Shown: in pieces, positions 1-64,000 of the stretch
Layout of the letters: the number at the start of each line of letters is the position of its first letter
How positions within the stretch are numbered: position 1 is the first letter of the stretch
DNA from: Malania oleifera
Lineage: Eukaryota > Streptophyta > Magnoliopsida > Santalales > Ximeniaceae
DNA: 64,000 nucleotides
Direction: 5' to 3'
Assembly: GCF_029873635.1 (NCBI RefSeq)
Contig: NC_080422.1
Span: 1,406,001 to 1,470,000 of the forward strand
Position numbers and translations under genes: made by a program
Notes under the pieces: model-generated
Seen by the model: only the letters and a program-made list of their open reading frames with translations
Database searches by the model: none
What the model was told of the DNA's origin: nothing

Positions 1-216
1 TTACTTGATTTCCAAATATATGTAGTTTATATGATTTTCAAATTTAAACCATCTACATAATTTAAATATGTTTTGAAAGTAAAGAGTAGGGAAAGAGAGA
101 GTGAGACAAGATTTTACGAGGTTCCGCTTCAACACAGCCTACGTCCTCGCCCTTGGCAAACCACCAAAGGGTTCCACTATCACAGTTCCTTTACCGGGCG
201 GAACAAAACCTTTACA

Positions 217-378
217 CACTCCTTCAGTAAGCTAGAGCCTGCCTTTCCAAACGATGTCTCCTCGTTTGGTCACTCCTTAATTAGGCTAGAGCCCGCCTCT
301 CCAAACAATGTCCCCTCGTTCGATCACTCCTTAATTAAGCTAGAGTCCGCTTCTCTAAGCAATATCCCCTTACTTAGC
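217..378. repeat. 54-bp tandem repeat, three copies, inside the Copia LTR
   Basis: Three consecutive units start at 217, 271 and 325, each opening with CACTCCTT and sharing AGCTAGAG/GGCTAGAG and CTCGTT-like segments. They lie in the transcribed (U5-like) part of the minus-strand LTR. They keep one reading frame open for about 100 codons on the plus strand, but this is a product of the 54-bp (18-codon) period and not evidence of a gene. Confidence 0.85.
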
Positions 379-839
379 CAATGATCCGAACACCTCGAAC
401 CGTCCAAGAACTACAAAAAATATGAAGAAAATACTACGTACAAAGCACTCTCAAAACAGAGTAGATTAGTACAATTTTAGCTCTAGGTACTTCAATAATT
501 TAAATACCACAAAGAAATAGAATTGAAGTTTAAGAGTAGAATTCACCAAGGGTTCCTTTGTGATTTGATAAAATTCAATATAAGAACCTTGGGTTGGTAT
601 TTCGAAAGCAATTTAGATGATCTCTCTTCAGGAAGAGTTTGAGCAATTCAAAGCTTTGAAAGAGGTTGAGAGATTTGATACAAGTGTGTTGTGTAATTGC
701 TTGTCTCTTTGAAATCTTGAGATTAAAGAAGTATTTATAGGCATTCTAGGCTTAGTTTTGTTATTCCCCAAGTGACTTTAAGTGTTTCCCATGTTTCTAC
801 AACGTTCATATTTTGAAAAACCAATTTTTGAAATCTTCT

Positions 840-1075
840 CGTTGGGGTTTAAAAATAAAAACCCGTGGGGTTAGTCGGCTGGACAGGCGACTGGGTAGTT
901 AAAAAATCACACGGTTAGTCGGCTGGACAAGTGGTTGACACCATTCTGTCTCCCAAAAATTAATTCAAGAAATTGTCAGTCGGCTGGCAAAACACAGTAT
1001 ATTTTGGGTCAGTCGGCTGACTGCTAGTCGGCTAAGTGATTTTGCCTTGGTTAAGTCAGTCAGCTGGACAGACAA
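840..1075. repeat. cluster of AGTCGGCTG motifs in Copia LTR U3
   Basis: At least six copies of AGTCGGCTG or one-base variants occur in 235 bp, several extended to AGTCGGCTGGACA; one reads AGTCGGCTGACT and is nearly self-complementary. On the LTR's own strand the cluster lies just upstream of the TATA-like box, where promoter or enhancer repeats would be expected. Confidence 0.7.
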
Positions 1076-1639
1076 AAAACTAGTTTTTCTTTTTGGTTTT
1101 TCAATTTCAGTTTTACACTCATGATGTGATTTTTCATAAAATATTTTCAAGGATTTAAAAATGAGTTTCTTAAGTCCATATTGGTCCTTTAAAGAGCTCC
1201 AACAATATTTCAAAAGATATTTAAATATTAAAGCACTTACATGAAGACTTCTAAACTTTTTGTTAATCTTGAAAACTTTGAGTCTCCATGTTTTGGTCTT
1301 TTCATCTTCAAGCTTTAAGATACTTCAAGCTTTTCATTGAGTTCTTCTTTATCTTCAAGCTTTATCTTTAAATCCATTTTTGAATCCCTGCTTTAAGCTT
1401 CGTATAATCATCCTTCTTTGAAGTACAAGCTTTCATGAATTCTTCTAAACACTTGACCTTGCATTCATCATTGAATCCTAAAATAACATCACTTAACCAA
1501 ATATGTTAAGTTCTACTTGTTTGTTAGCATCAAAATAAGATGTTAAGCCTTGTAAGGCCAACAGTTTGGCTTATTCACCAATTGTGGACTCCAATGCAAC
1601 CTTTGACAACTCTAAAAAATTGTATAGAAGCACTTGTAA

Positions 1640-3810
1640 GTTGTAATAATTAATCATTCAATGAACAAATGAAAATTTTTGACAATATATAAATATAAAA
1701 TTACCTTTTTCTAGATTTTCAAGGTCATCTATGTCTTTTTCAACCTTAATTGGAGTATATGAATCCCAGATCCAATCTTGTGTACAGATAAGAGTTTGAA
1801 CAATTTTAGGAGTGAAAGAACTCCTAAAGGCATTGAGAACATGCCCCCCCTGTGCTAAAAGTAGACTCTGAAGCAACTGTAAAGATGGGTACTGCTAAAA
1901 CATCACGAACCATACGTTAAAGGACGGGAAACCTTTGACTATTTAACCTTTACTACTCCAAAATATCAAAGCCCTCCACGTCCTTTTCACAATCCTCCCC
2001 AAAATACCTATCCAACTTTGATTTATTATCTCCACCTCCAATTTGAGTCTTTTACTTTTGATACAAAACTTTGAACTTTCATTCTACTACTTCACCTTGA
2101 CCAATGGAGTATGTGGAGTTTGAAGTTTCACTTTTGTTTGATTCTTCATTTTTAGATTGTGACAACTTCTTATACTCAGCAAATAATTCAAATGTTGTAT
2201 CCTGAACCTTTTTCCCCACCAATAAACCTTTGTCACCTTCATATATAGTAGAAAGAGCATATTGCACAAATCCCAACTTACGTCTAGGGTCAAGAACAGA
2301 TGTAACAAAAATTAACTTATTCATTTTTTCAATGTTTCCCCAGTACTTGTTGTATTTATCCTTCATTTTCATGCTCATTAAACTCCATTCCAAGTCATCA
2401 CTATTTTCCCACTTTTTTAGAAAACAATCACTCCCACTAATTTCATCAAAAAATGTATTACTTCTAACATACAAAGAACCTAAAACTCGTATAGTGAGTT
2501 CATAGAAGTGTTCCAAAAACATCACAAATTTTCTGACTTTTTCCCAATAAAAACTACTTGGTATGCCATCCCTAGTCTCAAGCTCAATTCTAAATGAAGG
2601 ATCTTCATCCCTAAATCTATCAAAAACCATTTCATATCTTTGAGTTGTGTCTAACATCAGATAAGTAGAATTCCATCGAGTGCTAACATTTGGGCATAAC
2701 ATCTTTTTGCATTCTATTTTTTCTACTTCTACACAACGCTAGAAATTTTTCAACCTAGCAGGTGAATGCCTAACATATCTGACTACGTCTCTAACACGAA
2801 CAACTGAATCCCCCATTTCTTTCAAACCATCTTGCACAACTAGGTAAATTATATGTGCAATGCATCTCATGTGCAAGAATTTGCCCCCTAGCATGTCTTT
2901 TCTCCAATTTGAAACTTTTCTTTTTATGTAAGCAATTGCAACATCATTTGAACTTGCATTATCTACAGTTATTGTAAACACATTATCAACTCTCAGTCAA
3001 GCAAACACCTCTCAATGGCCATACTTATCTGTTCACCTTTATGACTATAAATTGGACAAAAGTTAAGGATCTTTTTGTTCAATTTTCAATCATTATCTAT
3101 AAAGTGTGCAGTGAAACACATGTAATTGACCTTTTGCAAAGAAGTCCATGTATCAGTTGTGAAACTAACCCTTTGAGAGGAGATTTTCAAAAACTTTTTC
3201 AACTTTAACCTCTCTTCCATGCAAAGGTCATAATAATCCCTAGAAATTGTCCATCTTGATGGAATTCGAAAACGAGGGCATTCAACTTTCTTAAGATGCT
3301 TGAATCCCGTATTCTCTACAAATTTAAAAGGCAATTCATCAACAGTAAGCATGTAAGATAATGCCTTTTGAATTGCTTCTTGGTCAAATTTCCAATTTGT
3401 AAGAGTTGCCTCTAAGCCCTTTACATTTTTTTAGGCTGGTTGATAATTTAATTGTGTCTGTTTTGTTTCTTCAACATGTGGATTTTGTGCACATCTAACC
3501 ATATGATATCTAAGTGTGCCCGTACCATTCTTTTTAGGATCAGCACAGTAATCAATATGACAATAATAACACTTACCCTTAATTTTACCAGACTTCGTCA
3601 CAAATTTAGAGAAATGATCCTACACTTTAGATCTTGGTCTCATTCTCTTCCTCATTTTTTGATTAGATTGAGTAGGAGGATTAGTAGCACTCTCACTTGT
3701 CATGCTAGGATTTGAAGGCTGATGTTGGGAATTAGCTTGCATCATTATTGCTTCCTCCAAGTTTGGCACCTCCACCTCTATAGGCAAGCCATTGCTCATT
3801 TTTTCTTTAA
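1640..3810 (-). pseudogene. hAT transposase pseudogene (zf-BED, RNase-H-like core, hATC)
   Basis: Fragments follow family order on the minus strand. A BED zinc finger lies at about 3700-3490 (CYYCHIDYC, then RYHMVRC). The core follows at 3352-3086 (TTDTWTS) and 2981-2739 (TVDNASSND and HMRCIAHIIYLVVQDGLKE), supplying the likely first and second catalytic aspartates. The region 2702-2079 contains STRWNSTYLML and SVLDPRRK. The C-terminal dimerisation region is at about 1910-1658 (AVPIFTVASES, NAFRSSFTPK, ICTQDWIWDS). It is broken: a stop replaces the usual tryptophan before DHF in the BED finger, frame changes separate the blocks, and a run of seven C at 1844-1850 shifts frame inside the hATC region. 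It was once a mobilising transposase and now cannot encode the full protein. RICESLEEPER-like domesticated genes share this architecture, but the lesions argue against domestication. Confidence 0.9.
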
Positions 3811-4799
3811 TATCTGGAAAAAAAATAATAAAAAAGAAGGGTAAAGTCCATCATAGAAGAACACCATTATGGGTCATAATGGGCCAAAAAAAAGAAAGAA
3901 GGGTAAAGTCTATCATAGATTTATTTTTGTGTTTATTAAATTTTAAACTTAGACAAAAAACTTGAATCAAAGTGAATTAATGAACTTTATTATGTTTTCG
4001 AACACCAAGTAAGTTGTTAATCGAAAATCTGTAAAAGTTATTAAGATATTAATTTAACATTTTCATCAATGTTTTATCACCTTATCATGCACGATTCATA
4101 AAACATGATCTTTTTAAACAAGTAAACTATAACTTCTATAATGCTAGGTAGAGATGACTTTAATTAGCATCCCTACAAATATCATTTAAGTCAAGTCAAT
4201 TGAGAGTATGAAATGAGTGTGGGGGCATGGGTTTAATACTTAGTCACAATTTTGGTAAGCATAAATTTGAATGAACTAAGTAAAAACTGGGGTATTTTCT
4301 TCTACTCTTAGTCTTCCTAGATTCTTGCTTGGTGTTAGTGAAATTAGCTAGGAAAAAAGAACAGGGATGAAGGAAAATAAAATTTTAGCAAGAATTTCCT
4401 ATTGAAAGCTCTTAATATATAAAATTACATCTTAAAATTCAAAATTAAAGTAACTATAGAAATTTAATACAGTACTAATAGAAATATGACACAAATTTTT
4501 TTTTTTCTTTTCATCAAAGTCAAAGTGACAATTTCATCCAAATGGCACATAACAACTTCGATGGATTATGATTTTCATCTTTCAAATATAAATATGCAAA
4601 ATAATTTTTAAAAATTAAAAATCTACCTTTAGCGAGTGTAGACAAGTCGTAATCTTTTGAAATGAGTTATTTTCTAAAAACGTAAAACCTCTTGTCTAGG
4701 ATAAGTTTCATCAATATCAATCTAATCAATCACAGAGCTAAATCCATAATCCACAAAGCTTCTACCCAAGCCTTGTTCCAAGTTCCCAATTTATGCAAG

Positions 4800-4917
4800 A
4801 AATTTGAGGAAAATGAATAATGAATGAATGAATTGATTAATCAATTAAGAGTCCTGAAAATGAATAATGAATGAATGAATGAATTAATTAATTAATTAAG
4901 AGCCCCCCCCCCCCCCA
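4800..4917. repeat. tandem duplication ending in a C homopolymer
   Basis: Two imperfect copies of a segment rich in AATGAATGAATGAATT and TTAATTAATTAA lie side by side, ending in a run of 14 or so C at about 4904-4917. It is simple-sequence DNA inside the noncoding part of the hAT region. Confidence 0.7.
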
Positions 4918-5940
4918 CCCTCCCAAAATCTGTTAATTTGCATGCTCTAACAGCTAGGGAATGTGAAATTCAAAAAATTAATTTATGAGGATGAATATTT
5001 TATTAGAATAAATTAGGAATCAATTTTTCACAATAATTATCAAAACAGTGTGAAAGCACATACATAAAATTCCTTGAATATTTAAAAAACAAACAACATA
5101 AAAAACTGAGACAGTGGGAGAGAAGGATGGGGGTAATGAACTAGATTTCGTTGGAGCTGGTCAGAATTATAAACACAGCCTTTATGCTAAGAGTATTGCC
5201 TTAATGGGGAAAATATATAGGATACTGTGAGCACGTGCCGAGATCACATCTATCCAATTTTCACCATGGAATTACAACGCAAAAAATGCACCAAGAAAAA
5301 AAGACAGAGAAGAGGGGAAAAGGGGAAGATCGTGGAAGGTACCTAAGTGGCTGAGTCACTGAGTGAAGACTGAAGAGTCATCGCCACGCCCACTCGAGGG
5401 AAGTGCCAAGGAGGGATTCGTGAAACCAAGAGAGGTTGGAGAGCCGAGCTACCGAAGAGGGGATTCATTGTTGGTGAAGTGAGAAGTGGAGAATGGAGAA
5501 GCCGAGAAGGAGATGGTTGGTGGTTTGATGGAGAGCTGCGGCGCAGAGTGGTAGAGGAACTTCACACAAATGAAACCCTATCCCTAAGCCCCAAATCCCT
5601 CCACTGAGTCTGTCGATTTGAGACCCGTCGGGCCTCCGCCCTTTTTCCTCCCAAGCTCGAGCCCTATCCGGATATCCCTAGGACCCTAACCCGTCTCCCG
5701 TCCTTAACAAATAACAATTATATTCATAATTTATATTTAAATTTTAATTATTTAATAAATCGGTTAATCGGTTAACTGAATTATTTTTTGCTGTTAACCA
5801 AATCGAAACTGATTAACCAAATTTTTTGTGAATCCCAACCAAACCAACCGAACTGGGTTTTTTACCTTAACCGAACTGACCAATTTTGGCTTCGGCCGAT
5901 TAAATCAGTTAATTCAGTTTTCCTCAAATTATGCTCACCC

Positions 5941-7795
5941 TTAGTAACATATCCTCCAAAATCTATATCATCCTATCTGATTGTCCATCAGCTTGGGGGT
6001 GGAACGTTGTACTGAAAGTAAGCTTTGTCCCTAGTGCATCCTGTAAGCTCTTCCAGAATCGAGAAGTGAACCTCGGGTCTCGACTTGAAACAATGGACAT
6101 CGGTACCTCGTGCATTCTGACTATCTCCTGCATGTATAGATCTACTAGCCTACTCAAGGAGTAACTAATCTTCATCGGTCTAAAGTGAGCAGATTTTATC
6201 AACCTGTCCACAATCACCCAAATTGCATTCTACCCATGAAACGCTGGTGACAGTCCGGTGGCAAAATCCATGGAAATATGCTCTCATTTCCACTCTGGAA
6301 TACTTAATGGCTGCAACGACCCTGCCGACCTCTGATGTTCAGCTTTCACCTGCTGACACATCAAACATTGCTCCACGAATCGAGCAATCTCTTTTTTTAT
6401 GCCACTCCACCAGAAAGATTCACACAAATCCCGATACATCTTTGTACTATCCAGATGTACCGTATACAAAGAACGATGGGCCTCTTCCAGGATCGTCCTC
6501 TTTATACCCTCATTGTTTGGAACGCATAGTCTAGTCCCGCATCTTAACACACCTCCCTCGGAGATGTTAAAATCTGTAGCCAACCCTTACTGCAATTTCT
6601 CCATAGTCTCAACTAACTCCACATCACTAGCCTGCGCAACTTTAATCCTCTCAAATAACATCGGCTAGATCACCAAGCTAGTAATGAAAGCCTAATAATT
6701 ACCATCCACTGAAAGCCTAATAATTACCATCCACCAACTCCACACCATGACTTTCCAGATCCCGTCTGATATGACGCTGACCTACTGCTGCAAATATTGT
6801 GGCATGCTCTGACTTCCGACTCAACGCATCAGCTACCACGTTAACCTTCCTTGAGTGATAGCTAATAATGCATTCGTAGTCCTTGATCAGTTCAAGTCAC
6901 CTTCTCTGCCTCGTGTTCAACTCCTTCTGTGTGAAAAAAGTATTTGAGACTCTTGTGGTCTGTGAAGATCTCACACTGTTCACCGTATAAATAGTGTCTC
7001 CAGACCTTTAACACATATACTACTGCTGCCAACTCCAGATCATGCGTGGGGTAATTCTTTTCGTACTCCTTGAGTTGTCGAGAAGCATAAGCAATTACTT
7101 TCCCCTATTGCATCAGCACACATCCCTAACCCTTCAACAATGTGTCGCTGTAAATCACAAATCCACCGTCCTCAAATGGGAAGGTTAAAATCGAAGCAGT
7201 GACTAGTCGGTGTTTCAACTCCTGAAAACATTGCTCACAATCATCGGTCCAGTCAAACTTCACACCCTTCCTTGTCAACCATGTTAGAGGACCAGATAAC
7301 TTAGAGAATTCCTCCACAAACCAACGATAATAACCCGCCAATCTTAGGAAACTTCAAACCTCTTGCATGCTCTTCGGTTTCACCCAATCGACCACTGCTT
7401 CAATCTTACCAAGATCAACTGAGATACCACCCTTCGACACGACATGACCTAGAAATGCGACTTGATTTAGCTAGAACTCTCATTTATTTAGCTTAGCATA
7501 CAATTTTCTTTCTCGTAGTACTTGAAGTACCAATCTCAAATGGTTTTTGTGATCTTTCGAACTCTTAGAATATACCAAGATATCGTCAATAAACACCACT
7601 ACAGACTAATCCTAATATTCATGGAAAACCCTGTTCATTGGGTCCATAAATACCATCGGAGCGTTAGTCAACCCAAAATGCATGACCAGAAACTCGTAGT
7701 GATCGTATCTGGTTCAGAAAGCAGTCTTCGCAGCATCCTCAGTTTTAACTCTTACCTGATGATACCCTAACCGTAGATCGATCTTCGAAAAGACC
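5941..7795 (-). pseudogene. Gypsy (Tekay-type) pol fragment: RT end, RNase H, integrase
   Basis: This is the downstream half of a minus-strand Gypsy polyprotein, read from 7795 leftward. It holds the RT catalytic region and thumb (7600-7342), the connection region at 7341-7126 (MAGYYRWFVEEFSK...WTDDCEQCFQELK), RNase H at about 7125-6950 (...[14 protein letters not shown]), the HHCC zinc-binding integrase segment at 6583-6284 (ending CLMCQQVKAEHQ) and the integrase core at 6217-5963 (SRDPRFTSRFWKSLQ...FHPQADGQSDR). Stops and frame changes separate the blocks. The frame stops at 5941 against the hAT terminus, so the chromodomain region and 3' LTR are missing here. The upstream half continues at 10065 beyond the solo LTR. 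Non-functional retrotransposon relic; domain calls are confident. Confidence 0.9.
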
Positions 7796-8809
7796 TGCAT
7801 TGTAACGACCTGCTCCTTTTTCACATATATTTTTTTTTATATATAAATAAATTATCATCACATCATACATTCCAACTCAGCAGGTCATAATCCACCTGGG
7901 CTCGTGGGCACCAGGGATATAACAAAACATACAGCAGAAGCCTACGCAGCAGAAAGTATAAAATCATATACATCTCATCATAATGTGCATAACACATACC
8001 AGAGTCACTACAATTACTATCTCACAGTATATACATCTCAAAAATGAAATCTAGGGACAATCCCCACAAAACCTAACTGTCCCTACCAAAAACTTACCCT
8101 TCCAAAGAGGGCAAACAACTGCTCTAGATCAGCGGGGCTTTTCCCGCTCTCCTATTAGGGGCTCCTGAAAAATGTATAAGATTTAGGGGTGAGACACCTC
8201 TCAGTAAGGGAAATAAACTAATACCAGTGTGTGGCAACATAAGTATTCTGTGTTCTACATATACCATACATAACATATTCAATACTGTTTATCAAATCTG
8301 GGAAAACATATGCATATCAAAACATGGCAGAACATACTGCATTTTCATAAACATTTCTCATCTCATATCATAATAATAATAACATAAAAACAATCCTGGT
8401 AGGTTAGTTGGTTGTTGTCATGTATTACCTCTACATGACTAGGTTATGTGGCCCGAAGGCGGGACCTGACAATGGTTGGCCGACCACTACCAAGTCAAAC
8501 AGTACTCTGTAGGTCCGATGGGTCTACCCAGACTGGTCCGTACACTAGGGGCGATAACAGCACACTTCTTGAAAATAACCACATCGACCATCCAATCTCA
8601 CACCACTCCGTACAGTGGCGTTAACACAGATATCATGATCACGAGGACCATGGACACATAGCAACGATACCATGCAAGTGTTAGCCTAGACCAAGCCAAC
8701 CAGGTTCTGATATCATATACATATACTAAAACCGTGATACATAAATATCTCATATCATTTATTTTCACATCAATCATATCATTTCACATATATACGTGTA
8801 TCATGAAAA

Positions 8810-9030
8810 TCATCGGCCCGTACGCCGGTATTACACATTTTAATATAGCACGGCCCGTACACCTGCAAATCACATAGCACAGCCCGTACGCTGGCAAACC
8901 ACATAACACAGCCCGTACGCTGGCAAATCACATAGCATGGCCTGTACGTCGGCAAATCACATAGCACGGCCCGTACGCCGGCAAATCACATATACATATA
9001 AAAATATCTCAGCCCGTACGCTGGTTTTCC
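8810..9030. repeat. about 30-bp minisatellite with CGGCCCGTACGCCGG core
   Basis: About seven units spaced near 30 bp carry variants of CGGCCCGTACGCCGG joined by CAAATCACATAGCA. Variation is mostly C-to-T or G-to-A at CpG. The same unit appears inverted in the LTR at 18074-20417 (19139-19350), so the array is a normal part of this LTR subfamily. Confidence 0.88.
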
Positions 9031-9714
9031 ATCATAGAAATCCATATCGTCCCCATTCAAAAAAAAAACAGTATTTCACAATATTTTTATACTCATGCCA
9101 CACTAAACAAATTTTCTACGTATTCAACATATCATCATTTAAACAGTATTTTTCAAATATAAATCATATATATAAATATATTTATTTTTCCTGAAACCAG
9201 ATGCTATATATATATATACATACATTTTCTCAAAACAAAACTAGTTTAATTTATCCCCTTACCTGATTCCTGAAAAGCCCCTAAGAAAATCTTCCCCGTA
9301 CCCACAAGGTTCTCAACTCAACACCCTGAAAATGAAAATTCGCAAAATTAAAGTTTAGTATTTTCGTACGTACAACATTTTCTATAACTACCACTAAGTC
9401 AAATTCGACTTAAAAAGGCTTACCTCAACTTAGGGATAATTCCCAACTTTCCCAATCAATACCCTGGAACTGAAAATTTTCAGTATTAAAGTTCAGTATT
9501 TTTACGCATATATCACTTTCTTCAACTGTCAAAAAGCCAAATATTGAATATAAAACCTTACCTTGGATTTGGGATGAAATCCAACTTCGTTTCCCTGACG
9601 AAAATCCGCTCCGGCAGACTTGTAGAGAACTTTGCCAGGAGCGTCGTGGTCACTTCGGTTTGTCGATCCGGCGTAAAACGAGCCCGAAATCGAAGAGAGA
9701 GAGAGTCATAGGAG

Positions 9715-10050
9715 AGAGAGAGAAGAGAGAGAGAGAAGAGAGAGAAGAGTGCATTCACGCACACCAAATGAATCCAATTCAAATTGGAATTTTTTTTTTT
9801 TTTGACTTTTCAAAGCTTAAGCTTGTGGTTTGAATTTATTTGACTTTTCAAAGCTTTTTCTTTTTTTTTGAAGAAGCTTGTATTATATATATATATATAT
9901 ATATATATAATATCATAATTACTTTTATATATATATATATATTTTGTCCTTATCATACTATTCATTTTACTTGTTAATTTAATTAATTAATTTTCTTTTA
10001 TTATTTTATTTTTATTATTATTATTATTATTTTAAATTTTTTTTTTCCCG
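9715..10050. repeat. simple-sequence stretch in the LTR start region
   Basis: This stretch holds (GA)n at about 9700-9748, an imperfect duplication of TTTGACTTTTCAAAGCTT at about 9801 and 9840, (TA)n at 9885-9910 and 9928-9942, and (TTA)n at about 10010-10030. In this LTR the palindrome cluster seen in related LTRs is absent and AT-rich repeats occupy its place. Confidence 0.7.
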
Positions 10051-10064
10051 GTTACTACATGCAT

Positions 10065-11962
10065 TTCCTACAACTGGTCAAATAGATCATCTATTCGAGG
10101 CAACAGGTATCAGATCTTCACTATTACCTTGTTGATCTCGTGGTAATCAATGTGCATTCGCATCGACCCGTCCTTCTTCTTCACGAACAATATTGGAGCT
10201 CCTTAAGGCGAAACACTAGGTCTGATAAAGCCCTGATCCAGTAGTTCCTGCAATTGCTCTTTCAACTCTTTAAGTTCAGTTGGAGCCATCTAGTATGGAG
10301 CTTTAGAAATCAGTGCATTTCCTAGTAGCAATTCAATAGTGAACTCCACCTCATGATCAGGAGGTCAACCGGGTAAGTCTTCCGGGAATATATCCAAAAA
10401 TTCGTTAACTACTCGAATATCTTCAAGTTTTAAATCATCCTGTGGTGGTTCCTTCACACAAGTTAGGTACCCCTAACAACCGTCCAAAAATAACCTTATC
10501 ACCTGTATCGCTGATAGAATTTGTGGCATCGAACGCACACACGATCCCACAAACTTATATTCCTGCTCCCCCGGAGGTCTGAACACTACTACTTTCCTAC
10601 AACAACCAATCACCGCATAACTAGAGAATAACCAATCCATCCTCAGTATGACGTCAACTCCACACATATCGTACACTACTAGGTTCACCGGTAGCAGCCT
10701 TCACCGAATAACCACTGCGCAGTTTCCTAACATCTTACTACAGATCGTCACACTCCTAGTCGGTGTATCCATACACAACCACTCATCCATCACTTGGGTT
10801 TCAACCCCACATAGTTTCACAAAAATTGTAGATATAAAAGAATGGGTTGCTCCCGAATCAAATAAAACAACAACTCTATTCGAAAGCAATAACATGGTAC
10901 CTGTCACCACGTTTCCAGCATGCTCAGGATTGGCTGGAGTAAGTGAGCACACCTTTGTCAGGGTCATGTTTTCCTGATAGTTTCCCTAAGGTACCTGATT
11001 ACTTCCCCGATTTTGGCTCGATGCAAGCACATCGCTCCTTTGTGCCTGACAGTTTCGGGATATGTGGCCCGGTTTGCCACAATTGTAGCAGTTATCCCAG
11101 AACGACTGGCATTCACCATCATGTCATTTACAACACCTGGTGCATTGCACGAGAGATAAATCCCCCTAAAGACCCTGCCATTCGGTATTTTTGCGATAAC
11201 CTGAACCATAGTTCTTCCACGGTCCTTGCCGAGAACCAGTCTGAAAACAAGAAGATACTAGCCTCCTCTTCTGTTCTTGTACCACCTTATCCCATTGGAG
11301 GTCAGCCTCAACTATGGTGGCTTTATCCACCAAAATAGAGAACTCTCGAATCTGCAACATACCCACAAGCAGTCCTTCCTCAGACCCTTCTTGAACGTCC
11401 AAGTCTTCTCATATATTTGCACCATCAGAGTTCCCTTAGTCAGGCTCAAGAACTCATCGGTCTTTGTATTATGAGTGGAAGCAGGAAGTATCTCTTGAAA
11501 AATACCTCCTTGAAGTGGCTCCAAGTCATACCAGATGGACTAGCTCTCTGCTTCTCAAGCAAACTTAGAACCGTCCACCATGTTTCAGATTCTCCTACTA
11601 GTTGAAAGGTAGAATAGAGAACCTTCTGCTGGTCAGTACAGTGCAAAACTTCCAATATCTCCTCGGTCTTCTACACCCAGTTTTCTGCTACTATAGGACG
11701 GGTCCTCCCACAAACGTCGGATGGTGCATGCGGGTGAACCTCTTTATGGTACAACCCATAATTGTAATAGAATGCTCACGTCTCCTAACACTTCGCCCAT
11801 CTCCTGCATGACCTGCCTCATCAAACCCCGAGGCACAGAAGGAGCCTCGTCACTCATAGTCCCTTTGGAACCACTATTCAAGTTGTTATCCTTGGGCTCC
11901 ATTCTGAAAGTAAGATAGGAATCGATTAGAATTCTTATATCACACACAGTTAACACAATCAT
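10065..11962 (-). pseudogene. Gypsy gag, protease and RT start (upstream half of the split element)
   Basis: Read from 11962 leftward. The gag capsid region lies at about 11900-11170 (e.g. LVGESETWWTVLSLLE...MTWSHFKEVFFKRYFL). A CCHC zinc knuckle, CYNCGKPGHISRNC, lies near 11095-11050. The aspartic protease at 10967-10701 has the motif LFDSGATHSFIS, and a linker at 10688-10473 (MRMDWLFS-type motif) precedes the RT start at about 10330-10065 ([14 protein letters not shown]). Multiple stops and frame changes are present, so it is inactive. It joins the pol half at 5941-7795 once the solo LTR is discounted. The leader right of 11962 resembles the leader of the Gypsy at 41900-42217 and is cut by Cassandra at 12091. 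Confidence 0.9.
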
Positions 11963-12139
11963 TGAAGCTAATTATGTTAACTACAACTCTCACGGGTCTA
12001 GGCCTGTCCTACCACACTAACACAAAATCATCAATGGTTTGCCATGATTTTACTAAAATTGTCATTCCAGGAAAAACACAGAACACCACCTGTGATGCCC
12101 TGTGAAAGAAAAGCTTAAAAAGGATTAGATGTTACTACC

Positions 12140-12256
12140 CATATCAATAAGGTGCATCTTTTCGAGAGCCTTCCCATAAGAACTCTACGGTTAAGCAAGC
12201 TTGGCTTGGAGTAATATTGGGATGGGTGACCTTCTAGGAAGTTTTCTCAAGGAGTG
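12140..12256 (+). other. 5S rRNA-like segment in the Cassandra 5' LTR
   Basis: The stretch contains CCCATAAGAACTCTACGGTTAAG, a box-A-like GTTAAGCAAGCTTGG, an intermediate element and the box-C-like GGGATGGGTGACCTTCTAGG, closely matching the internal promoter layout of plant 5S rRNA. Outside these blocks it diverges, so it is not a ribosomal gene; in Cassandra it supplies an RNA polymerase III-type promoter. Confidence 0.85.
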
Positions 12257-12561
12257 TGTGAGTAAGGACAAAACAAATTGAAAAGGACACGTGTTGGTCT
12301 ATGGGGCTAGTCATTAGTATGATAAGACCCCCCTATTGTCTAATCTAGGTGAAGGAGGAGAGATGCAATGTTCCCTAGTATACCTAGGTTGGGGCATTAC
12401 AAAATGCTATCAGAGCAATTACCCAACTGGAAGTGTGATGAGATTCACATCGCTTGAGTTTGGAAATATGGGTTCGCAACGAGGACGTTGCATTCTGTAA
12501 GTGGGGGAGAATGTGATACCCCATTGAAGAAAGACTTAAAAAGGATTAGATGTTACTATCC

Positions 12562-12675
12562 ATGTCAATAAGGTGCACCTTTCTTTTCGAGACCCTTTCC
12601 ATAAGAACTTCACAGTTAAGCATGCTTGGCTTGGAGTAATCTTGGGATGGGTGACCTTCTAAGAAGTTTTCTCAG
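12562..12675 (+). other. 5S rRNA-like segment in the Cassandra 3' LTR
   Basis: Second copy within the same element, with GTTAAGCATGCTTGG (one base from the canonical 5S box A region) and GGGATGGGTGACCTTCTAAG. It is slightly closer to 5S in box A than the 5' LTR copy. Confidence 0.83.
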
Positions 12676-12805
12676 GAAGTGTGTGAGGACAAAACACACT
12701 AAAAAGGATACATGTTGATCTATGGGGCCAGTAATTAGTCCGATAAGGCCCGCCCGTTATTGTCTGGTTCAAGTGGAGGAGGAGAGACACAATGCTCCTT
12801 GGCAT

Positions 12806-14545
12806 AAAAATCAGCAAAAACACTCTCTCTATCCTCCCTACAGTTTCTCTCTCCTCTCTCTTCGATTTTGGATCCACTGTTCACCGGATCGACGATCTGA
12901 GGCCACCACAACGCTCCTGAGAAAGTTCTTTGCAAATCTACCGGAGCGGATCGTTGGTGGGGCAGAGTTGGAATTCATCCATGATTTAAGGTAATACTTT
13001 TTATGCAAAATTTGGTCTTACCGTAGTTATAGGAAATGATATTCATGGAAAAATACTGAAGTTTAGTTCTAGAAGTTGTTGTTTTCAGGGTGTTGAACAG
13101 GAAACCCTGCAAGTGCAGGACGAGTACATTTTGGGGGGGTTTTTTTCAGTTTCAGGTAAGGGAATAAACTAAAACAATTATTTTCCATGTAAATTATTAG
13201 TATTTATCAGTAAATTAATTTTCAGGAAAGCATGTATTATATTTGAATATTATTGAGAAAATGCATATTTGGGAAAATACTGCTGTTATACAGGAAATAT
13301 GATTTCAGAATGAAATGTACAATTTTACTCAGCATTGTGTGAAATGAATATTATTTTACATGATAAATATTAGGTTATGACAATTTTATGAATGAAGTAT
13401 GATTTTCAAAAGTTATGAAATATTGCGGTACGTTATACTCTCAAAATACATGATAAATGAATTACTTATTTAGAATGATATGTATGAAATATTCAGCGCA
13501 AGACCGTGATTGATAGTCAGCGCAAAGCCATGTTTTATGTATGATTTCGGGGTAAGGCCGTATTTATGAATGTTCGGCGCAGTGCCGCAAATATGAAAGA
13601 AACTGGCGCAAGGCTATATGTATGTATGTTATTTCAGAAAAGGCTATCAATCTATTTACACTAAACTTTATATTATCATGTATTATATATTATCAGAACC
13701 TGGATGTTAGTTTAGTTCAGTTATAGGAGCACGGAACCGTAGCTATACATATCAGATTACTATGTTCAGACTTGTGCTAACCGCCCCACAAGGGGGTGGG
13801 AGATGGATAGTCGATGTGGCTTTCAGTGTAGAGTTGTAGACGTCCACCTGGCGGTTTGGACTAGGGTGTGGTGGGCCCATCGTACTAACATACATTTTTG
13901 ATTCGACAGTGGTCGACCAACCATTGTCAAGTCCCGCCTTCGGGCTGCACAACCCATCATGGGGGGTAATACATGACATCAGCTAGCTATACATCCTGAG
14001 TGAATTTTCAGTATTATTAGTTATATCAGACATTTTATGAACTGTATGATTTATTAGAAAATACGAAAGTATATGATTATTTAGTATGTTATGATGAATG
14101 TTTTCAGGCATATGAAACGTACTGTATATGTATAATTGCACCAAATATTTATGTTGCCACATAACTGTGTTTATTTTATTTTCCCTTACTAAGAAGTGTC
14201 TCGCCCCTGAACATTAAATAATTTTCAGGAAACCCAGAAGGACCGGTGGATCGAGGCCGCCGTTGAGTTTGTTGTGCTACCCCAATAGAGGGTAAATTTG
14301 AACTACGATCAGGAGATTTTGATGTGGGATCCTAAAGAGATTTTTGTATTTTTGGGAGATTGTATATAAACACAGTGTTTTTTATTATGAATCTGGTATT
14401 ATGTATTTTGTGGTTATGAGAATGTGATTTACATTTACTGTTGCTTAGATTTCCGCTGTGAATGTCATGTGTCCCTATTGTCCATGCGGGTTGACCTTAT
14501 TATTAAATATGTTTTATTATATGATTAGATAAGCAGACCATTACA
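12806..14545 (+). mobile_element. Gypsy LTR remnant lacking its start
   Basis: The sequence begins abruptly after the Cassandra truncation, with the conserved CT-rich leader, then GCCACCACAACGCTCCTG, and ends GCAGACCATTACA at 14545. It retains intron-like GTAATA...TTTTCAG at 12991-13088 (98 bp) and GTAAGGG...TTTTCAG at 13156-14228. The palindrome cluster and TATA region seen in related LTRs are deleted. Repeats of the form CGGCGCAAGGCCG occupy 13495-13620. It has inserted in, or abuts, the leader of the minus-strand element at 14546. Confidence 0.82.
13495..13620. repeat. minisatellite of CAGCGCAAGGCCGT type
   Basis: Five imperfect units of about 27-30 bp each contain GGCGCA(A/G)(G/T)GCCG. 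It sits at the same relative position as the GGCGTACGGGCC array of other LTRs, although the unit sequence is different. A related array (TTACGGCCTCGTGCCGAACAT) is at 45300-45395. Confidence 0.75.
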
Positions 14546-16126
14546 TATACTCTGGTATGTACACATATTCACGCCTAACCAAGTCTACAAGACCTAGCAA
14601 CCTAGTCAGCTCAAATACCAAGTTGTCATGCCCTGAACCTGCGGATGGGCCCTAGGTGTGAATTTAGTAACCTAACCTGTCTATGTATCAATTAAAACAT
14701 ACATGATACTACAATGAACGAGGGTCTGACCCCGTGGGGTACACGTATACCCTATACACTTTCATATACACATACATACACATCACATACGCAGTGGAAA
14801 TGTTCTTTCTATACATACATCATACCATACCAGAGTCTATACATAACTAGAGTTTACACTACCAAAATACAGTACGTACCCCGGGTGTCTACAAAACCCA
14901 ACAATGACAACCCAGTTACAAAATCCATACTTACACAAGTACTATACACAGCTAACTGACAACCACGCTCCTGTTACGTTAGGACACTAGTGACGGCTAC
15001 TCGAAGGACTTGAAAAATATTTATATTATCGGGGTGAGACACCTCTCAGTAAGGAATAAAATAGGTTATATTAGTGTGTGACATACAAGTGTTATTTCAA
15101 CATAAAACATAACACAAAATAGTTCTAGTTTTTTCGCAATCCAGTTCCAATACATACGATACAAAACATACGGTTAGTGTCGTCACATTCTTCGGCCGAA
15201 ATCGGCCGCATTACACGAAGCACCTGATAACCTGGCATTAGCCAAAGCCCCACAGAGATATCGTTGCTAATACAGTGTCCACTCACACCCATTGGTGTCC
15301 AACTAGAATAAACAGGCGATATTTTACACCCTTGGATATAGAGTCGGACAGTCTTGCCCTCGGTATTTAGTCAAGACATGGCGTTTGCCCACTGTAATTA
15401 GTCGAGACGTGGCAAATTTCACAAAACTTGGAACAATTTTGGAACTCATGTTCCTATACCTCTCAGCTTATGATAATTAGTCATCACAGCTGTTTTCACA
15501 CAGCTAGAACATTTTACATACAACAGTTCATTCCACACTTATTTAGTATACAACAAATCGTATCATTTTCAGTTTGAAAATACATTTTAATACAAATATA
15601 GGTACAATCATCTCAATATCACAGTTTTATACAACATATGATTTTCCAACAGAAATAGAGATGATACCCGAAATCCCTGATTTTTCCCAAAACTCTAACC
15701 CGAAAATCTCATATTTTCACCCGATAGATTTTCTCAAATAAGTAGGAAAATCATACATACAATCGTAAACTAATGTTTAGCGATTCTGATTTCAAAAATA
15801 ACTGAGATAAATAAAATCACCTTACCTTTCTCCGAATACCAAAACCCAAACTCTACAGCTCCAAAACTAGGAACCGAGTTCCCAAAACTTAAACAACGAA
15901 GAACAATACTTCCTTGCACTACTATTCTCGACATATCTACTGAAACAAAAACAGATTCGGAGCCTTACCTCGATTTTGGGTTAAAACCCAAAAATCCTCG
16001 AAACGAAATTCTGATCAGCTATAAATGTAGAGATTCTCCTCCTGATCCACATAGCAACGTCGGATCGTCAATTCTAGCAATAAATAGCCTAAAATCCTAG
16101 AGAGGGAGAGAGGGTGTTCAAGTTAT

Positions 16127-16130
<4 letters not shown>

Positions 16131-16190
<60 letters not shown>
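16131..16190. repeat. (GA)n microsatellite
   Basis: About 28 GA dinucleotides in an uninterrupted run. On the LTR sense strand this is a CT-repeat just downstream of the TATA/palindrome region, where other LTR copies also carry CT-rich tracts (for example 36421-36442 and 46044-46084). Confidence 0.95.
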
Positions 16191-16192
<2 letters not shown>

Positions 16193-16254
16193 TTGATTTC
16201 TTAACTCTTAAGCAAGTGATTTAGATATTTATAACTTGGTTGACCCAGCCAGAC

Positions 16255-16460
16255 TTGTCGACGAGACGGTGTTCTCATCGATGAGCTGTAGAAGGAAGTT
16301 CATCGACACCAAGTTGCACTCATCGATGAACCTAAGATTTTAGGATTTCCCAAAATCCCTCGGTATCTCCTCGTCGACAGGCTACTGAATCTCGTTGCCG
16401 AGCTGCACAAGAGACTTCGTGGATGAGAAAAGAAGCCTCGTTGACGAGGCCTGCAAATTT
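16255..16460. repeat. palindrome cluster (TCGTCGACGA family)
   Basis: Roughly ten copies of the 10-bp palindrome TCGTCGACGA and CpG-decayed variants (for example CTCATCGATGAG, CTCGTTGACGAG) lie upstream of the presumed TATA region of the minus-strand LTR. Confidence 0.8.
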
Positions 16461-16528
16461 TTACCTTTTTAATTTTCCTTCTCTTTTCTTATTTATTTAA
16501 TATACCTATCTCGAGTCAGGTTCTTACA

Positions 16529-17011
16529 ACTATCTTGTATGTTTGTGCAAGGCCTGAGGTCCTTCTAAGGTCTTTTGAGTTTATTGCATCTACATGTATG
16601 ATATGTAGTGATTATTACGGACCTTTTCCTATATTACTATTACAGACCCGAATAAACATGAAGTAAATTACAACACACATAAATCTTCTATGTGTTTAGT
16701 CTTCAAGTCTTCATATGCCATTAAGAGATCTTGCTAGTAAAAGCGTGCACACAAACTTGATAAACATTAAATACCAGAGTATTTGCCATAATCAAAACTG
16801 GTTATGACCTATAAGGTCAACATTCTCCCATTTTTTGATGATGACAAATACATCATCCAAAAGTAGGTACAACCTGGAAAGGCTCCCCCTGACAATATGC
16901 GCAATGAGAATTCAGAAAGATTTATAAGTTCAAATATTTTCATATGTTACCCAATTTTGCCCTCTTCTCCCCCATTTGGCAACAACAAAAAGGGTTATAG
17001 GAAACATAAAG
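16529..17011 (-). mobile_element. Copia element 3' end fragment (LTR start plus upstream purine tract)
   Basis: On the minus strand, GGGAGAA at about 16829-16823 precedes an LTR-like start TGTTGACCTTATAGGTCATA at 16822. Upstream of it (16830-17011) are TTTGTCATCATCAAAAAATG and TTGCCAAATGGGGGAGAAG, the kind of sequence found before the 3' LTR of SIRE-like Copia elements. The LTR portion is cut at 16528 by the Gypsy LTR and the upstream side at 17012 by Cassandra. Confidence 0.55.
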
Positions 17012-17159
17012 TGTAATGCCCCAACTTGAGTCTGTCAGGGAGCACTGCGTCCCTCATCCTCCACCTGGACCAGACAATAGAGGGCGGGTCTTACCAGACT
17101 AATGACTGGCCCTATAGACCAACACATGTCCTTTTCAGTGTGTTTTATCCTCACTCACA

Positions 17160-17275
17160 TACTTCCTAAGAAAACTTCCTAGAAGGCCAGCCATCCCAAG
17201 ATTACTCCAATCTAAGCAAGTTTAACCGTGGGGTTCTTATAGGTAGGCTCCCGAAAAGAAAGGTGTACCTTATTA
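17160..17275 (-). other. 5S rRNA-like segment in the Cassandra 3' LTR
   Basis: On the minus strand it carries a box-A-like TTAAACTTGCTTAG and a box-C-like GGGATGGCTGGCCTTCTAGG. It is more diverged from 5S rRNA than the copies at 12140 and 12562. Confidence 0.78.
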
Positions 17276-17584
17276 ATATGGGTAGTAACATCTAATCCTT
17301 TTAAGCCATTCTTCCATGTGGTATCACATTCTCCCCCATTTACAGAACGCAACGTCCTCGTTGCGAACCCACATTTCCAAACCCAGGCAATGTGAATCTC
17401 CTCACACTTCCGGCTCGGTAATTACTTTGATACCATTTGTAATGCCCCAACCTAGGTCTGCTAGGGAGCACTACATCTCTCTTCCTCCACCTGGACTAGA
17501 CAATAGGGTGGTGGGCCTTATCAGACTAATGACTAGTCTCACAGACGAACACGTGTCATTTTCAGTGTGTTTTGTCCTCACTCA

Positions 17585-17702
17585 CACACTTCCTGAAAAA
17601 GCTTCCCAGAAGGTCACTCATCCCAAGATTACTCCAAGTTAAGCACGCTTAACCGTGTAGTTCTTATGGGAAAACTTCCGAAAAGAAAGATGCACCTTGT
17701 TG
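17585..17702 (-). other. 5S rRNA-like segment in the Cassandra 5' LTR
   Basis: On the minus strand it carries TTAAGCGTGCTTAACTTGGAG and GGGATGAGTGACCTTCTGGG, matching the box A and box C regions of plant 5S rRNA. The surrounding bases diverge, as expected for Cassandra. Confidence 0.82.
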
Positions 17703-18154
17703 ATATAGGTAGTAACATCTAATCCTTTTAAACCTTTCTTCCATGAGGTATCACAGTTATACTATGTTACATCGACTGTTTGGTCTCGGCTTCAAACCAT
17801 CGATGGTATGTATGAAACCATCGATGATTTTTCTCAGTTACTCAGTGTTGGTTTTCAAATTTTGACTTGGGAAGTTGCATATGTAGGAATTTGAACCAAG
17901 AAAAGAAAATAATTAAATAAAATAAAATAGAAAGAAAAGAAAAGGAGAGAATATCAGTTTGGCAGGGCCAAAATCGTTGACGTTTTTGTGCGAGGAAGGG
18001 GCTTATAAGTGGGGAATCTTTTGTTTTATTCATTTAATCACATTTCCCTCTTTCTCTAAAAAATTAGGGCTCGTGTAACGACCCGAATTTAAAATGAAAT
18101 TTAAATAATAAGGAAAGGAAAATGGAAACTGGAAACAGAAGGAGGCCGTATCCA

Positions 18155-18370
18155 CGTTCGTCGATGACATTGCATTTCGGAAGGGAAAAACAAAAGGGAG
18201 TTCAGCAGGATTTCGTCGACGAATATAGGGGATTCGTCAACGAAGGTTTAAGAGATTTCATAGACAAACACAAGGCTTCGTCGACGAGAAAATGCCGAGA
18301 GGGGTTTTTGAGTTGACTGAATTTCGTTGACGAAATTTGTGAAGGACTCGTCGACGAAGGTCAGACTCAT
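18155..18370. repeat. palindrome cluster (TCGTCGACGA family)
   Basis: About nine copies of TCGTCGACGA and variants such as TCGTCAACGA, TCGTTGACGA and TCATCAACGA. The differences are C-to-T or G-to-A at CpG, the pattern left by deamination of methylated cytosine. Confidence 0.85.
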
Positions 18371-19138
18371 CAACGAGTCCAACGGGTTTACAAATATGAA
18401 AAAATCCGATTTTAACTTAACAATTAAGAAATTTTCATTCTCTCTCTCTCTCCTCTTCGGTCCTCTCTCCTTCTTTCATCGATTTCAGGCCAGATTTTCG
18501 CCGAATCGACAATCTGAAGTCTCCACGACGCTCTTGGGGAAGTTCTCTCCAAATCTATCGGAGCGGATCGTCGGTGAAAGCAAGGAGGAAACCATCCCAA
18601 ATTCAGGGTAAGACTTTTTACTCAATTTTTGGAGTTTTGAAAGTTGAGAAAAGCGTTCTACGCATGGAAATATTAAAGTTTAATACTGAGAATTTTCGTT
18701 TCTAGGGGTCTTGTTTGGAAACGTTGGGAGTCATCCCTGAATTGAGATAAGGCTTTTAAGCCAAATTTGACTTAATGGTAGATATAAGAAATGTTATACA
18801 CGTTGAAATACTAGGGTTTAATTCTGCGAATTTTCAATTTCAGGGGTGTTGAGTTAAGAACCTTGCGGGTGCAAGGAAGAGTTTCTTAGGGGCTGTTCAG
18901 AGATCAAGTAAGGGGATAAACTAAGCTAGTTTTGTTTTTGAGAAAATGCTTTTATATATATATACTTAGCATTTGATTTACGGAAAATGTAAATGTTTAT
19001 ATATATGTTTTATATTTGCAAAATACTGTGAAAATGAACGTATGTTGAATATGTGGAAAATTTGTGGTGTGGCATGAGTAAAAATGTTGTGATATACTGT
19101 TTTTTGGGAATGTGGATGGTACGGATTTTTATGATGAA

Positions 19139-19350
19139 AACCGGCGTACGGGCCGAGATTTTTATGTGTAGCTAGCGTACGGGCCAGGCTATGTGATGTG
19201 ATTTGCTAGTGTATGGGCTGTGCTATGGGTAGCTGGCGTACGGGCCAGGCTATGTGATTATGTGGTTTGCCAGCGTATGGGCTGTGCTATGTGATTTGCT
19301 GGCGTACGGGCCGTGCTATGTTAAAATGTGAAATACCGGCGTACGGGCCG
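19139..19350. repeat. minisatellite with GGCGTACGGGCC core
   Basis: Seven or so units of about 28-34 bp each carry (C/T)(T/C)GGCGTACGGGCC(G/A) followed by TGCTATGTGATTTG-like spacer. It is the inverted counterpart of the array at 8810-9030. Confidence 0.88.
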
Positions 19351-20336
19351 ATGATTTTATGATACATGAATATATGTGAAATGATACAATTGATGTGAAA
19401 ATAAATGAAATGAGATATTTATGTATCACGGTTTCAGTATATGTATATGTTATCAGAACCTGGTTGGCTTGGTTTAGGCTAGCACTTGCACGGTACTATT
19501 GCTATGTGTCCATGGTCCTCGTGATCATGATATCTGTGTTAACACCGCTATACGGAGTGGTGTGAGATTGGATGGTCGATGTGGTTATGTTTGAGGAGTG
19601 TGCTGTTATCGCCCCTGGTGTACGGACCAGCTAGGTAGACCCATCGGACCTACAGACTGGACTATTAACTTGGCAGTGGTCGGCCAACCATTGTCGAGTC
19701 CCACCTTCGGGCCACACAACCCAGTCATATGGGGTAATACATGACAACAGCCAGCTAACCTACCAGGATTGTTTTATGTTATTATTATTATGATATGAGA
19801 TGGGATATGTTATGAAAATGCAGTATGTTCTGCCATGTTGATTTATATATATATATGTTTTCCCAGATTTGATGAAACAGTACTAAATGTGTTATATATG
19901 ATATATGTTGAACACGAAATTACTCATGTTGCCACACACTAGTATTAGTTTATTTCCCTTACCGAGAGATGTCTCACCCCTAAATTTTATACGTTTTCAG
20001 GAGCCCCTGATAGGAGAGTCGGAAAAGACCCGCTGATTTAGAGCAGTGTTTGCCCTCTTTGGAAGGGTAAGTTTTTGGTAGGGACAGTTAGGATTTTTTT
20101 GGGAATTGTCCCTAGATTTATTTTTGGGATGTATATACTGAGAGATAGTGTTTGTAGTACTCTGGTATGTGTTATGCACATTATGATGAGACGTATATGA
20201 TTTTATATTTTTTGCTGCGTAGGCTTCTGCTGTATGTTCTATTATATTCCTGGTACCCACGGGTCCGGGTGGATTGTGACCTGCTGAGCTGGTATGTGTG
20301 ATGTGTGGATTTGGTTTGATGCTGACTGATATATAA

Positions 20337-20337
<1 letters not shown>

Positions 20338-20392
<55 letters not shown>
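20338..20392. repeat. (AAT)n microsatellite near the LTR end
   Basis: About 17 AAT/ATA trinucleotides in the last 80 bp of the solo LTR. Confidence 0.95.
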
Positions 20393-21003
20393 TGTGAAAA
20401 ATGAGCAGGCCGTTACAGCTCGTGTCTCTCTCTCTCTTGCATCTCTCTCTCTCATACGGCCTCCCGAGGCTCTAGCAAGTCCCCCAAATCACTCTCCTCG
20501 TTCTTGCTCGGCTTGCCGGATTGCTTTCCGCGATAGGATCGTGAAAGCTAGGGTTCATTTCCGATCATTCTAGGTGGTTTTTCAGGAACAAATAAGAGGA
20601 ATAAATTATGTCAGTTTTGTCTTAAATTTGAACTGATTAAATTCGAGTATATGAACTCATATATGTTATATATGATCTTCTGAGTGATTCAAGCAAATGA
20701 TATAGATGTTTTGGATTATTATACGTATTTGAGAAAAGCCTAAAATGTGTTGATTGATCATTTATGTTTCATAAAAATATAGTTTTGGTTAAATAAAATT
20801 GTGGAGATGATCAGACCTTGTTTTCATTAAAAATATATTTTCCCATGCAGTTTGGTATATTATGGATTATTAATTTAAAAATTATGTGGCATGAGATTAT
20901 TCATATTTTACTGCATAATTGAATTTAAGTATTTTGTGGATTATATCGTGAAAATGGAGTTTGGACTATTTGAAGGAAATACTGGAAATGTGGTGGAATT
21001 TGT

Positions 21004-21190
21004 GAAATGGGATATAACGGCTAAATGTTGGGTTTGATATGACGATTGAATGTTGAGTTTGATATGACGGCTGAATGTCAGGTTTGATATAACGGTTGAA
21101 TGTTGGGTTTTATATGACGGCTGAGTGTCGAGTTTGATATGATGGCTGAATGTTGGGTTAGATATGGCAGCTAAATGCCGGGTTTCGATA
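21004..21190. repeat. minisatellite of GATATGACGGCTGAATGTCG type
   Basis: Seven imperfect units of about 26-27 bp. The array is located in the same part of this LTR as the GGCGTACGGGCC array in its relatives, but the unit is unrelated in sequence. Confidence 0.82.
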
Positions 21191-22460
21191 TGAGAAGTTT
21201 TATATGAAAATGTGTATATGGCAGGTTTTATACTGAATTACAAAAATGAGAATTTCATTACAATTTTATTACTTAAATTGCATTATATGGTTTAAGAACC
21301 ATGAGGACCAGATGTGATGAGAGCACGGTACCGTAACTAGTATTTGAGATAGTGCAACCACATTGTTTTGTATAGAAGTGTTGGTAATGAAAATTTGATT
21401 TGGCCACGGAAGGGTTGTGTACCCACCTGGAGTCTAGACCAGGCTGGGTAGGCAAATCGGACTTGCAGACATGAGGTTTGACTAGGCTTGATGGTAGGCC
21501 AGCCAGGAGTAGGTCCAGTCTTCGGACCACACAACCCAATCGTGGGGGTTTATACATGATGATGTTGTTTGTCCAAAAGGGAGTTTCTTTTATGCATATA
21601 TGTAAATTTATGTAAATGATATTATTTATGGAACTGGTTTAAAGAAAATGTGTATTTCCAACTGTGTAGGTGTGGGTTATATTATACAAATGCCATATTT
21701 GCCAGCTAAAGTAAATTAAGTGAGGTGTCTGATTTCACTAAAACTCATGTTAGTCATACACTAATAATAATTTATTCTGACTTATTAAGAAGTGTCTCAC
21801 CCTAATAAATATATCAAAATTTTCAGGACCTATAGGAAATCGAGTCTAGGAGCTTTAGGGCGCGACCTAGACGAGCTAGCTGAAAGTGAGTAGTTTTGGG
21901 ACACTGTTTTGGTTATATCTAGTGGTTTATGGTTACTCTGGGCTGTAATATTTTATTAGGGAGATGTTGATATTAAGGTTGAGAGGTAGTACTCTGGTAT
22001 GAATGGTGGTAACAGTATACTTTGCTTTCGTTGTTTGTTTATTTAAATTATTATGGGATGGTATTACCTGAGACCCCACTGGGTTCGTAGATATGGCATG
22101 TGTGGTATAAAAAATAGCATGGATGATGTCATTATTTTTAATTATTTGTGAATTATTATTGGGGGCGTTACAACATAGGTTGGGTTTCGGGGGGGGGGGG
22201 GGGACCCTCGAGAGGGTTATATATATATGTTGTATGATGTAACTCTATGTTTTTAGACAGAAGATAGTGAAAAATCACTATCGTTTGCTTCCGTGGATGT
22301 AGGCATTACCGAACCATGTGATTATTTGTGTTATTGGTTTAATACTTTCATATAATCTGCTTGATTGTGTTTTCTATATATTTCACTGTTGGTTGTTGCA
22401 TTGTAAGATCGTTTGTTTCCCCTGTGCATAAGTTTGCACAACAACATTGTCATTGAAAAT

Positions 22461-23813
22461 TCAAATTATCAAATTGTCAACTTAATGTTAAATAAAAAAA
22501 TCGATTTTTCTTAGACCAAAATTGATTTTTTTTTTTTTTTGAAATCAACTAATCATTTCTCAAAAGTCAAAGATGTTACTTGTCTATATGTCCAAATGAG
22601 ACCTATACCTTAGAAAATTGATAGTTGGCCTTTTAATGTGTGACAAGAGTTGCTAAGTGCCCAATGTTGGTTCTTGCTCAAATGACCTCTTGTCTAAGCA
22701 CTATATATCGAGGGGCTCATTCAACCTTGAGTTTCTAATCAAAGTACACACATTTGCAATAAGCTTATTTGATTAATTTTCTTATTTATTGTATTACATA
22801 TTCAAAATATTTTATTCTAATATTTTTGTATTAGGCTAAGGCACATTTGAATATCTTTAGCTTCTCTCATTCTAAATAACAATTTTTTCAAGTAAAACTA
22901 AGATACGACCTTGTAAGTTTTGTCTTCATTTCTTCATAAATTAGGATATATTCTCGAATGGGGCTAAGGCCCCATGGGTGGTTGCATTGATCCTTAGCTT
23001 GGTGCCTAAAAGAATAAGTTGAGAAAACTCGAGTGAATTATAATGGTTGTCTTGAGAGTGAGCTTAGGATGGTTATCAAATGAGTGTTTGCCAAAAAGGT
23101 TTGAGTGAGATAAGATGGCGATTGTTGTCTAATGAGTGTTATCCAAAAAAGGTTGAGTGAGATAAGACAGTGGTTCTTTAAAGTGAGTTGAGATGGCTTG
23201 TGAAGTCTAGGACAGCTGTCGTGATTAAGCAATACTCTTAAGTAATGAAGTATCTGAACTTAGTGAAGAGCTCAAGTTAGTTTTTCCTTGTGAAGTGGAT
23301 ATACGTCTAGTAATTGGACTACTACAAATCTCATGTCACTCTTACACTTTCATTTTGATTGTGCAATAGAGTACTCTCTTGTAATGTGACTATTATGCAG
23401 TTGTGTTTGAATGGAATACAATCATTTACTTTCATTGTTAGAAATTCTTAAACTGATAATTTGTGTGTTTAATCAGACAATTATTTTAATGTGATGACCC
23501 TAAAAATATATATATGACAAAAGCATAATAATATAATACATCTAGACGTTAATGAGTTAATAAAGATGGTCATTAAGCTAGCGTCAATACGAAAGTGTTT
23601 TTCTGTTAGGATCCTTAATTCCATGTTTGATACCTAAGAAATACCTTGTCTAAGGTAGTGCTCAGATACCATTGCAGTTCAGTCGCTCCCTGAAGGTTGG
23701 CCTGGTCAAAATAAAATTTCATAAGATAAACAGAGGTGACACAGTTGGTACGCATATATAAATACATATATAAATACATATATAAAATATTTTTGAACGA
23801 CGTTCATTGTATA
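22461..23813. other. repeat-derived spacer with LTR-like pieces, no gene seen
   Basis: The stretch contains a TATA-like ACTATATATCGAGG near 22702, an imperfect 60-bp tandem repeat at about 23060-23165 (GAGTGTT(T/A)(G/T)CCAAAAA...GAGTGAGATAAGA), and an LTR-like TGTGATGACCC at 23491. (ATAAATACATAT)n lies at 23757-23785. It is probably one or two degraded LTRs, but no paired termini or target duplication could be recognised. No credible coding region. Confidence 0.45.
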
Positions 23814-23839
23814 TGTAATAACCTAAAAAAATTTTACAG

Positions 23840-24030
23840 GACTCGTCGACAAACACAGGGGTCTCATCGACGAGGGTTCTTCAGGATCTTGTCGACGAAG
23901 ACCCATCTCGTCAACGAGAAGATACCGAGAGAGGGTTTAAGGCAAATTGAAACTCATCGACGAACTTGCAAGTTCGTCGACGAATTTTCTAAAGGACTCG
24001 TCAACGAGGTGACGTGTCTCGTCGACGAAT
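23840..24030. repeat. palindrome cluster (TCGTCGACGA family)
   Basis: Nine copies of TCGTCGACGA or variants in 190 bp, immediately upstream of the TATA box. The 3' LTR has the matching cluster at 36165-36345. Confidence 0.88.
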
Positions 24031-24037
24031 TTGGCCT

Positions 24038-24045
24038 TATAAATA
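24038..24045 (+). promoter_or_regulatory. TATA box of the 5' LTR promoter
   Basis: TATAAATA sits in CCTTATAAATAGC between the palindrome cluster and a CT-rich leader. The same string occurs in the 3' LTR near 36350. Transcription would be expected to start about 25-35 bp downstream. Confidence 0.75.
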
Positions 24046-25754
24046 GCTAAAACTCGGAATTTTGAATGAAATTTCAGCATAGAAACCCTCTCTCTCTCAC
24101 GACCCCCCTCCCATTCTCTCTTCAATCCTGGCCCTATTTCTCGTCGGATTGAAGATCTGAGGCCACCACGACTCTCCTAGCGAAGTTCTCTGCAAGTTTA
24201 CCGGAACTGATCGTGGGGGAAATTGGTTTGAAATTCATCCCAAATCTAGGGTAAGGTATTTTATTTAGAATCTGCTTTCCCTAAAGTTATAAGAAGTGTT
24301 GTATACAGAAAAATACTGACATTTGGTTCTGGAGGATGTTGATTTCAGGGAGTTGATCTAGGAACCTTGTGGGTATAGGGCCAGAAATTAGTAGGGGCTT
24401 TTCAGATTTAAGGTAAAGGAAATATGTAATAAGCCAAAAAAAAATTAAAAAAATTTAATTAATAAAAATTATTAATCAATTAATTAGTTAAACATTATTA
24501 AATTAATGTATTAAATAAACAAGTAAAAAGAAATAGTATGAAAAAAATAATAAAACTAATTATGAATTAATTAATTAATTAATCATTATTGAATTAGTTA
24601 ATTAAATAAACAAATAAAAGGAATAATGTGGAAAAAAAATTGAAATAGAGATATTTATAAATATATATAAGGTTATTGTATAATATAAGTTTAAGTAAAT
24701 ATATATATATATATAATATAATATTAAAATAATATATATTAATTGTAATAAGATGGATTGGATTTCAATTTGAAATCCAATCCCTCATCTTCTTCTGTGC
24801 CTCTCTTTAGCTCTCAGTCCGTCTTCCAGTCTCCGTTATCTCCTTCTATCTCTGTCTCTCTCTCTCTCTCTTCGATTTCATCGGCCTAACGAGCGCCAAT
24901 CGAGAAACGGAAGGTTTCGTTGGATTCTTAACTCCGCCACCGACATTTCTACTGGAGGGATTTGTCGTGGGAGCGGCGTAGGCACCACTCCTAGGGAAAG
25001 GTATATTTTCCCTAATCTCTCAATTTCTCATTAAATCTGTAGTCAAATCAACGATCAGGCACTACCATGGGGTCCTAGTCGTGATCATCATCATTTTGAC
25101 ATAAGTAAATTTCCAATTGGAGTTTTCTAGGCCCCACTCCAAAGCGAAAGTGGGATTTGGAAAATTTGGTGAATTGACTATATTTAAGGATATAATTATT
25201 TATTTAGAATTTATGAGCCTAGAAAATATTTAAATAATATTTTATTTAAGGTTAATTTAATGGAATTAGGATTTTTGATTCAGGGTCCGGGTGAGCGCCG
25301 CAAGTATTTTTCGAAATCCCTATTGGCGTAGTTTAAGAAACCAAGTAAGGAGAAAAATATATATATAAAATCAGAATTTTTATGAATTTAACAGAAAATA
25401 AATTGTGTTATATATACATGTATATGTTTCGGTATGAGTTTAGAATGCCAACTGTTTAAATTATATTTTTTTTGAGTTTAGAGCTGTTTATTAGATATGT
25501 ATATGCGAAAATGAACTGATGAAAGTGGAAAATATTTTCAGGATAATTATGTAAGAAATGAAAGGTATTTTCGGTATATAAACGTTAAATGTTGGTTGGC
25601 TTATTTTACAGGAAATGTATGAATTTTAATGTTAAATTGTGTAGCATGAGATTCTGTGCAAATATATGTTAAATATATGAGATGCTGGTTAAGTAAGTAA
25701 TGTATTGTGAATAAAACATGATATGGACTATGGTGCTTGTGAGTGTTAATGCAA

Positions 25755-25922
25755 CCATGTAAACAACTGAAATATGTTGGGTAAACAGTTGAAAGATGTT
25801 GGGTAAAACAGCTAAAAGATGTTGGGTAAAATAGATGAAAGATGCTAGATAAAATAGCTGAAAGATGCTGGGTAAATGTGTAACAGCTGAAAAATGCTGG
25901 GTAAAACAGCTCAAAGATGTTG
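25755..25922. repeat. minisatellite of GCTGAAAGATGTTGGGTAAAA type
   Basis: About six imperfect units; the array continues at 27750-27810 on the far side of the nested LTR, which landed inside a unit. Confidence 0.85.
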
Positions 25923-27749
25923 TGTCACGCTCCGAACCCCGAAATGGGACCCAAGGGTGAAAATGTAATCTAACCTGTCCCTGTATCCGTTAAAACATCC
26001 AAAGATATAGTACAAAGGATAAGGGTCCGACCCCGTGGGGTTCCTAGGCACCCTAAACACATCCAAATATAATCATATACGCAGCGAAAAAAGGTCATTC
26101 TATATCAACATATACAGTACCATACCAGAATCTATACAAGAGCAGAACATGGCTCTATCAAAACCTACAAACGGGTGCCCAAACACATCTCAAAATGGCA
26201 ACCCACCAAAATACAGTCCTAGCACTTACTCAAGCGCTAACCGCAGTACACCGGCCACTACGCTCCCTACACCAGGACGCTAGTTCTGGTTACTCGAAGG
26301 ACCTGTAAAAATGTACATACAGCAAGGGTGAGACACCTCTCAGTAAGGAAGAACATAGGTTATATCGGTGTGTGGCATTTGAGTGTTATCATGATACAAC
26401 ATACACACAGTTAAATGCATTCCAGTACTAATTTCCACAGTGCATACAAGCACACATACACATACACATAATCAGCAATCTCGGTGTCATCACACCCTTC
26501 GGCCCTAAGCCGATCCGCGATAATCTAGCGTTGGCCCGTAGCCAACCCGCGAAGCACAACACCACCGACACATGGCTAGTCCCCGACTCCCATGGCATCG
26601 TACCGACACTAATTGGTGGATCCACACCCTTCGACCTGATCTGTCGGTATAGGCTCACACCCTCGGATATAGAGTCGGACACTCTTTCCTACGTGGCAGG
26701 TGATAAACACACGCCCTCGGATATAGAGCCAGACACTCTCAGTACCTGGAACAATTTAGAACCCCGTTCCTACTAGCATTTCAACATATCACACATACAT
26801 GCATGCTCATATAACCAAACAAACCACACCCATTTGGTAATCTAAATCATGTTTTTCTAAACAAATACAGTTTAAACAAAGTCAAGGCACGACCATCCCA
26901 ATAACAAAGTATAAATCAACATATACATAGGTTTTCATCAAAACCAGGGATGCAGCCCGTCGCCCCCTTTTTCCCAAAATTGTAATAATGAAAAACCCAT
27001 AATTTTCCCCGTTAGATCCCCTCAAATGAGTAGCCAAAACACACACAGGACCGTGAACCACAGTTCCACTGAGTCCGATTTCAAAAATAACTGATATAAA
27101 CACAGTTCCTCTTACCTCTTCCCTATAAAGAAAATCCCGAACTCCAAGGCCCCTAAACAGCGAACCGAGTTCCAAAACCTACAAATCACAGTACAGAATA
27201 TACTCACAAGACAGTTTCCTAAAAAACTACCAGATCAGAAATAAAAATCGAGCCTTACCTCGATTTTTTGCCAAAACCTGAAAACCTCCGAAATGAGATT
27301 CCGATCCGTAGAAGTTGTAGAGAATCCTTCCACAATCCTCGTGGTAGCTTTAGATTCCCGATTCCATCAACGATCGGCGAAGAAATCTAGAGAGCGAGAG
27401 TGTAGGGAGAGTTTTAGAGAGAAAGAGATATATATATATATATATTTGAGTTTTCTTAGCTTTGAAGTAAAGAGAAGTCTATTTATAGCCCCTTTGACCC
27501 GACCCAACTCGTCGAAGAAATGGTGTTCTCGTCGATGAATCTTCCACAGCCTTCATCGATGAATCAGTGGCCTCGTCAACGAATCTGAGATCATCGATTT
27601 TTCCGAGACTCCTCGGCTTCTCCCCATCGACGAGTCTCTGAATTTCGTCAACGAAAAGAACAAAGGCTTCGTCGACGAAATATGTCAATTTCCCAATTTG
27701 CCCCGCCCTTATATATTTAGACCTAGTTATCACGATTCAGGTTCTTACA
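25923..27749 (-). mobile_element. Gypsy solo LTR with TGTTG target duplication
   Basis: The 1,827-bp element runs TGTCACGCTCC...GGTTCTTACA on the plus strand, with TGTTG at 25918-25922 and 27750-27754. Same subfamily as 14624-16528. The palindrome cluster is at 27508-27690 and a TA/CT-rich stretch at 27425-27450. It is the third level of nesting inside the Gypsy 5' LTR. No coding content. Confidence 0.94.
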
Positions 27750-30421
27750 TGTTGGGTAAATGTATGACAGCTGAAAAATGTTAGGTAAAACAACTGAAAG
27801 ATGCTGGGTATGAAATGAAATGAAATGAAAAGGGAAATGAATGAAATGGAAATGAAATGTAAAATGTGAAATGTGAACAATGTAAAATGGGAAAGAGTCA
27901 CTTAAAGTGAAATGAAGTGAAATGTTAAAGTTATGAACATGAATATAGGTGAATGGTTGAACAATGACAGAAAGAATAATGTATTATGATATTAGCATTA
28001 TTTATGCTAGTAGAGCATGTTACGTTTGGGCGAGGCAAACTCTTCGCCCGAAGGCTTGCTAAGAAAGGCGAGTGCCCTGGTTGTATCAGGTGTAGCAGTA
28101 GGCTGCATAACGTGCTAGGGCAAAGGGAAACTACTTGTATGGGCGGGTAGATTTTCCTATTCTTGGGAGCCTTTGCCGGTAAATATTTGTATGAACTGTG
28201 TGAGTATGAGATCAATTTATCACTAGAGGGCTTACTGAGTAAGGTGAGTGCCCTGGTATGCTTGAGCTGTGACCTTTGGGTTGCCTAGGTATCAGAGCAG
28301 AGGGGTGCTACTTGTATGGGCGGGTAATCACCCCTATCCTCAGGTAATCTCGTGGGTTAAATCTTTTACATGTGTTTGATTAGGATCAGAGAATGGTTTT
28401 AGAAATTGTGTTAACGATTTTCAAATGTTAAATATTATGTTGTTATATACCTCATGTTAGCCACACGCTATGTTTAATATATTGTTTCTTCCCTTACCGA
28501 GATGTGTCTCACCTGAATATAAGTGTATTTTTTTCAGGATTTCCTCGAGATCGAGCTTAGGGAGCTCGAGAGTTTTTAGACTTTTTGAGAAGTATTAAAA
28601 GAAAGGGTATATATTGATAATACTTTGGGGAATGTAAATATTTTTGTTTTATGTCTCTATGTTTTAAGTCAGTTATGAAAGGAATGATTGTGAAAATACT
28701 GAAATGTGTTGGGAGTTATGTAGATTTATGGAAATGCAGGTGATGGATGATTATTATGGATTATAGATCAGAATTAGTAAACTCTAGTATTATGGTATTA
28801 TATGTATGGAGATTATATTTATATTTTCTGCTGCGTATATCTTGATTATGGATTATCAAGGATTTTATCAGGTATAACACATCGGACCCAAGTTTAAAGG
28901 TTCAGAGTGTTACAAAATATGCTATGCTAGAAATTTTTAATATATATATAGAATATTATGAATGTATATTTACAAGCATGCAGATCAAATTATTTTTCCA
29001 AAGAATTATGAATAATATCTTTATAGCAGTATTACAGAAATTGAGCATGAGATTGTGTTTACTCAAATGTGTGGCATGAGTTATTACAGTATAGTAAGTG
29101 GATTTTACAGTATTACAGATATTCATATATTTCAAATTATTAATAATGAATGAGACGTACAGTATTTCTCATAATAATATGATTTCCAAACCATAACACT
29201 CAGACAGATTTTATAGATATTACAAACAGATAGTACAAATATTACTGATAGATTATTTAGTTATAGATTATACAGAGATGACAGATATTATACACAGATT
29301 GTACATAAATTTTATACAGTTATTACAGATAGTACAGACAAAAATCACAGATGATATAGACAGATATTTCAGATAATATAGTTCAGAACTATAGTATTAT
29401 AGTTGTTTTTGAAATCATGTTAAAAGCAGCAAGATGATTATATATTTATATATATATAGTATTACATGATATCAGATCCCTGTGGAGATTACAAACAGAT
29501 ATATATAGCAGAGCACAGTACCATTGCTATTTTTAGACACGTGCAACCACGTAGCTTAGATAGTATGTGGATTCCGTCTAACCGTGCAAGGAGAGATTGC
29601 AGTCTCCCTAGCATGCTGGGTTGAGGTAGCCGGTTAGACGATGATAGAGGTTTAAGATGGTCTGGAGTGATTGCAGTGGGCTAGATTGATACAGATTGGC
29701 GGATGTACAGATATAAATTGACTTGGCTGGTAGGCCAACCAGAGTAAGTCTAGCCTACGGGCCACACAACCCTATCATGAAGGGATATATCATGATATAC
29801 AATCCCAGGGTATAGCAACAGTTCTTATGTACAAATATATCACACAGTAGTAGATTATATTATTATATTAGCAGTACCTTCAGATAGCAAATTCGGATAC
29901 ACAGTTATGTTTTAAATTATATTCCAGTTATTCTGTACAGTTTACCAGTTTTCTCATATTACAGTATTGGTATTATTTCAGTATTTTTAAATGATCAACT
30001 CAGCCGCCACACACTAGTAATAGCATATTTCCACTTACTGAGCATTGTCTCATCCTAGTGACTTAATGTTTTTCAGGAGATCCAGCTAGGCGAGCAGATC
30101 AGGCTTGCGGGTAGAGGTTGATTAGAACTGCCCTTTCTAAAAGGGAAGGTGTGTTTTGGGTATCAGTGGATTTTGGGGATTGTTCTCAAGGTTTTGATGT
30201 CGTCACTGAATATTTTGTATAGTAATTATATTTCAGAGCATTATAGTTTTCTGGTATTGTATATAGCAATTCCCAGCTTTGTACTCCGTTGTTTAGTTAT
30301 GTATAATGGACAGAGTTTCTTTAGTGCTCTTTAAGCCTGAGCTATTTTCAGTAATATTTCAATCAGTTGGTATTCACGATATAAAAAAAAAATGTGTAAT
30401 CAGAAGTAGGTCGTTACAATT

Positions 30422-30434
30422 TGGTATCAGAGCC
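30422..30434 (+). other. primer binding site for tRNA-iMet
   Basis: TGGTATCAGAGCC begins 3 bp after the 5' LTR end. It is complementary to the 3' end of plant initiator methionine tRNA, the usual primer of Tekay-type Gypsy elements. Confidence 0.92.
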
Positions 30435-30735
30435 TAAGTTGCTAGGTTCTATAGACTTTAGAATGCAGCGGGAACAATACCAAAAAATAGGAAAAGAATT
30501 TGAGGTTTGTTCTGTGGTCTATATACAGGATTTTCGTGGTGGTTTCTGTGTTTTTCCTGGGGTGACGATTTCAGGAAAACCATAGTAAACTATCGACGAG
30601 TTGTGTGTTTAGGTCGCAGGATTGGATTTTGGAGTAGGAGTGAGGGAAATAGTTGATAGTAAATTTGGGGTTTAATTGGATGGAGCAAAGTAGATCTGTA
30701 TAGGATTTTAAAATATATGTTTTGTGTATTTTTAG

Positions 30736-31917
30736 GATGGATTCGGGTAGCATTGGTACAGAAACTGGAGGTGACAAACCAGGACCCTCCAGTATGGGAG
30801 GTGGAGATACAGATGTCATACTACGCAGTATCACCCAGCAAATGATGGCTGAGATGGACAGGAGCGGAGGAGAGCGTGGCTGTCCGATCGAGTAGTTTAT
30901 GCGGATGAAGCCTCCTTATTTTGTTGGGGGACTTGACTTGATCGTAGCTGAGAACTAGGTTAGGAGATTTTTGTAGTGCTGGCCTGTACAGACGAGCAAA
31001 AAGTGGCATTTGCGTCATTTAACTTGACGAGAGAGGCAAAGCGCAGGTGGAGATCCGCGCATTTGATTGAGGAGTAGAGGCCAAATCCAGTGCCAGTATC
31101 ATGGAGTCTATTCAAGGAACTATTCTTCGAGCGATATTTCCCTGCTATCGTTCGGAGCGCAAGGCAGCATGGTTCATACACTTGTCTCAGGGGTTGATGA
31201 TGGTGACACAGTATGCGGCGCAATTTCTTTAGTTATACCGTTTCGCCCCACTTATAGCACCAGATGAAGAGAAAAAGGCAAGAAAGTTTGAAGAAGGTTT
31301 GAAAAAGAGTTTGTTCGAGCAAGTTATCAGCTTTCGGGCTCAGACGCTCACAGAGGTGGTGGATAGAGCCGCTATTATTGAGAATGGTATGCAGAAGAGT
31401 GCTGCATCTCAGGGTCAGAGAAAGAAGTCTACGCCTCAGGATTCACAGGCGAGCTCTAGCAGAGGGCCATGGAGAGGGGATCGATATAGAGGCAGTCAGG
31501 GACAGATGACGGGCCGTGGTGGACCTCAGGGTGGATAGGCTATTTCTACCTATCTTAGATATGGCCGCAAATACCCAGGTGAGTGCAGGATGGGTGAGGA
31601 TGTCTGCTACCGATGTGGGAGACCTGGACACCGATCTTGGTCGTGTCAGGGATTGCCAGCTTAGGAACCAGTCCGAGACCGTACCAGGGTGGTTATTAGG
31701 CATCCCGTGGAGGCCAGCAGAGGAATACTACACCAGCGAGAGTGTACATGTTGACGCCGGGTGACGCCGATGCAACTGGAGACGTAGTTACAAGTACCCT
31801 TACTGCTTTTTCATTGTTAGCTATTGTCTTATTCGATACAGGTGCCGCCCATTCTTTTATTTCTGTGGTATATGCTAAGTTAACGGGGTATGAGGCACAA
31901 TTATTAGAAATTGGATT
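30736..31917 (+). pseudogene. Gypsy gag and start of protease
   Basis: A start-like MDSGSIGTETGG at 30736 leads into a gag relic with several in-frame stops (e.g. after GGERGCPIE) and frame changes. A capsid segment KKSLFEQVISFRAQTLTEVV lies at about 31299-31400. A CCHC zinc knuckle, CYRCGRPGHRSWSC, is at 31605-31646. The aspartic protease follows at 31742-31917 with LFDTGAAHSFIS. The Copia LTR interrupts the protease at 31918 and the frame resumes at 33807. Gag would package RNA and protease would mature the polyprotein, but the reading frame is broken and the element is inactive. Confidence 0.88.
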
Positions 31918-33806
31918 TGTTGACTCTACGAGTCCAATCTTATTTTGATAATGACAAATCACTTGATATTTGATCTGTGCATTGAGTTTGTGAATAGGAC
32001 TTACACTAAGCATGCACGAAAAGTTAACAAATCTTGGCAAAGATCCATGGAACTCAAAGAGTACGGGAATCAAGATGCAAGTGGCAAAGTTCAAGAATAT
32101 CTTGGGAAAGGGTATTTAGAACTCATGTATTAACATTTTCATATGATTTAATTTGAGACTCATTATAACTTAGAATGGTTTTAGGATTCATGCATTTCAT
32201 GTACATCATTAGGAAACTCTCATGGACATTGAAATGTTTTCAAAATCATGAAAAATATATTTTATGAAAGACCCAAGAAAAGAAGCCAAACAGATTTTGT
32301 AGTTAGAAACGAAAATTTGAGAGAATGGAGAGTTCGGTCGCCTGAACTCAAACCTCAGTACCCTGAAGAATTTTTTCGGTTGCCTGAAGATTAAGTTCAG
32401 TCGCCTAAAGAATTAAATGGAGAAGACAGAACCTGGCCGAGGCTCTTTGGTCGCCTGACCTTGGAACCTCAGGCGCCTAAAGTTGATACTTTAGGAGCCT
32501 AAAGTCGAGTTCGGTTGCCTGAACTCGCGGGAAAGCCTAAAAATCAGCTATTTATTAAAAAGACACACGAAGTATCTTATTGATCCAATGGCTGAGATTA
32601 ATTCTAAGGGTAATATAATATATATTATGAATATCTAAACCCTAGAGCACAAGCTAAAAGATACAACAAGAAAGATATACATCTGATTGGAAGACTTAAA
32701 CCCTAGAGCTGATTTTCTGCACTTCAATCTTCTTCCATCTTTGTTTGGGAAAATCTCTACTGAAATCAAAAGGGCATTCATTCATCCAACGAAACTTTGA
32801 TCTAGTATTAAGGTTTGATTTGTCAAGTTATTAATTTTCAAGAAGTTCTCATCTTTTTACGTATTTATCGTTAGAAAGAGGTTTTGATCTTGAGTGTGTA
32901 TTCATATATAAAAACTGATTTTCTGGAAGATTATGTTTTGAGAAAAACTTGTTAGCTTGGTTGATTGATTTGAAATTCAAGAAGTACATAAATGCATATT
33001 CATATATATTGTTCATTGGGTTTCTTATTGAAAAACCTACCTTGATTAAAATATTGGAACTTGAAGGAAAACTTTGTGATTTTTGATTGAGTTGCATTCA
33101 AGTCAAATTTTTGTTAAATAGCTCACTTCAAATATACTTAAGCATCTTTACAAAGTGAATCAAGAACCCTAGTGGACTCCAAAGCATTCCAAATATATTT
33201 TCACTTGGGAGTTTTGATTAAATACAAATTTGTGTGTTGACACATGTCATACATCAAACGATTGTATTGTTTTTTCATACATTCTTGAGTTTCAAGTTAT
33301 ATCATATGTTAATGTACTAGGAAATTGAATTGTACTCACGAGCTTTTGTTAGAAGCATTGTATTGAGTGTTATTTTCAGATTTCATTGTAAACACGGTTC
33401 GGGTTGTGAACCGGGTGTGAGGAGGAAGCTGTACCTCTAGTAAGCAGCGGATAAGGAGGGAGATGTACCTCTTATAAGCAGCGGTTTGTAAGGGAAGTTC
33501 CATCCCACTTTAAGGAGCAGGGTTTTTAGTGAATCCTTGAGTGGTTGCTCAAGGCGAGGACATAGGCCAAGTCGGCTGAACCTCGTAAAATCGCGTTTGC
33601 CTTCTCTCTTCCTTTTACTCTTTATTTTTCGCATTATATTTAAATTGAGTATATTGCATGCATGGATAGGATTGCTACACTCACACATACTTGAGCAACT
33701 AGAAGTAGTTGGTAAACTTATAAGAAGTTTGTAAAAGAAAATTAAGTGAATTTTTTATAATATCCATTTCACCCCTCCCCCTCTTGGGATTACACCTTAA
33801 TCAACA
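31918..33806 (+). mobile_element. SIRE-like Copia solo LTR with GGATT target duplication
   Basis: It starts TGTTGACTCTACGAGTCC and ends CACCTTAATCAACA; flanking GGATT occurs at 31913-31917 and 33807-33811. Length 1,889 bp. It contains a cluster of GGTCGCCTGA-type motifs at 32335-32530 upstream of an AT-rich TATTTATT near 32550, a repeated AAGCAGCGG segment (about 33440-33485), and the typical end CATTTCACCCCTCCCCCTCTTGG. No Copia coding sequence is present, so it is a solo LTR. Confidence 0.93.
32335..32530. repeat. cluster of GGTCGCCTGA-type motifs in Copia LTR U3
   Basis: Eight or more variants of (C/T)GGTCGCCTGAA and AGGCGCCTAAAG. As in the other LTRs, the cluster precedes an AT-rich TATA-like site. 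Confidence 0.75.
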
Positions 33807-35910
33807 GGATTGGCTGTAGCTATAACAACTGGGTCAGTGGTGAAATGTAGAAGGGTACTCAGGGACTTTCCAGTAACTATTCAAGGAAAGATATTGCCAG
33901 TTGATTTGGTAATATTAGATATGCAGGGGTTTGATATAATTCTGGGCATAGATTTGTTGGCAGTTAATCATGCTAGTATTGATTGTCATTCGAAAGAAGT
34001 AATTTTTATACCTCCAGGCGAGCCAGAACACAGATTTCTTGGTTCACGTGTTTGTTCTTCACCTCAGCTTGCATCAGCTGTTCAGGTGAGAAAATTGATT
34101 CAAGAAGGTTGCCAGGGATTTGTTGCTTACATTAAGGAATCACCTAAAGAAGAACTGAAACAAGCTAATATCCCTGTGGTCAAAGAATTCTCAAGTGTAT
34201 TTCCAGAAGAATTACCTGGCTTACCACCAAACCGTGAAGTATAGTTTACAGTGGATCTTCTATCGGGGTCAGCACCAGTATTTAGAGCTCCTTATCGGAT
34301 GGCCCCAGCCGAGTTGAAAGAATTGAAGGATCAATTGCAAGAATTACTGGATAAGGGTTTTATTAGGCCCAGCGTGTCGCCCTAGGGAGCACCAGTCTTA
34401 TTTGTGAAAAAGAAAGATGGAACCATGAGGATGTGTATCGATTATAGGGAAATAAATAAACTGACAGCTAAGAATAAATATCCTCTTCCCAGGATCATTG
34501 ACTTGTTTGATCAGCTCCATGGGGCCCAAGTTTATTCTAAAATCGACCTGCGGTCAGGTTACCATCAGGTGAAAGTGAGGGCAAAGGACATCTCAAAGAC
34601 GGCGTTTCGAACGAGATATGGGAATTACAAGTTCTTGGTGATGCCATTTGGGTTGACTAACGCACCAGCGGTATTCATGGATTTAATAAATTAAGTGTTC
34701 CATCGATATTTGGACCAGTTTGTAGTTGTATTTATTGATGATATACTGGTCTACTCGAGGAGTCCTGAGGAGCACAAGTATCATTTGAGGCTGGTATTAC
34801 AAACATTGAGAGAAAGGAAGTTATATGCAAAGTTCAAGAAATGTGAATTCTGGCTGAGGCAGGTTTCTTTTCTTGGCCATGTGATCTCTGAGGCAGGTGT
34901 ATCTGGATCCGAGTAAGATAGAGGCAGTGGTAAATTGGGCGAGGCCTAAAAATGTGCAAGAGGTTCGGAATTTTTTGGGTTTAACAGGCTACTATCGACG
35001 TTTTGTTGATGGGTTCTCCAGTTTGTTAGGTCCGTTGACATGACTCATGAGGAAAATGTCAGGTTTGAATGGATTGATGACTATAAGTAGAGTTTTCAGG
35101 AATTAAAGCAGAGGTTGGTGAATGCCCCAGTGTTGGCTATCCCATCAGGAGAGGATGAGTTTGTGATATACAGTGATGCGTCCCTAAAGGGACTTGGGTG
35201 CATATTGATGCAGCACGGTAGGGTCATCGCATATGTTTCTAGACAACTTAAAGAATATGAGAAGAATTACCTTGTGCATGATTTGGAGCTAGCTGCAGTG
35301 GTATACGCTCTTAAGATCTGGAGGCATTATCTGTATGGTAGAAAATGCGAGATCTTCACATATCACAAGAGTCTGAAATATTTCTTCACCTAAAGAGAAT
35401 TAAATATGAGACAAATAAGAGTCGGTAGAAAAGTTTCGCAAACACTCGTGGTCGAGAATTAGAGTTCGATATGGGAGATCGAGTATTCTTGAATGTAGCT
35501 CATCTGAGAGGGGTTATGAGGTTTGGGAAGAAGGGCAAGCTGAGCCATAGGTATATTGGCCATTTTAAGATACTAAAAAGAATAGGGTCAGTTACCTACA
35601 GGTTAGCTTTGCCGCTAGTATTATCTAGAATACACGACGTGTTTCATGTTGCTATATTGAGGAAATACGTCCCAGACCCATCCCACACCACTAACTATGC
35701 AAAGATAGAGCTTAAGGATTCACTAGCTTATGAAGAAGTACCGATACAAATCCTAGACAGAAAGACATAGACACTGCGCACAAAAGAAATTCAGTTAGTT
35801 AAAGTTTTGTGGAAAAATCATGCTATAGAGGAAGCTTTTTGGGAGCTCGAGGAGCAGATCAGACAGAGATACTCGCAGTTGTTCCAAGAAAGTAGTGGTA
35901 ACAGGTAAAG
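33807..35910 (+). pseudogene. Gypsy protease end, RT, RNase H and chromodomain
   Basis: The protease and linker lie at 33807-34244 (e.g. QGFDIILGIDLLAVNHASID, then EELPGLPPNREV). RT runs from 34260 to 34916 with [47 protein letters not shown] and the catalytic FIDD box ([10 protein letters not shown]). RNase H is at 35115-35393 ([13 protein letters not shown]...). At about 35395-35420 the frame jumps straight to the integrase C-terminus (GDRVFLNVAHLRG... at 35480) and then a chromodomain-like segment VKVLWKNHAIEEAFWELEEQ near 35800-35880. The HHCC and DDE integrase regions are absent. Stops occur at 34242, 34383, 34692, about 34915 and in the chromodomain linker. The chromodomain identifies a chromovirus of the Tekay/Del group. 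Confidence 0.92.
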
Positions 35911-36129
35911 TATAATAGTTAGATAAGTTTTTTTTTTTGCAGGTACATATATGGATTTAGTTAGTAGATAGTTTTTAGTTTTATATATGTAATCTCCTAG
36001 AACATAGAATGTAATCACGGTATTCCTCCGCCATAAGTGAGGGTAAGTAATAAAATAAGTAGACCGTTTACCTTTATGAAATGATAGAAGATAATACAGA
36101 TAGTAAATTTTGAGAACGAAATTTTATAA

Positions 36130-36140
36130 GGAGGGGAGAA
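36130..36140 (+). other. polypurine tract
   Basis: GGAGGGGAGAA directly precedes the 3' LTR start TGTAATAACTT at 36141, the position of the plus-strand DNA primer in LTR retrotransposons. Confidence 0.92.
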
Positions 36141-38000
36141 TGTAATAACTTGAAAATTTCTTACAAGACTCGTTGACGAACACAGGGGTCTCATCGACGA
36201 GGGTTCTTCAAGATCTCGTCAACGAAGACCCATCTCATCGACGAGAAGATACCGAGAGAGGGTTTAAGGCAGACTGAAACTCGTCGACGAGGGTGGAGGT
36301 TCGTCGACGAACTTGACGAGGCGACGTGTCTTATCGACGAATCCGGCCTTATAAATAGCTGAAATTCAGAATTTTGATAGAAATTCAGAATTTTGATAGA
36401 AATTTCAACGCAGAAACCTTCCTCTCTCTCTCTCTCTCTCTCATGACCCCCTCACCTTCTCTCTTCGATCCTGGTCCCATTTCTCGCCGGATTGAAGATC
36501 TGAGTCCACCACAACGCTCCTAGCGAAGTTCTCTACAAGTCTACTGGAATTGATCGTGGGGGAAATTGGTTTGAAACTCATCCCAAATCTAGGGTAAAGT
36601 GTTTTATTTAGAATCCGTTTTCCCTACAGTTATAAAAAGTGTTGTATACAGAAAAATACTGATGTTTGGTTCTGGGAGATGTTGATTTCAGGGAGTTGAT
36701 CTGGGAACCCTGCGGGTATCGGGCTAAAAATTAGTAGGGGCTTTTCAGATTTAAGGTAAGGGAAATATGTTATGCTAGAAAATTTTAATATGTATATAGA
36801 ATATTATGAATGTATATTTACAAGCATGCAGATCAAATTATTTTTCCAGAGAATTATGAATAATATCTTTATAGCAATATTACAGAAATTGAGCATGAGA
36901 TTGTGTTTACTCAAATGTGTGGCATGAGTTATTACAGTATAGTAAGTAGATTTTACAGTATTACAGATATTCAGATATTTCCGATTATTAACAATGAATG
37001 AGACTTATAGTATTTCTCAGAATAACATGATTTCTAAACCATAACACTCAGACAACTTTTACAGATATTACAGACAGATTATTCAGTTATAGCATTAAGA
37101 TGTTATAGTAAGATTATACAGAGATGACAGATATTATACACAGATTATACAGATATTATATACAGATATTTCATACAGTTATTACAGATAGTACAGATAG
37201 AAATCACATATGATATAAACAGATATTATATATATATTTTAGTCAGATATTTTAGATAATACAGTTCAGAACTATAGTGTTTTGGTTGTTTTTGAAATCA
37301 TGTTAAAAGCAGCAAGATGATTATATATATACAGTATTACATGATATCAGATCCTTGTGGAGATTACAGACAAATATATACAGCAGAGCATGGTACCGTT
37401 GCTATTTTCAGACATGTGCAACCACATAACTTAGATAGTATGTGGATTCCATCTAACCGTGCGAGGAGAGATTGCAATCTCCTCAACATGCTGGGTTGAG
37501 GTAGCCGGTTAGATGATGATAGAGGTTTAAGATGGCCCGGAGTGATTGTAGTGAGCTAGATTGATATAAATTGGCGAATGTACAGATGTAGATTGACTTG
37601 CCTGGTAGGCCAACTAGAGTAAGTCCAGCCTACGGACCGCACAACCCTATCATGAAGGGATATATCATTATATACAGTTTTCAGGGTATAACAATAGTTT
37701 CTATGTATAGATATATCACACAACAGTAAATTATATTATTATATTGGCAGTACCTTCAGATAGAAAATTCAGATACACAGATATGTTTTAAATTATATTC
37801 TAGATATTCTATACAATTTTCCAGTTTTCTCAAATTAGAGTATCAGTATTATTTCAGTATTTTTAAATGATCAACTCAGCTGCCACACACTAGTAATAGC
37901 ATATTTCCACTTACTGAGCGTTGTCTCATCTCAGTGACTTAATGTTTTTCAGGAGATCCAGTTAGGCGAGCAGATCAGGCTCGCGGGTAGAGGTTGATTA
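36141..38000 (+). mobile_element. 3' LTR of the Gypsy element, truncated at 38000
   Basis: It matches the 5' LTR from its first base through GCGGGTAGAGGTTGATTA at about 37983-38000, then diverges abruptly. It retains the palindrome cluster (36165-36345), TATAAATAG near 36350, a direct duplication of AATTTTGATAGAAATTCAG near 36369-36405, and GTAAAG...TTTCAG at 36594-36691 (98 bp) plus GTAAGGG...TTTTTCAG at 36756-37952. The expected last quarter kilobase is missing. Confidence 0.9.
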
Positions 38001-39418
38001 TAGATAGTATACGAATAAATAATGATATTTTGTTCTGAAGGATGTTGTTTTAAGGGTGTTAAGCGGGGAACCCTACGGGTATAGAGCTAGAGTACAGTGG
38101 AGGCTTTTCAGAAATTAGGTCAGGGAAATATGCTATGCTAGGAGTTTTAATTGTACTATCAGAGATTTTATGTATATTTATATATGCCAGTTTATTATTC
38201 AGTTTCTATAAAATGAGAGTTTTTAATAAATGTGTGGCCTGAGTAGATGTTTACCTGATATAGAAATTATATAGTGTATAAATAGATATTCAAAAATATT
38301 TAACAGATAGATATAAATAGATTTTATCCAGTTTAGTATAATATAGTATTTACAGAAGGTCATGTTTTCCTAATGCCATAACACTCAGTTTATACAGTTA
38401 TAGCATCAAGACGCTATAGTTATGTTATTCAGACAATACAGTATTTACAGTACAGAATTATAGTGTTATGGTTATTTTGGAAACATGATCAAAACAGTAA
38501 AGATAATTATAGTATAAATATATATATATATATATATATATTTATACAGTATCAGATCCCTGTGAAATATTATAGACAGATACAGTTTACAGAGCACGGT
38601 ACCGTTGCTATTTACGAAATAAAGTGCAACCATATATCTCAGATAGTGTGTGGGTACCGTCAAACCATGCTCGGAGTGGATGCAGCTCCCCAGTTTGCTG
38701 GGTGGAGGGGGCCGGTTTGATGAGGCAACAGTCTAGTCCCGTGCCTAGGAGAGGATGCAGTTTGGCCGAGCTGAGGTAATGTAGAGTATAGTGACTTACC
38801 TGGTAGGCCAACCAGAGTTAAGTCCCACCTACGAGCCGCACAACCCTGTCATGAAGGGTTAAATCATAACGTATAGAGTTTTAGGAAAAAGCACAGTTAT
38901 TTATATGTATACAGTTTTATAGCATCTGATGAATATAATATGATATTAAAAGTATGAAAGATAGAAAGCTCAGATGATACAGTTATATTTTAAGCAATGA
39001 TAAATGTAAAATATATTTTTACTGATTTGTCAGTTATACAGTTTTGAATGTTATTATTATAGTTATGCAACTTGGTCGTCACATACTAGTAATAGCATAT
39101 TTCCACATACTAAGAGTCGACTCGCCCCATTATTCTAACATTTTTCAAGTGAGCCGGTTAGGCGAGCAGATCAGGCTCGTGGATAGAGAGACTTTATTGG
39201 CCTGTATGTAGGGTAAGTTGGTATAGGGTAGTTGAGTTTTTGGGGAGATGGTAGTGGTATATGTAAATGTGATATAATAAAATACTGAATTCTAGTATTG
39301 TATATATATATGTATATGGTTATGTGATTTATGTTTGCATAGGGGTGCCCATTACATACCGATATTGGAGTAATTTATAATTTGTTTTTTTTTTAAATGG
39401 AATAATATTTTGGGCGTT

Positions 39419-39421
<3 letters not shown>
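38001..39421 (+). mobile_element. 3' portion of a related Gypsy LTR fused to the 3' LTR
   Basis: It begins in the middle of an LTR (TTTTGTTCTGAAGGATGTTG... GCGGGGAACCCTACGGG) and continues to GGGCGTTACA at 39421. It matches the subfamily of 42608-44809: both have AGTGAGCC/GTGAGCC, then GGTTAGGCGAGCAGATCAGG. Its splice-like sites are damaged: GTCAGG where others have GTAAGG, and TTTTTCAA where others have TTTTTCAG. A chimeric junction with the upstream LTR is the simplest reading. Confidence 0.8.
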
Positions 39422-39454
<33 letters not shown>

Positions 39455-39704
39455 AAAACACTGATAACTTAAAAAAAAATTAAATAAAAATAAAAAATTT
39501 AAATTATATATGCATATATATATATATATAAATTGATTCTAGCACCATCTCCTCTTTGATTGATTTGGGTAATTAATTAATTTTGGGTAAATCCATTAAC
39601 ATAAAGGTATACGTCCATCTACATATCAAATGAAACCACATCCACCTTTGGTTATTATTATTAATATTATTAAATTATCTAATCTCCAACATGATAAGTG
39701 CAAC
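39422..39704. other. AT-rich spacer with (TA)n, no gene seen
   Basis: (TA)n at 39422-39452 and 39510-39530, then AT-rich DNA without recognisable features until the broken end of the minus-strand Gypsy RT at about 39705. Confidence 0.6.
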
Positions 39705-40679
39705 TCGTAGCTCAGATGCGTTCGTGCTCCTCATAGCTCCTCGAATGGACTAGTACATCATCAATTAAAACAACTACAAACTAATCTAAGTTTGGATGAA
39801 AAATCATATTCATCAAATCCATAAATATCGCAGGAGCATTCGTCAGACCAAATGGCATAACTAGAAACTCATAATGCCCATATCTGGTCCTGAAAGCCGT
39901 CTTCGATACATCCTCCGCTCTCACCTTTACCTGATGGTAGCCTGACCTGAGATCGATCTTGGAATACACTCATGTACCTTGGAGCTGGTTAAACAAATCA
40001 TCGATACGGGGTAGAGGATACTTGTTCTTGATTATCACTTTATTAATCTCTCTGTTATGCACATCCTCATAGACCCATCCTTCTTCTTTACAAACAGCAC
40101 TGGAGCTCCCCACGGCGATACACTAGGTTGTATGAAGCCCTTATCAAGCAAATCCTGCAATTGATCTTTCAATTCTGCCAACTCTACTGGCGCCATTCGG
40201 TATGGTGCTTTAGAAATCGGCACTGTACCTGGAAGTAGATCAATAGGAAAATCTACCTCACGATCAAGTGGCAAACCTAGTAATTCATCTGGGAACACAT
40301 TTATAAATTCTTTCACCACAGGTGTATTGATAAGTTTCAATTCATTTTCTGACATTTCCTTCACAAAAATCACGAATCCCAGACAACCATTCTGATGCAG
40401 TCTCCTCACCTGAAAAGCTGAGACCATCTGAGGTAATGATTGCACTTGTGATCCTGTAAATTTGAATTCTGGTTTCCCTGGAGGTATGAATATCACTTCT
40501 CTTGCACGACAATCTATAATAGCAGAATTAGCTGCTAGCCAATCCATGCCAAAGATGATATCAAACCTGTGCATATCCAGCACCACCAAATCAGCAGATA
40601 AAATTCTCCCCTGAACATCAATTGGACAACCACGAAGCATCCTACTACATCTCACCGCTGACCCGGTTGGTGTAGTCAC
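39705..40679 (-). pseudogene. Gypsy protease end and RT fragment, minus strand
   Basis: Read from 40679 leftward. A protease-RT linker (DLVVLDMHRFDIIFGMDWLA, GLPLDREVDFPIDLLPGT) leads into RT ([11 protein letters not shown]), then after a frame change [19 protein letters not shown] and [20 protein letters not shown] at 39969-39781. It ends near 39705, so the RT catalytic region is largely lost, and RNase H, integrase and the 3' LTR are absent. The same element supplies 40694-41900. Confidence 0.9.
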
Positions 40680-40693
40680 TAATAACCCGATAT

Positions 40694-41900
40694 CTAATGA
40701 TTGCGTTTCTGCCCCTCATAATTTAACACACCCCAAGACACAAACGAATGTGTGGCACCAGAATCAAAAAGTGCAATAACTTTAAATGAAAACATATTCA
40801 CCGTACCTGTTACCACATCTCCGGCCGCCTCAGCATCGCCCAACGTCAAAGCAAAAACCCTGGCTGGGGCCATATTCCTTTGCTGGCCTCCTCGTGGCGC
40901 CTGGCAACCTCCTCGTGCAAGTCTAGGAGTAGGAGCAGCACCCATCTGTGTCGGGCACTCCCTCATCATATGTCCTGGCTCCCTGCACCTGTAGCAGACA
41001 CCTCGCCCGGCACGACACTCCCCCAAGTGTCTCTTCCCATAAGATGGGCAAGCTAGAGATGGTTGTACACCCTGGAAACCGCGATTCCCGGTCTCCTGTC
41101 TCCAGTCTCTATAATAGCCACCTCTCTTCTATGAACCACGTCCAACCCCCTACTAGGAACCAGAAGGTATGAATCTCTTATTCTACCTCTGCTCCTCAGC
41201 CTCCAATCGCTCACCAATCTCTGCTATAGTGGCTCTATCCACTAGTTCAGAAAAATCCTGTAACTTCATAATCGATACCTGTTTGCATATTTCTCTCCTC
41301 AGGCCTCTTTCAAACTGTCGTACCTTATTCTCCTCATCTGGAATGATGTACAGGGTGAAGCGAGATAGCTCGATGAACCTCGCCGCATATTGTTGTACTG
41401 ACAGCTGTCCCTGCTTCAGATTCAGGAACTCCTCAATCTTAGCCTCCCTATACGAGGCTGGAAAATACTTGTCGAAGAATATTTCCTTAAACCGCTCCCA
41501 CGTCATCTCCATAGGTATAGTCTTCTGCTGCTCTAAAAGTTTCACTGCTGACCACCGTCTCTCGGCCTCTCCAGTCAGTCTGTAGGTGGCAAACAGTACC
41601 TTTTGCTCCTCTAAACACTGCAGCATTGCAAATATTTTCTCTACCTCCTGCACCCAATTTTCAGCAACTGCTGGATCTGTCCCTCCTGAGAAAGCCAAAT
41701 GACTCATGTTAATAAACTTCTCAATCGAACTACCGTGGCCTGCTGATAGACCACCTTGTTCCTTCGAACTCCTGGCAATTTTTGTCATAACCTGCTATGT
41801 CACGCTACGTAAAACAGCATCTGAATCACTACCCGCAGCGCCTGAGGGTCCAACACCCTCACTCCCACTAGCGTGGACACTACTGCCACCAGGGTCCATC
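40694..41900 (-). pseudogene. Gypsy gag, zinc knuckle and protease, minus strand
   Basis: Gag capsid lies at 41788-41183 (AENWVQEVEKIFAMLQCLEE, TWERFKEIFFDKYFPASYRE, LKQGQLSVQQYAARFIELSR), an uninterrupted run of about 200 codons matching the Retrotrans_gag domain. After a short disrupted stretch come the zinc knuckle CYRCREPGHMMREC and protease motif LFDSGATHSFVS (41026-40694). The leader from about 41900 to 42217 connects it to its primer site and 5' LTR. The frame break near 40700 and the truncated RT make it inactive. Confidence 0.92.
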
Positions 41901-42201
41901 CTAAAAAACAAGTAACTTAACTCAAAACCTCCTTCTCTATACATATCACTCAACTTATATAGTATATTTTCTTAATTAACTCGTCACTCCTGATCTTAAT
42001 TCAAGGTTCAATCCTGCAACCTAGATACCCAACCTGACGATAGTTTACAATGACTTTCCTGAAATCGTCACCCTAGGAAAATCACACAAACCACCACGGA
42101 AGTCCTACATCTAGACTACAAAATCAGACCTCAAATCCCCTTATCCTATACTCTGGTATTATTACTGCTGCACTCTAGAGTCTACAGAACCTAGTATCCT
42201 A

Positions 42202-42214
42202 GGCTCTGATATCA
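42202..42214 (-). other. primer binding site, minus strand
   Basis: On the minus strand, TGATATCAGAGCC lies 3 bp from the LTR start at 42218, one base from the tRNA-iMet complement TGGTATCAGAGCC. It fixes the LTR at 42218-46423 as a 5' LTR. Confidence 0.88.
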
Positions 42215-42607
42215 AACTGTAACGACCTCAAATTCTCAATATATAATGTAACAGATTAAATGAAAAATTCAACCCGAACCCGTGGGTAACGGGGATACTT
42301 GTCAATCACAGTAGAAACTTAAGCAGCAGCAAACATAAAATCTCGAACATCCAACCATAAAACATAATACCAGAGTTTACTATATCATCAAAATATTGTT
42401 ACTATATACAACCTCCAAAAAGTCAAAATAACACTAGGATCATACAACAAAATCTCCCGATCTTAGTTCAATGCTTACCCTTCTACTAGGGAAGCTTCAA
42501 TCACTCAACGGCGGCCCTAACCCGCCGGTTTCTCTAGATTTCCTGAAAATCATTTAATGTTCGGGGGTGAGACACTTCTCCGTAAGGGAAAATAAACTAA
42601 ATACAGC

Positions 42608-43743
42608 TGTAACGACCTTATGATTCATACCATTTTTTATTATTTTTTTGTATATATAAATATATATCCATATCCAAACCTAAGCAGCGGAAAAACATAT
42701 CATGCAACAATTTACATATTTATAATGCAATACTAGAATACTATATATACAGACCATAGTCACACAAAATACCCCTCCAGCATCATTAACTCAAAAATAC
42801 TCAGTTCTGACAAAAACTCCCCCTATAACTAGGGTGATCAAACAACTTTCTATTCGCGAGCCTGATCTGCTCGCCTAACTGGCTCACCTGAAAAATGGTA
42901 AAGTAATGGGGTGAGTCGACGTTCGGTAAGTGGAAATATGTTATTACTAGTGTGTGGCATCTAAGTTAAGAATACTTAAAAATAGTACTGAACTGTAATG
43001 CAATAAAAACATCTGTAAAGCATATTTTCCTTTCACACTTTAAGATATACTGTATTGTCTGTATTTTCAACTTTTCATACTGATAATATCATACTATACT
43101 CATCATATACTGTAAAATTGTATACATTTATATATTTATACTTTATCCCTAGGACTGTGTACGTCATGATTTGACCCCTCATGACAGGGTTGTGCAGCCC
43201 GTAGGCGGGACTTCATCATGTCGGCCCTCTAAATAAGTCAATAAACTCTACACTACCTCAGCCTGACCAAACTGCATCCTCTCCTAGGCTCGGGACTGGC
43301 TACTACCTCGTCAAAACCGGCCTCCTCTACCTAGTGAACTGGGAAGCTGCATACTCTCCGAGCATGGCTGACGGTACCCACACACTATCTGAGATATGTG
43401 GTTGCACTCTATCTGTATCTAACAACGGTACCGTGCTCTGTAATCTATATCTGTACTGTATCGATCTGTAATCTTTCCAAAGGAAATTGATACTATATAC
43501 ATATATACTCTTTTACTGTTTTCGCCATGTTTCCCAAATTATCATAATGTTATCTTTTTGTACTGTAATTACTATAAACTTTGTATGCTGTATCTGTAGC
43601 ATCTTGATGCTACCTATATTCTCTATTTGTATACTATGTATGTTATGGTAATAGGAAACATGGCATATTAAACTCTGCATATACTGTGCTGTATAAAGCT
43701 GTGATATAAATACTGATCTAGACAAAACTGTACCCATGTATAC

Positions 43744-43777
<34 letters not shown>

Positions 43778-44809
43778 GTTTCATGAAACTATTCATATAA
43801 AAGTTGTATATGCAAGCACATTTCTCTGTGAATATATATATGTATATCTATATCTGTATATCTAGTATAGTATGATTCATCATGAAAGATGTATACATTT
43901 CTTCGTTACATAAAAATCTACTTAGGCCACACATGTATTTAAACTCATATTATATAAATACTGTTTAATAAACTGGTATAAATATGTATCTATGAAGTCT
44001 CTGATAGCATTTTGAAAATCCCTAACATAACATATTTCCCTTACCTTAGCTTTGAAAAGCCCCTGTATATTTCTGGCTCCATACCCACAGGGTTCCTAGC
44101 TCAGCATCGTGAAAACAAAATCCCCTATAACAAAACATCAGTATTTTCTTACCTACAACATTTCCCATAACTGAGGGATAGACAAATATTGAGTAAAATG
44201 CCTTACCCTGAGATTGAGACGAAATTCAACCCAACTTTTCCAACGATCAGCTTCTGCAGACTTGCAGAGAATCTCGCCAGAAGCGTCGTGGTAGCTTCAG
44301 ATCTTCGATCCGGCGAGAAACAGGCCCTGAAACGAAGAGATAAGTGAGAGAGAGTCGTAGAGAGAGAGAGAGGAGAAAGAGAGGGGAGCGGATAAATGAT
44401 AAAAATATGAGTTTTTCCATTTTTATACTGCGGCCTTCGTCGACGAGACATGTCATCTCATCGATGAATCTTTCAATAAATTCGTCGACGAGTCCCGATA
44501 TTCGTCGACGAAATTCAGGCTGCCCCATAACCCCTCTCGGTACTTTCTCGTCGACGAGGCCTTGTATTTGTCGATAAATTTCGTTATGTACTCGTCGACG
44601 AAGCCCTGTATTCGTCGACGAATTTGCTTATGTACTCGTCGATGAAACCCTATATTCGTCCATGAATTCTGGCAATTTCTTGAAATTATTATTATCGTTA
44701 TTATCTCCAAAATGCAATTTCGTCGACGAAGTCTACTGCCTCCTTCTGTTCCTGTTTCTATTTTTCCTCTCTTTAATATTTAAATATCAATATTTTCTGG
44801 GTCGTTACA
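42608..44809 (-). mobile_element. Gypsy solo LTR with near-perfect target duplication
   Basis: The 2,202-bp element runs TGTAACGACCTTATG...GGTCGTTACA on the plus strand. Flanks are ACAGC (42603-42607) and ACAGT (44810-44814), one C/T difference. The host LTR reads continuously across it. The palindrome cluster is at 44430-44730. A 98-bp interval at 44206-44109 keeps the GTAAGG donor, but the acceptor reads CAC where CAG is expected. Confidence 0.9.
44430..44730. repeat. palindrome cluster (TCGTCGACGA family)
   Basis: At least eleven copies including several perfect TCGTCGACGA decamers, the densest cluster in the window. Confidence 0.88.
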
Positions 44810-45299
44810 ACAGTTGTGTGGCAACATGAATATTTAATGTAATTATACATATATAGTACATTTCAAATATCTGTAGACATTTATCATAACATACTGAATA
44901 ATCATATACTTTCATAATTGCTGATAAATCATATCGTACGTAAACATTTGTTATACTAATAATACTAAAAACATACCCAGGATGAATAGCTAGCTGGTGT
45001 CATGTATTACTCCCCATGACGGGTTGTGCAGCCCGAAAGCGGGACCCGACAATGGCTGGCCGACCACTGCCGAGTCAAATATGTCTGTAAGTACGATGGG
45101 CCCACCACACCCTGGTTCGGACTGCCAGGTGGACGTCCACACTCTACTGAAAGCCACATCGACTATCCATCTCCCTCCCCCTTGTGGGATGGTTAGCACT
45201 AATTAGATCATAAACATATGATCTATAAGCTACGGTACCGAGCCCCTGAATTGAACTAAACTAACATCCGGGTTCTGATAACATATAATACATGATCAT

Positions 45300-45395
45300 A
45301 TATATATAACATCATTACGGCCTCGTGCCGAACATATCATAATTACGGTCTCGTGCCGAACATAACATAATTACGGCCTCGTGCCGAACATGTCA
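45300..45395. repeat. 29-bp minisatellite, three copies
   Basis: Three units of TACGG(C/T)CTCGTGCCGAACAT separated by ATCATAAT-like spacer. Related in core (CGGC...GCCG) to the array at 13495-13620 of the same LTR subfamily. Confidence 0.88.
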
Positions 45396-46036
45396 TACAT
45401 AAATACGTTGTTCTGAAAATAATCATTTTATCATGCATTTATCATAATTATAATGTACTGTATACTTTCATAACTTCTCAAATCATACTGCATTCATATC
45501 ATAATATTTCTCCATGTAAAATAATATTCATGCCACACATTTACTGTATAAAACTATACATTGTATTATGAAAATCATGATTTCTGGCTTCTCATACATA
45601 TATACATGTTTCAGCGTAATAACAGTATTTTTCCCCAAATGTGCATTAATTTCATAATATTCAAATATCGTACATATTTTCAGGAAAACAGTTTGGTCAT
45701 AAATGATAGCAATTTGAGTGAAAGATAACTGTTTTAGTTTATTCCCTTACCTGACTGTTGAGAAAGCTCCTAAAATATTCTGGTCTACCCCCCCTAGGAT
45801 TTCTTGATCAATACCCTGAAACTGAAAACTTCCAGTATTAAACTTCAGTATTTCCATATGTACATCATTTCCTATAACTACTATAAGACCAAATTTGACA
45901 TAAAAAGTCTTACCTCAACTGAAGAATGATTTCCAATTTACTTTCACCAACGAGCCGCTTCGGCAGATTTGGAGAGAACTTCCTCAGGAGCGTCGTGGTG
46001 ACTTTAGAACATCGAATCGGCGTAAATCCGGCCCAA

Positions 46037-46087
<51 letters not shown>

Positions 46088-46423
46088 CGAAGGGAGGAGA
46101 GAGTTTGCTTAGTTTAGAAGTAAAAATTTGGATTTTAGATACTTATAGAACTGGATTCGTCGACGAGCCACGTCATTCGTTGACGAGTCCTTCAATAATT
46201 TCATCGATGAAATTTAGTCCTCGTTGACGAAATTCAGTCGGTTTCAAAACCTCTCTCGGTATCTCTTTGTCGACAAATCCCTTGTATTCATCGACGAATT
46301 TTCTAAAACCCTCGTTGACGAATCCCCTGTATTCGCTGACGAAGTCGACTATCTCCTTCTGTTACTATTTTCATTTCCCTTCCTCTTTATTATTTAAATC
46401 TCATTATTATTCAGGTTGTCACA

Positions 46424-46699
46424 ACTGCCCTATCAGTAGAGTGAGTATTTTTTAGAGTATATATGTATAGCCCTAGCCCAATTGAGGGTATTTTGGGAAA
46501 CAATCATATATGTATAATTGGAGACACATTTTAGTACTCTGGTATTGTATATTTTTTGGATTGTGTTTATATGGATTCCGCTTTCCGCTGTTTAGGTTAA
46601 TGGTTTGGTTTAGTTTAGTAGGCACCAGAGCATTATAAATCTTACACTATAAAAAAAAAAAAAAAATCAAAACTGGAAAAGAAATAGCAGGTCGTTACA
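46424..46699 (+). mobile_element. terminal fragment of a plus-strand Gypsy LTR
   Basis: It ends GCAGGTCGTTACA at 46699 and has the CTCTGGTATTG and TTCCGCTG(T) features found near the ends of other LTRs here. Its upstream part was displaced by the minus-strand Gypsy whose LTR ends at 46423. Confidence 0.65.
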
Positions 46700-47789
46700 T
46701 GTTGCATGTTTTATGATAATATGAGTTAAAATGAGATTTTCGTGGCGTTATTTTATTGCATAAATTATATACAACATCTTTATGGTGTTGTTCATTTTAT
46801 TGCATAAATTATATATATAATTTCTATGATGTTGTTTTAATTGCATTAAGTATATATACAAGGATGTTTGTTTTAGTAAATTTGTTGGTATAAGAGCAAA
46901 GGGACAAATGATTCTTTAACGGCCCCAATCCTCGGACTTTAACTCTGGGGTTTACTAGTTTGGCAAATGAGTATTTGACGACCATTTCAGAGAGTGCTTT
47001 GATATGTACAAATTATATAATAGTATGTTTAAAAAAAACCCTTATAACTAAGAAAGTTCAAAATTACAAATGTTCGGTACCGTAACTTAAAATTTACAGA
47101 AATCATAATGTACCCACACTGTTTATAGAGTGGTTTTATATGACAGTGAAATTCTCCTAAGTGCACACCTGGGTCGTTCAGAACTTGATATCTCACTTAT
47201 AGTTACAATTTGATTTAATTTGATTGGCTAGCTAGCTAAGTTCAGTATTTGAATTGCACAATCCAGTCATGAGAGTAAATATGACTTACAGTTAATAGGT
47301 CTAAGGGAGGTATGATTATAAAATTTTACTGCTATCATTGATCATAAAAATTTTACACATAAAATTTTAAATTTACTTTTATTTTAAATGCAGTTTTGGA
47401 GTTTCAATATTAAATGTTATTTTATGAAATTATAATACTATGAAAGCTCATCTTAGCCACACACTAATAATAATATTTTTTATTTACTAAGCGTCGTCTC
47501 ACCCCAAATATTATTTTACATTAGAGATAATTTTTAAGAGTGTACCAAAATTCAGGCATAACAAGTGTGTGGATGGGAAGAAAAAGAATAACTTAGATTA
47601 AAAAATAGTATAATGACAATTGGTTATGTTTGTGTATTTTAAAATTTTTAGGAATGTTAATTTTAATATTTAAGATATATTTGTAATAAAACTAATTAAT
47701 ATTCTGATAATAAAAATATTTGAGGTTTATTTACTTTCTCTGTCGAAATATTTATAAAAGGTAAGTATTACCAAGTTTGGGGCATGACA
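46700..47789 (+). mobile_element. highly diverged Gypsy LTR relic
   Basis: Landmarks of the LTR family are still visible in order: TTCGGTACCGTAACTT near 47072, GCACAATCCAGTCATGAG near 47255, CCACACACTAATAATA near 47458, GTCTCACCCC near 47495, an AAATTCAGGC acceptor-like site near 47550, and GGGGCATGACA at 47789. The sequence between is AT-rich and degenerate, suggesting the oldest LTR in the nest. Confidence 0.6.
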
Positions 47790-47868
47790 TTCAATGTAAA
47801 AAAAAAAAAAAGGAAAATTTAAACCATCCAATTACTCCCCTTGGGGTGTATTTTTAGACCAACAAAAT

Positions 47869-47915
<47 letters not shown>

Positions 47916-49150
47916 TACATATTTTAATAATTGTTTTTTTTTCCATGTGCCGTTTTATGTATTCTTTCTTTCGTTCTCTTTCTCCCTCTTTCTACGTACA
48001 CTCGAGTGGAGGTAGTAGGAAAGCTCTTATGACCCCACTAAATTTTATTTTTTTTAATAATTTGCCAAGCTCCCCACTAAATTTTACTTTTTTTAATATA
48101 TATTTTGTTAACTCTCTCTCTCTCTCCCCCCATGTGAGAGGTCCACAAAAATTAATTTATTTTGTTTTCTACTTTTATCTCCATTTTTTTCGTGGGATTG
48201 ATTCACCTCAACAACTTTTCTCCCCAATAACTTTATATTATATTTACACAAATAAAGACATAAAACTAATGAATTATTAACTATCACTTTCTTTATTCTT
48301 TACATACATTCAAATTATATAATTTATTTAATTACAATTTATTAAAAAATATAAAAATATATTTACCATATTACATTTATATTTACATTTATTAAAAAAT
48401 AATAAATTTAATCTAAATTTAAATTATTAAAAAAAATGTATACCATGTTATATTTATAAAATGATACAAACAATTTTTTGGAATTTAATATACTGTTAGA
48501 ATTTTTGTTTTCTGTGGAGCGTGGGTTTGTATTTCTAGTTATTTACAAAATTAATTTTTTTGACAGACTCTTAAAATTAAATTTATGAAGCGTGATAAAT
48601 TAATAATTTATTTATTTATTTATCTAAGTATTTGAAATTTTATATAATTGCATTTATATTATTAGAATTAGGTAGATGGAAACTTGCGTGGCTGATTTTT
48701 ATAATGAAAGGGTCATAATTTACATCATATTAATTGTTGAAATATAGGCTGATTTTAAATGTAATTAAGTTGTTTAAATATATTTTAAATCTATATTTAT
48801 CATTAAATATTGCAATTACAAAATGAATAACTGAAAATATAATTTTCGGCCAGTCGCACGCTCAAATTAATCAATATTAGCAAGAATTTTTGCATTTATA
48901 ATGTAAAATAAATTGTTAAATAAAAATTATTCCGCAAATAAAACAATATTTTTCTGTTTATTTTTGGAAGCATTCACGTGCATTGCACGTGCAAATACAC
49001 CACTACTACTAGTAGACAAAAGCAGTCAACTAACTCATTGCACGCGTGCGTATCTATTCGCGATCAACTCACGCATGTATGTATGTATGTATATGTATGT
49101 GCATATGTATGTACATTTCATGGTATACGGTAATCTGTATATACTGAGAC
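47790..49150. other. AT-rich spacer and putative promoter region
   Basis: (TA)n at 47871-47907, a short direct repeat (CCCCACTAAATTTTA at about 48034 and 48073), and otherwise AT-rich DNA. No coding region. The last few hundred bases, including (GTAT)n near 49077-49105, lie directly upstream of the CID-type gene. Confidence 0.6.
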
Positions 49151-49264
49151 GAGGGGGAAAGTGACTCAGGTGAGAGTGGCGTGGGTTGAACAGTCTTCAC
49201 CGTTCAGAGCGATGTGAAGGTCCAAGCCTCGATCCGAAGAACTCCTTCGATTTTCTTGCTGATT

Positions 49265-49360
49265 CACTGCTGCCAAACAAGGAGAGAAGAAGAGGAAGAA
49301 GAGAAAGAGGAAGAGGAAGAAGAAGAGGAAGAGGAGGAGGAGGAGGAGGAGGAGGAAGAG
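49265..49360. repeat. GA-rich purine tract in the presumed 5' UTR
   Basis: A run of GAGGAAGAAGAGGAAG-type sequence ending in (GAG)n. GA/CT-rich leaders are common in plant 5' UTRs. The antisense reading gives a serine homopolymer that should not be taken for a protein. Confidence 0.85.
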
Positions 49361-49507
49361 AATTTGGTATTTGTTACTGTGTAAGAATACACACACTGGT
49401 TTCTGTTTCTCTCGACCTTTTCAAAACATCCGTTCTTGTTCTCTCTCTTTTGTTCACTTCCTCCAGGGCGATCTGTAGGAAATGGAAACGATTTAGACTC
49501 GGCAAAG

Positions 49508-49639
49508 GTATGTCTTCGAAAGTCGAAACTATTTTTATTCATTATCCTCTTTCATTTGTTAATGTTAAATTGTTATGAGCCATCGGGAGCTCGCTCGATC
49601 GATCGATGATCCGTCCATTTTTTGACATGAAACCACAGG
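49508..49639 (+). other. CID: probable 5' UTR intron of the CID-type gene
   Basis: The donor CAAAG|GTATGT at 49507/49508 and the acceptor CCACAG|GGG ending at 49639 enclose 132 bp of T-rich DNA 44 bp before the start codon. Predicted from splice consensus only. Confidence 0.6.
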
Positions 49640-49683
49640 GGTATTTTGAGAGGAGTGGCTGAGATTCTGGAGACTGGGAGTCG

Positions 49684-52600
49684 ATGGCGGTGGTTGAGAA
49701 TGCCGGAGTCGATTTGGGGATGAGCATGGGCTCATCGAGTAGAAACCTCGAAAGTACCGCAGCTGTGGAATCTAGCATTTCCAGTGATCAGGGCCAGACC
49801 AAGCAAAACCACGTTAGGGCTCGTCTTGCTGATCCCAGCTTTCACCAGCAGAATAACAATGTCCCCATTCTTCCGACGCACGATCAGGCTCTCTACGTGA
49901 AGATGCAGCAGTTCCAGCAGCACCATCAGCAGAATCTGCATGCTCATCATCGTTCCAACGGCGATGAATTGCATATGAATGGGGATTCTGGGAACTTCAA
50001 AGCAGACATGAGGGACTTGGAGGAGCTATTCTCGAAGTTGAATCCTATGGCTGAAGAATTTGTGCCTCCATCATTATCTAACCATGGATCAAACGGTCAC
50101 CTCTACACAGACAACCCAAATTTGACGAGGAATGGATATTTTAATGGCAACATTGGTCGACGGGTATACCCTAGCCGTATTTTGCATATGTGAAATCCAT
50201 GTATACTTGTGCTTCTTGTTTAACATAGCATTTGGAAACGCTTATTTGGTACTCGAGTTTGAAATTCTTGTTGAATTTGGATCAAGTTCCATACAATTTT
50301 ATATGAAAATTTGTCCAAATCCATCCAATATCAAAGTCACAGCCCCAAATCTGCCCCTTCAAACGCAATCTTAAGAATTTCTTTTGTTTAATCTTCCTTG
50401 ATTGTTGTGTGTAGAAGAGGAATGGCTATGTTCCAGGAAAGCGGAGGATGAACAGTCGGACAAGTATGGCTCAGCGGGAAGAAATAATTCGGAGGACTGT
50501 ATACGTGTCTGACATTGATCAACAGGTAAATACAGCACTTGTTATGGTTCCTATGGGGCGATGGCTTAAATTACTTGGACTTATGTGCTTGATTCTTCTG
50601 TCACAGGTCACTGAAGAGCAGCTTGCAGCTCTATTTATCAGTTGTGGGCAGGTTATGATGTTTCTGGTTACTTTGTGGGTGTGATTTTTAGTATGCAGAT
50701 TGAAATTTTCTGCTGAACCAATTCCTTTTTATGCACACAAAGGTCGTTGATTGCCGTGTATGTGGTGACCCGAATTCTGTCCTGCGTTTTGCTTTTGTTG
50801 AGTTTACTGATGAGGGTAATGCTAACATTGCTTTGCTAGGGTTTTTAGCTAGTGCTCAATGCATTTTTTTGGTTTTGTTGTACTGTATGTGATGATTATT
50901 TTCCTGGTGAAACTTTGTGGTTGCAGAAGGTGCACGGGCTGCTTTGAATCTAGCAGGAACTATGCTTGGATATTATCCTGTAAGGGTGCTGCCCTCTAAA
51001 ACAGCAATTGCACCAGTTAACCCAACATTTTTGCCTAGGGTGAGAAATGCTAGCTGTTATCCCTAGAAATTTGTAATTTTGGTTATCACGATATCTTTTC
51101 TTCTTATTTTATCTCTTTGAGCTGGTTATCTATTGGACTTTGGACTGCAGTCTGAAGATGAACGAGAGATGTGTGCAAGAACCATTTACTGCACAAATAT
51201 TGATAAGAAGGTAATTTTCAGACTCTGTATCACTGAATTTATTTAGAACAAGGATTGCAAAACTCCCTTTTTATTATATACTATTGTTCTTTACAGATTA
51301 CACAAGGAGATGTGAAGATATTTTTTGAATCAGTTTGTGGAGAGGTTTGTGATAATTCATGTCACTTTTTATCAGGAAAAAAAAGGGAAAAACATTTGCC
51401 ACAATTGTTAAAATACTGTTTTTTTTTTTTTGGGGGGGTAAAGCTTTGACTATTCTATTAATGAATATATTCATTGGTGCATTTTGTCTAATGCAGGTTA
51501 ATCGCATAAGGCTTCTTGGAGACTATCACCATTCTACTCGGATTGCTTTTGTTGAGTTCGTAATGGTAATTCCATTTTCTAATTTATGCATGTCAAATTC
51601 CCTGTTTCTTATAATGAGTTTTATTTAGTTATTTATTTTGTGTTGCTGGTCTTTCTTTTTAAAATGCCCAAATCTGTAAAAATAAGGGGGATCAGTGGAG
51701 TGGAGGTAGGGGGTGAATGAAAAGTTTTAAGACTAAGCTGAGGGATGAAAATTTTTAAGCTGAGGGATGAAAATTTTTAAGTAGACTGGTTTTATCTCAA
51801 AGATAGTAAGATATATAGGTTTAGTAGACTGGTTTTTTCTCTTAAAGATAGTAAGATATATAGGTTTTCTCAGTTAGTTATTGAAGAAAGAGGGAAATAT
51901 GCAGTAGCGTGTTCCATGAACCATGGTTATGTCAAACTCTAGGAATGCTCTAGGGTATCAGGGAATTGTTTTCATGAATCTTTATTTGGAAAATCAGGTA
52001 ATGTCACGCAAAAAGATGAGGTCAACTACTGAGATTTTTTAAGGCCATATATTGCTTAACCTTCATGCTGTCATTCTTTGTTAAACTTACTTGGGCCATT
52101 TAATTAAAAAACTACTTGGTTTGTTTATAAGCATGAGTGGTGCTTCCTTCTACTTCTAGATTCCTTTTATTATTCAAAGTTTTGAGTGATTGAGTGTTCA
52201 ATGGAATGTTTGGGACTTCTTTGTTGTTATTAATTCTCTAGTAATTGAAAAGGTCCAAGAACTTATGCTGTTTTTCAACAGTGATTCACATGTCAATGCC
52301 TAAAATACAACTACGATAATTATGAACTATGTGAAGGGTTTGAATGATTTTATCTGTTGTCTCTCCACATGGATGTCTTAATATGTTTCTCAATATTCAG
52401 GATTGGTAGCATGTTGCTGGATGGATGGCTTCTTGGTCTTTCTTGGATGGGAGGGATTAGTTCTGATGTCATTCAGGAATTTCTATACCATATCTGTTTT
52501 TTTTTTCCCCCAAATTTTCTTGACTGTGCGAGTGTCACTCAAAATTAAACATGTGCTTAGTTGTCACGAGCCAAGCTTTTTCAAGGCATTATGCTTGCCT

Positions 52601-55600
52601 GTGACTGCTTGCCTTGTGTGCATTTGATAGGTTCCCATTATGTGATAACAGTATAGGTTTTATGCTTTTGAGTATATTTATGTCTTTAGTGTAAAGTCGG
52701 AGTATGACTCCTCAGTCATTTTGATGTTTCCTAGTGTCAAAAATAAAATAGCATATAAAACTCTTTAAGCAAAGGTGAGTGTCCATCAATCTTGTAAAAT
52801 TTACTAGCATTTTGTAAACATATTTAGCCCACTTGCCTCCCTCGCTAAACGCACGCTGCTTATGGTGGTGTTGTTAATAAATTACGTTGCTTCAATATTT
52901 ATTGCGTGTTTATCATTTGCTTTCATAAATTGCTTATTGCTTTCGCTTGCTTTTCATCAATTGCTATGAACGTGTTCCTGTGGTAAACCATGGTATTCTT
53001 TGGCTGAGTGGCTAAGCAAGAGTGCTTTAGCTAGTGCTGCACGACCCTTCGCAAAATGCAAAGTGTTTGGCCTGTGACATTATTTATTGAAGTTTCAGAC
53101 TTGTATGGAATCTTTTAGGTTGTGTTTGAACTTCCAAGGGTTGTTTTGAAGGATTTAGAGCTCACAACATGTGAATGTGTAGATGTCAAATGCCTAAAGA
53201 GAAAGGAAAAGAAATACATGGGTACTGAAAAAATGATAGTCAAAGGAAGACTGATTCTTATTGAATAATTTTGATCAAGGGAGGGCTATAAAAGTTGAGT
53301 TTCAACTTCACCATTGCCAAGCGAATCTTCCAAATACTTACAGGTTATTCTGTGATGCTACTTTGCAATAGAAATGTATAGGAGAAATCATGATAGATTT
53401 TGTTGTGTATATTCATTTTATTAAAATGATCCAAAGACTGCACTTGGGAACATCATGTTGGAGCCTTATATTTGTAGTTGTTTGGAATTTTTTGTTTAAT
53501 TCCGTAAAATTCCAGACCCACCCCCCCCTCCTTCCAACTTTATTATGTTCAGAAATGCAATTTGACGATCCTTCAATTGTATATTTGTATTACAACCCAC
53601 TTGAATGATGAATCATTGCAAGAAGGGCACGACCTCCAAAGTCATGTCAAGAGGGACCTAGCTAGCATGATGGAGAGATGTTAGATCTTTAAAGCATACT
53701 ATGAATAATTACCAATCTTTTGTTTTGAGGGATATATTTGTTCTAGAGTACATCATTTCTCATAACATAGATCTTTCTTCAAAGGGAAGCATCAGAGGGA
53801 TACCATTTTGATAGATTGTAGGGAGGATTTTAGGAAGAACCATACAGAAGGTGTGTTGGTAAGTTAAAATTGGTTGGGATGATAACTTTGATTGGGAATT
53901 TTGGACTATCTTAAGGATTCTTTGGGGGTTTATTCTTGTAAATCCTTTTCTGATCTTTTGACTACCGCTAATTTTTCCTTTTCGCTGCATAAAAAAATTT
54001 GGAAAGTGAAAGCACCTGCGAAGGTTGAGGCTTTTATTTGGTTGGCTGTGCTTAATAGGGTTAACACCACTCTCCATATGTGTGCTTTTATGCTTTAACA
54101 TTTCAGAAACAGCTTCTCATTTGTTTTTGCACTGTGATTTTGCTTGGAAATGTGGAAGAAAGCTTTTTGGTTTATTGGGAGAAAGTTAGATTTGCCATTT
54201 GCCCAAACTTGGTGGAGAATTTGTTGGGTAGCCCTTTTATTAAGATGCTGCAGTATTATGGAGATGTGCATTTTCTGCAGTGTTGTGAGGTTTATGGTTG
54301 GAGGCTTGGAGCATATGCATAATTTTTTTGGGAAGAAGCTGAATGTTTCCTTGCTTTGGGATAATTCATTACGTAGCCTCGCTTTGGGCTGTTAGCTTGG
54401 GGTGCTTCAAGGGAATGAGCTTTTCTAACATAAAAGAGTTTTGTTTTCTTTGTTGGCTTGATTGATGTTTTTCCCTACCTTTTTTGTTTTGTCTGCTCTG
54501 ATTATGAGGATCTCTTATTCTCCTTTTTGTACATTCTTTCTTCCTTCATGAAATTATCTTTTGTTAAAAAAAAAATCAATACATAATAAAAGCAAAAACA
54601 GTTGCCTACCACCTCACTGTTTTTTTTCTAATCTGTTTTTCCTGCCAAGCAAAGTCTTGATTTTGTTTTTTTTTGGGTCTCCTGTTTTCCTATTATGTGT
54701 TAAATCTTTCAAGCCAAATTATTGTACACTTGTTTTTAATGACGTGCAGTTTATCACTTGGGTGCGTGCCTGTGCTTTTTGCTTTGTGCTTGAGTTCTAA
54801 GAGTCCATGGTGCTCAAGTGTGCCTAGTTCTTTTAAAAGCACTGCTTACATCCTTCTTATTCAGGCCTGTTTATGCCTGAATCTTCTGCAGATGTCTTTG
54901 AATCATTCCCACTTATTGAGCAGCTGAAGTTATCCCACTGCCAAAAAAAATTAAAACCTGCTTTTTAGATATCATGGATATTAATTTGGAAAAAAAAAAA
55001 AATCAGTCTTAAAGTGGTGCAAGGCAGGGGTGGCAGTGGCAATGGTGGCATTGGTCTGCTTTATAGCAGAAGTATGAATTTATTATCTTGACTATTTGTA
55101 TTACAATTAGTAGTGTTAGGAAGGCAGGTTCCCTTGCTTGGGAATTTGTTATAATTGTTGAAGTTTAGAATATGAGAGAGAGAGAGAGAGAGGGAGAGAG
55201 TGAGAAGATAGGAAAAATACAACCGGTATATTTTTTGTGATTGTGGTGAAGAGCCTCTACCAACCGTTACAAGGCTATCTATGCTGCTTTTACTCGACTA
55301 ACTCTGCATTTATATTCCTAGAAGCATGGTGGCTAAAACTTATCCCAGTCTCTATCCTCATCCTTATATTCAAATTCCCTTTATCTGGGCATGTTCCAAA
55401 CCTCCTTATCTGGAAAGGATTTGTTTGAACTTGAAATTAAACCTGATAATGTCCTGTGTCCTATTATTTTGGAGTCAGTTTGCCTTTTTAACTTCATATG
55501 GCTGGCTTTTACTATAGCCTACGGCATAGAACTGGAGAGCTCAGCCATGTGCCCTTCTCTTGCTTCCTTTTGGCCGCTAATGTTGGGATATCCTTCACTC

Positions 55601-58524
55601 TGATTGTGGCTGAACCCTCACTGTGTCATTTTGGAGTGGACAACTTCTTGTCCTTGATTCTCCGCCATTGTAATCACCACGATCATCTCCAAAAATATCT
55701 TTTGGCTGAATGGGCTTTTACCACGTGGTTGTTCCTTCTTCAGCCATGTGGCCTTCTCGGAGGTGCTCAAAGATGGCACAAACAAGAAGCTATACTGCAC
55801 ATCAATTTTTATTGAGAGAATAAAATTTGTTGTCAGATAAATGTCAAGATCTTGGAAAAGCAGTTATTACCCAAGGTTAGGAGGGCTGAGAAAATCTTGG
55901 AATCAGCTTACTTCTTTATATAGAACTTTAAATTTAAATTTTTTGTGTGTTATATTATATGACCAGCAAGTCATTTGGAGAATTTCCCAAATATTGCTGT
56001 ATGGTTTATTCTGGGCAATTGCCAGATAAGACATACATTTTGCCTTTTAAATGATTTTTAGATGTTGCATTGCAGTTTTGAAAACCTCCTTGGTGAGTAT
56101 TGGGTTGGTACAGTAATTCGATTAATTAATCAAATTAACTAAAAAATTTTGGTTCAAGAATCTTGTTAACCAAACCAAACCAAACCAATATTCCATATTA
56201 ACTGAACCCCAAAACCAGCCAAACCGAATTTTAGTTAAATCAGTTAACCGATTTTAACTGAATTAATATATATAATATGTATAAGATATTTAAAATTTTA
56301 ATGTATACAGGTTGATTCAATTAACCTGAAGGGGAGCCTAGGTGCAACGGTAAAGTCGTCGTCGTGTGACCTCGAGGTCACGGGTTTGAGGCGTGATATG
56401 TTGGGCTTTGTGGAGCCTAGTTATGTTTAATCCATGGAGCGAAGGCCTGGGCCTATCGGCCAGAAATACTAAGAGTCTCACCCAAGTGCTCGACCATAAA
56501 GACCTTGAAGGGCGACCAAGTCGAGATTCTGAGATATCCTGAAGGATGAAATCCCGAGAGGCTCGACCATCATCTCGACCAGCAAGACTTCATGGTGTGA
56601 CTAGGTCGAGAATGCTAAAGTTCAAGATTCCTGATTTCCCGCGAGGCTCGACTAGGTTGTGACCATGAGGAATAGAGGTGCGACTAGGTCGACGGCGACG
56701 ATCTTTTGTGCGAGATTTCGGCAGAACTTTCCTATTTCAAAAGTTATGATCTTGTACACCCTAAGATATATATTTCTAGAGTTCGTTTATGTGTGTAGAG
56801 CGGTATAGAGTGCTATAGAAGTGTGGAGAAAGTGTGAGACTCTTGTGTGCATGATCCAAAGGTGTTTGCTTTGGTATTAAAGGTGTGTGCACATTGTTTC
56901 TTCCTTGTTGAGAGTGAGAGAAACTGTAATTGCTACACTTTGTATACTTCCCTGATAATAGTGAAATCCCTGCAACTCCGTGGACGTAGGCAAAATTGCC
57001 GAACCACGTAAATGTTGTCTTGTGTGTGCGCATGCTTATTTTTCTTTGGCGTGTGCTTGTCTCTATCTTGTTTCTCACAGGTTTTGTGTTCTAGGAACTT
57101 CCGTGTGTTTGGTTATTCCCCTTACATGATAGCAGTCTCTTGTGAAAATATAAGGCAAGGCTGCGTACTATAGACCCATCGTTGGTCCGCTCCTTCCCTG
57201 TACCCCCGCAGGAGTTTTGTGCACTAGGCTATGCTTTTTTATTTTTTTGGTTAATTTGGTTAACCTAACATATTAAACCCCAAAACTGAACTGAAAATCG
57301 AAAACTGAAATTCAGTGAAAATGAATACAGAACCAAACCGAATAAATTTTTAATTGAACCGAATAGACCGAATTTACTCGGTTAATTCGGTTTTGGCCAA
57401 ATTATGCTCACCTGTACTCCGTTTGAGTTTGGTTGCCAGTGATGTTTTCAGTCAATGGTTTTCAGATGTTCACTTTGCCCATTGAATTTTTTTATTCTGT
57501 GTAATATTTTCACATGGGGTAATTTTTATCATTCCTATACAACAAACATTGTCATTTGACTTCTAGACAAAGCCTTTATGCCACATGAGTTTGTGTCTAA
57601 TCTTTTGAAATGAAGTTTACTGTTTTTTTATGTGTTCTCTTTAGGTTAAGATTGTTTATTATAAGCGCTAGTAAAACTCCAAAGAGAGATTTTGTTCTGA
57701 AACTTTGAAAACTGCAATCTTGAATTTAAGGCCAATGATAAGATTCTGCCGGATTTTGGCCTTTGGCTTCAGAGCTATGAAACATCAATCTAGAATTGAT
57801 GTTCTCCTGGAATCCAGATTAATCCTCGTTGTTTTTTGTTCTTGATGGCCTTTTGAATAAAATTTCTAATTCACTAATGGCTGGGTTAATACATTGTGGT
57901 ACTAGTACTGAAATTCCTTCTCCACTTGGACCGACTAATTGTGCATGGTGCAAGTTGAACTTTAGCTGAGCTGCTTAATGGTTTCATGTGTTACTGAATT
58001 TGCATGTGAATTACGTTCATGTTTGTAAACTAGGTGCCATTAGGTCTATGAGTTGAAAATCTTCTATAGTGAACTTATTTTGATTCACATTCATGAAAAG
58101 TATACTGCCAACCCGTATGTTTGTGGTGGTTCTTGCTCCCGTGAGATATGCCATTTTAGCATCTTTTCTACATATTTTTGAAAAACTTTATTGGATCATT
58201 TATGTGTATGGGGGTATGACAGTTTGTGGTTGATCTATACATTGACGAGTTTAACATATATGTATGAATGTTATCTCCATTGTCTTATTTTCTTCCATTG
58301 CTCGTGCAGGCTGAAAGTGCTATTGCTGCTCTCAACTGTAGTGGGGTGATTTTGGGTTCATTACCAATAAGGTCGAAGGCCATGCTGCTTCTACTTTTTT
58401 CTGTTTTCAGCTTGCTGTGTTCTGCTTATTTATTATAATATAATCTGTTTTGTTATGCATAATCAGGGTAAGCCCATCAAAGACACCTGTTCGGCCGCGT
58501 GCTCCTCGGTTGCCTATTCATTGA
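49684..58524 (+). CDS. CID: CID8-13-type PAM2 and two-RRM protein (PABP-interacting), 10 coding exons
   Basis: Coding exons: 49684-50163, 50415-50525, 50607-50651, 50743-50815, 50927-51039, 51151-51210, 51297-51344, 51497-51565, 58310-58371 and 58467-58524. They total 1,119 nt, 372 residues plus stop, with frame kept across every GT-AG junction. Residues 118-132 hold the PAM2 motif LNPMAEEFVPPSL, which in this family binds the C-terminal MLLE domain of poly(A)-binding protein. A basic KRNGYVPGKRR stretch (161-171) is a likely nuclear localisation signal. RRM1 is about 187-262 (RNP2-like VYVSDI, RNP1-like LRFAFVEF) and RRM2 about 284-357 (IYCTNI, RIAFVEF). A Q/H-rich segment lies at 75-89. Length and order match Arabidopsis CID8-CID13, RNA-binding proteins thought to link PABP to mRNA metabolism. 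The exact paralogue is undecided. Intron 9 is 6,744 bp, far longer than the others, and full of transposon relics. Its downstream exon pair uses a GTCGAA donor at 58372. Confidence 0.93.
50235..50375. repeat. short MITE-like repeat in intron 1 of the CID-type gene
   Basis: A TTTGGTACTCGAGTTTG...CTTCAAACGCAAT unit of about 130 bp. Related sequences with TTTGG...CAAACGCAAC ends and a central ATAAAATTTGTCCAAATC-like core occur at 59212-59345 and 60118-60255. Termini are approximate. Confidence 0.5.
53850..54575 (+). mobile_element. L1-type LINE 3' end relic
   Basis: Conceptual translation gives IWKVKAPAKVEAFIWLAVLN followed, after frame changes, by ETASHLFLHC-like and WKCWRKLFGLF-like segments: the zf-RVT zinc-binding domain at the end of plant LINE reverse transcriptases. 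A 3' UTR follows, with CTTCATGAAATTATC and a poly(A) run at 54566-54575. Truncated at the 5' side and frameshifted, so inactive. It lies in intron 9 in the sense orientation. Confidence 0.8.
56399..57126 (+). mobile_element. Copia solo LTR with TGATA target duplication
   Basis: The 728-bp LTR runs TGTTGGGCTTTG...TTCCCCTTACA with identical TGATA at 56394-56398 and 57127-57131, inside the SINE. It has a cluster of GGTCGAG/CTCGACC motifs (56490-56695), a TATA-like GATATATATTTC near 56765, and CTCCGTGGACGTAGGC and TTGCCGAACCACG near 56980, typical of Copia LTRs. No coding sequence. Confidence 0.93.
56490..56695. repeat. cluster of GGTCGAG/CTCGACC motifs in Copia LTR U3
   Basis: Eight or so copies of CTCGACCA, GGTCGAGA and AGGTCGAC within 205 bp, directly upstream of the TATA-like site. 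Confidence 0.75.
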
Positions 58525-59210
58525 ACTGTCTATGCAGCTCCGAGAGTGTATAAACGCCCATGTAAAGATGCTTTACCATAATCATGGTCTGTCCATTTCA
58601 TATATAAATATATATACACACACACATATGTTGTGTTCTTGGCTTCCATGCCATGAAACTTGGTATTTGTAGGAGTTATGTTTATTCTAGTGAGTATAGA
58701 GGTGAATGGAACTTCGAGGCTATGGATAAAAAAATATATGTTTATGGTACCAAACTTTGGTATTGTTTGTCTGCAAATTGAACCCCCTTAGCTGTTTCAA
58801 AATCTCTATTCTGTCTAGATAGTTTCATGGTAGTAGTTCTTTTAAAATTTTATTTTTACTAACATTTTGTAATGGTGGTGTTTTTTTTTATGCTTTTGTT
58901 TTGTTTTTTGTTTGTTTTTCTTCTTTTGGTGTCAATTGGGAGCTCCCAATGACTTGAGATTTAGTCATTGGAAGCTCACAATGACTTGAGATTTAGTCTA
59001 TCTCACATTTCATCTCCAAGCATGCCTTTGAAGAGGCAAAATTGTGTGCAGTGATTATTATTCAAGAAGGATAATGTGGAAGAGGAGGTAATATTTGTTT
59101 GGAACTTATATTGGAGGGTCTTTTTGGTTTCTTTGTTTCTATGCTAGATGACTCTAGTCTTAAGCTTCATGTGGAGTAATTTTTGAGAATTTGTTTCCTT
59201 TTACCCTATA
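58525..59210 (+). other. CID: 3' UTR and downstream region of the CID-type gene
   Basis: T-rich DNA follows the stop codon; transcript end signals are plausible but not decisive. An imperfect direct repeat GA(A)GCTC(A/C)CAATGACTTGAGATTTAGTC occurs at about 58937 and 58969. Confidence 0.5.
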
Positions 59211-59211
59211 T

Positions 59212-59345
59212 TTGATGGGTCTTGGATTTGAAATTTTATTGGATTTAGACAAAATGTAATATAAATTTGTATTGAAATTTATCTAAATTCACGTAAAAAT
59301 TCAAATTCAAGGTTTGACACTCATGCTCTCAAACGCAACATTTGT
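59212..59345. repeat. short MITE-like repeat
   Basis: About 130 bp from GATGGGTCTTGGATTTG to CTCTCAAACGCAACATT, with ATTGGATTTAGACAAAATG and TGTAATATAAATTTG inside. It resembles 60118-60255 and 50235-50375. Confidence 0.5.
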
Positions 59346-59414
59346 TGCTGTTTTATTTTTATATATTTTTTTCTTTGGCTGCTGAATGACCTAAGCTAGA
59401 TTCTATGGAAATGT

Positions 59415-59906
59415 CTCTTAAGCCCCTGTTGGAACTTGGAAAATATTAGGAAAATATCAAAGAATTCATGTTTTCATATTTGGTTAACGAGGAAAGCAAG
59501 AAATGAAATATAGAATGAAATACAATAAAAAAGGAGTTTTCTCCTAATTTTCTTATCCTTTCATTTTCTTAAGCAAAATTCTTTATCCAAGTTGACTCGT
59601 TTGAAACTCAGAAAATATTAGAAAAAGGAAAGAAAGAAAAATATCAAGGAATCTACATTTTCATGTTTAGTTATCAAAGAAAGTGAGAAAGAAAATAAAA
59701 AGTATATCGAATCTATAAACAAAAAAATTATTTTATACATCATTGATATTTTGTTTTTTCTAATTTTTAGTCATGGTAAAACAAATTTTTATTTTTTATA
59801 GTATTTTATATAGAAGGAAAATACAAGGGAAAATATGTTTTTTCCTTAATTTGCTTTTCTTTCCTTTCCCCAAATAAAATCTTTAATCCAAATGGACCCT
59901 AAAGAA
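59415..59906. repeat. MITE-like element with an internal duplication
   Basis: It begins TTAAGCCCCTGTTGG and ends CCAAATGGACCCTAA, an imperfect inverted pair. Inside, a segment starting (A/C)AGAAAATATTAG(G)AAAA... recurs after about 170 bp, and AAATAAAATCTTTAATCC and AGCAAAATTCTTTATCC mark the two half-ends. Non-coding. Boundaries are moderate guesses. Confidence 0.5.
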
Positions 59907-60117
59907 ATTAGAATAGAAAATATGTTAACTTAAGCGCATCTTTTTTTCTTATTTTATATGATTTACAAATTAAGCACGTTTTTCACACATATGAAATTCT
60001 AATGTACTCAAATAAGGAAAGAATGATATTAATTATTTATACCTACTTTTTATTTAGTAAAAATTAACATGGTACAAAAAATCATATATATTTTCTAACA
60101 AATTTAAATTTAAACTA

Positions 60118-60255
60118 ACCCTATGTTTGGGAATTCATTAGATTTAGAATTGTATTGGATTTACATAAAATGTAATATAAAATTATATTAAAATTTGTCC
60201 AAATCTATTCAAGTTTAGTTTCAAGATCTGAAATTTTTGCTTCCAAACACAACGT
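60118..60255. repeat. short MITE-like repeat
   Basis: From ACCCTATGTTTGGGAATTC to TGCTTCCAAACACAACG, with imperfect inverted ends TGTTTGG and CCAAACA. It shares ATTGGATTTACATAAAATG and AATATAAAATTATATT with 59212-59345. Confidence 0.6.
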
Positions 60256-60798
60256 AAATCTTTTGTTGACCTAAAATTGAATAAAATTTTGATTACATTT
60301 TTTTAAGGCAGGGATATTTAAATTGTGATTGCAAATTTGGGTAATGTTAAATGATTTTTTAATTTATAAAAAAATTTATTTTAAAAATTGAGGTAGGACT
60401 ATGAGGACCCCCTGATTTTTCTACAGCCCATCGATTGCCTTTAACCTACAAGAATCATTTTCAAGCACTACTTTTTTGCATTTGACTCTTGCAATTAGTT
60501 GTGCCTCAAGGCTCAAACATGGTTCACTAACACATTTATTTTTTCATTTCGAAATGCGACTATTTACAATTATTTATAAGTCTTACCCGTTAATCTTTTG
60601 TCCTCTTCCACCGTTCGAATAAATTTCTACTTCGAGAATTTGAATCCTACCTTTCTCAAAAGTGCCCTTATATCAAGGTTTATAAAGTTTGAGAGACTAG
60701 TAAGCAATTACAGAATCTAATCTCACATCTTTTACACTAAACTTTCTAAATGTGTAGTATAAAATCTCGCTCTATTATAGTTTGTTTAATTTTGTTCA

Positions 60799-60799
<1 letters not shown>

Positions 60800-60842
<43 letters not shown>
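60800..60842. repeat. (ATT)n microsatellite
   Basis: About 14 ATT repeats. Confidence 0.95.
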
Positions 60843-60847
<5 letters not shown>

Positions 60848-62197
60848 GTTTGCTTAATTAACATTAGTATTGACCGACTTAATTTAATTTTCTAATTGTA
60901 TTTTTTCCATATGTATTTTTTTTTTCCAAAAGATTAGAGTTCAAAATAAAATTCAATCAAGATTAAAACACCTTTGATATTGCATCATTTTTTAGATTTC
61001 ACTACTCTAACTTTCAAATATATATATATATCTACCCAAAAGCCGATCCTAAGATTCAAATAGAGGTTTCTATTACGGGTATGAGAGTCATTAAAGATAT
61101 TAGTAAAACTCTTGATTTCACACTGGCTAGATAATAAGGTAATTAACAAAAATAAAAATATTAATGGCGGCCACATGAATGCATCTGCTCAAACTTTTCA
61201 AAGGTAAAAAGGTTTTCGTACGTATAGTGACACATTTATCTTAACTATTATGTTGGGAAGACAAGCGAGTGAGACCGGCACACATAAATCTTGTAAATGC
61301 ATTTTTGCTCGTGTGGGGCCCTTTACTAATGTCTTGTAGGAATACACTTAGGTGTTGACAACCCTATTACTTTTGTAAAATAAAAAAATTACATATAAAG
61401 AAGCTATGATGCGTGGAGGAGAAAAAAATTTCTTGCGTAAAGGATAGTGACATGAATCTATGCCTATTTTTGTTTCCTGGCAGACCTTACCATGTACAAA
61501 ACCGGAAGACGGTATTCAAAACAATCTAGCGTCCAATAAAACTATTTCAATAGCAACACGACACCCTTTTTCATCTAAAGTAAAGATTATTATAAGTGGG
61601 CTATAGTGAATATTACGTAGAAATGTAAATGACATATATTCAAAACCATGTAATGGCATTCAAAAAAAATCTAATGTCCAATTTAACTATTTCAATAGCT
61701 ATAGGTAACCCTTTCTTAATTTATTTTGAAAACTATCTAATTTGTCTTTTAAAAATAGAATAATTGAGATTTAAGTCTGCAATCTGTCAACTTTAATATG
61801 TTTAATCTTGACTTGTTTAATAAATAAGTTAATCGAGCTCTAGCTAGGCTCATTAATTAAATGAACGAGCTCAATTTTATTTATGTTCATGTTCGGCTCC
61901 TCGTAAATGACCTAAACAAGTATTAATGAACTAATCCTAGTCATTACCGAACCAAGCTCAAATAAATGCGTAATAGTACTATGTAATAACGCCCAAAAAT
62001 AATAGTTTTAAAGTAAAATTTCTACCAAACTCATATGTTACCAAAATGAAATTTCAATATTGAAATCTCCCATTACTAAATAATAGATAAGTTTTAAAGT
62101 ATCATAATCTCAAAACATTGTTAAAAGATGTTAAGAACCAAACAAGTCCTAACCCTTCTCGACTTCTCGAAAATGAAGGAGGCTAAGATGGCACTTC
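60843..62197. other. AT-rich intergenic DNA, no gene seen
   Basis: It contains an imperfect direct repeat of about 58 bp (around 61515-61573 and 61656-61713; shared ACTATTTCAATAGC) and nothing that I can assign to a gene. Confidence 0.55.
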
Positions 62198-62205
62198 TTG
62201 AATTC

Positions 62206-62567
62206 TAGGAGTGGCAAAACGGATCGAAACCCGACGGTTGACCGATGACTCGTTAGTTTAAATCGGGTTTGGGTTTAATATAAGTTGACTTGACCCTGTT
62301 TATTAAATGGATTATGCGGGTTCGAGTCAAGTCACCTGATTTATGGCCCATTTAAAAATAAAATGAGTGAGTATTTTTTTTTATAAAAAAAATGTCATTT
62401 TATATAAAAATTTTAAAATATTTTAAAATAAATAAATTATATATTTTAAACGGATGACCTATTTATTAAACGGGCAGATTAGTCAACCTGAATTTGAACC
62501 AAACTCATTTAATTCCGACCCATTTATAATGTTCAAGCCCAACCCCTTAACTTTTTTGCCACCCCAA
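62206..62567. mobile_element. hAT-type MITE with terminal repeats and 8-bp duplication
   Basis: The left end TAGGAGTGGCAAAA and the inverted right end TTGGGGTGGCAAAA match at 12 of 14 bases. The flanks TTGAATTC (62198-62205) and CTGAACTC (62568-62575) match at 6 of 8, as expected for an aged hAT target duplication. The 362-bp element is AT-rich and non-coding. It ends about 240 bp upstream of the TATA box of the next gene. Confidence 0.85.
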
Positions 62568-62805
62568 CTGAACTCCATTAACCGACCCTCCCACTCTCCA
62601 GCATGCGTGTTGACAATTTTAACCCTTCCACTTTCTTAAAAAATAATAATTTTTCAAAACCAGGAATTTCTCTTGTTCACTCTGCTTTTCAGTTCCCCCC
62701 GGATTTCCCTTCTGCGAGCTGCAACAGAAAAAGCTAGCAGCCTACGCATGAAGAAACCTCCCCCCTCTCCTCTCTCCCATCATCCGTTAAACCCCTTCAC
62801 ATTTC

Positions 62806-62812
62806 TATAAAA
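62806..62812 (+). promoter_or_regulatory. TATA box of the MGNC gene
   Basis: TATAAAA in TTCTATAAAACCATT, 111 bp before the start codon and followed by a CT-rich leader, the usual arrangement of plant core promoters. Confidence 0.75.
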
Positions 62813-62922
62813 CCATTCACTCAATTCTCGCCTCAGTTCCCAATTCATAACGTCTCTCCTTTTGTCCCTGTTCTCTCTGCAACCTCCGACCATCTCCCTC
62901 GCCACCTCACTCTCCGACGCCC

Positions 62923-63339
62923 ATGGGCAACTGCTTAACCAAGAGACCCCGAGCAAAGCCTCGCCCGCAACCCTCTCCGGGCGCCACCAGAAGGGTCTCC
63001 CCTGTCGCCAACTCCGTCCCCGAGATTTCAGAGTACACAAAGCCCCTGCTGGCGGAAGGAGTTCGTTCCTCCGGCAACGGCGTAGGCACGTGTAATCCCG
63101 AATTAAATATCTGCGGATGCGGGTCTCCGGCGGCCCCCGCGGATCCGGCGGAGGTTGGGATTAGGAGAATAAAGGTGATAATAACGAAGCAACAGCTCCG
63201 GGAATTGGTGTCGCAGACAACGTCGGTGGAGGGGATGCTGTTGGAGCTCAGGAGAGACGCGTCAGAGTACAGCGAGGACTCTTGCAGAGGGAACTGGCGG
63301 CCGGTGCTGGCAACCATCCCTGAGGAAACTCACCTGTAG
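62923..63339 (+). CDS. uncharacterised plant MGNC protein, 138 aa
   Basis: Intact single-exon frame with a good start context (CGCCCATGGGC) and a TATA box at 62806. The protein begins MGNC: Gly2 is a candidate for N-myristoylation and Cys4 for palmitoylation, which would place it at membranes. Residues 5-35 are basic and proline-rich. Residues 82-97 (RIKVIITKQQLRELVS) and the tail NWRPVLATIPE (124-134) are the conserved parts of a family of short plant proteins with the pattern KVVITKQQL...W.P.L..IPE. Cys57 and CGC at 64-66 are notable. Codon use is much more GC-rich than the surroundings, typical of many intronless plant genes. The biochemical role is not known to me; it is not a calcium sensor or kinase. 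Confidence 0.82.
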   Translation: MGNCLTKRPRAKPRPQPSPGATRRVSPVANSVPEISEYTKPLLAEGVRSSGNGVGTCNPELNICGCGSPAAPADPAEVGIRRIKVIITKQQLRELVSQTTSVEGMLLELRRDASEYSEDSCRGNWRPVLATIPEETHL

Positions 63340-64000
63340 GGATTTGCCATACCCATCTAGGAATTAATCTGATACATAAACTGGTCGTGTAATTTTCTCA
63401 ACTCGAGAATTGAGATTGACCATACATACCTGAAGAAAGCGATGGCAGGGGTAATTAAATTTATGTATACGCAGAGTTTTTTTTTTTGTCTTTTTAATTT
63501 TTTAAAAGGGTAAAGACATGTAATTAAATTAACCTTCTTAATATAACTTATAGCTCATTACTAAAATATAATTTTTATTTTGTTTTTTTTTTTTTAATAA
63601 AGCTTCCTATACTTTTTGAATGCTTGTTTCAATTCATTGTTGTCCCAAAAATAAATTTGTGTGGAGTTCATGATTAATGATTTAGTGTGTATAAGAATTT
63701 AATTATTTTTGTTGAAATTAAATTTTGGAAAATGAGGGACTATGAATGATACAATAGGTTTGGGTTCGATTATAAAGTAGATTTTAATATGATAATTATA
63801 ATTGAACTTATTTACTAAAATTTTAATTCAATTTGGCTGATTAATTTGAGGATTATAAATTGAGACAACGTCCAGATAAATATATACGCACACGTTCTTA
63901 AACTACATTAAATTTCTAAGAAGTAACATGACTTAATTTGCCATGAAAATCTGTAAATCAATTTATACGAAAACAAAAAAAAATAATGTTGATATTCTTT
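63340..64000. other. 3' UTR and AT-rich intergenic DNA
   Basis: T-rich runs near 63478-63490 and 63573-63595 and AT-rich DNA to the window end. No further gene seen. Confidence 0.6.

Follow-up and report, generated by a model that had tools for sequence, protein, structure and literature searches.

A 98-nt GT-AG interval in the LTR leader of a Malania oleifera Ty3/gypsy retrotransposon is very probably a spliceosomal intron

Introduction

LTR elements must use one transcript as both genome and message. Retroviruses draw an unspliced genome and a spliced message from one LTR promoter, by way of a splice donor in the leader, and read gag from the unspliced RNA; the element described here would do the opposite, reading gag from spliced RNA.

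According to a review, introns are generally absent from plant LTR elements (PMC12786077). Ogre, EVD/ATCOPIA93 and BARE resemble the present case in that splicing yields subgenomic messages beside unspliced RNA, but the accounts consulted place their introns within or between gag-pol coding regions (PMC6317226, PMC12786077), whereas those considered here lie in the LTR leader, and a putative third intron would remove the primer-binding site (PBS). In leader architecture there is a likeness to Diaspora, a soybean Ty3/gypsy element near Athila and Calypso with a very long 5' leader, whose authors in 2005 predicted LTR splice donors, called their relevance unknown, and stated that no intron upstream of gag was known to them in retroviruses or LTR retrotransposons (PMC1142308). 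Splicing in Diaspora, as presented there, is a prediction only, while the present element, of a different clade, offers comparative evidence and exact intron-less LTRs. Maize CRM4TR consists of tandem repeats from a centromeric chromovirus of the CRM clade, and the transcripts described are those of the derived repeat (PMC3648361), unlike the present introns, which sit in an LTR leader that transposing subfamilies have conserved. The main text of a CRM survey (PMC3059260) contains neither 'splic' nor 'intron'.

Results and Discussion

The window, a 64,000-nt stretch of M. oleifera contig NC_080422.1, contains elements with the domains Retrotrans_gag, zf-CCHC, RVP_2, RVT_1 and RT_RNaseH, flanking LTRs and a PBS (TGGTATCAGAGC); with gag, protease, reverse transcriptase and RNase H all present, the element is a Ty3/gypsy LTR retrotransposon. 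An SH3_Tf2-1 match (E=2.6e-23) stands just before a weak Chromo match (E=0.0038; 17.5 bits, below the cut-off of 25.1), and the element is probably of the Tekay/Del chromovirus type, a clade marked by a chromodomain at the C-terminus of the integrase. Its leader features in the window are as follows, with a slash at each predicted splice border.

36141 to 38000, plus strand: LTR 36k, a 3' LTR cut at 38000, the 5' LTR of its element starting near 23814 (self-comparison and sequence)
36594 to 36691, plus strand: intron 1 of LTR 36k, 98 nt, TAGG/GTAAAG ... TTTCAG/GG
36692 to 36755, plus strand: exon 2 of LTR 36k, 64 nt, the same length in 29 of 30 subfamily copies
36756 to 37952, plus strand: putative intron 2 of LTR 36k, A+T-rich, 33 ATGs, TAAG/GTAAGGG ... 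TTTTTCAG/GAG
24251 to 24348, plus strand: intron 1 of LTR 24k, 98-nt GT-AG interval
24413 to 30076, plus strand: putative intron 2 of LTR 24k, which holds, just past its donor, an inserted LTR element of unrelated appearance (about 24426-28913)
24426 to 28913, plus strand: that diverged LTR element, which shares part of this leader plan; exon 2 would end CCAA/GTAAGG at 25345, with acceptor 2 at 28536-28537 and a 69-nt exon 3 ending AAGG/GTATAT at 28607
near 30423, plus strand: PBS of the 24k element, upstream of putative acceptor 3
30734 to 30739, plus strand: putative acceptor 3 of the 24k element (AG 30734-30735), adjoining the gag ATG at 30737-30739, TATTTTTAG/GATGGA
12991 to 13088, plus strand: intron 1 of LTR 12k, 98-nt GT-AG interval
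13156 to 14228, plus strand: putative intron 2 of LTR 12k, 44 ATGs, TCAG/GTAAGGG ... ATTTTCAG/GAA
14229 to 14291, plus strand: predicted exon 3 of LTR 12k, with donor 3 at 14292, GAGG/GTAAAT
18608 to 18705, plus strand: intron 1 of LTR 18k, first tandem copy, 98-nt GT-AG interval
18706 to 18746, plus strand: mini-exon of LTR 18k, between the tandem intron-1 copies
18747 to 18843, plus strand: intron 1 of LTR 18k, second tandem copy, donor decayed from GT to AT
18908 to 20000, plus strand: putative intron 2 of LTR 18k, 59 ATGs
20001 to 20066, plus strand: putative exon 3 of LTR 18k, with putative donor 3 at 20067
9464 to 9561, minus strand: intron 1 of LTR 9k, first tandem copy, 98-nt GT-AG interval
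9326 to 9423, minus strand: intron 1 of LTR 9k, second tandem copy, 98-nt GT-AG interval
8165 to 9262, minus strand: putative intron 2 of LTR 9k, 54 ATGs, with donor 3 at 8097
44109 to 44206, minus strand: intron 1 of LTR 44k, its acceptor now a decayed CAC
42888 to 44044, minus strand: putative intron 2 of LTR 44k, 35 ATGs
45816 to 45913, minus strand: intron 1 of LTR 45k, 98-nt GT-AG interval
42543 to 45750, minus strand: putative intron 2 of LTR 45k, interrupted by LTR 44k, which reads as a solo LTR inserted there, TCAG/GTAAGGG ... ATTTTCAG/GAAATC
41901 to 42478, minus strand: putative intron 3 of the 45k element, 578 nt, AAGG/GTAAGC ... TTTTTTAG/GATGGA, with donor 3 inside the LTR, acceptor 3 abutting the gag ATG (41899-41897), and the LTR end and PBS (near 42214) between them

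The initial annotation had proposed a real intron in eight LTR intervals, and their places and strands are correct: each is exactly 98 nt, all eight start GTAA, and the ends are CAG or TAG in seven and CAC in one. The intervals at 9561-9464 and 9423-9326, taken there for two LTRs, belong to a single LTR in which the intron is tandem-duplicated. A profile built from the eight re-finds all of them and adds two that had been missed, namely the 97-nt second tandem copy at 18747-18843, and a truncated copy that begins inside the interval at 38007. The A+T content of the interval is 0.67-0.72 in all eight copies, against 0.46-0.60 in the 50 nt on each side. Between 24 and 36 nt before its end stands mostly TACTGAT, TACTAAA or TATTAAA, so that a TACTRA-like box is common but CTRAY is satisfied in part of the copies only. 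Exon 1, the interval and exon 2 are all alignable between copies; the caution that fixed length could be homology was justified, as the equal length is plain homology, and splicing was therefore tested by other means. When the leader of the diverged element (24426 to 28913) was compared by blastn with the other LTRs, nothing matched at E<=1e-8.

The same anatomy recurs genome-wide, one query alone returning 8,287 first-look candidates; scoring covered the 40 best of these. The interval measures 98 nt in 28 of 30 loci of the subfamily of LTR 36k (subfamily 36) and 25 of 30 loci of subfamily 44; GT and AG are kept in 26/30 and 25/30 of the former, and in 30/30 and 26/30 of the latter. In the tandem-duplicated subfamily, each of the intron-1 donors retains GT in 20 of the 22 sequences examined, the second copy in LTR 18k being counted as a loss.

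Parsimony reconstruction on 106 leader pieces from the whole genome, comparing 17 splice-core sites with 318 others, gave 8 internal and 75 terminal changes at the splice core against 546 and 1,296 elsewhere (Fisher P=1.6e-5; contiguous-window permutation P=0.0011). Terminal changes per site were close (4.41 at splice sites, 4.08 at their neighbours), consistent with similar decay after insertion, whereas internal changes were fewer (0.47 versus 1.72), which indicates that transposing lineages preserved these sites. The Fisher test returned P=0.015 on an earlier 66-piece set and P=0.0036 and P=0.0016 on two reduced sets (contiguous permutation P=0.014 and P=0.011, respectively), and donor windows fell within the lowest 6 of 330 and the lowest 2 of 329. 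Within one subfamily the splice letters decay like their neighbours, protection being found on older, internal branches only. The GT and AG letters by themselves gave P=0.07-0.08; donor 2 alone, in one reduced set, was not significant (P=0.48); for the intron-1 acceptor alone, 212 of 332 windows were equally low (the two reduced sets gave P=0.02 and P=0.45); and at acceptor 2 the test found no protection (7/15 versus 180/393, P=0.62). The constraint signal is carried by the donors, where it is clear, and is weak or absent at acceptors taken alone. Splice signals kept against diverged interiors had been named as the decisive point, and at donors on internal branches the outcome is in favour.

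The leader probably holds three introns in all, of which the 98-nt interval is the first and the smallest. Intron 1 is well supported, and we infer introns 2 and 3 from signals and anatomy. Intron 2 would span about 1.2 kb and carry about 30 ATGs per copy, as against about one in exons 1 and 2 together (30.2, 0.77 and 0.40 in intron 2, exon 1 and exon 2, respectively, across 30 subfamily-36 loci). The third intron probably spans the PBS and reaches the gag ATG, where YAG/GATGG is found in both window elements and in four of the five PBS-bearing copies among 20 fetched. A donor-3-like word occurs in 5 of 30 subfamily-44 copies, at acceptor 2 in three of the five, and in LTR 24k of the window donor 3 has decayed. 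Exon-3 hairpins, folded singly, were not significant (z -0.08 to -1.55). Intron 1 might instead be spliced as a by-product of host machinery, with no part in making gag. The absence of clear protection at acceptors and the lack of donor 3 in most of subfamily 44 would suit such a role, but the protection of donors in transposing lineages, the distribution of ATGs and the YAG/GATG at gag speak for a function, and we consider mere by-product splicing unlikely.

LTRs precisely without the 98 nt, for which the initial annotation had advised a search, do exist: three were found, in at least two lineages. A pattern of the spliced exon 1-exon 2 junction, which fits 25 of 30 subfamily-36 and none of 30 subfamily-44 copies, matched L101, L102 and L103 with two mismatches each and no indel, while the reversed pattern, as a control, matched nothing. 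The junction call rests on these ungapped matches and on blastn pieces; the latter, checked by hand, put the missing length at exactly 98 nt for L101 and L102 against L042, and for L103 against L034, L036 and L052. In each of the three, a site resembling acceptor 2 follows about 1.2 kb further along. Suppose that these LTRs arose by ordinary deletion or preserve an ancestral form, and that the GTAAG boxes are conserved for transcription, packaging or the like: there are only three loci to account for, and the short G runs at the borders (AGG/GT ... AG/GG, from the sequence) could have aided deletion. However, at just 70% similarity to each other, L101 and L103 agree to the base at the junction, both are exactly 98 nt short against their relatives, and their exon 2 still measures 64 and 63 nt, respectively, by hand count, which makes this account highly improbable. 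Equally remote is simple homology, by which the 98-nt spacing descends from an ancestral LTR with GT and AG there by chance and no splicing: copies do align throughout, splice letters do decay like their neighbours within a subfamily and on terminal branches, and acceptors alone lack clear constraint, but donors are protected on internal branches, LTRs lacking exactly the interval exist, and the same leader holds more GT-AG intervals, with ATGs concentrated in the introns.

Conclusions

With high probability, the 98-nt interval is a GT-AG intron of the spliceosomal kind, situated in the transcribed LTR leader of a Ty3/gypsy retrotransposon whose 5' leader probably has several introns. Donor constraint and three exact intron-less LTRs support the original claim that the leader is spliced. 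Transcription would start after a TATA box in U3, and the leader would open with an exon 1 rich in C and T, followed by the 98-nt intron 1 (which one subfamily carries in duplicate), an exon 2 of ~64 nt, the A+T-rich, ATG-filled intron 2 of ~1.2 kb and an exon 3 of ~66 nt. Two of the three serial introns would lie wholly inside the LTR; the third would probably lead from the LTR, across the PBS, to an acceptor touching the gag ATG. If splicing operates today, as we infer, unspliced RNA would usually serve as the replication template, since LTRs copied from spliced RNA would have no introns, and spliced RNA would probably be the gag message, because some 30 or more upstream ATGs and the PBS would be removed. 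We give even chances to a fuller model in which leader splicing sorts the RNA: removal of three serial introns would make the gag message, RNA that escapes splicing would alone keep the PBS and full LTR, and rare reverse transcription of partly spliced RNA would leave the intron-less footprints.

If true, splicing of the LTR leader would offer a simple means of switching between genome and message, and would account for the production of gag despite leaders of about 2 kb with dozens of upstream ATGs, while exact intron-less LTRs would be a readable genomic trace of splicing. These findings bear on a question that dates from the 2005 work on Diaspora, whether gag can be preceded by introns (PMC1142308). 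Neighbouring host genes could also acquire from such LTRs a promoter, a 5' exon and a splice donor, all ready-made.

Intron 1 and the structure of the leader

We conclude with high confidence that the 98-nt GT-AG interval in the leaders of these LTRs, here termed intron 1, is a real intron. The eight copies that the initial annotation had reported lie at the positions it gave; on checking the sequence, each spans 98 nt and starts with GTAA, and the 3' ends are CAG or TAG in seven and CAC in one, as claimed. The window covers 64 kb of a genome of 1.49 Gb (510 contigs), probably a plant's to judge from its elements and size; scanned with a profile, it yielded two more copies, a second tandem one at 18747-18843 and one truncated at 38007. 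The elements are Ty3/gypsy, with gag, zinc knuckle, protease, and pieces of RT and RNase H detected; a weak chromodomain match (E=0.0038, under the cut-off) and their general look suggest a Tekay/Del affiliation. Separately, an open frame at 49663-50193 (plus strand) carries a PAM2 motif (E=2.8e-6), and is probably a piece of a host gene.

In its own direction, the LTR runs from a U3 with repeated TCGTCGACGA-like words through a TATA box and a CT-rich stretch to exon 1 and intron 1. Exon 2 (63-67 nt at checked coordinates in seven window LTRs) ends AG/GTAAGGG (slashes mark putative splice sites), followed by about 1.2 kb of A+T-rich sequence, the putative intron 2, ending TTTTCAG/G. Exon 3 (63-69 nt in five) ends AGG/GTAAG or GTAGGT, and the putative intron 3 would then span the LTR end (GTTACA or a decayed form) and the primer-binding site (PBS) TGGTATCAGAGC immediately 3' of it, up to the acceptor in TTTTTAG/GATGGA at the gag start. 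In subfamily 36 (relatives of the LTR near 36 kb, "36k"; others are named likewise), aligned copies of intron 2 range over 1034-1372 nt, a spread partly due to insertions and deletions, some copies being interrupted. In the 18k/9k subfamily intron 1 is present in duplicate, with a 40-41-nt mini-exon between the two copies; for a 471-base query of this arrangement, 39 of 40 scored genome matches cover at least 468 bases and the remaining one its final 408. Of 22 such sequences, 20 fetched from the 40 and two from the window, donors A and B retain GT in 20 each and donor 2 in all 22.

One LTR shares the exon-2 end and acceptor 2 of the others, with an exon 3 of 69 nt:
24426-28913, plus strand: LTR element; leader without blastn match to other LTRs at E<=1e-8, first intron not located

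Several further features were observed. Near-palindromic TCGTCGACGA-like words, many mutated, recur in U3 (36150-36350, 18200-18400, 44440-44700, 46150-46340), and the 18k/9k subfamily has tandem GC-rich GCGTACGGGCC-like words in its intron 2 (19140-19350, 8840-9030). Intron 2 of older LTRs hosts nested LTR insertions (42613-44828, minus strand, in 45k; 24426-28913 in 24k). Shortly 3' of acceptor 2, several LTR families have a GC-rich hairpin whose stem letters differ:
37966-37984, plus strand: hairpin
14244-14262, plus strand: hairpin
42509-42527, minus strand: hairpin
8123-8165, minus strand: hairpin
28551-28569, plus strand: hairpin

Three of seven folded LTRs form a 6-bp stem with a 7-nt loop and two more form similar hairpins; 44k prefers another pairing, 18k folds weakly, and none of the seven single folds is significant. 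Acceptor 2 directly abuts a donor-like GTGAGC or GTAAGC (TTTTTCAG/GTAAGC) at 42888 (minus strand) and in the genome copies L042, L043, L060 and L101, a juxtaposition that, by its letters, looks like a recursive splice site.

LTRs lacking intron 1

A 33-nt pattern for the spliced exon 1-exon 2 junction, which fits the flanking exon sequence in 25 of the 30 subfamily-36 copies and in none of the 30 from subfamily 44, matched the genome three times, each with two mismatches and no indel; the reversed pattern gave 0 matches. The proposed search for LTRs precisely lacking the 98 bp thus yielded three loci, L101-L103. Unspliced relatives match them by blastn on either side of the missing piece, and in hand-checked pairs the relative is longer by exactly 98 nt (L101 and L102 against L042; L103 against L034, L036 and L052). 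All three reach an acceptor-2-like site about 1.2 kb downstream; at donor 2, L102 has AT where the other two have GT, a PBS follows L101, and a gag start follows L102. L101 and L102 are 7.1 kb apart and 91.8% alike, and we therefore count them as one lineage, with L103 (70% alike to L101) as a second; among the loci listed, the best relatives of the three come mostly from subfamily 44 and are about 70-80% alike. L101 and L102, both without intron 1, also share direction, possibly as a tandem LTR-internal-LTR-internal array. Since new LTRs copy their R-U5 from the template RNA's 5' end, this form is the expected product of reverse-transcribed RNA spliced at intron 1 only. The rarity of intron-less LTRs, for which the only denominator is 8,287 first-look candidates, is in keeping with genome RNA that usually stays unspliced.

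Constraint on splice signals

Among 30 subfamily-36 loci, including the window's own two, GT is kept at donors 1 and 2 in 26 and 28, and AG at acceptors 1 and 2 in 25 and 22, the last count taking in copies broken before acceptor 2. Within this subfamily splice letters decay at their neighbours' pace, as expected if the insertions themselves escape selection. Between subfamilies 36 and 44, the majority base differs at 0 of 16 splice-core sites versus 57 of 323 others, and a 66-piece tree separates the two site classes (Fisher P=0.015). A larger tree took in 106 leader pieces, one from each of 60 loci and two window LTRs and two from each of 22 tandem-intron LTRs. On it, splice-core sites changed 4.41 times per site on terminal and 0.47 on internal branches, versus 4.08 and 1.72 for other sites (P=1.6e-5 by Fisher test and 0.0002 by site permutation; P=0.07-0.08 for the six GT/AG letters only). 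Against contiguous windows the core again scores low (P=0.0011), with donor 1 in the bottom 6 of 330 windows and donor 2 in the bottom 2 of 329. Acceptor 1, by contrast, does not stand out, 212 of 332 windows being equally low, and acceptor 2 is negative in the same constraint test (P=0.62; of 63 rows, 54 have AG, 8 AA and one a gap), so the signal sits in the donors. In two reduced sets the combined core held, at P=0.0036 in one and 0.0016 in the other (0.014 and 0.011 by contiguous permutation), with single groups variable (acceptor 1, P=0.02 and 0.45; donor 2, P=0.48 and 0.005). The CHG methylation context of CAG may render the acceptor G mutable. The expectation that splice signals outlast a diverged interior is thus borne out for the donors and combined core on internal branches, and is not clearly seen at the acceptors by themselves or, at any splice site, within a subfamily.

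Upstream ATGs and the gag start

Exons 1 and 2 contain 0.77 and 0.40 ATGs per copy, versus 1.67 and 0.63 in dinucleotide shuffles.

ATGs in exons versus introns 1-2 of window LTRs
12k: 1 versus 47
18k: 0 versus 62
9k: 1 versus 56
44k: 2 versus 38 (exon 3 left out of count)
36k: 1 versus 35 (exon 3 left out of count)

Were the leader left unspliced, some 30 intron-2 ATGs would lie ahead of gag, and the putative intron 3 contains 7-8 more besides the PBS. YAG/GATGG stands at the gag start of both window elements and of 4 of 5 PBS-bearing copies (of 20 fetched). In a narrow word search, 21 of 26 subfamily-36 copies listed had a donor-3-like word (one of them elsewhere), usually GTAGGT, as did the window pieces 12k, 18k, 9k and 42.5k; subfamily 44 had one in just 5 of 30 copies, and in three of those it lay directly at acceptor 2.

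Comparison with known elements

Splice donors are predicted in the LTRs of Diaspora, in a study that knew of no introns upstream of gag (PMC1142308); maize CRM4TR has cDNAs with a spliced UTR and one with an LTR splice (PMC3648361); Ogre, EVD and BARE splice within coding parts (PMC6317226; PMC12786077); and the sunflower expressed set is described without Tekay elements, other elements having spliced isoforms (PMC7730604). Among open-licence papers listed for introns within an LTR or upstream of gag, we judged only the Diaspora study (PMC1142308) and one review (PMC12786077) relevant. Of the wider readings, the most likely, at about even odds, is a three-intron leader that would divide the gag message from the genome RNA.
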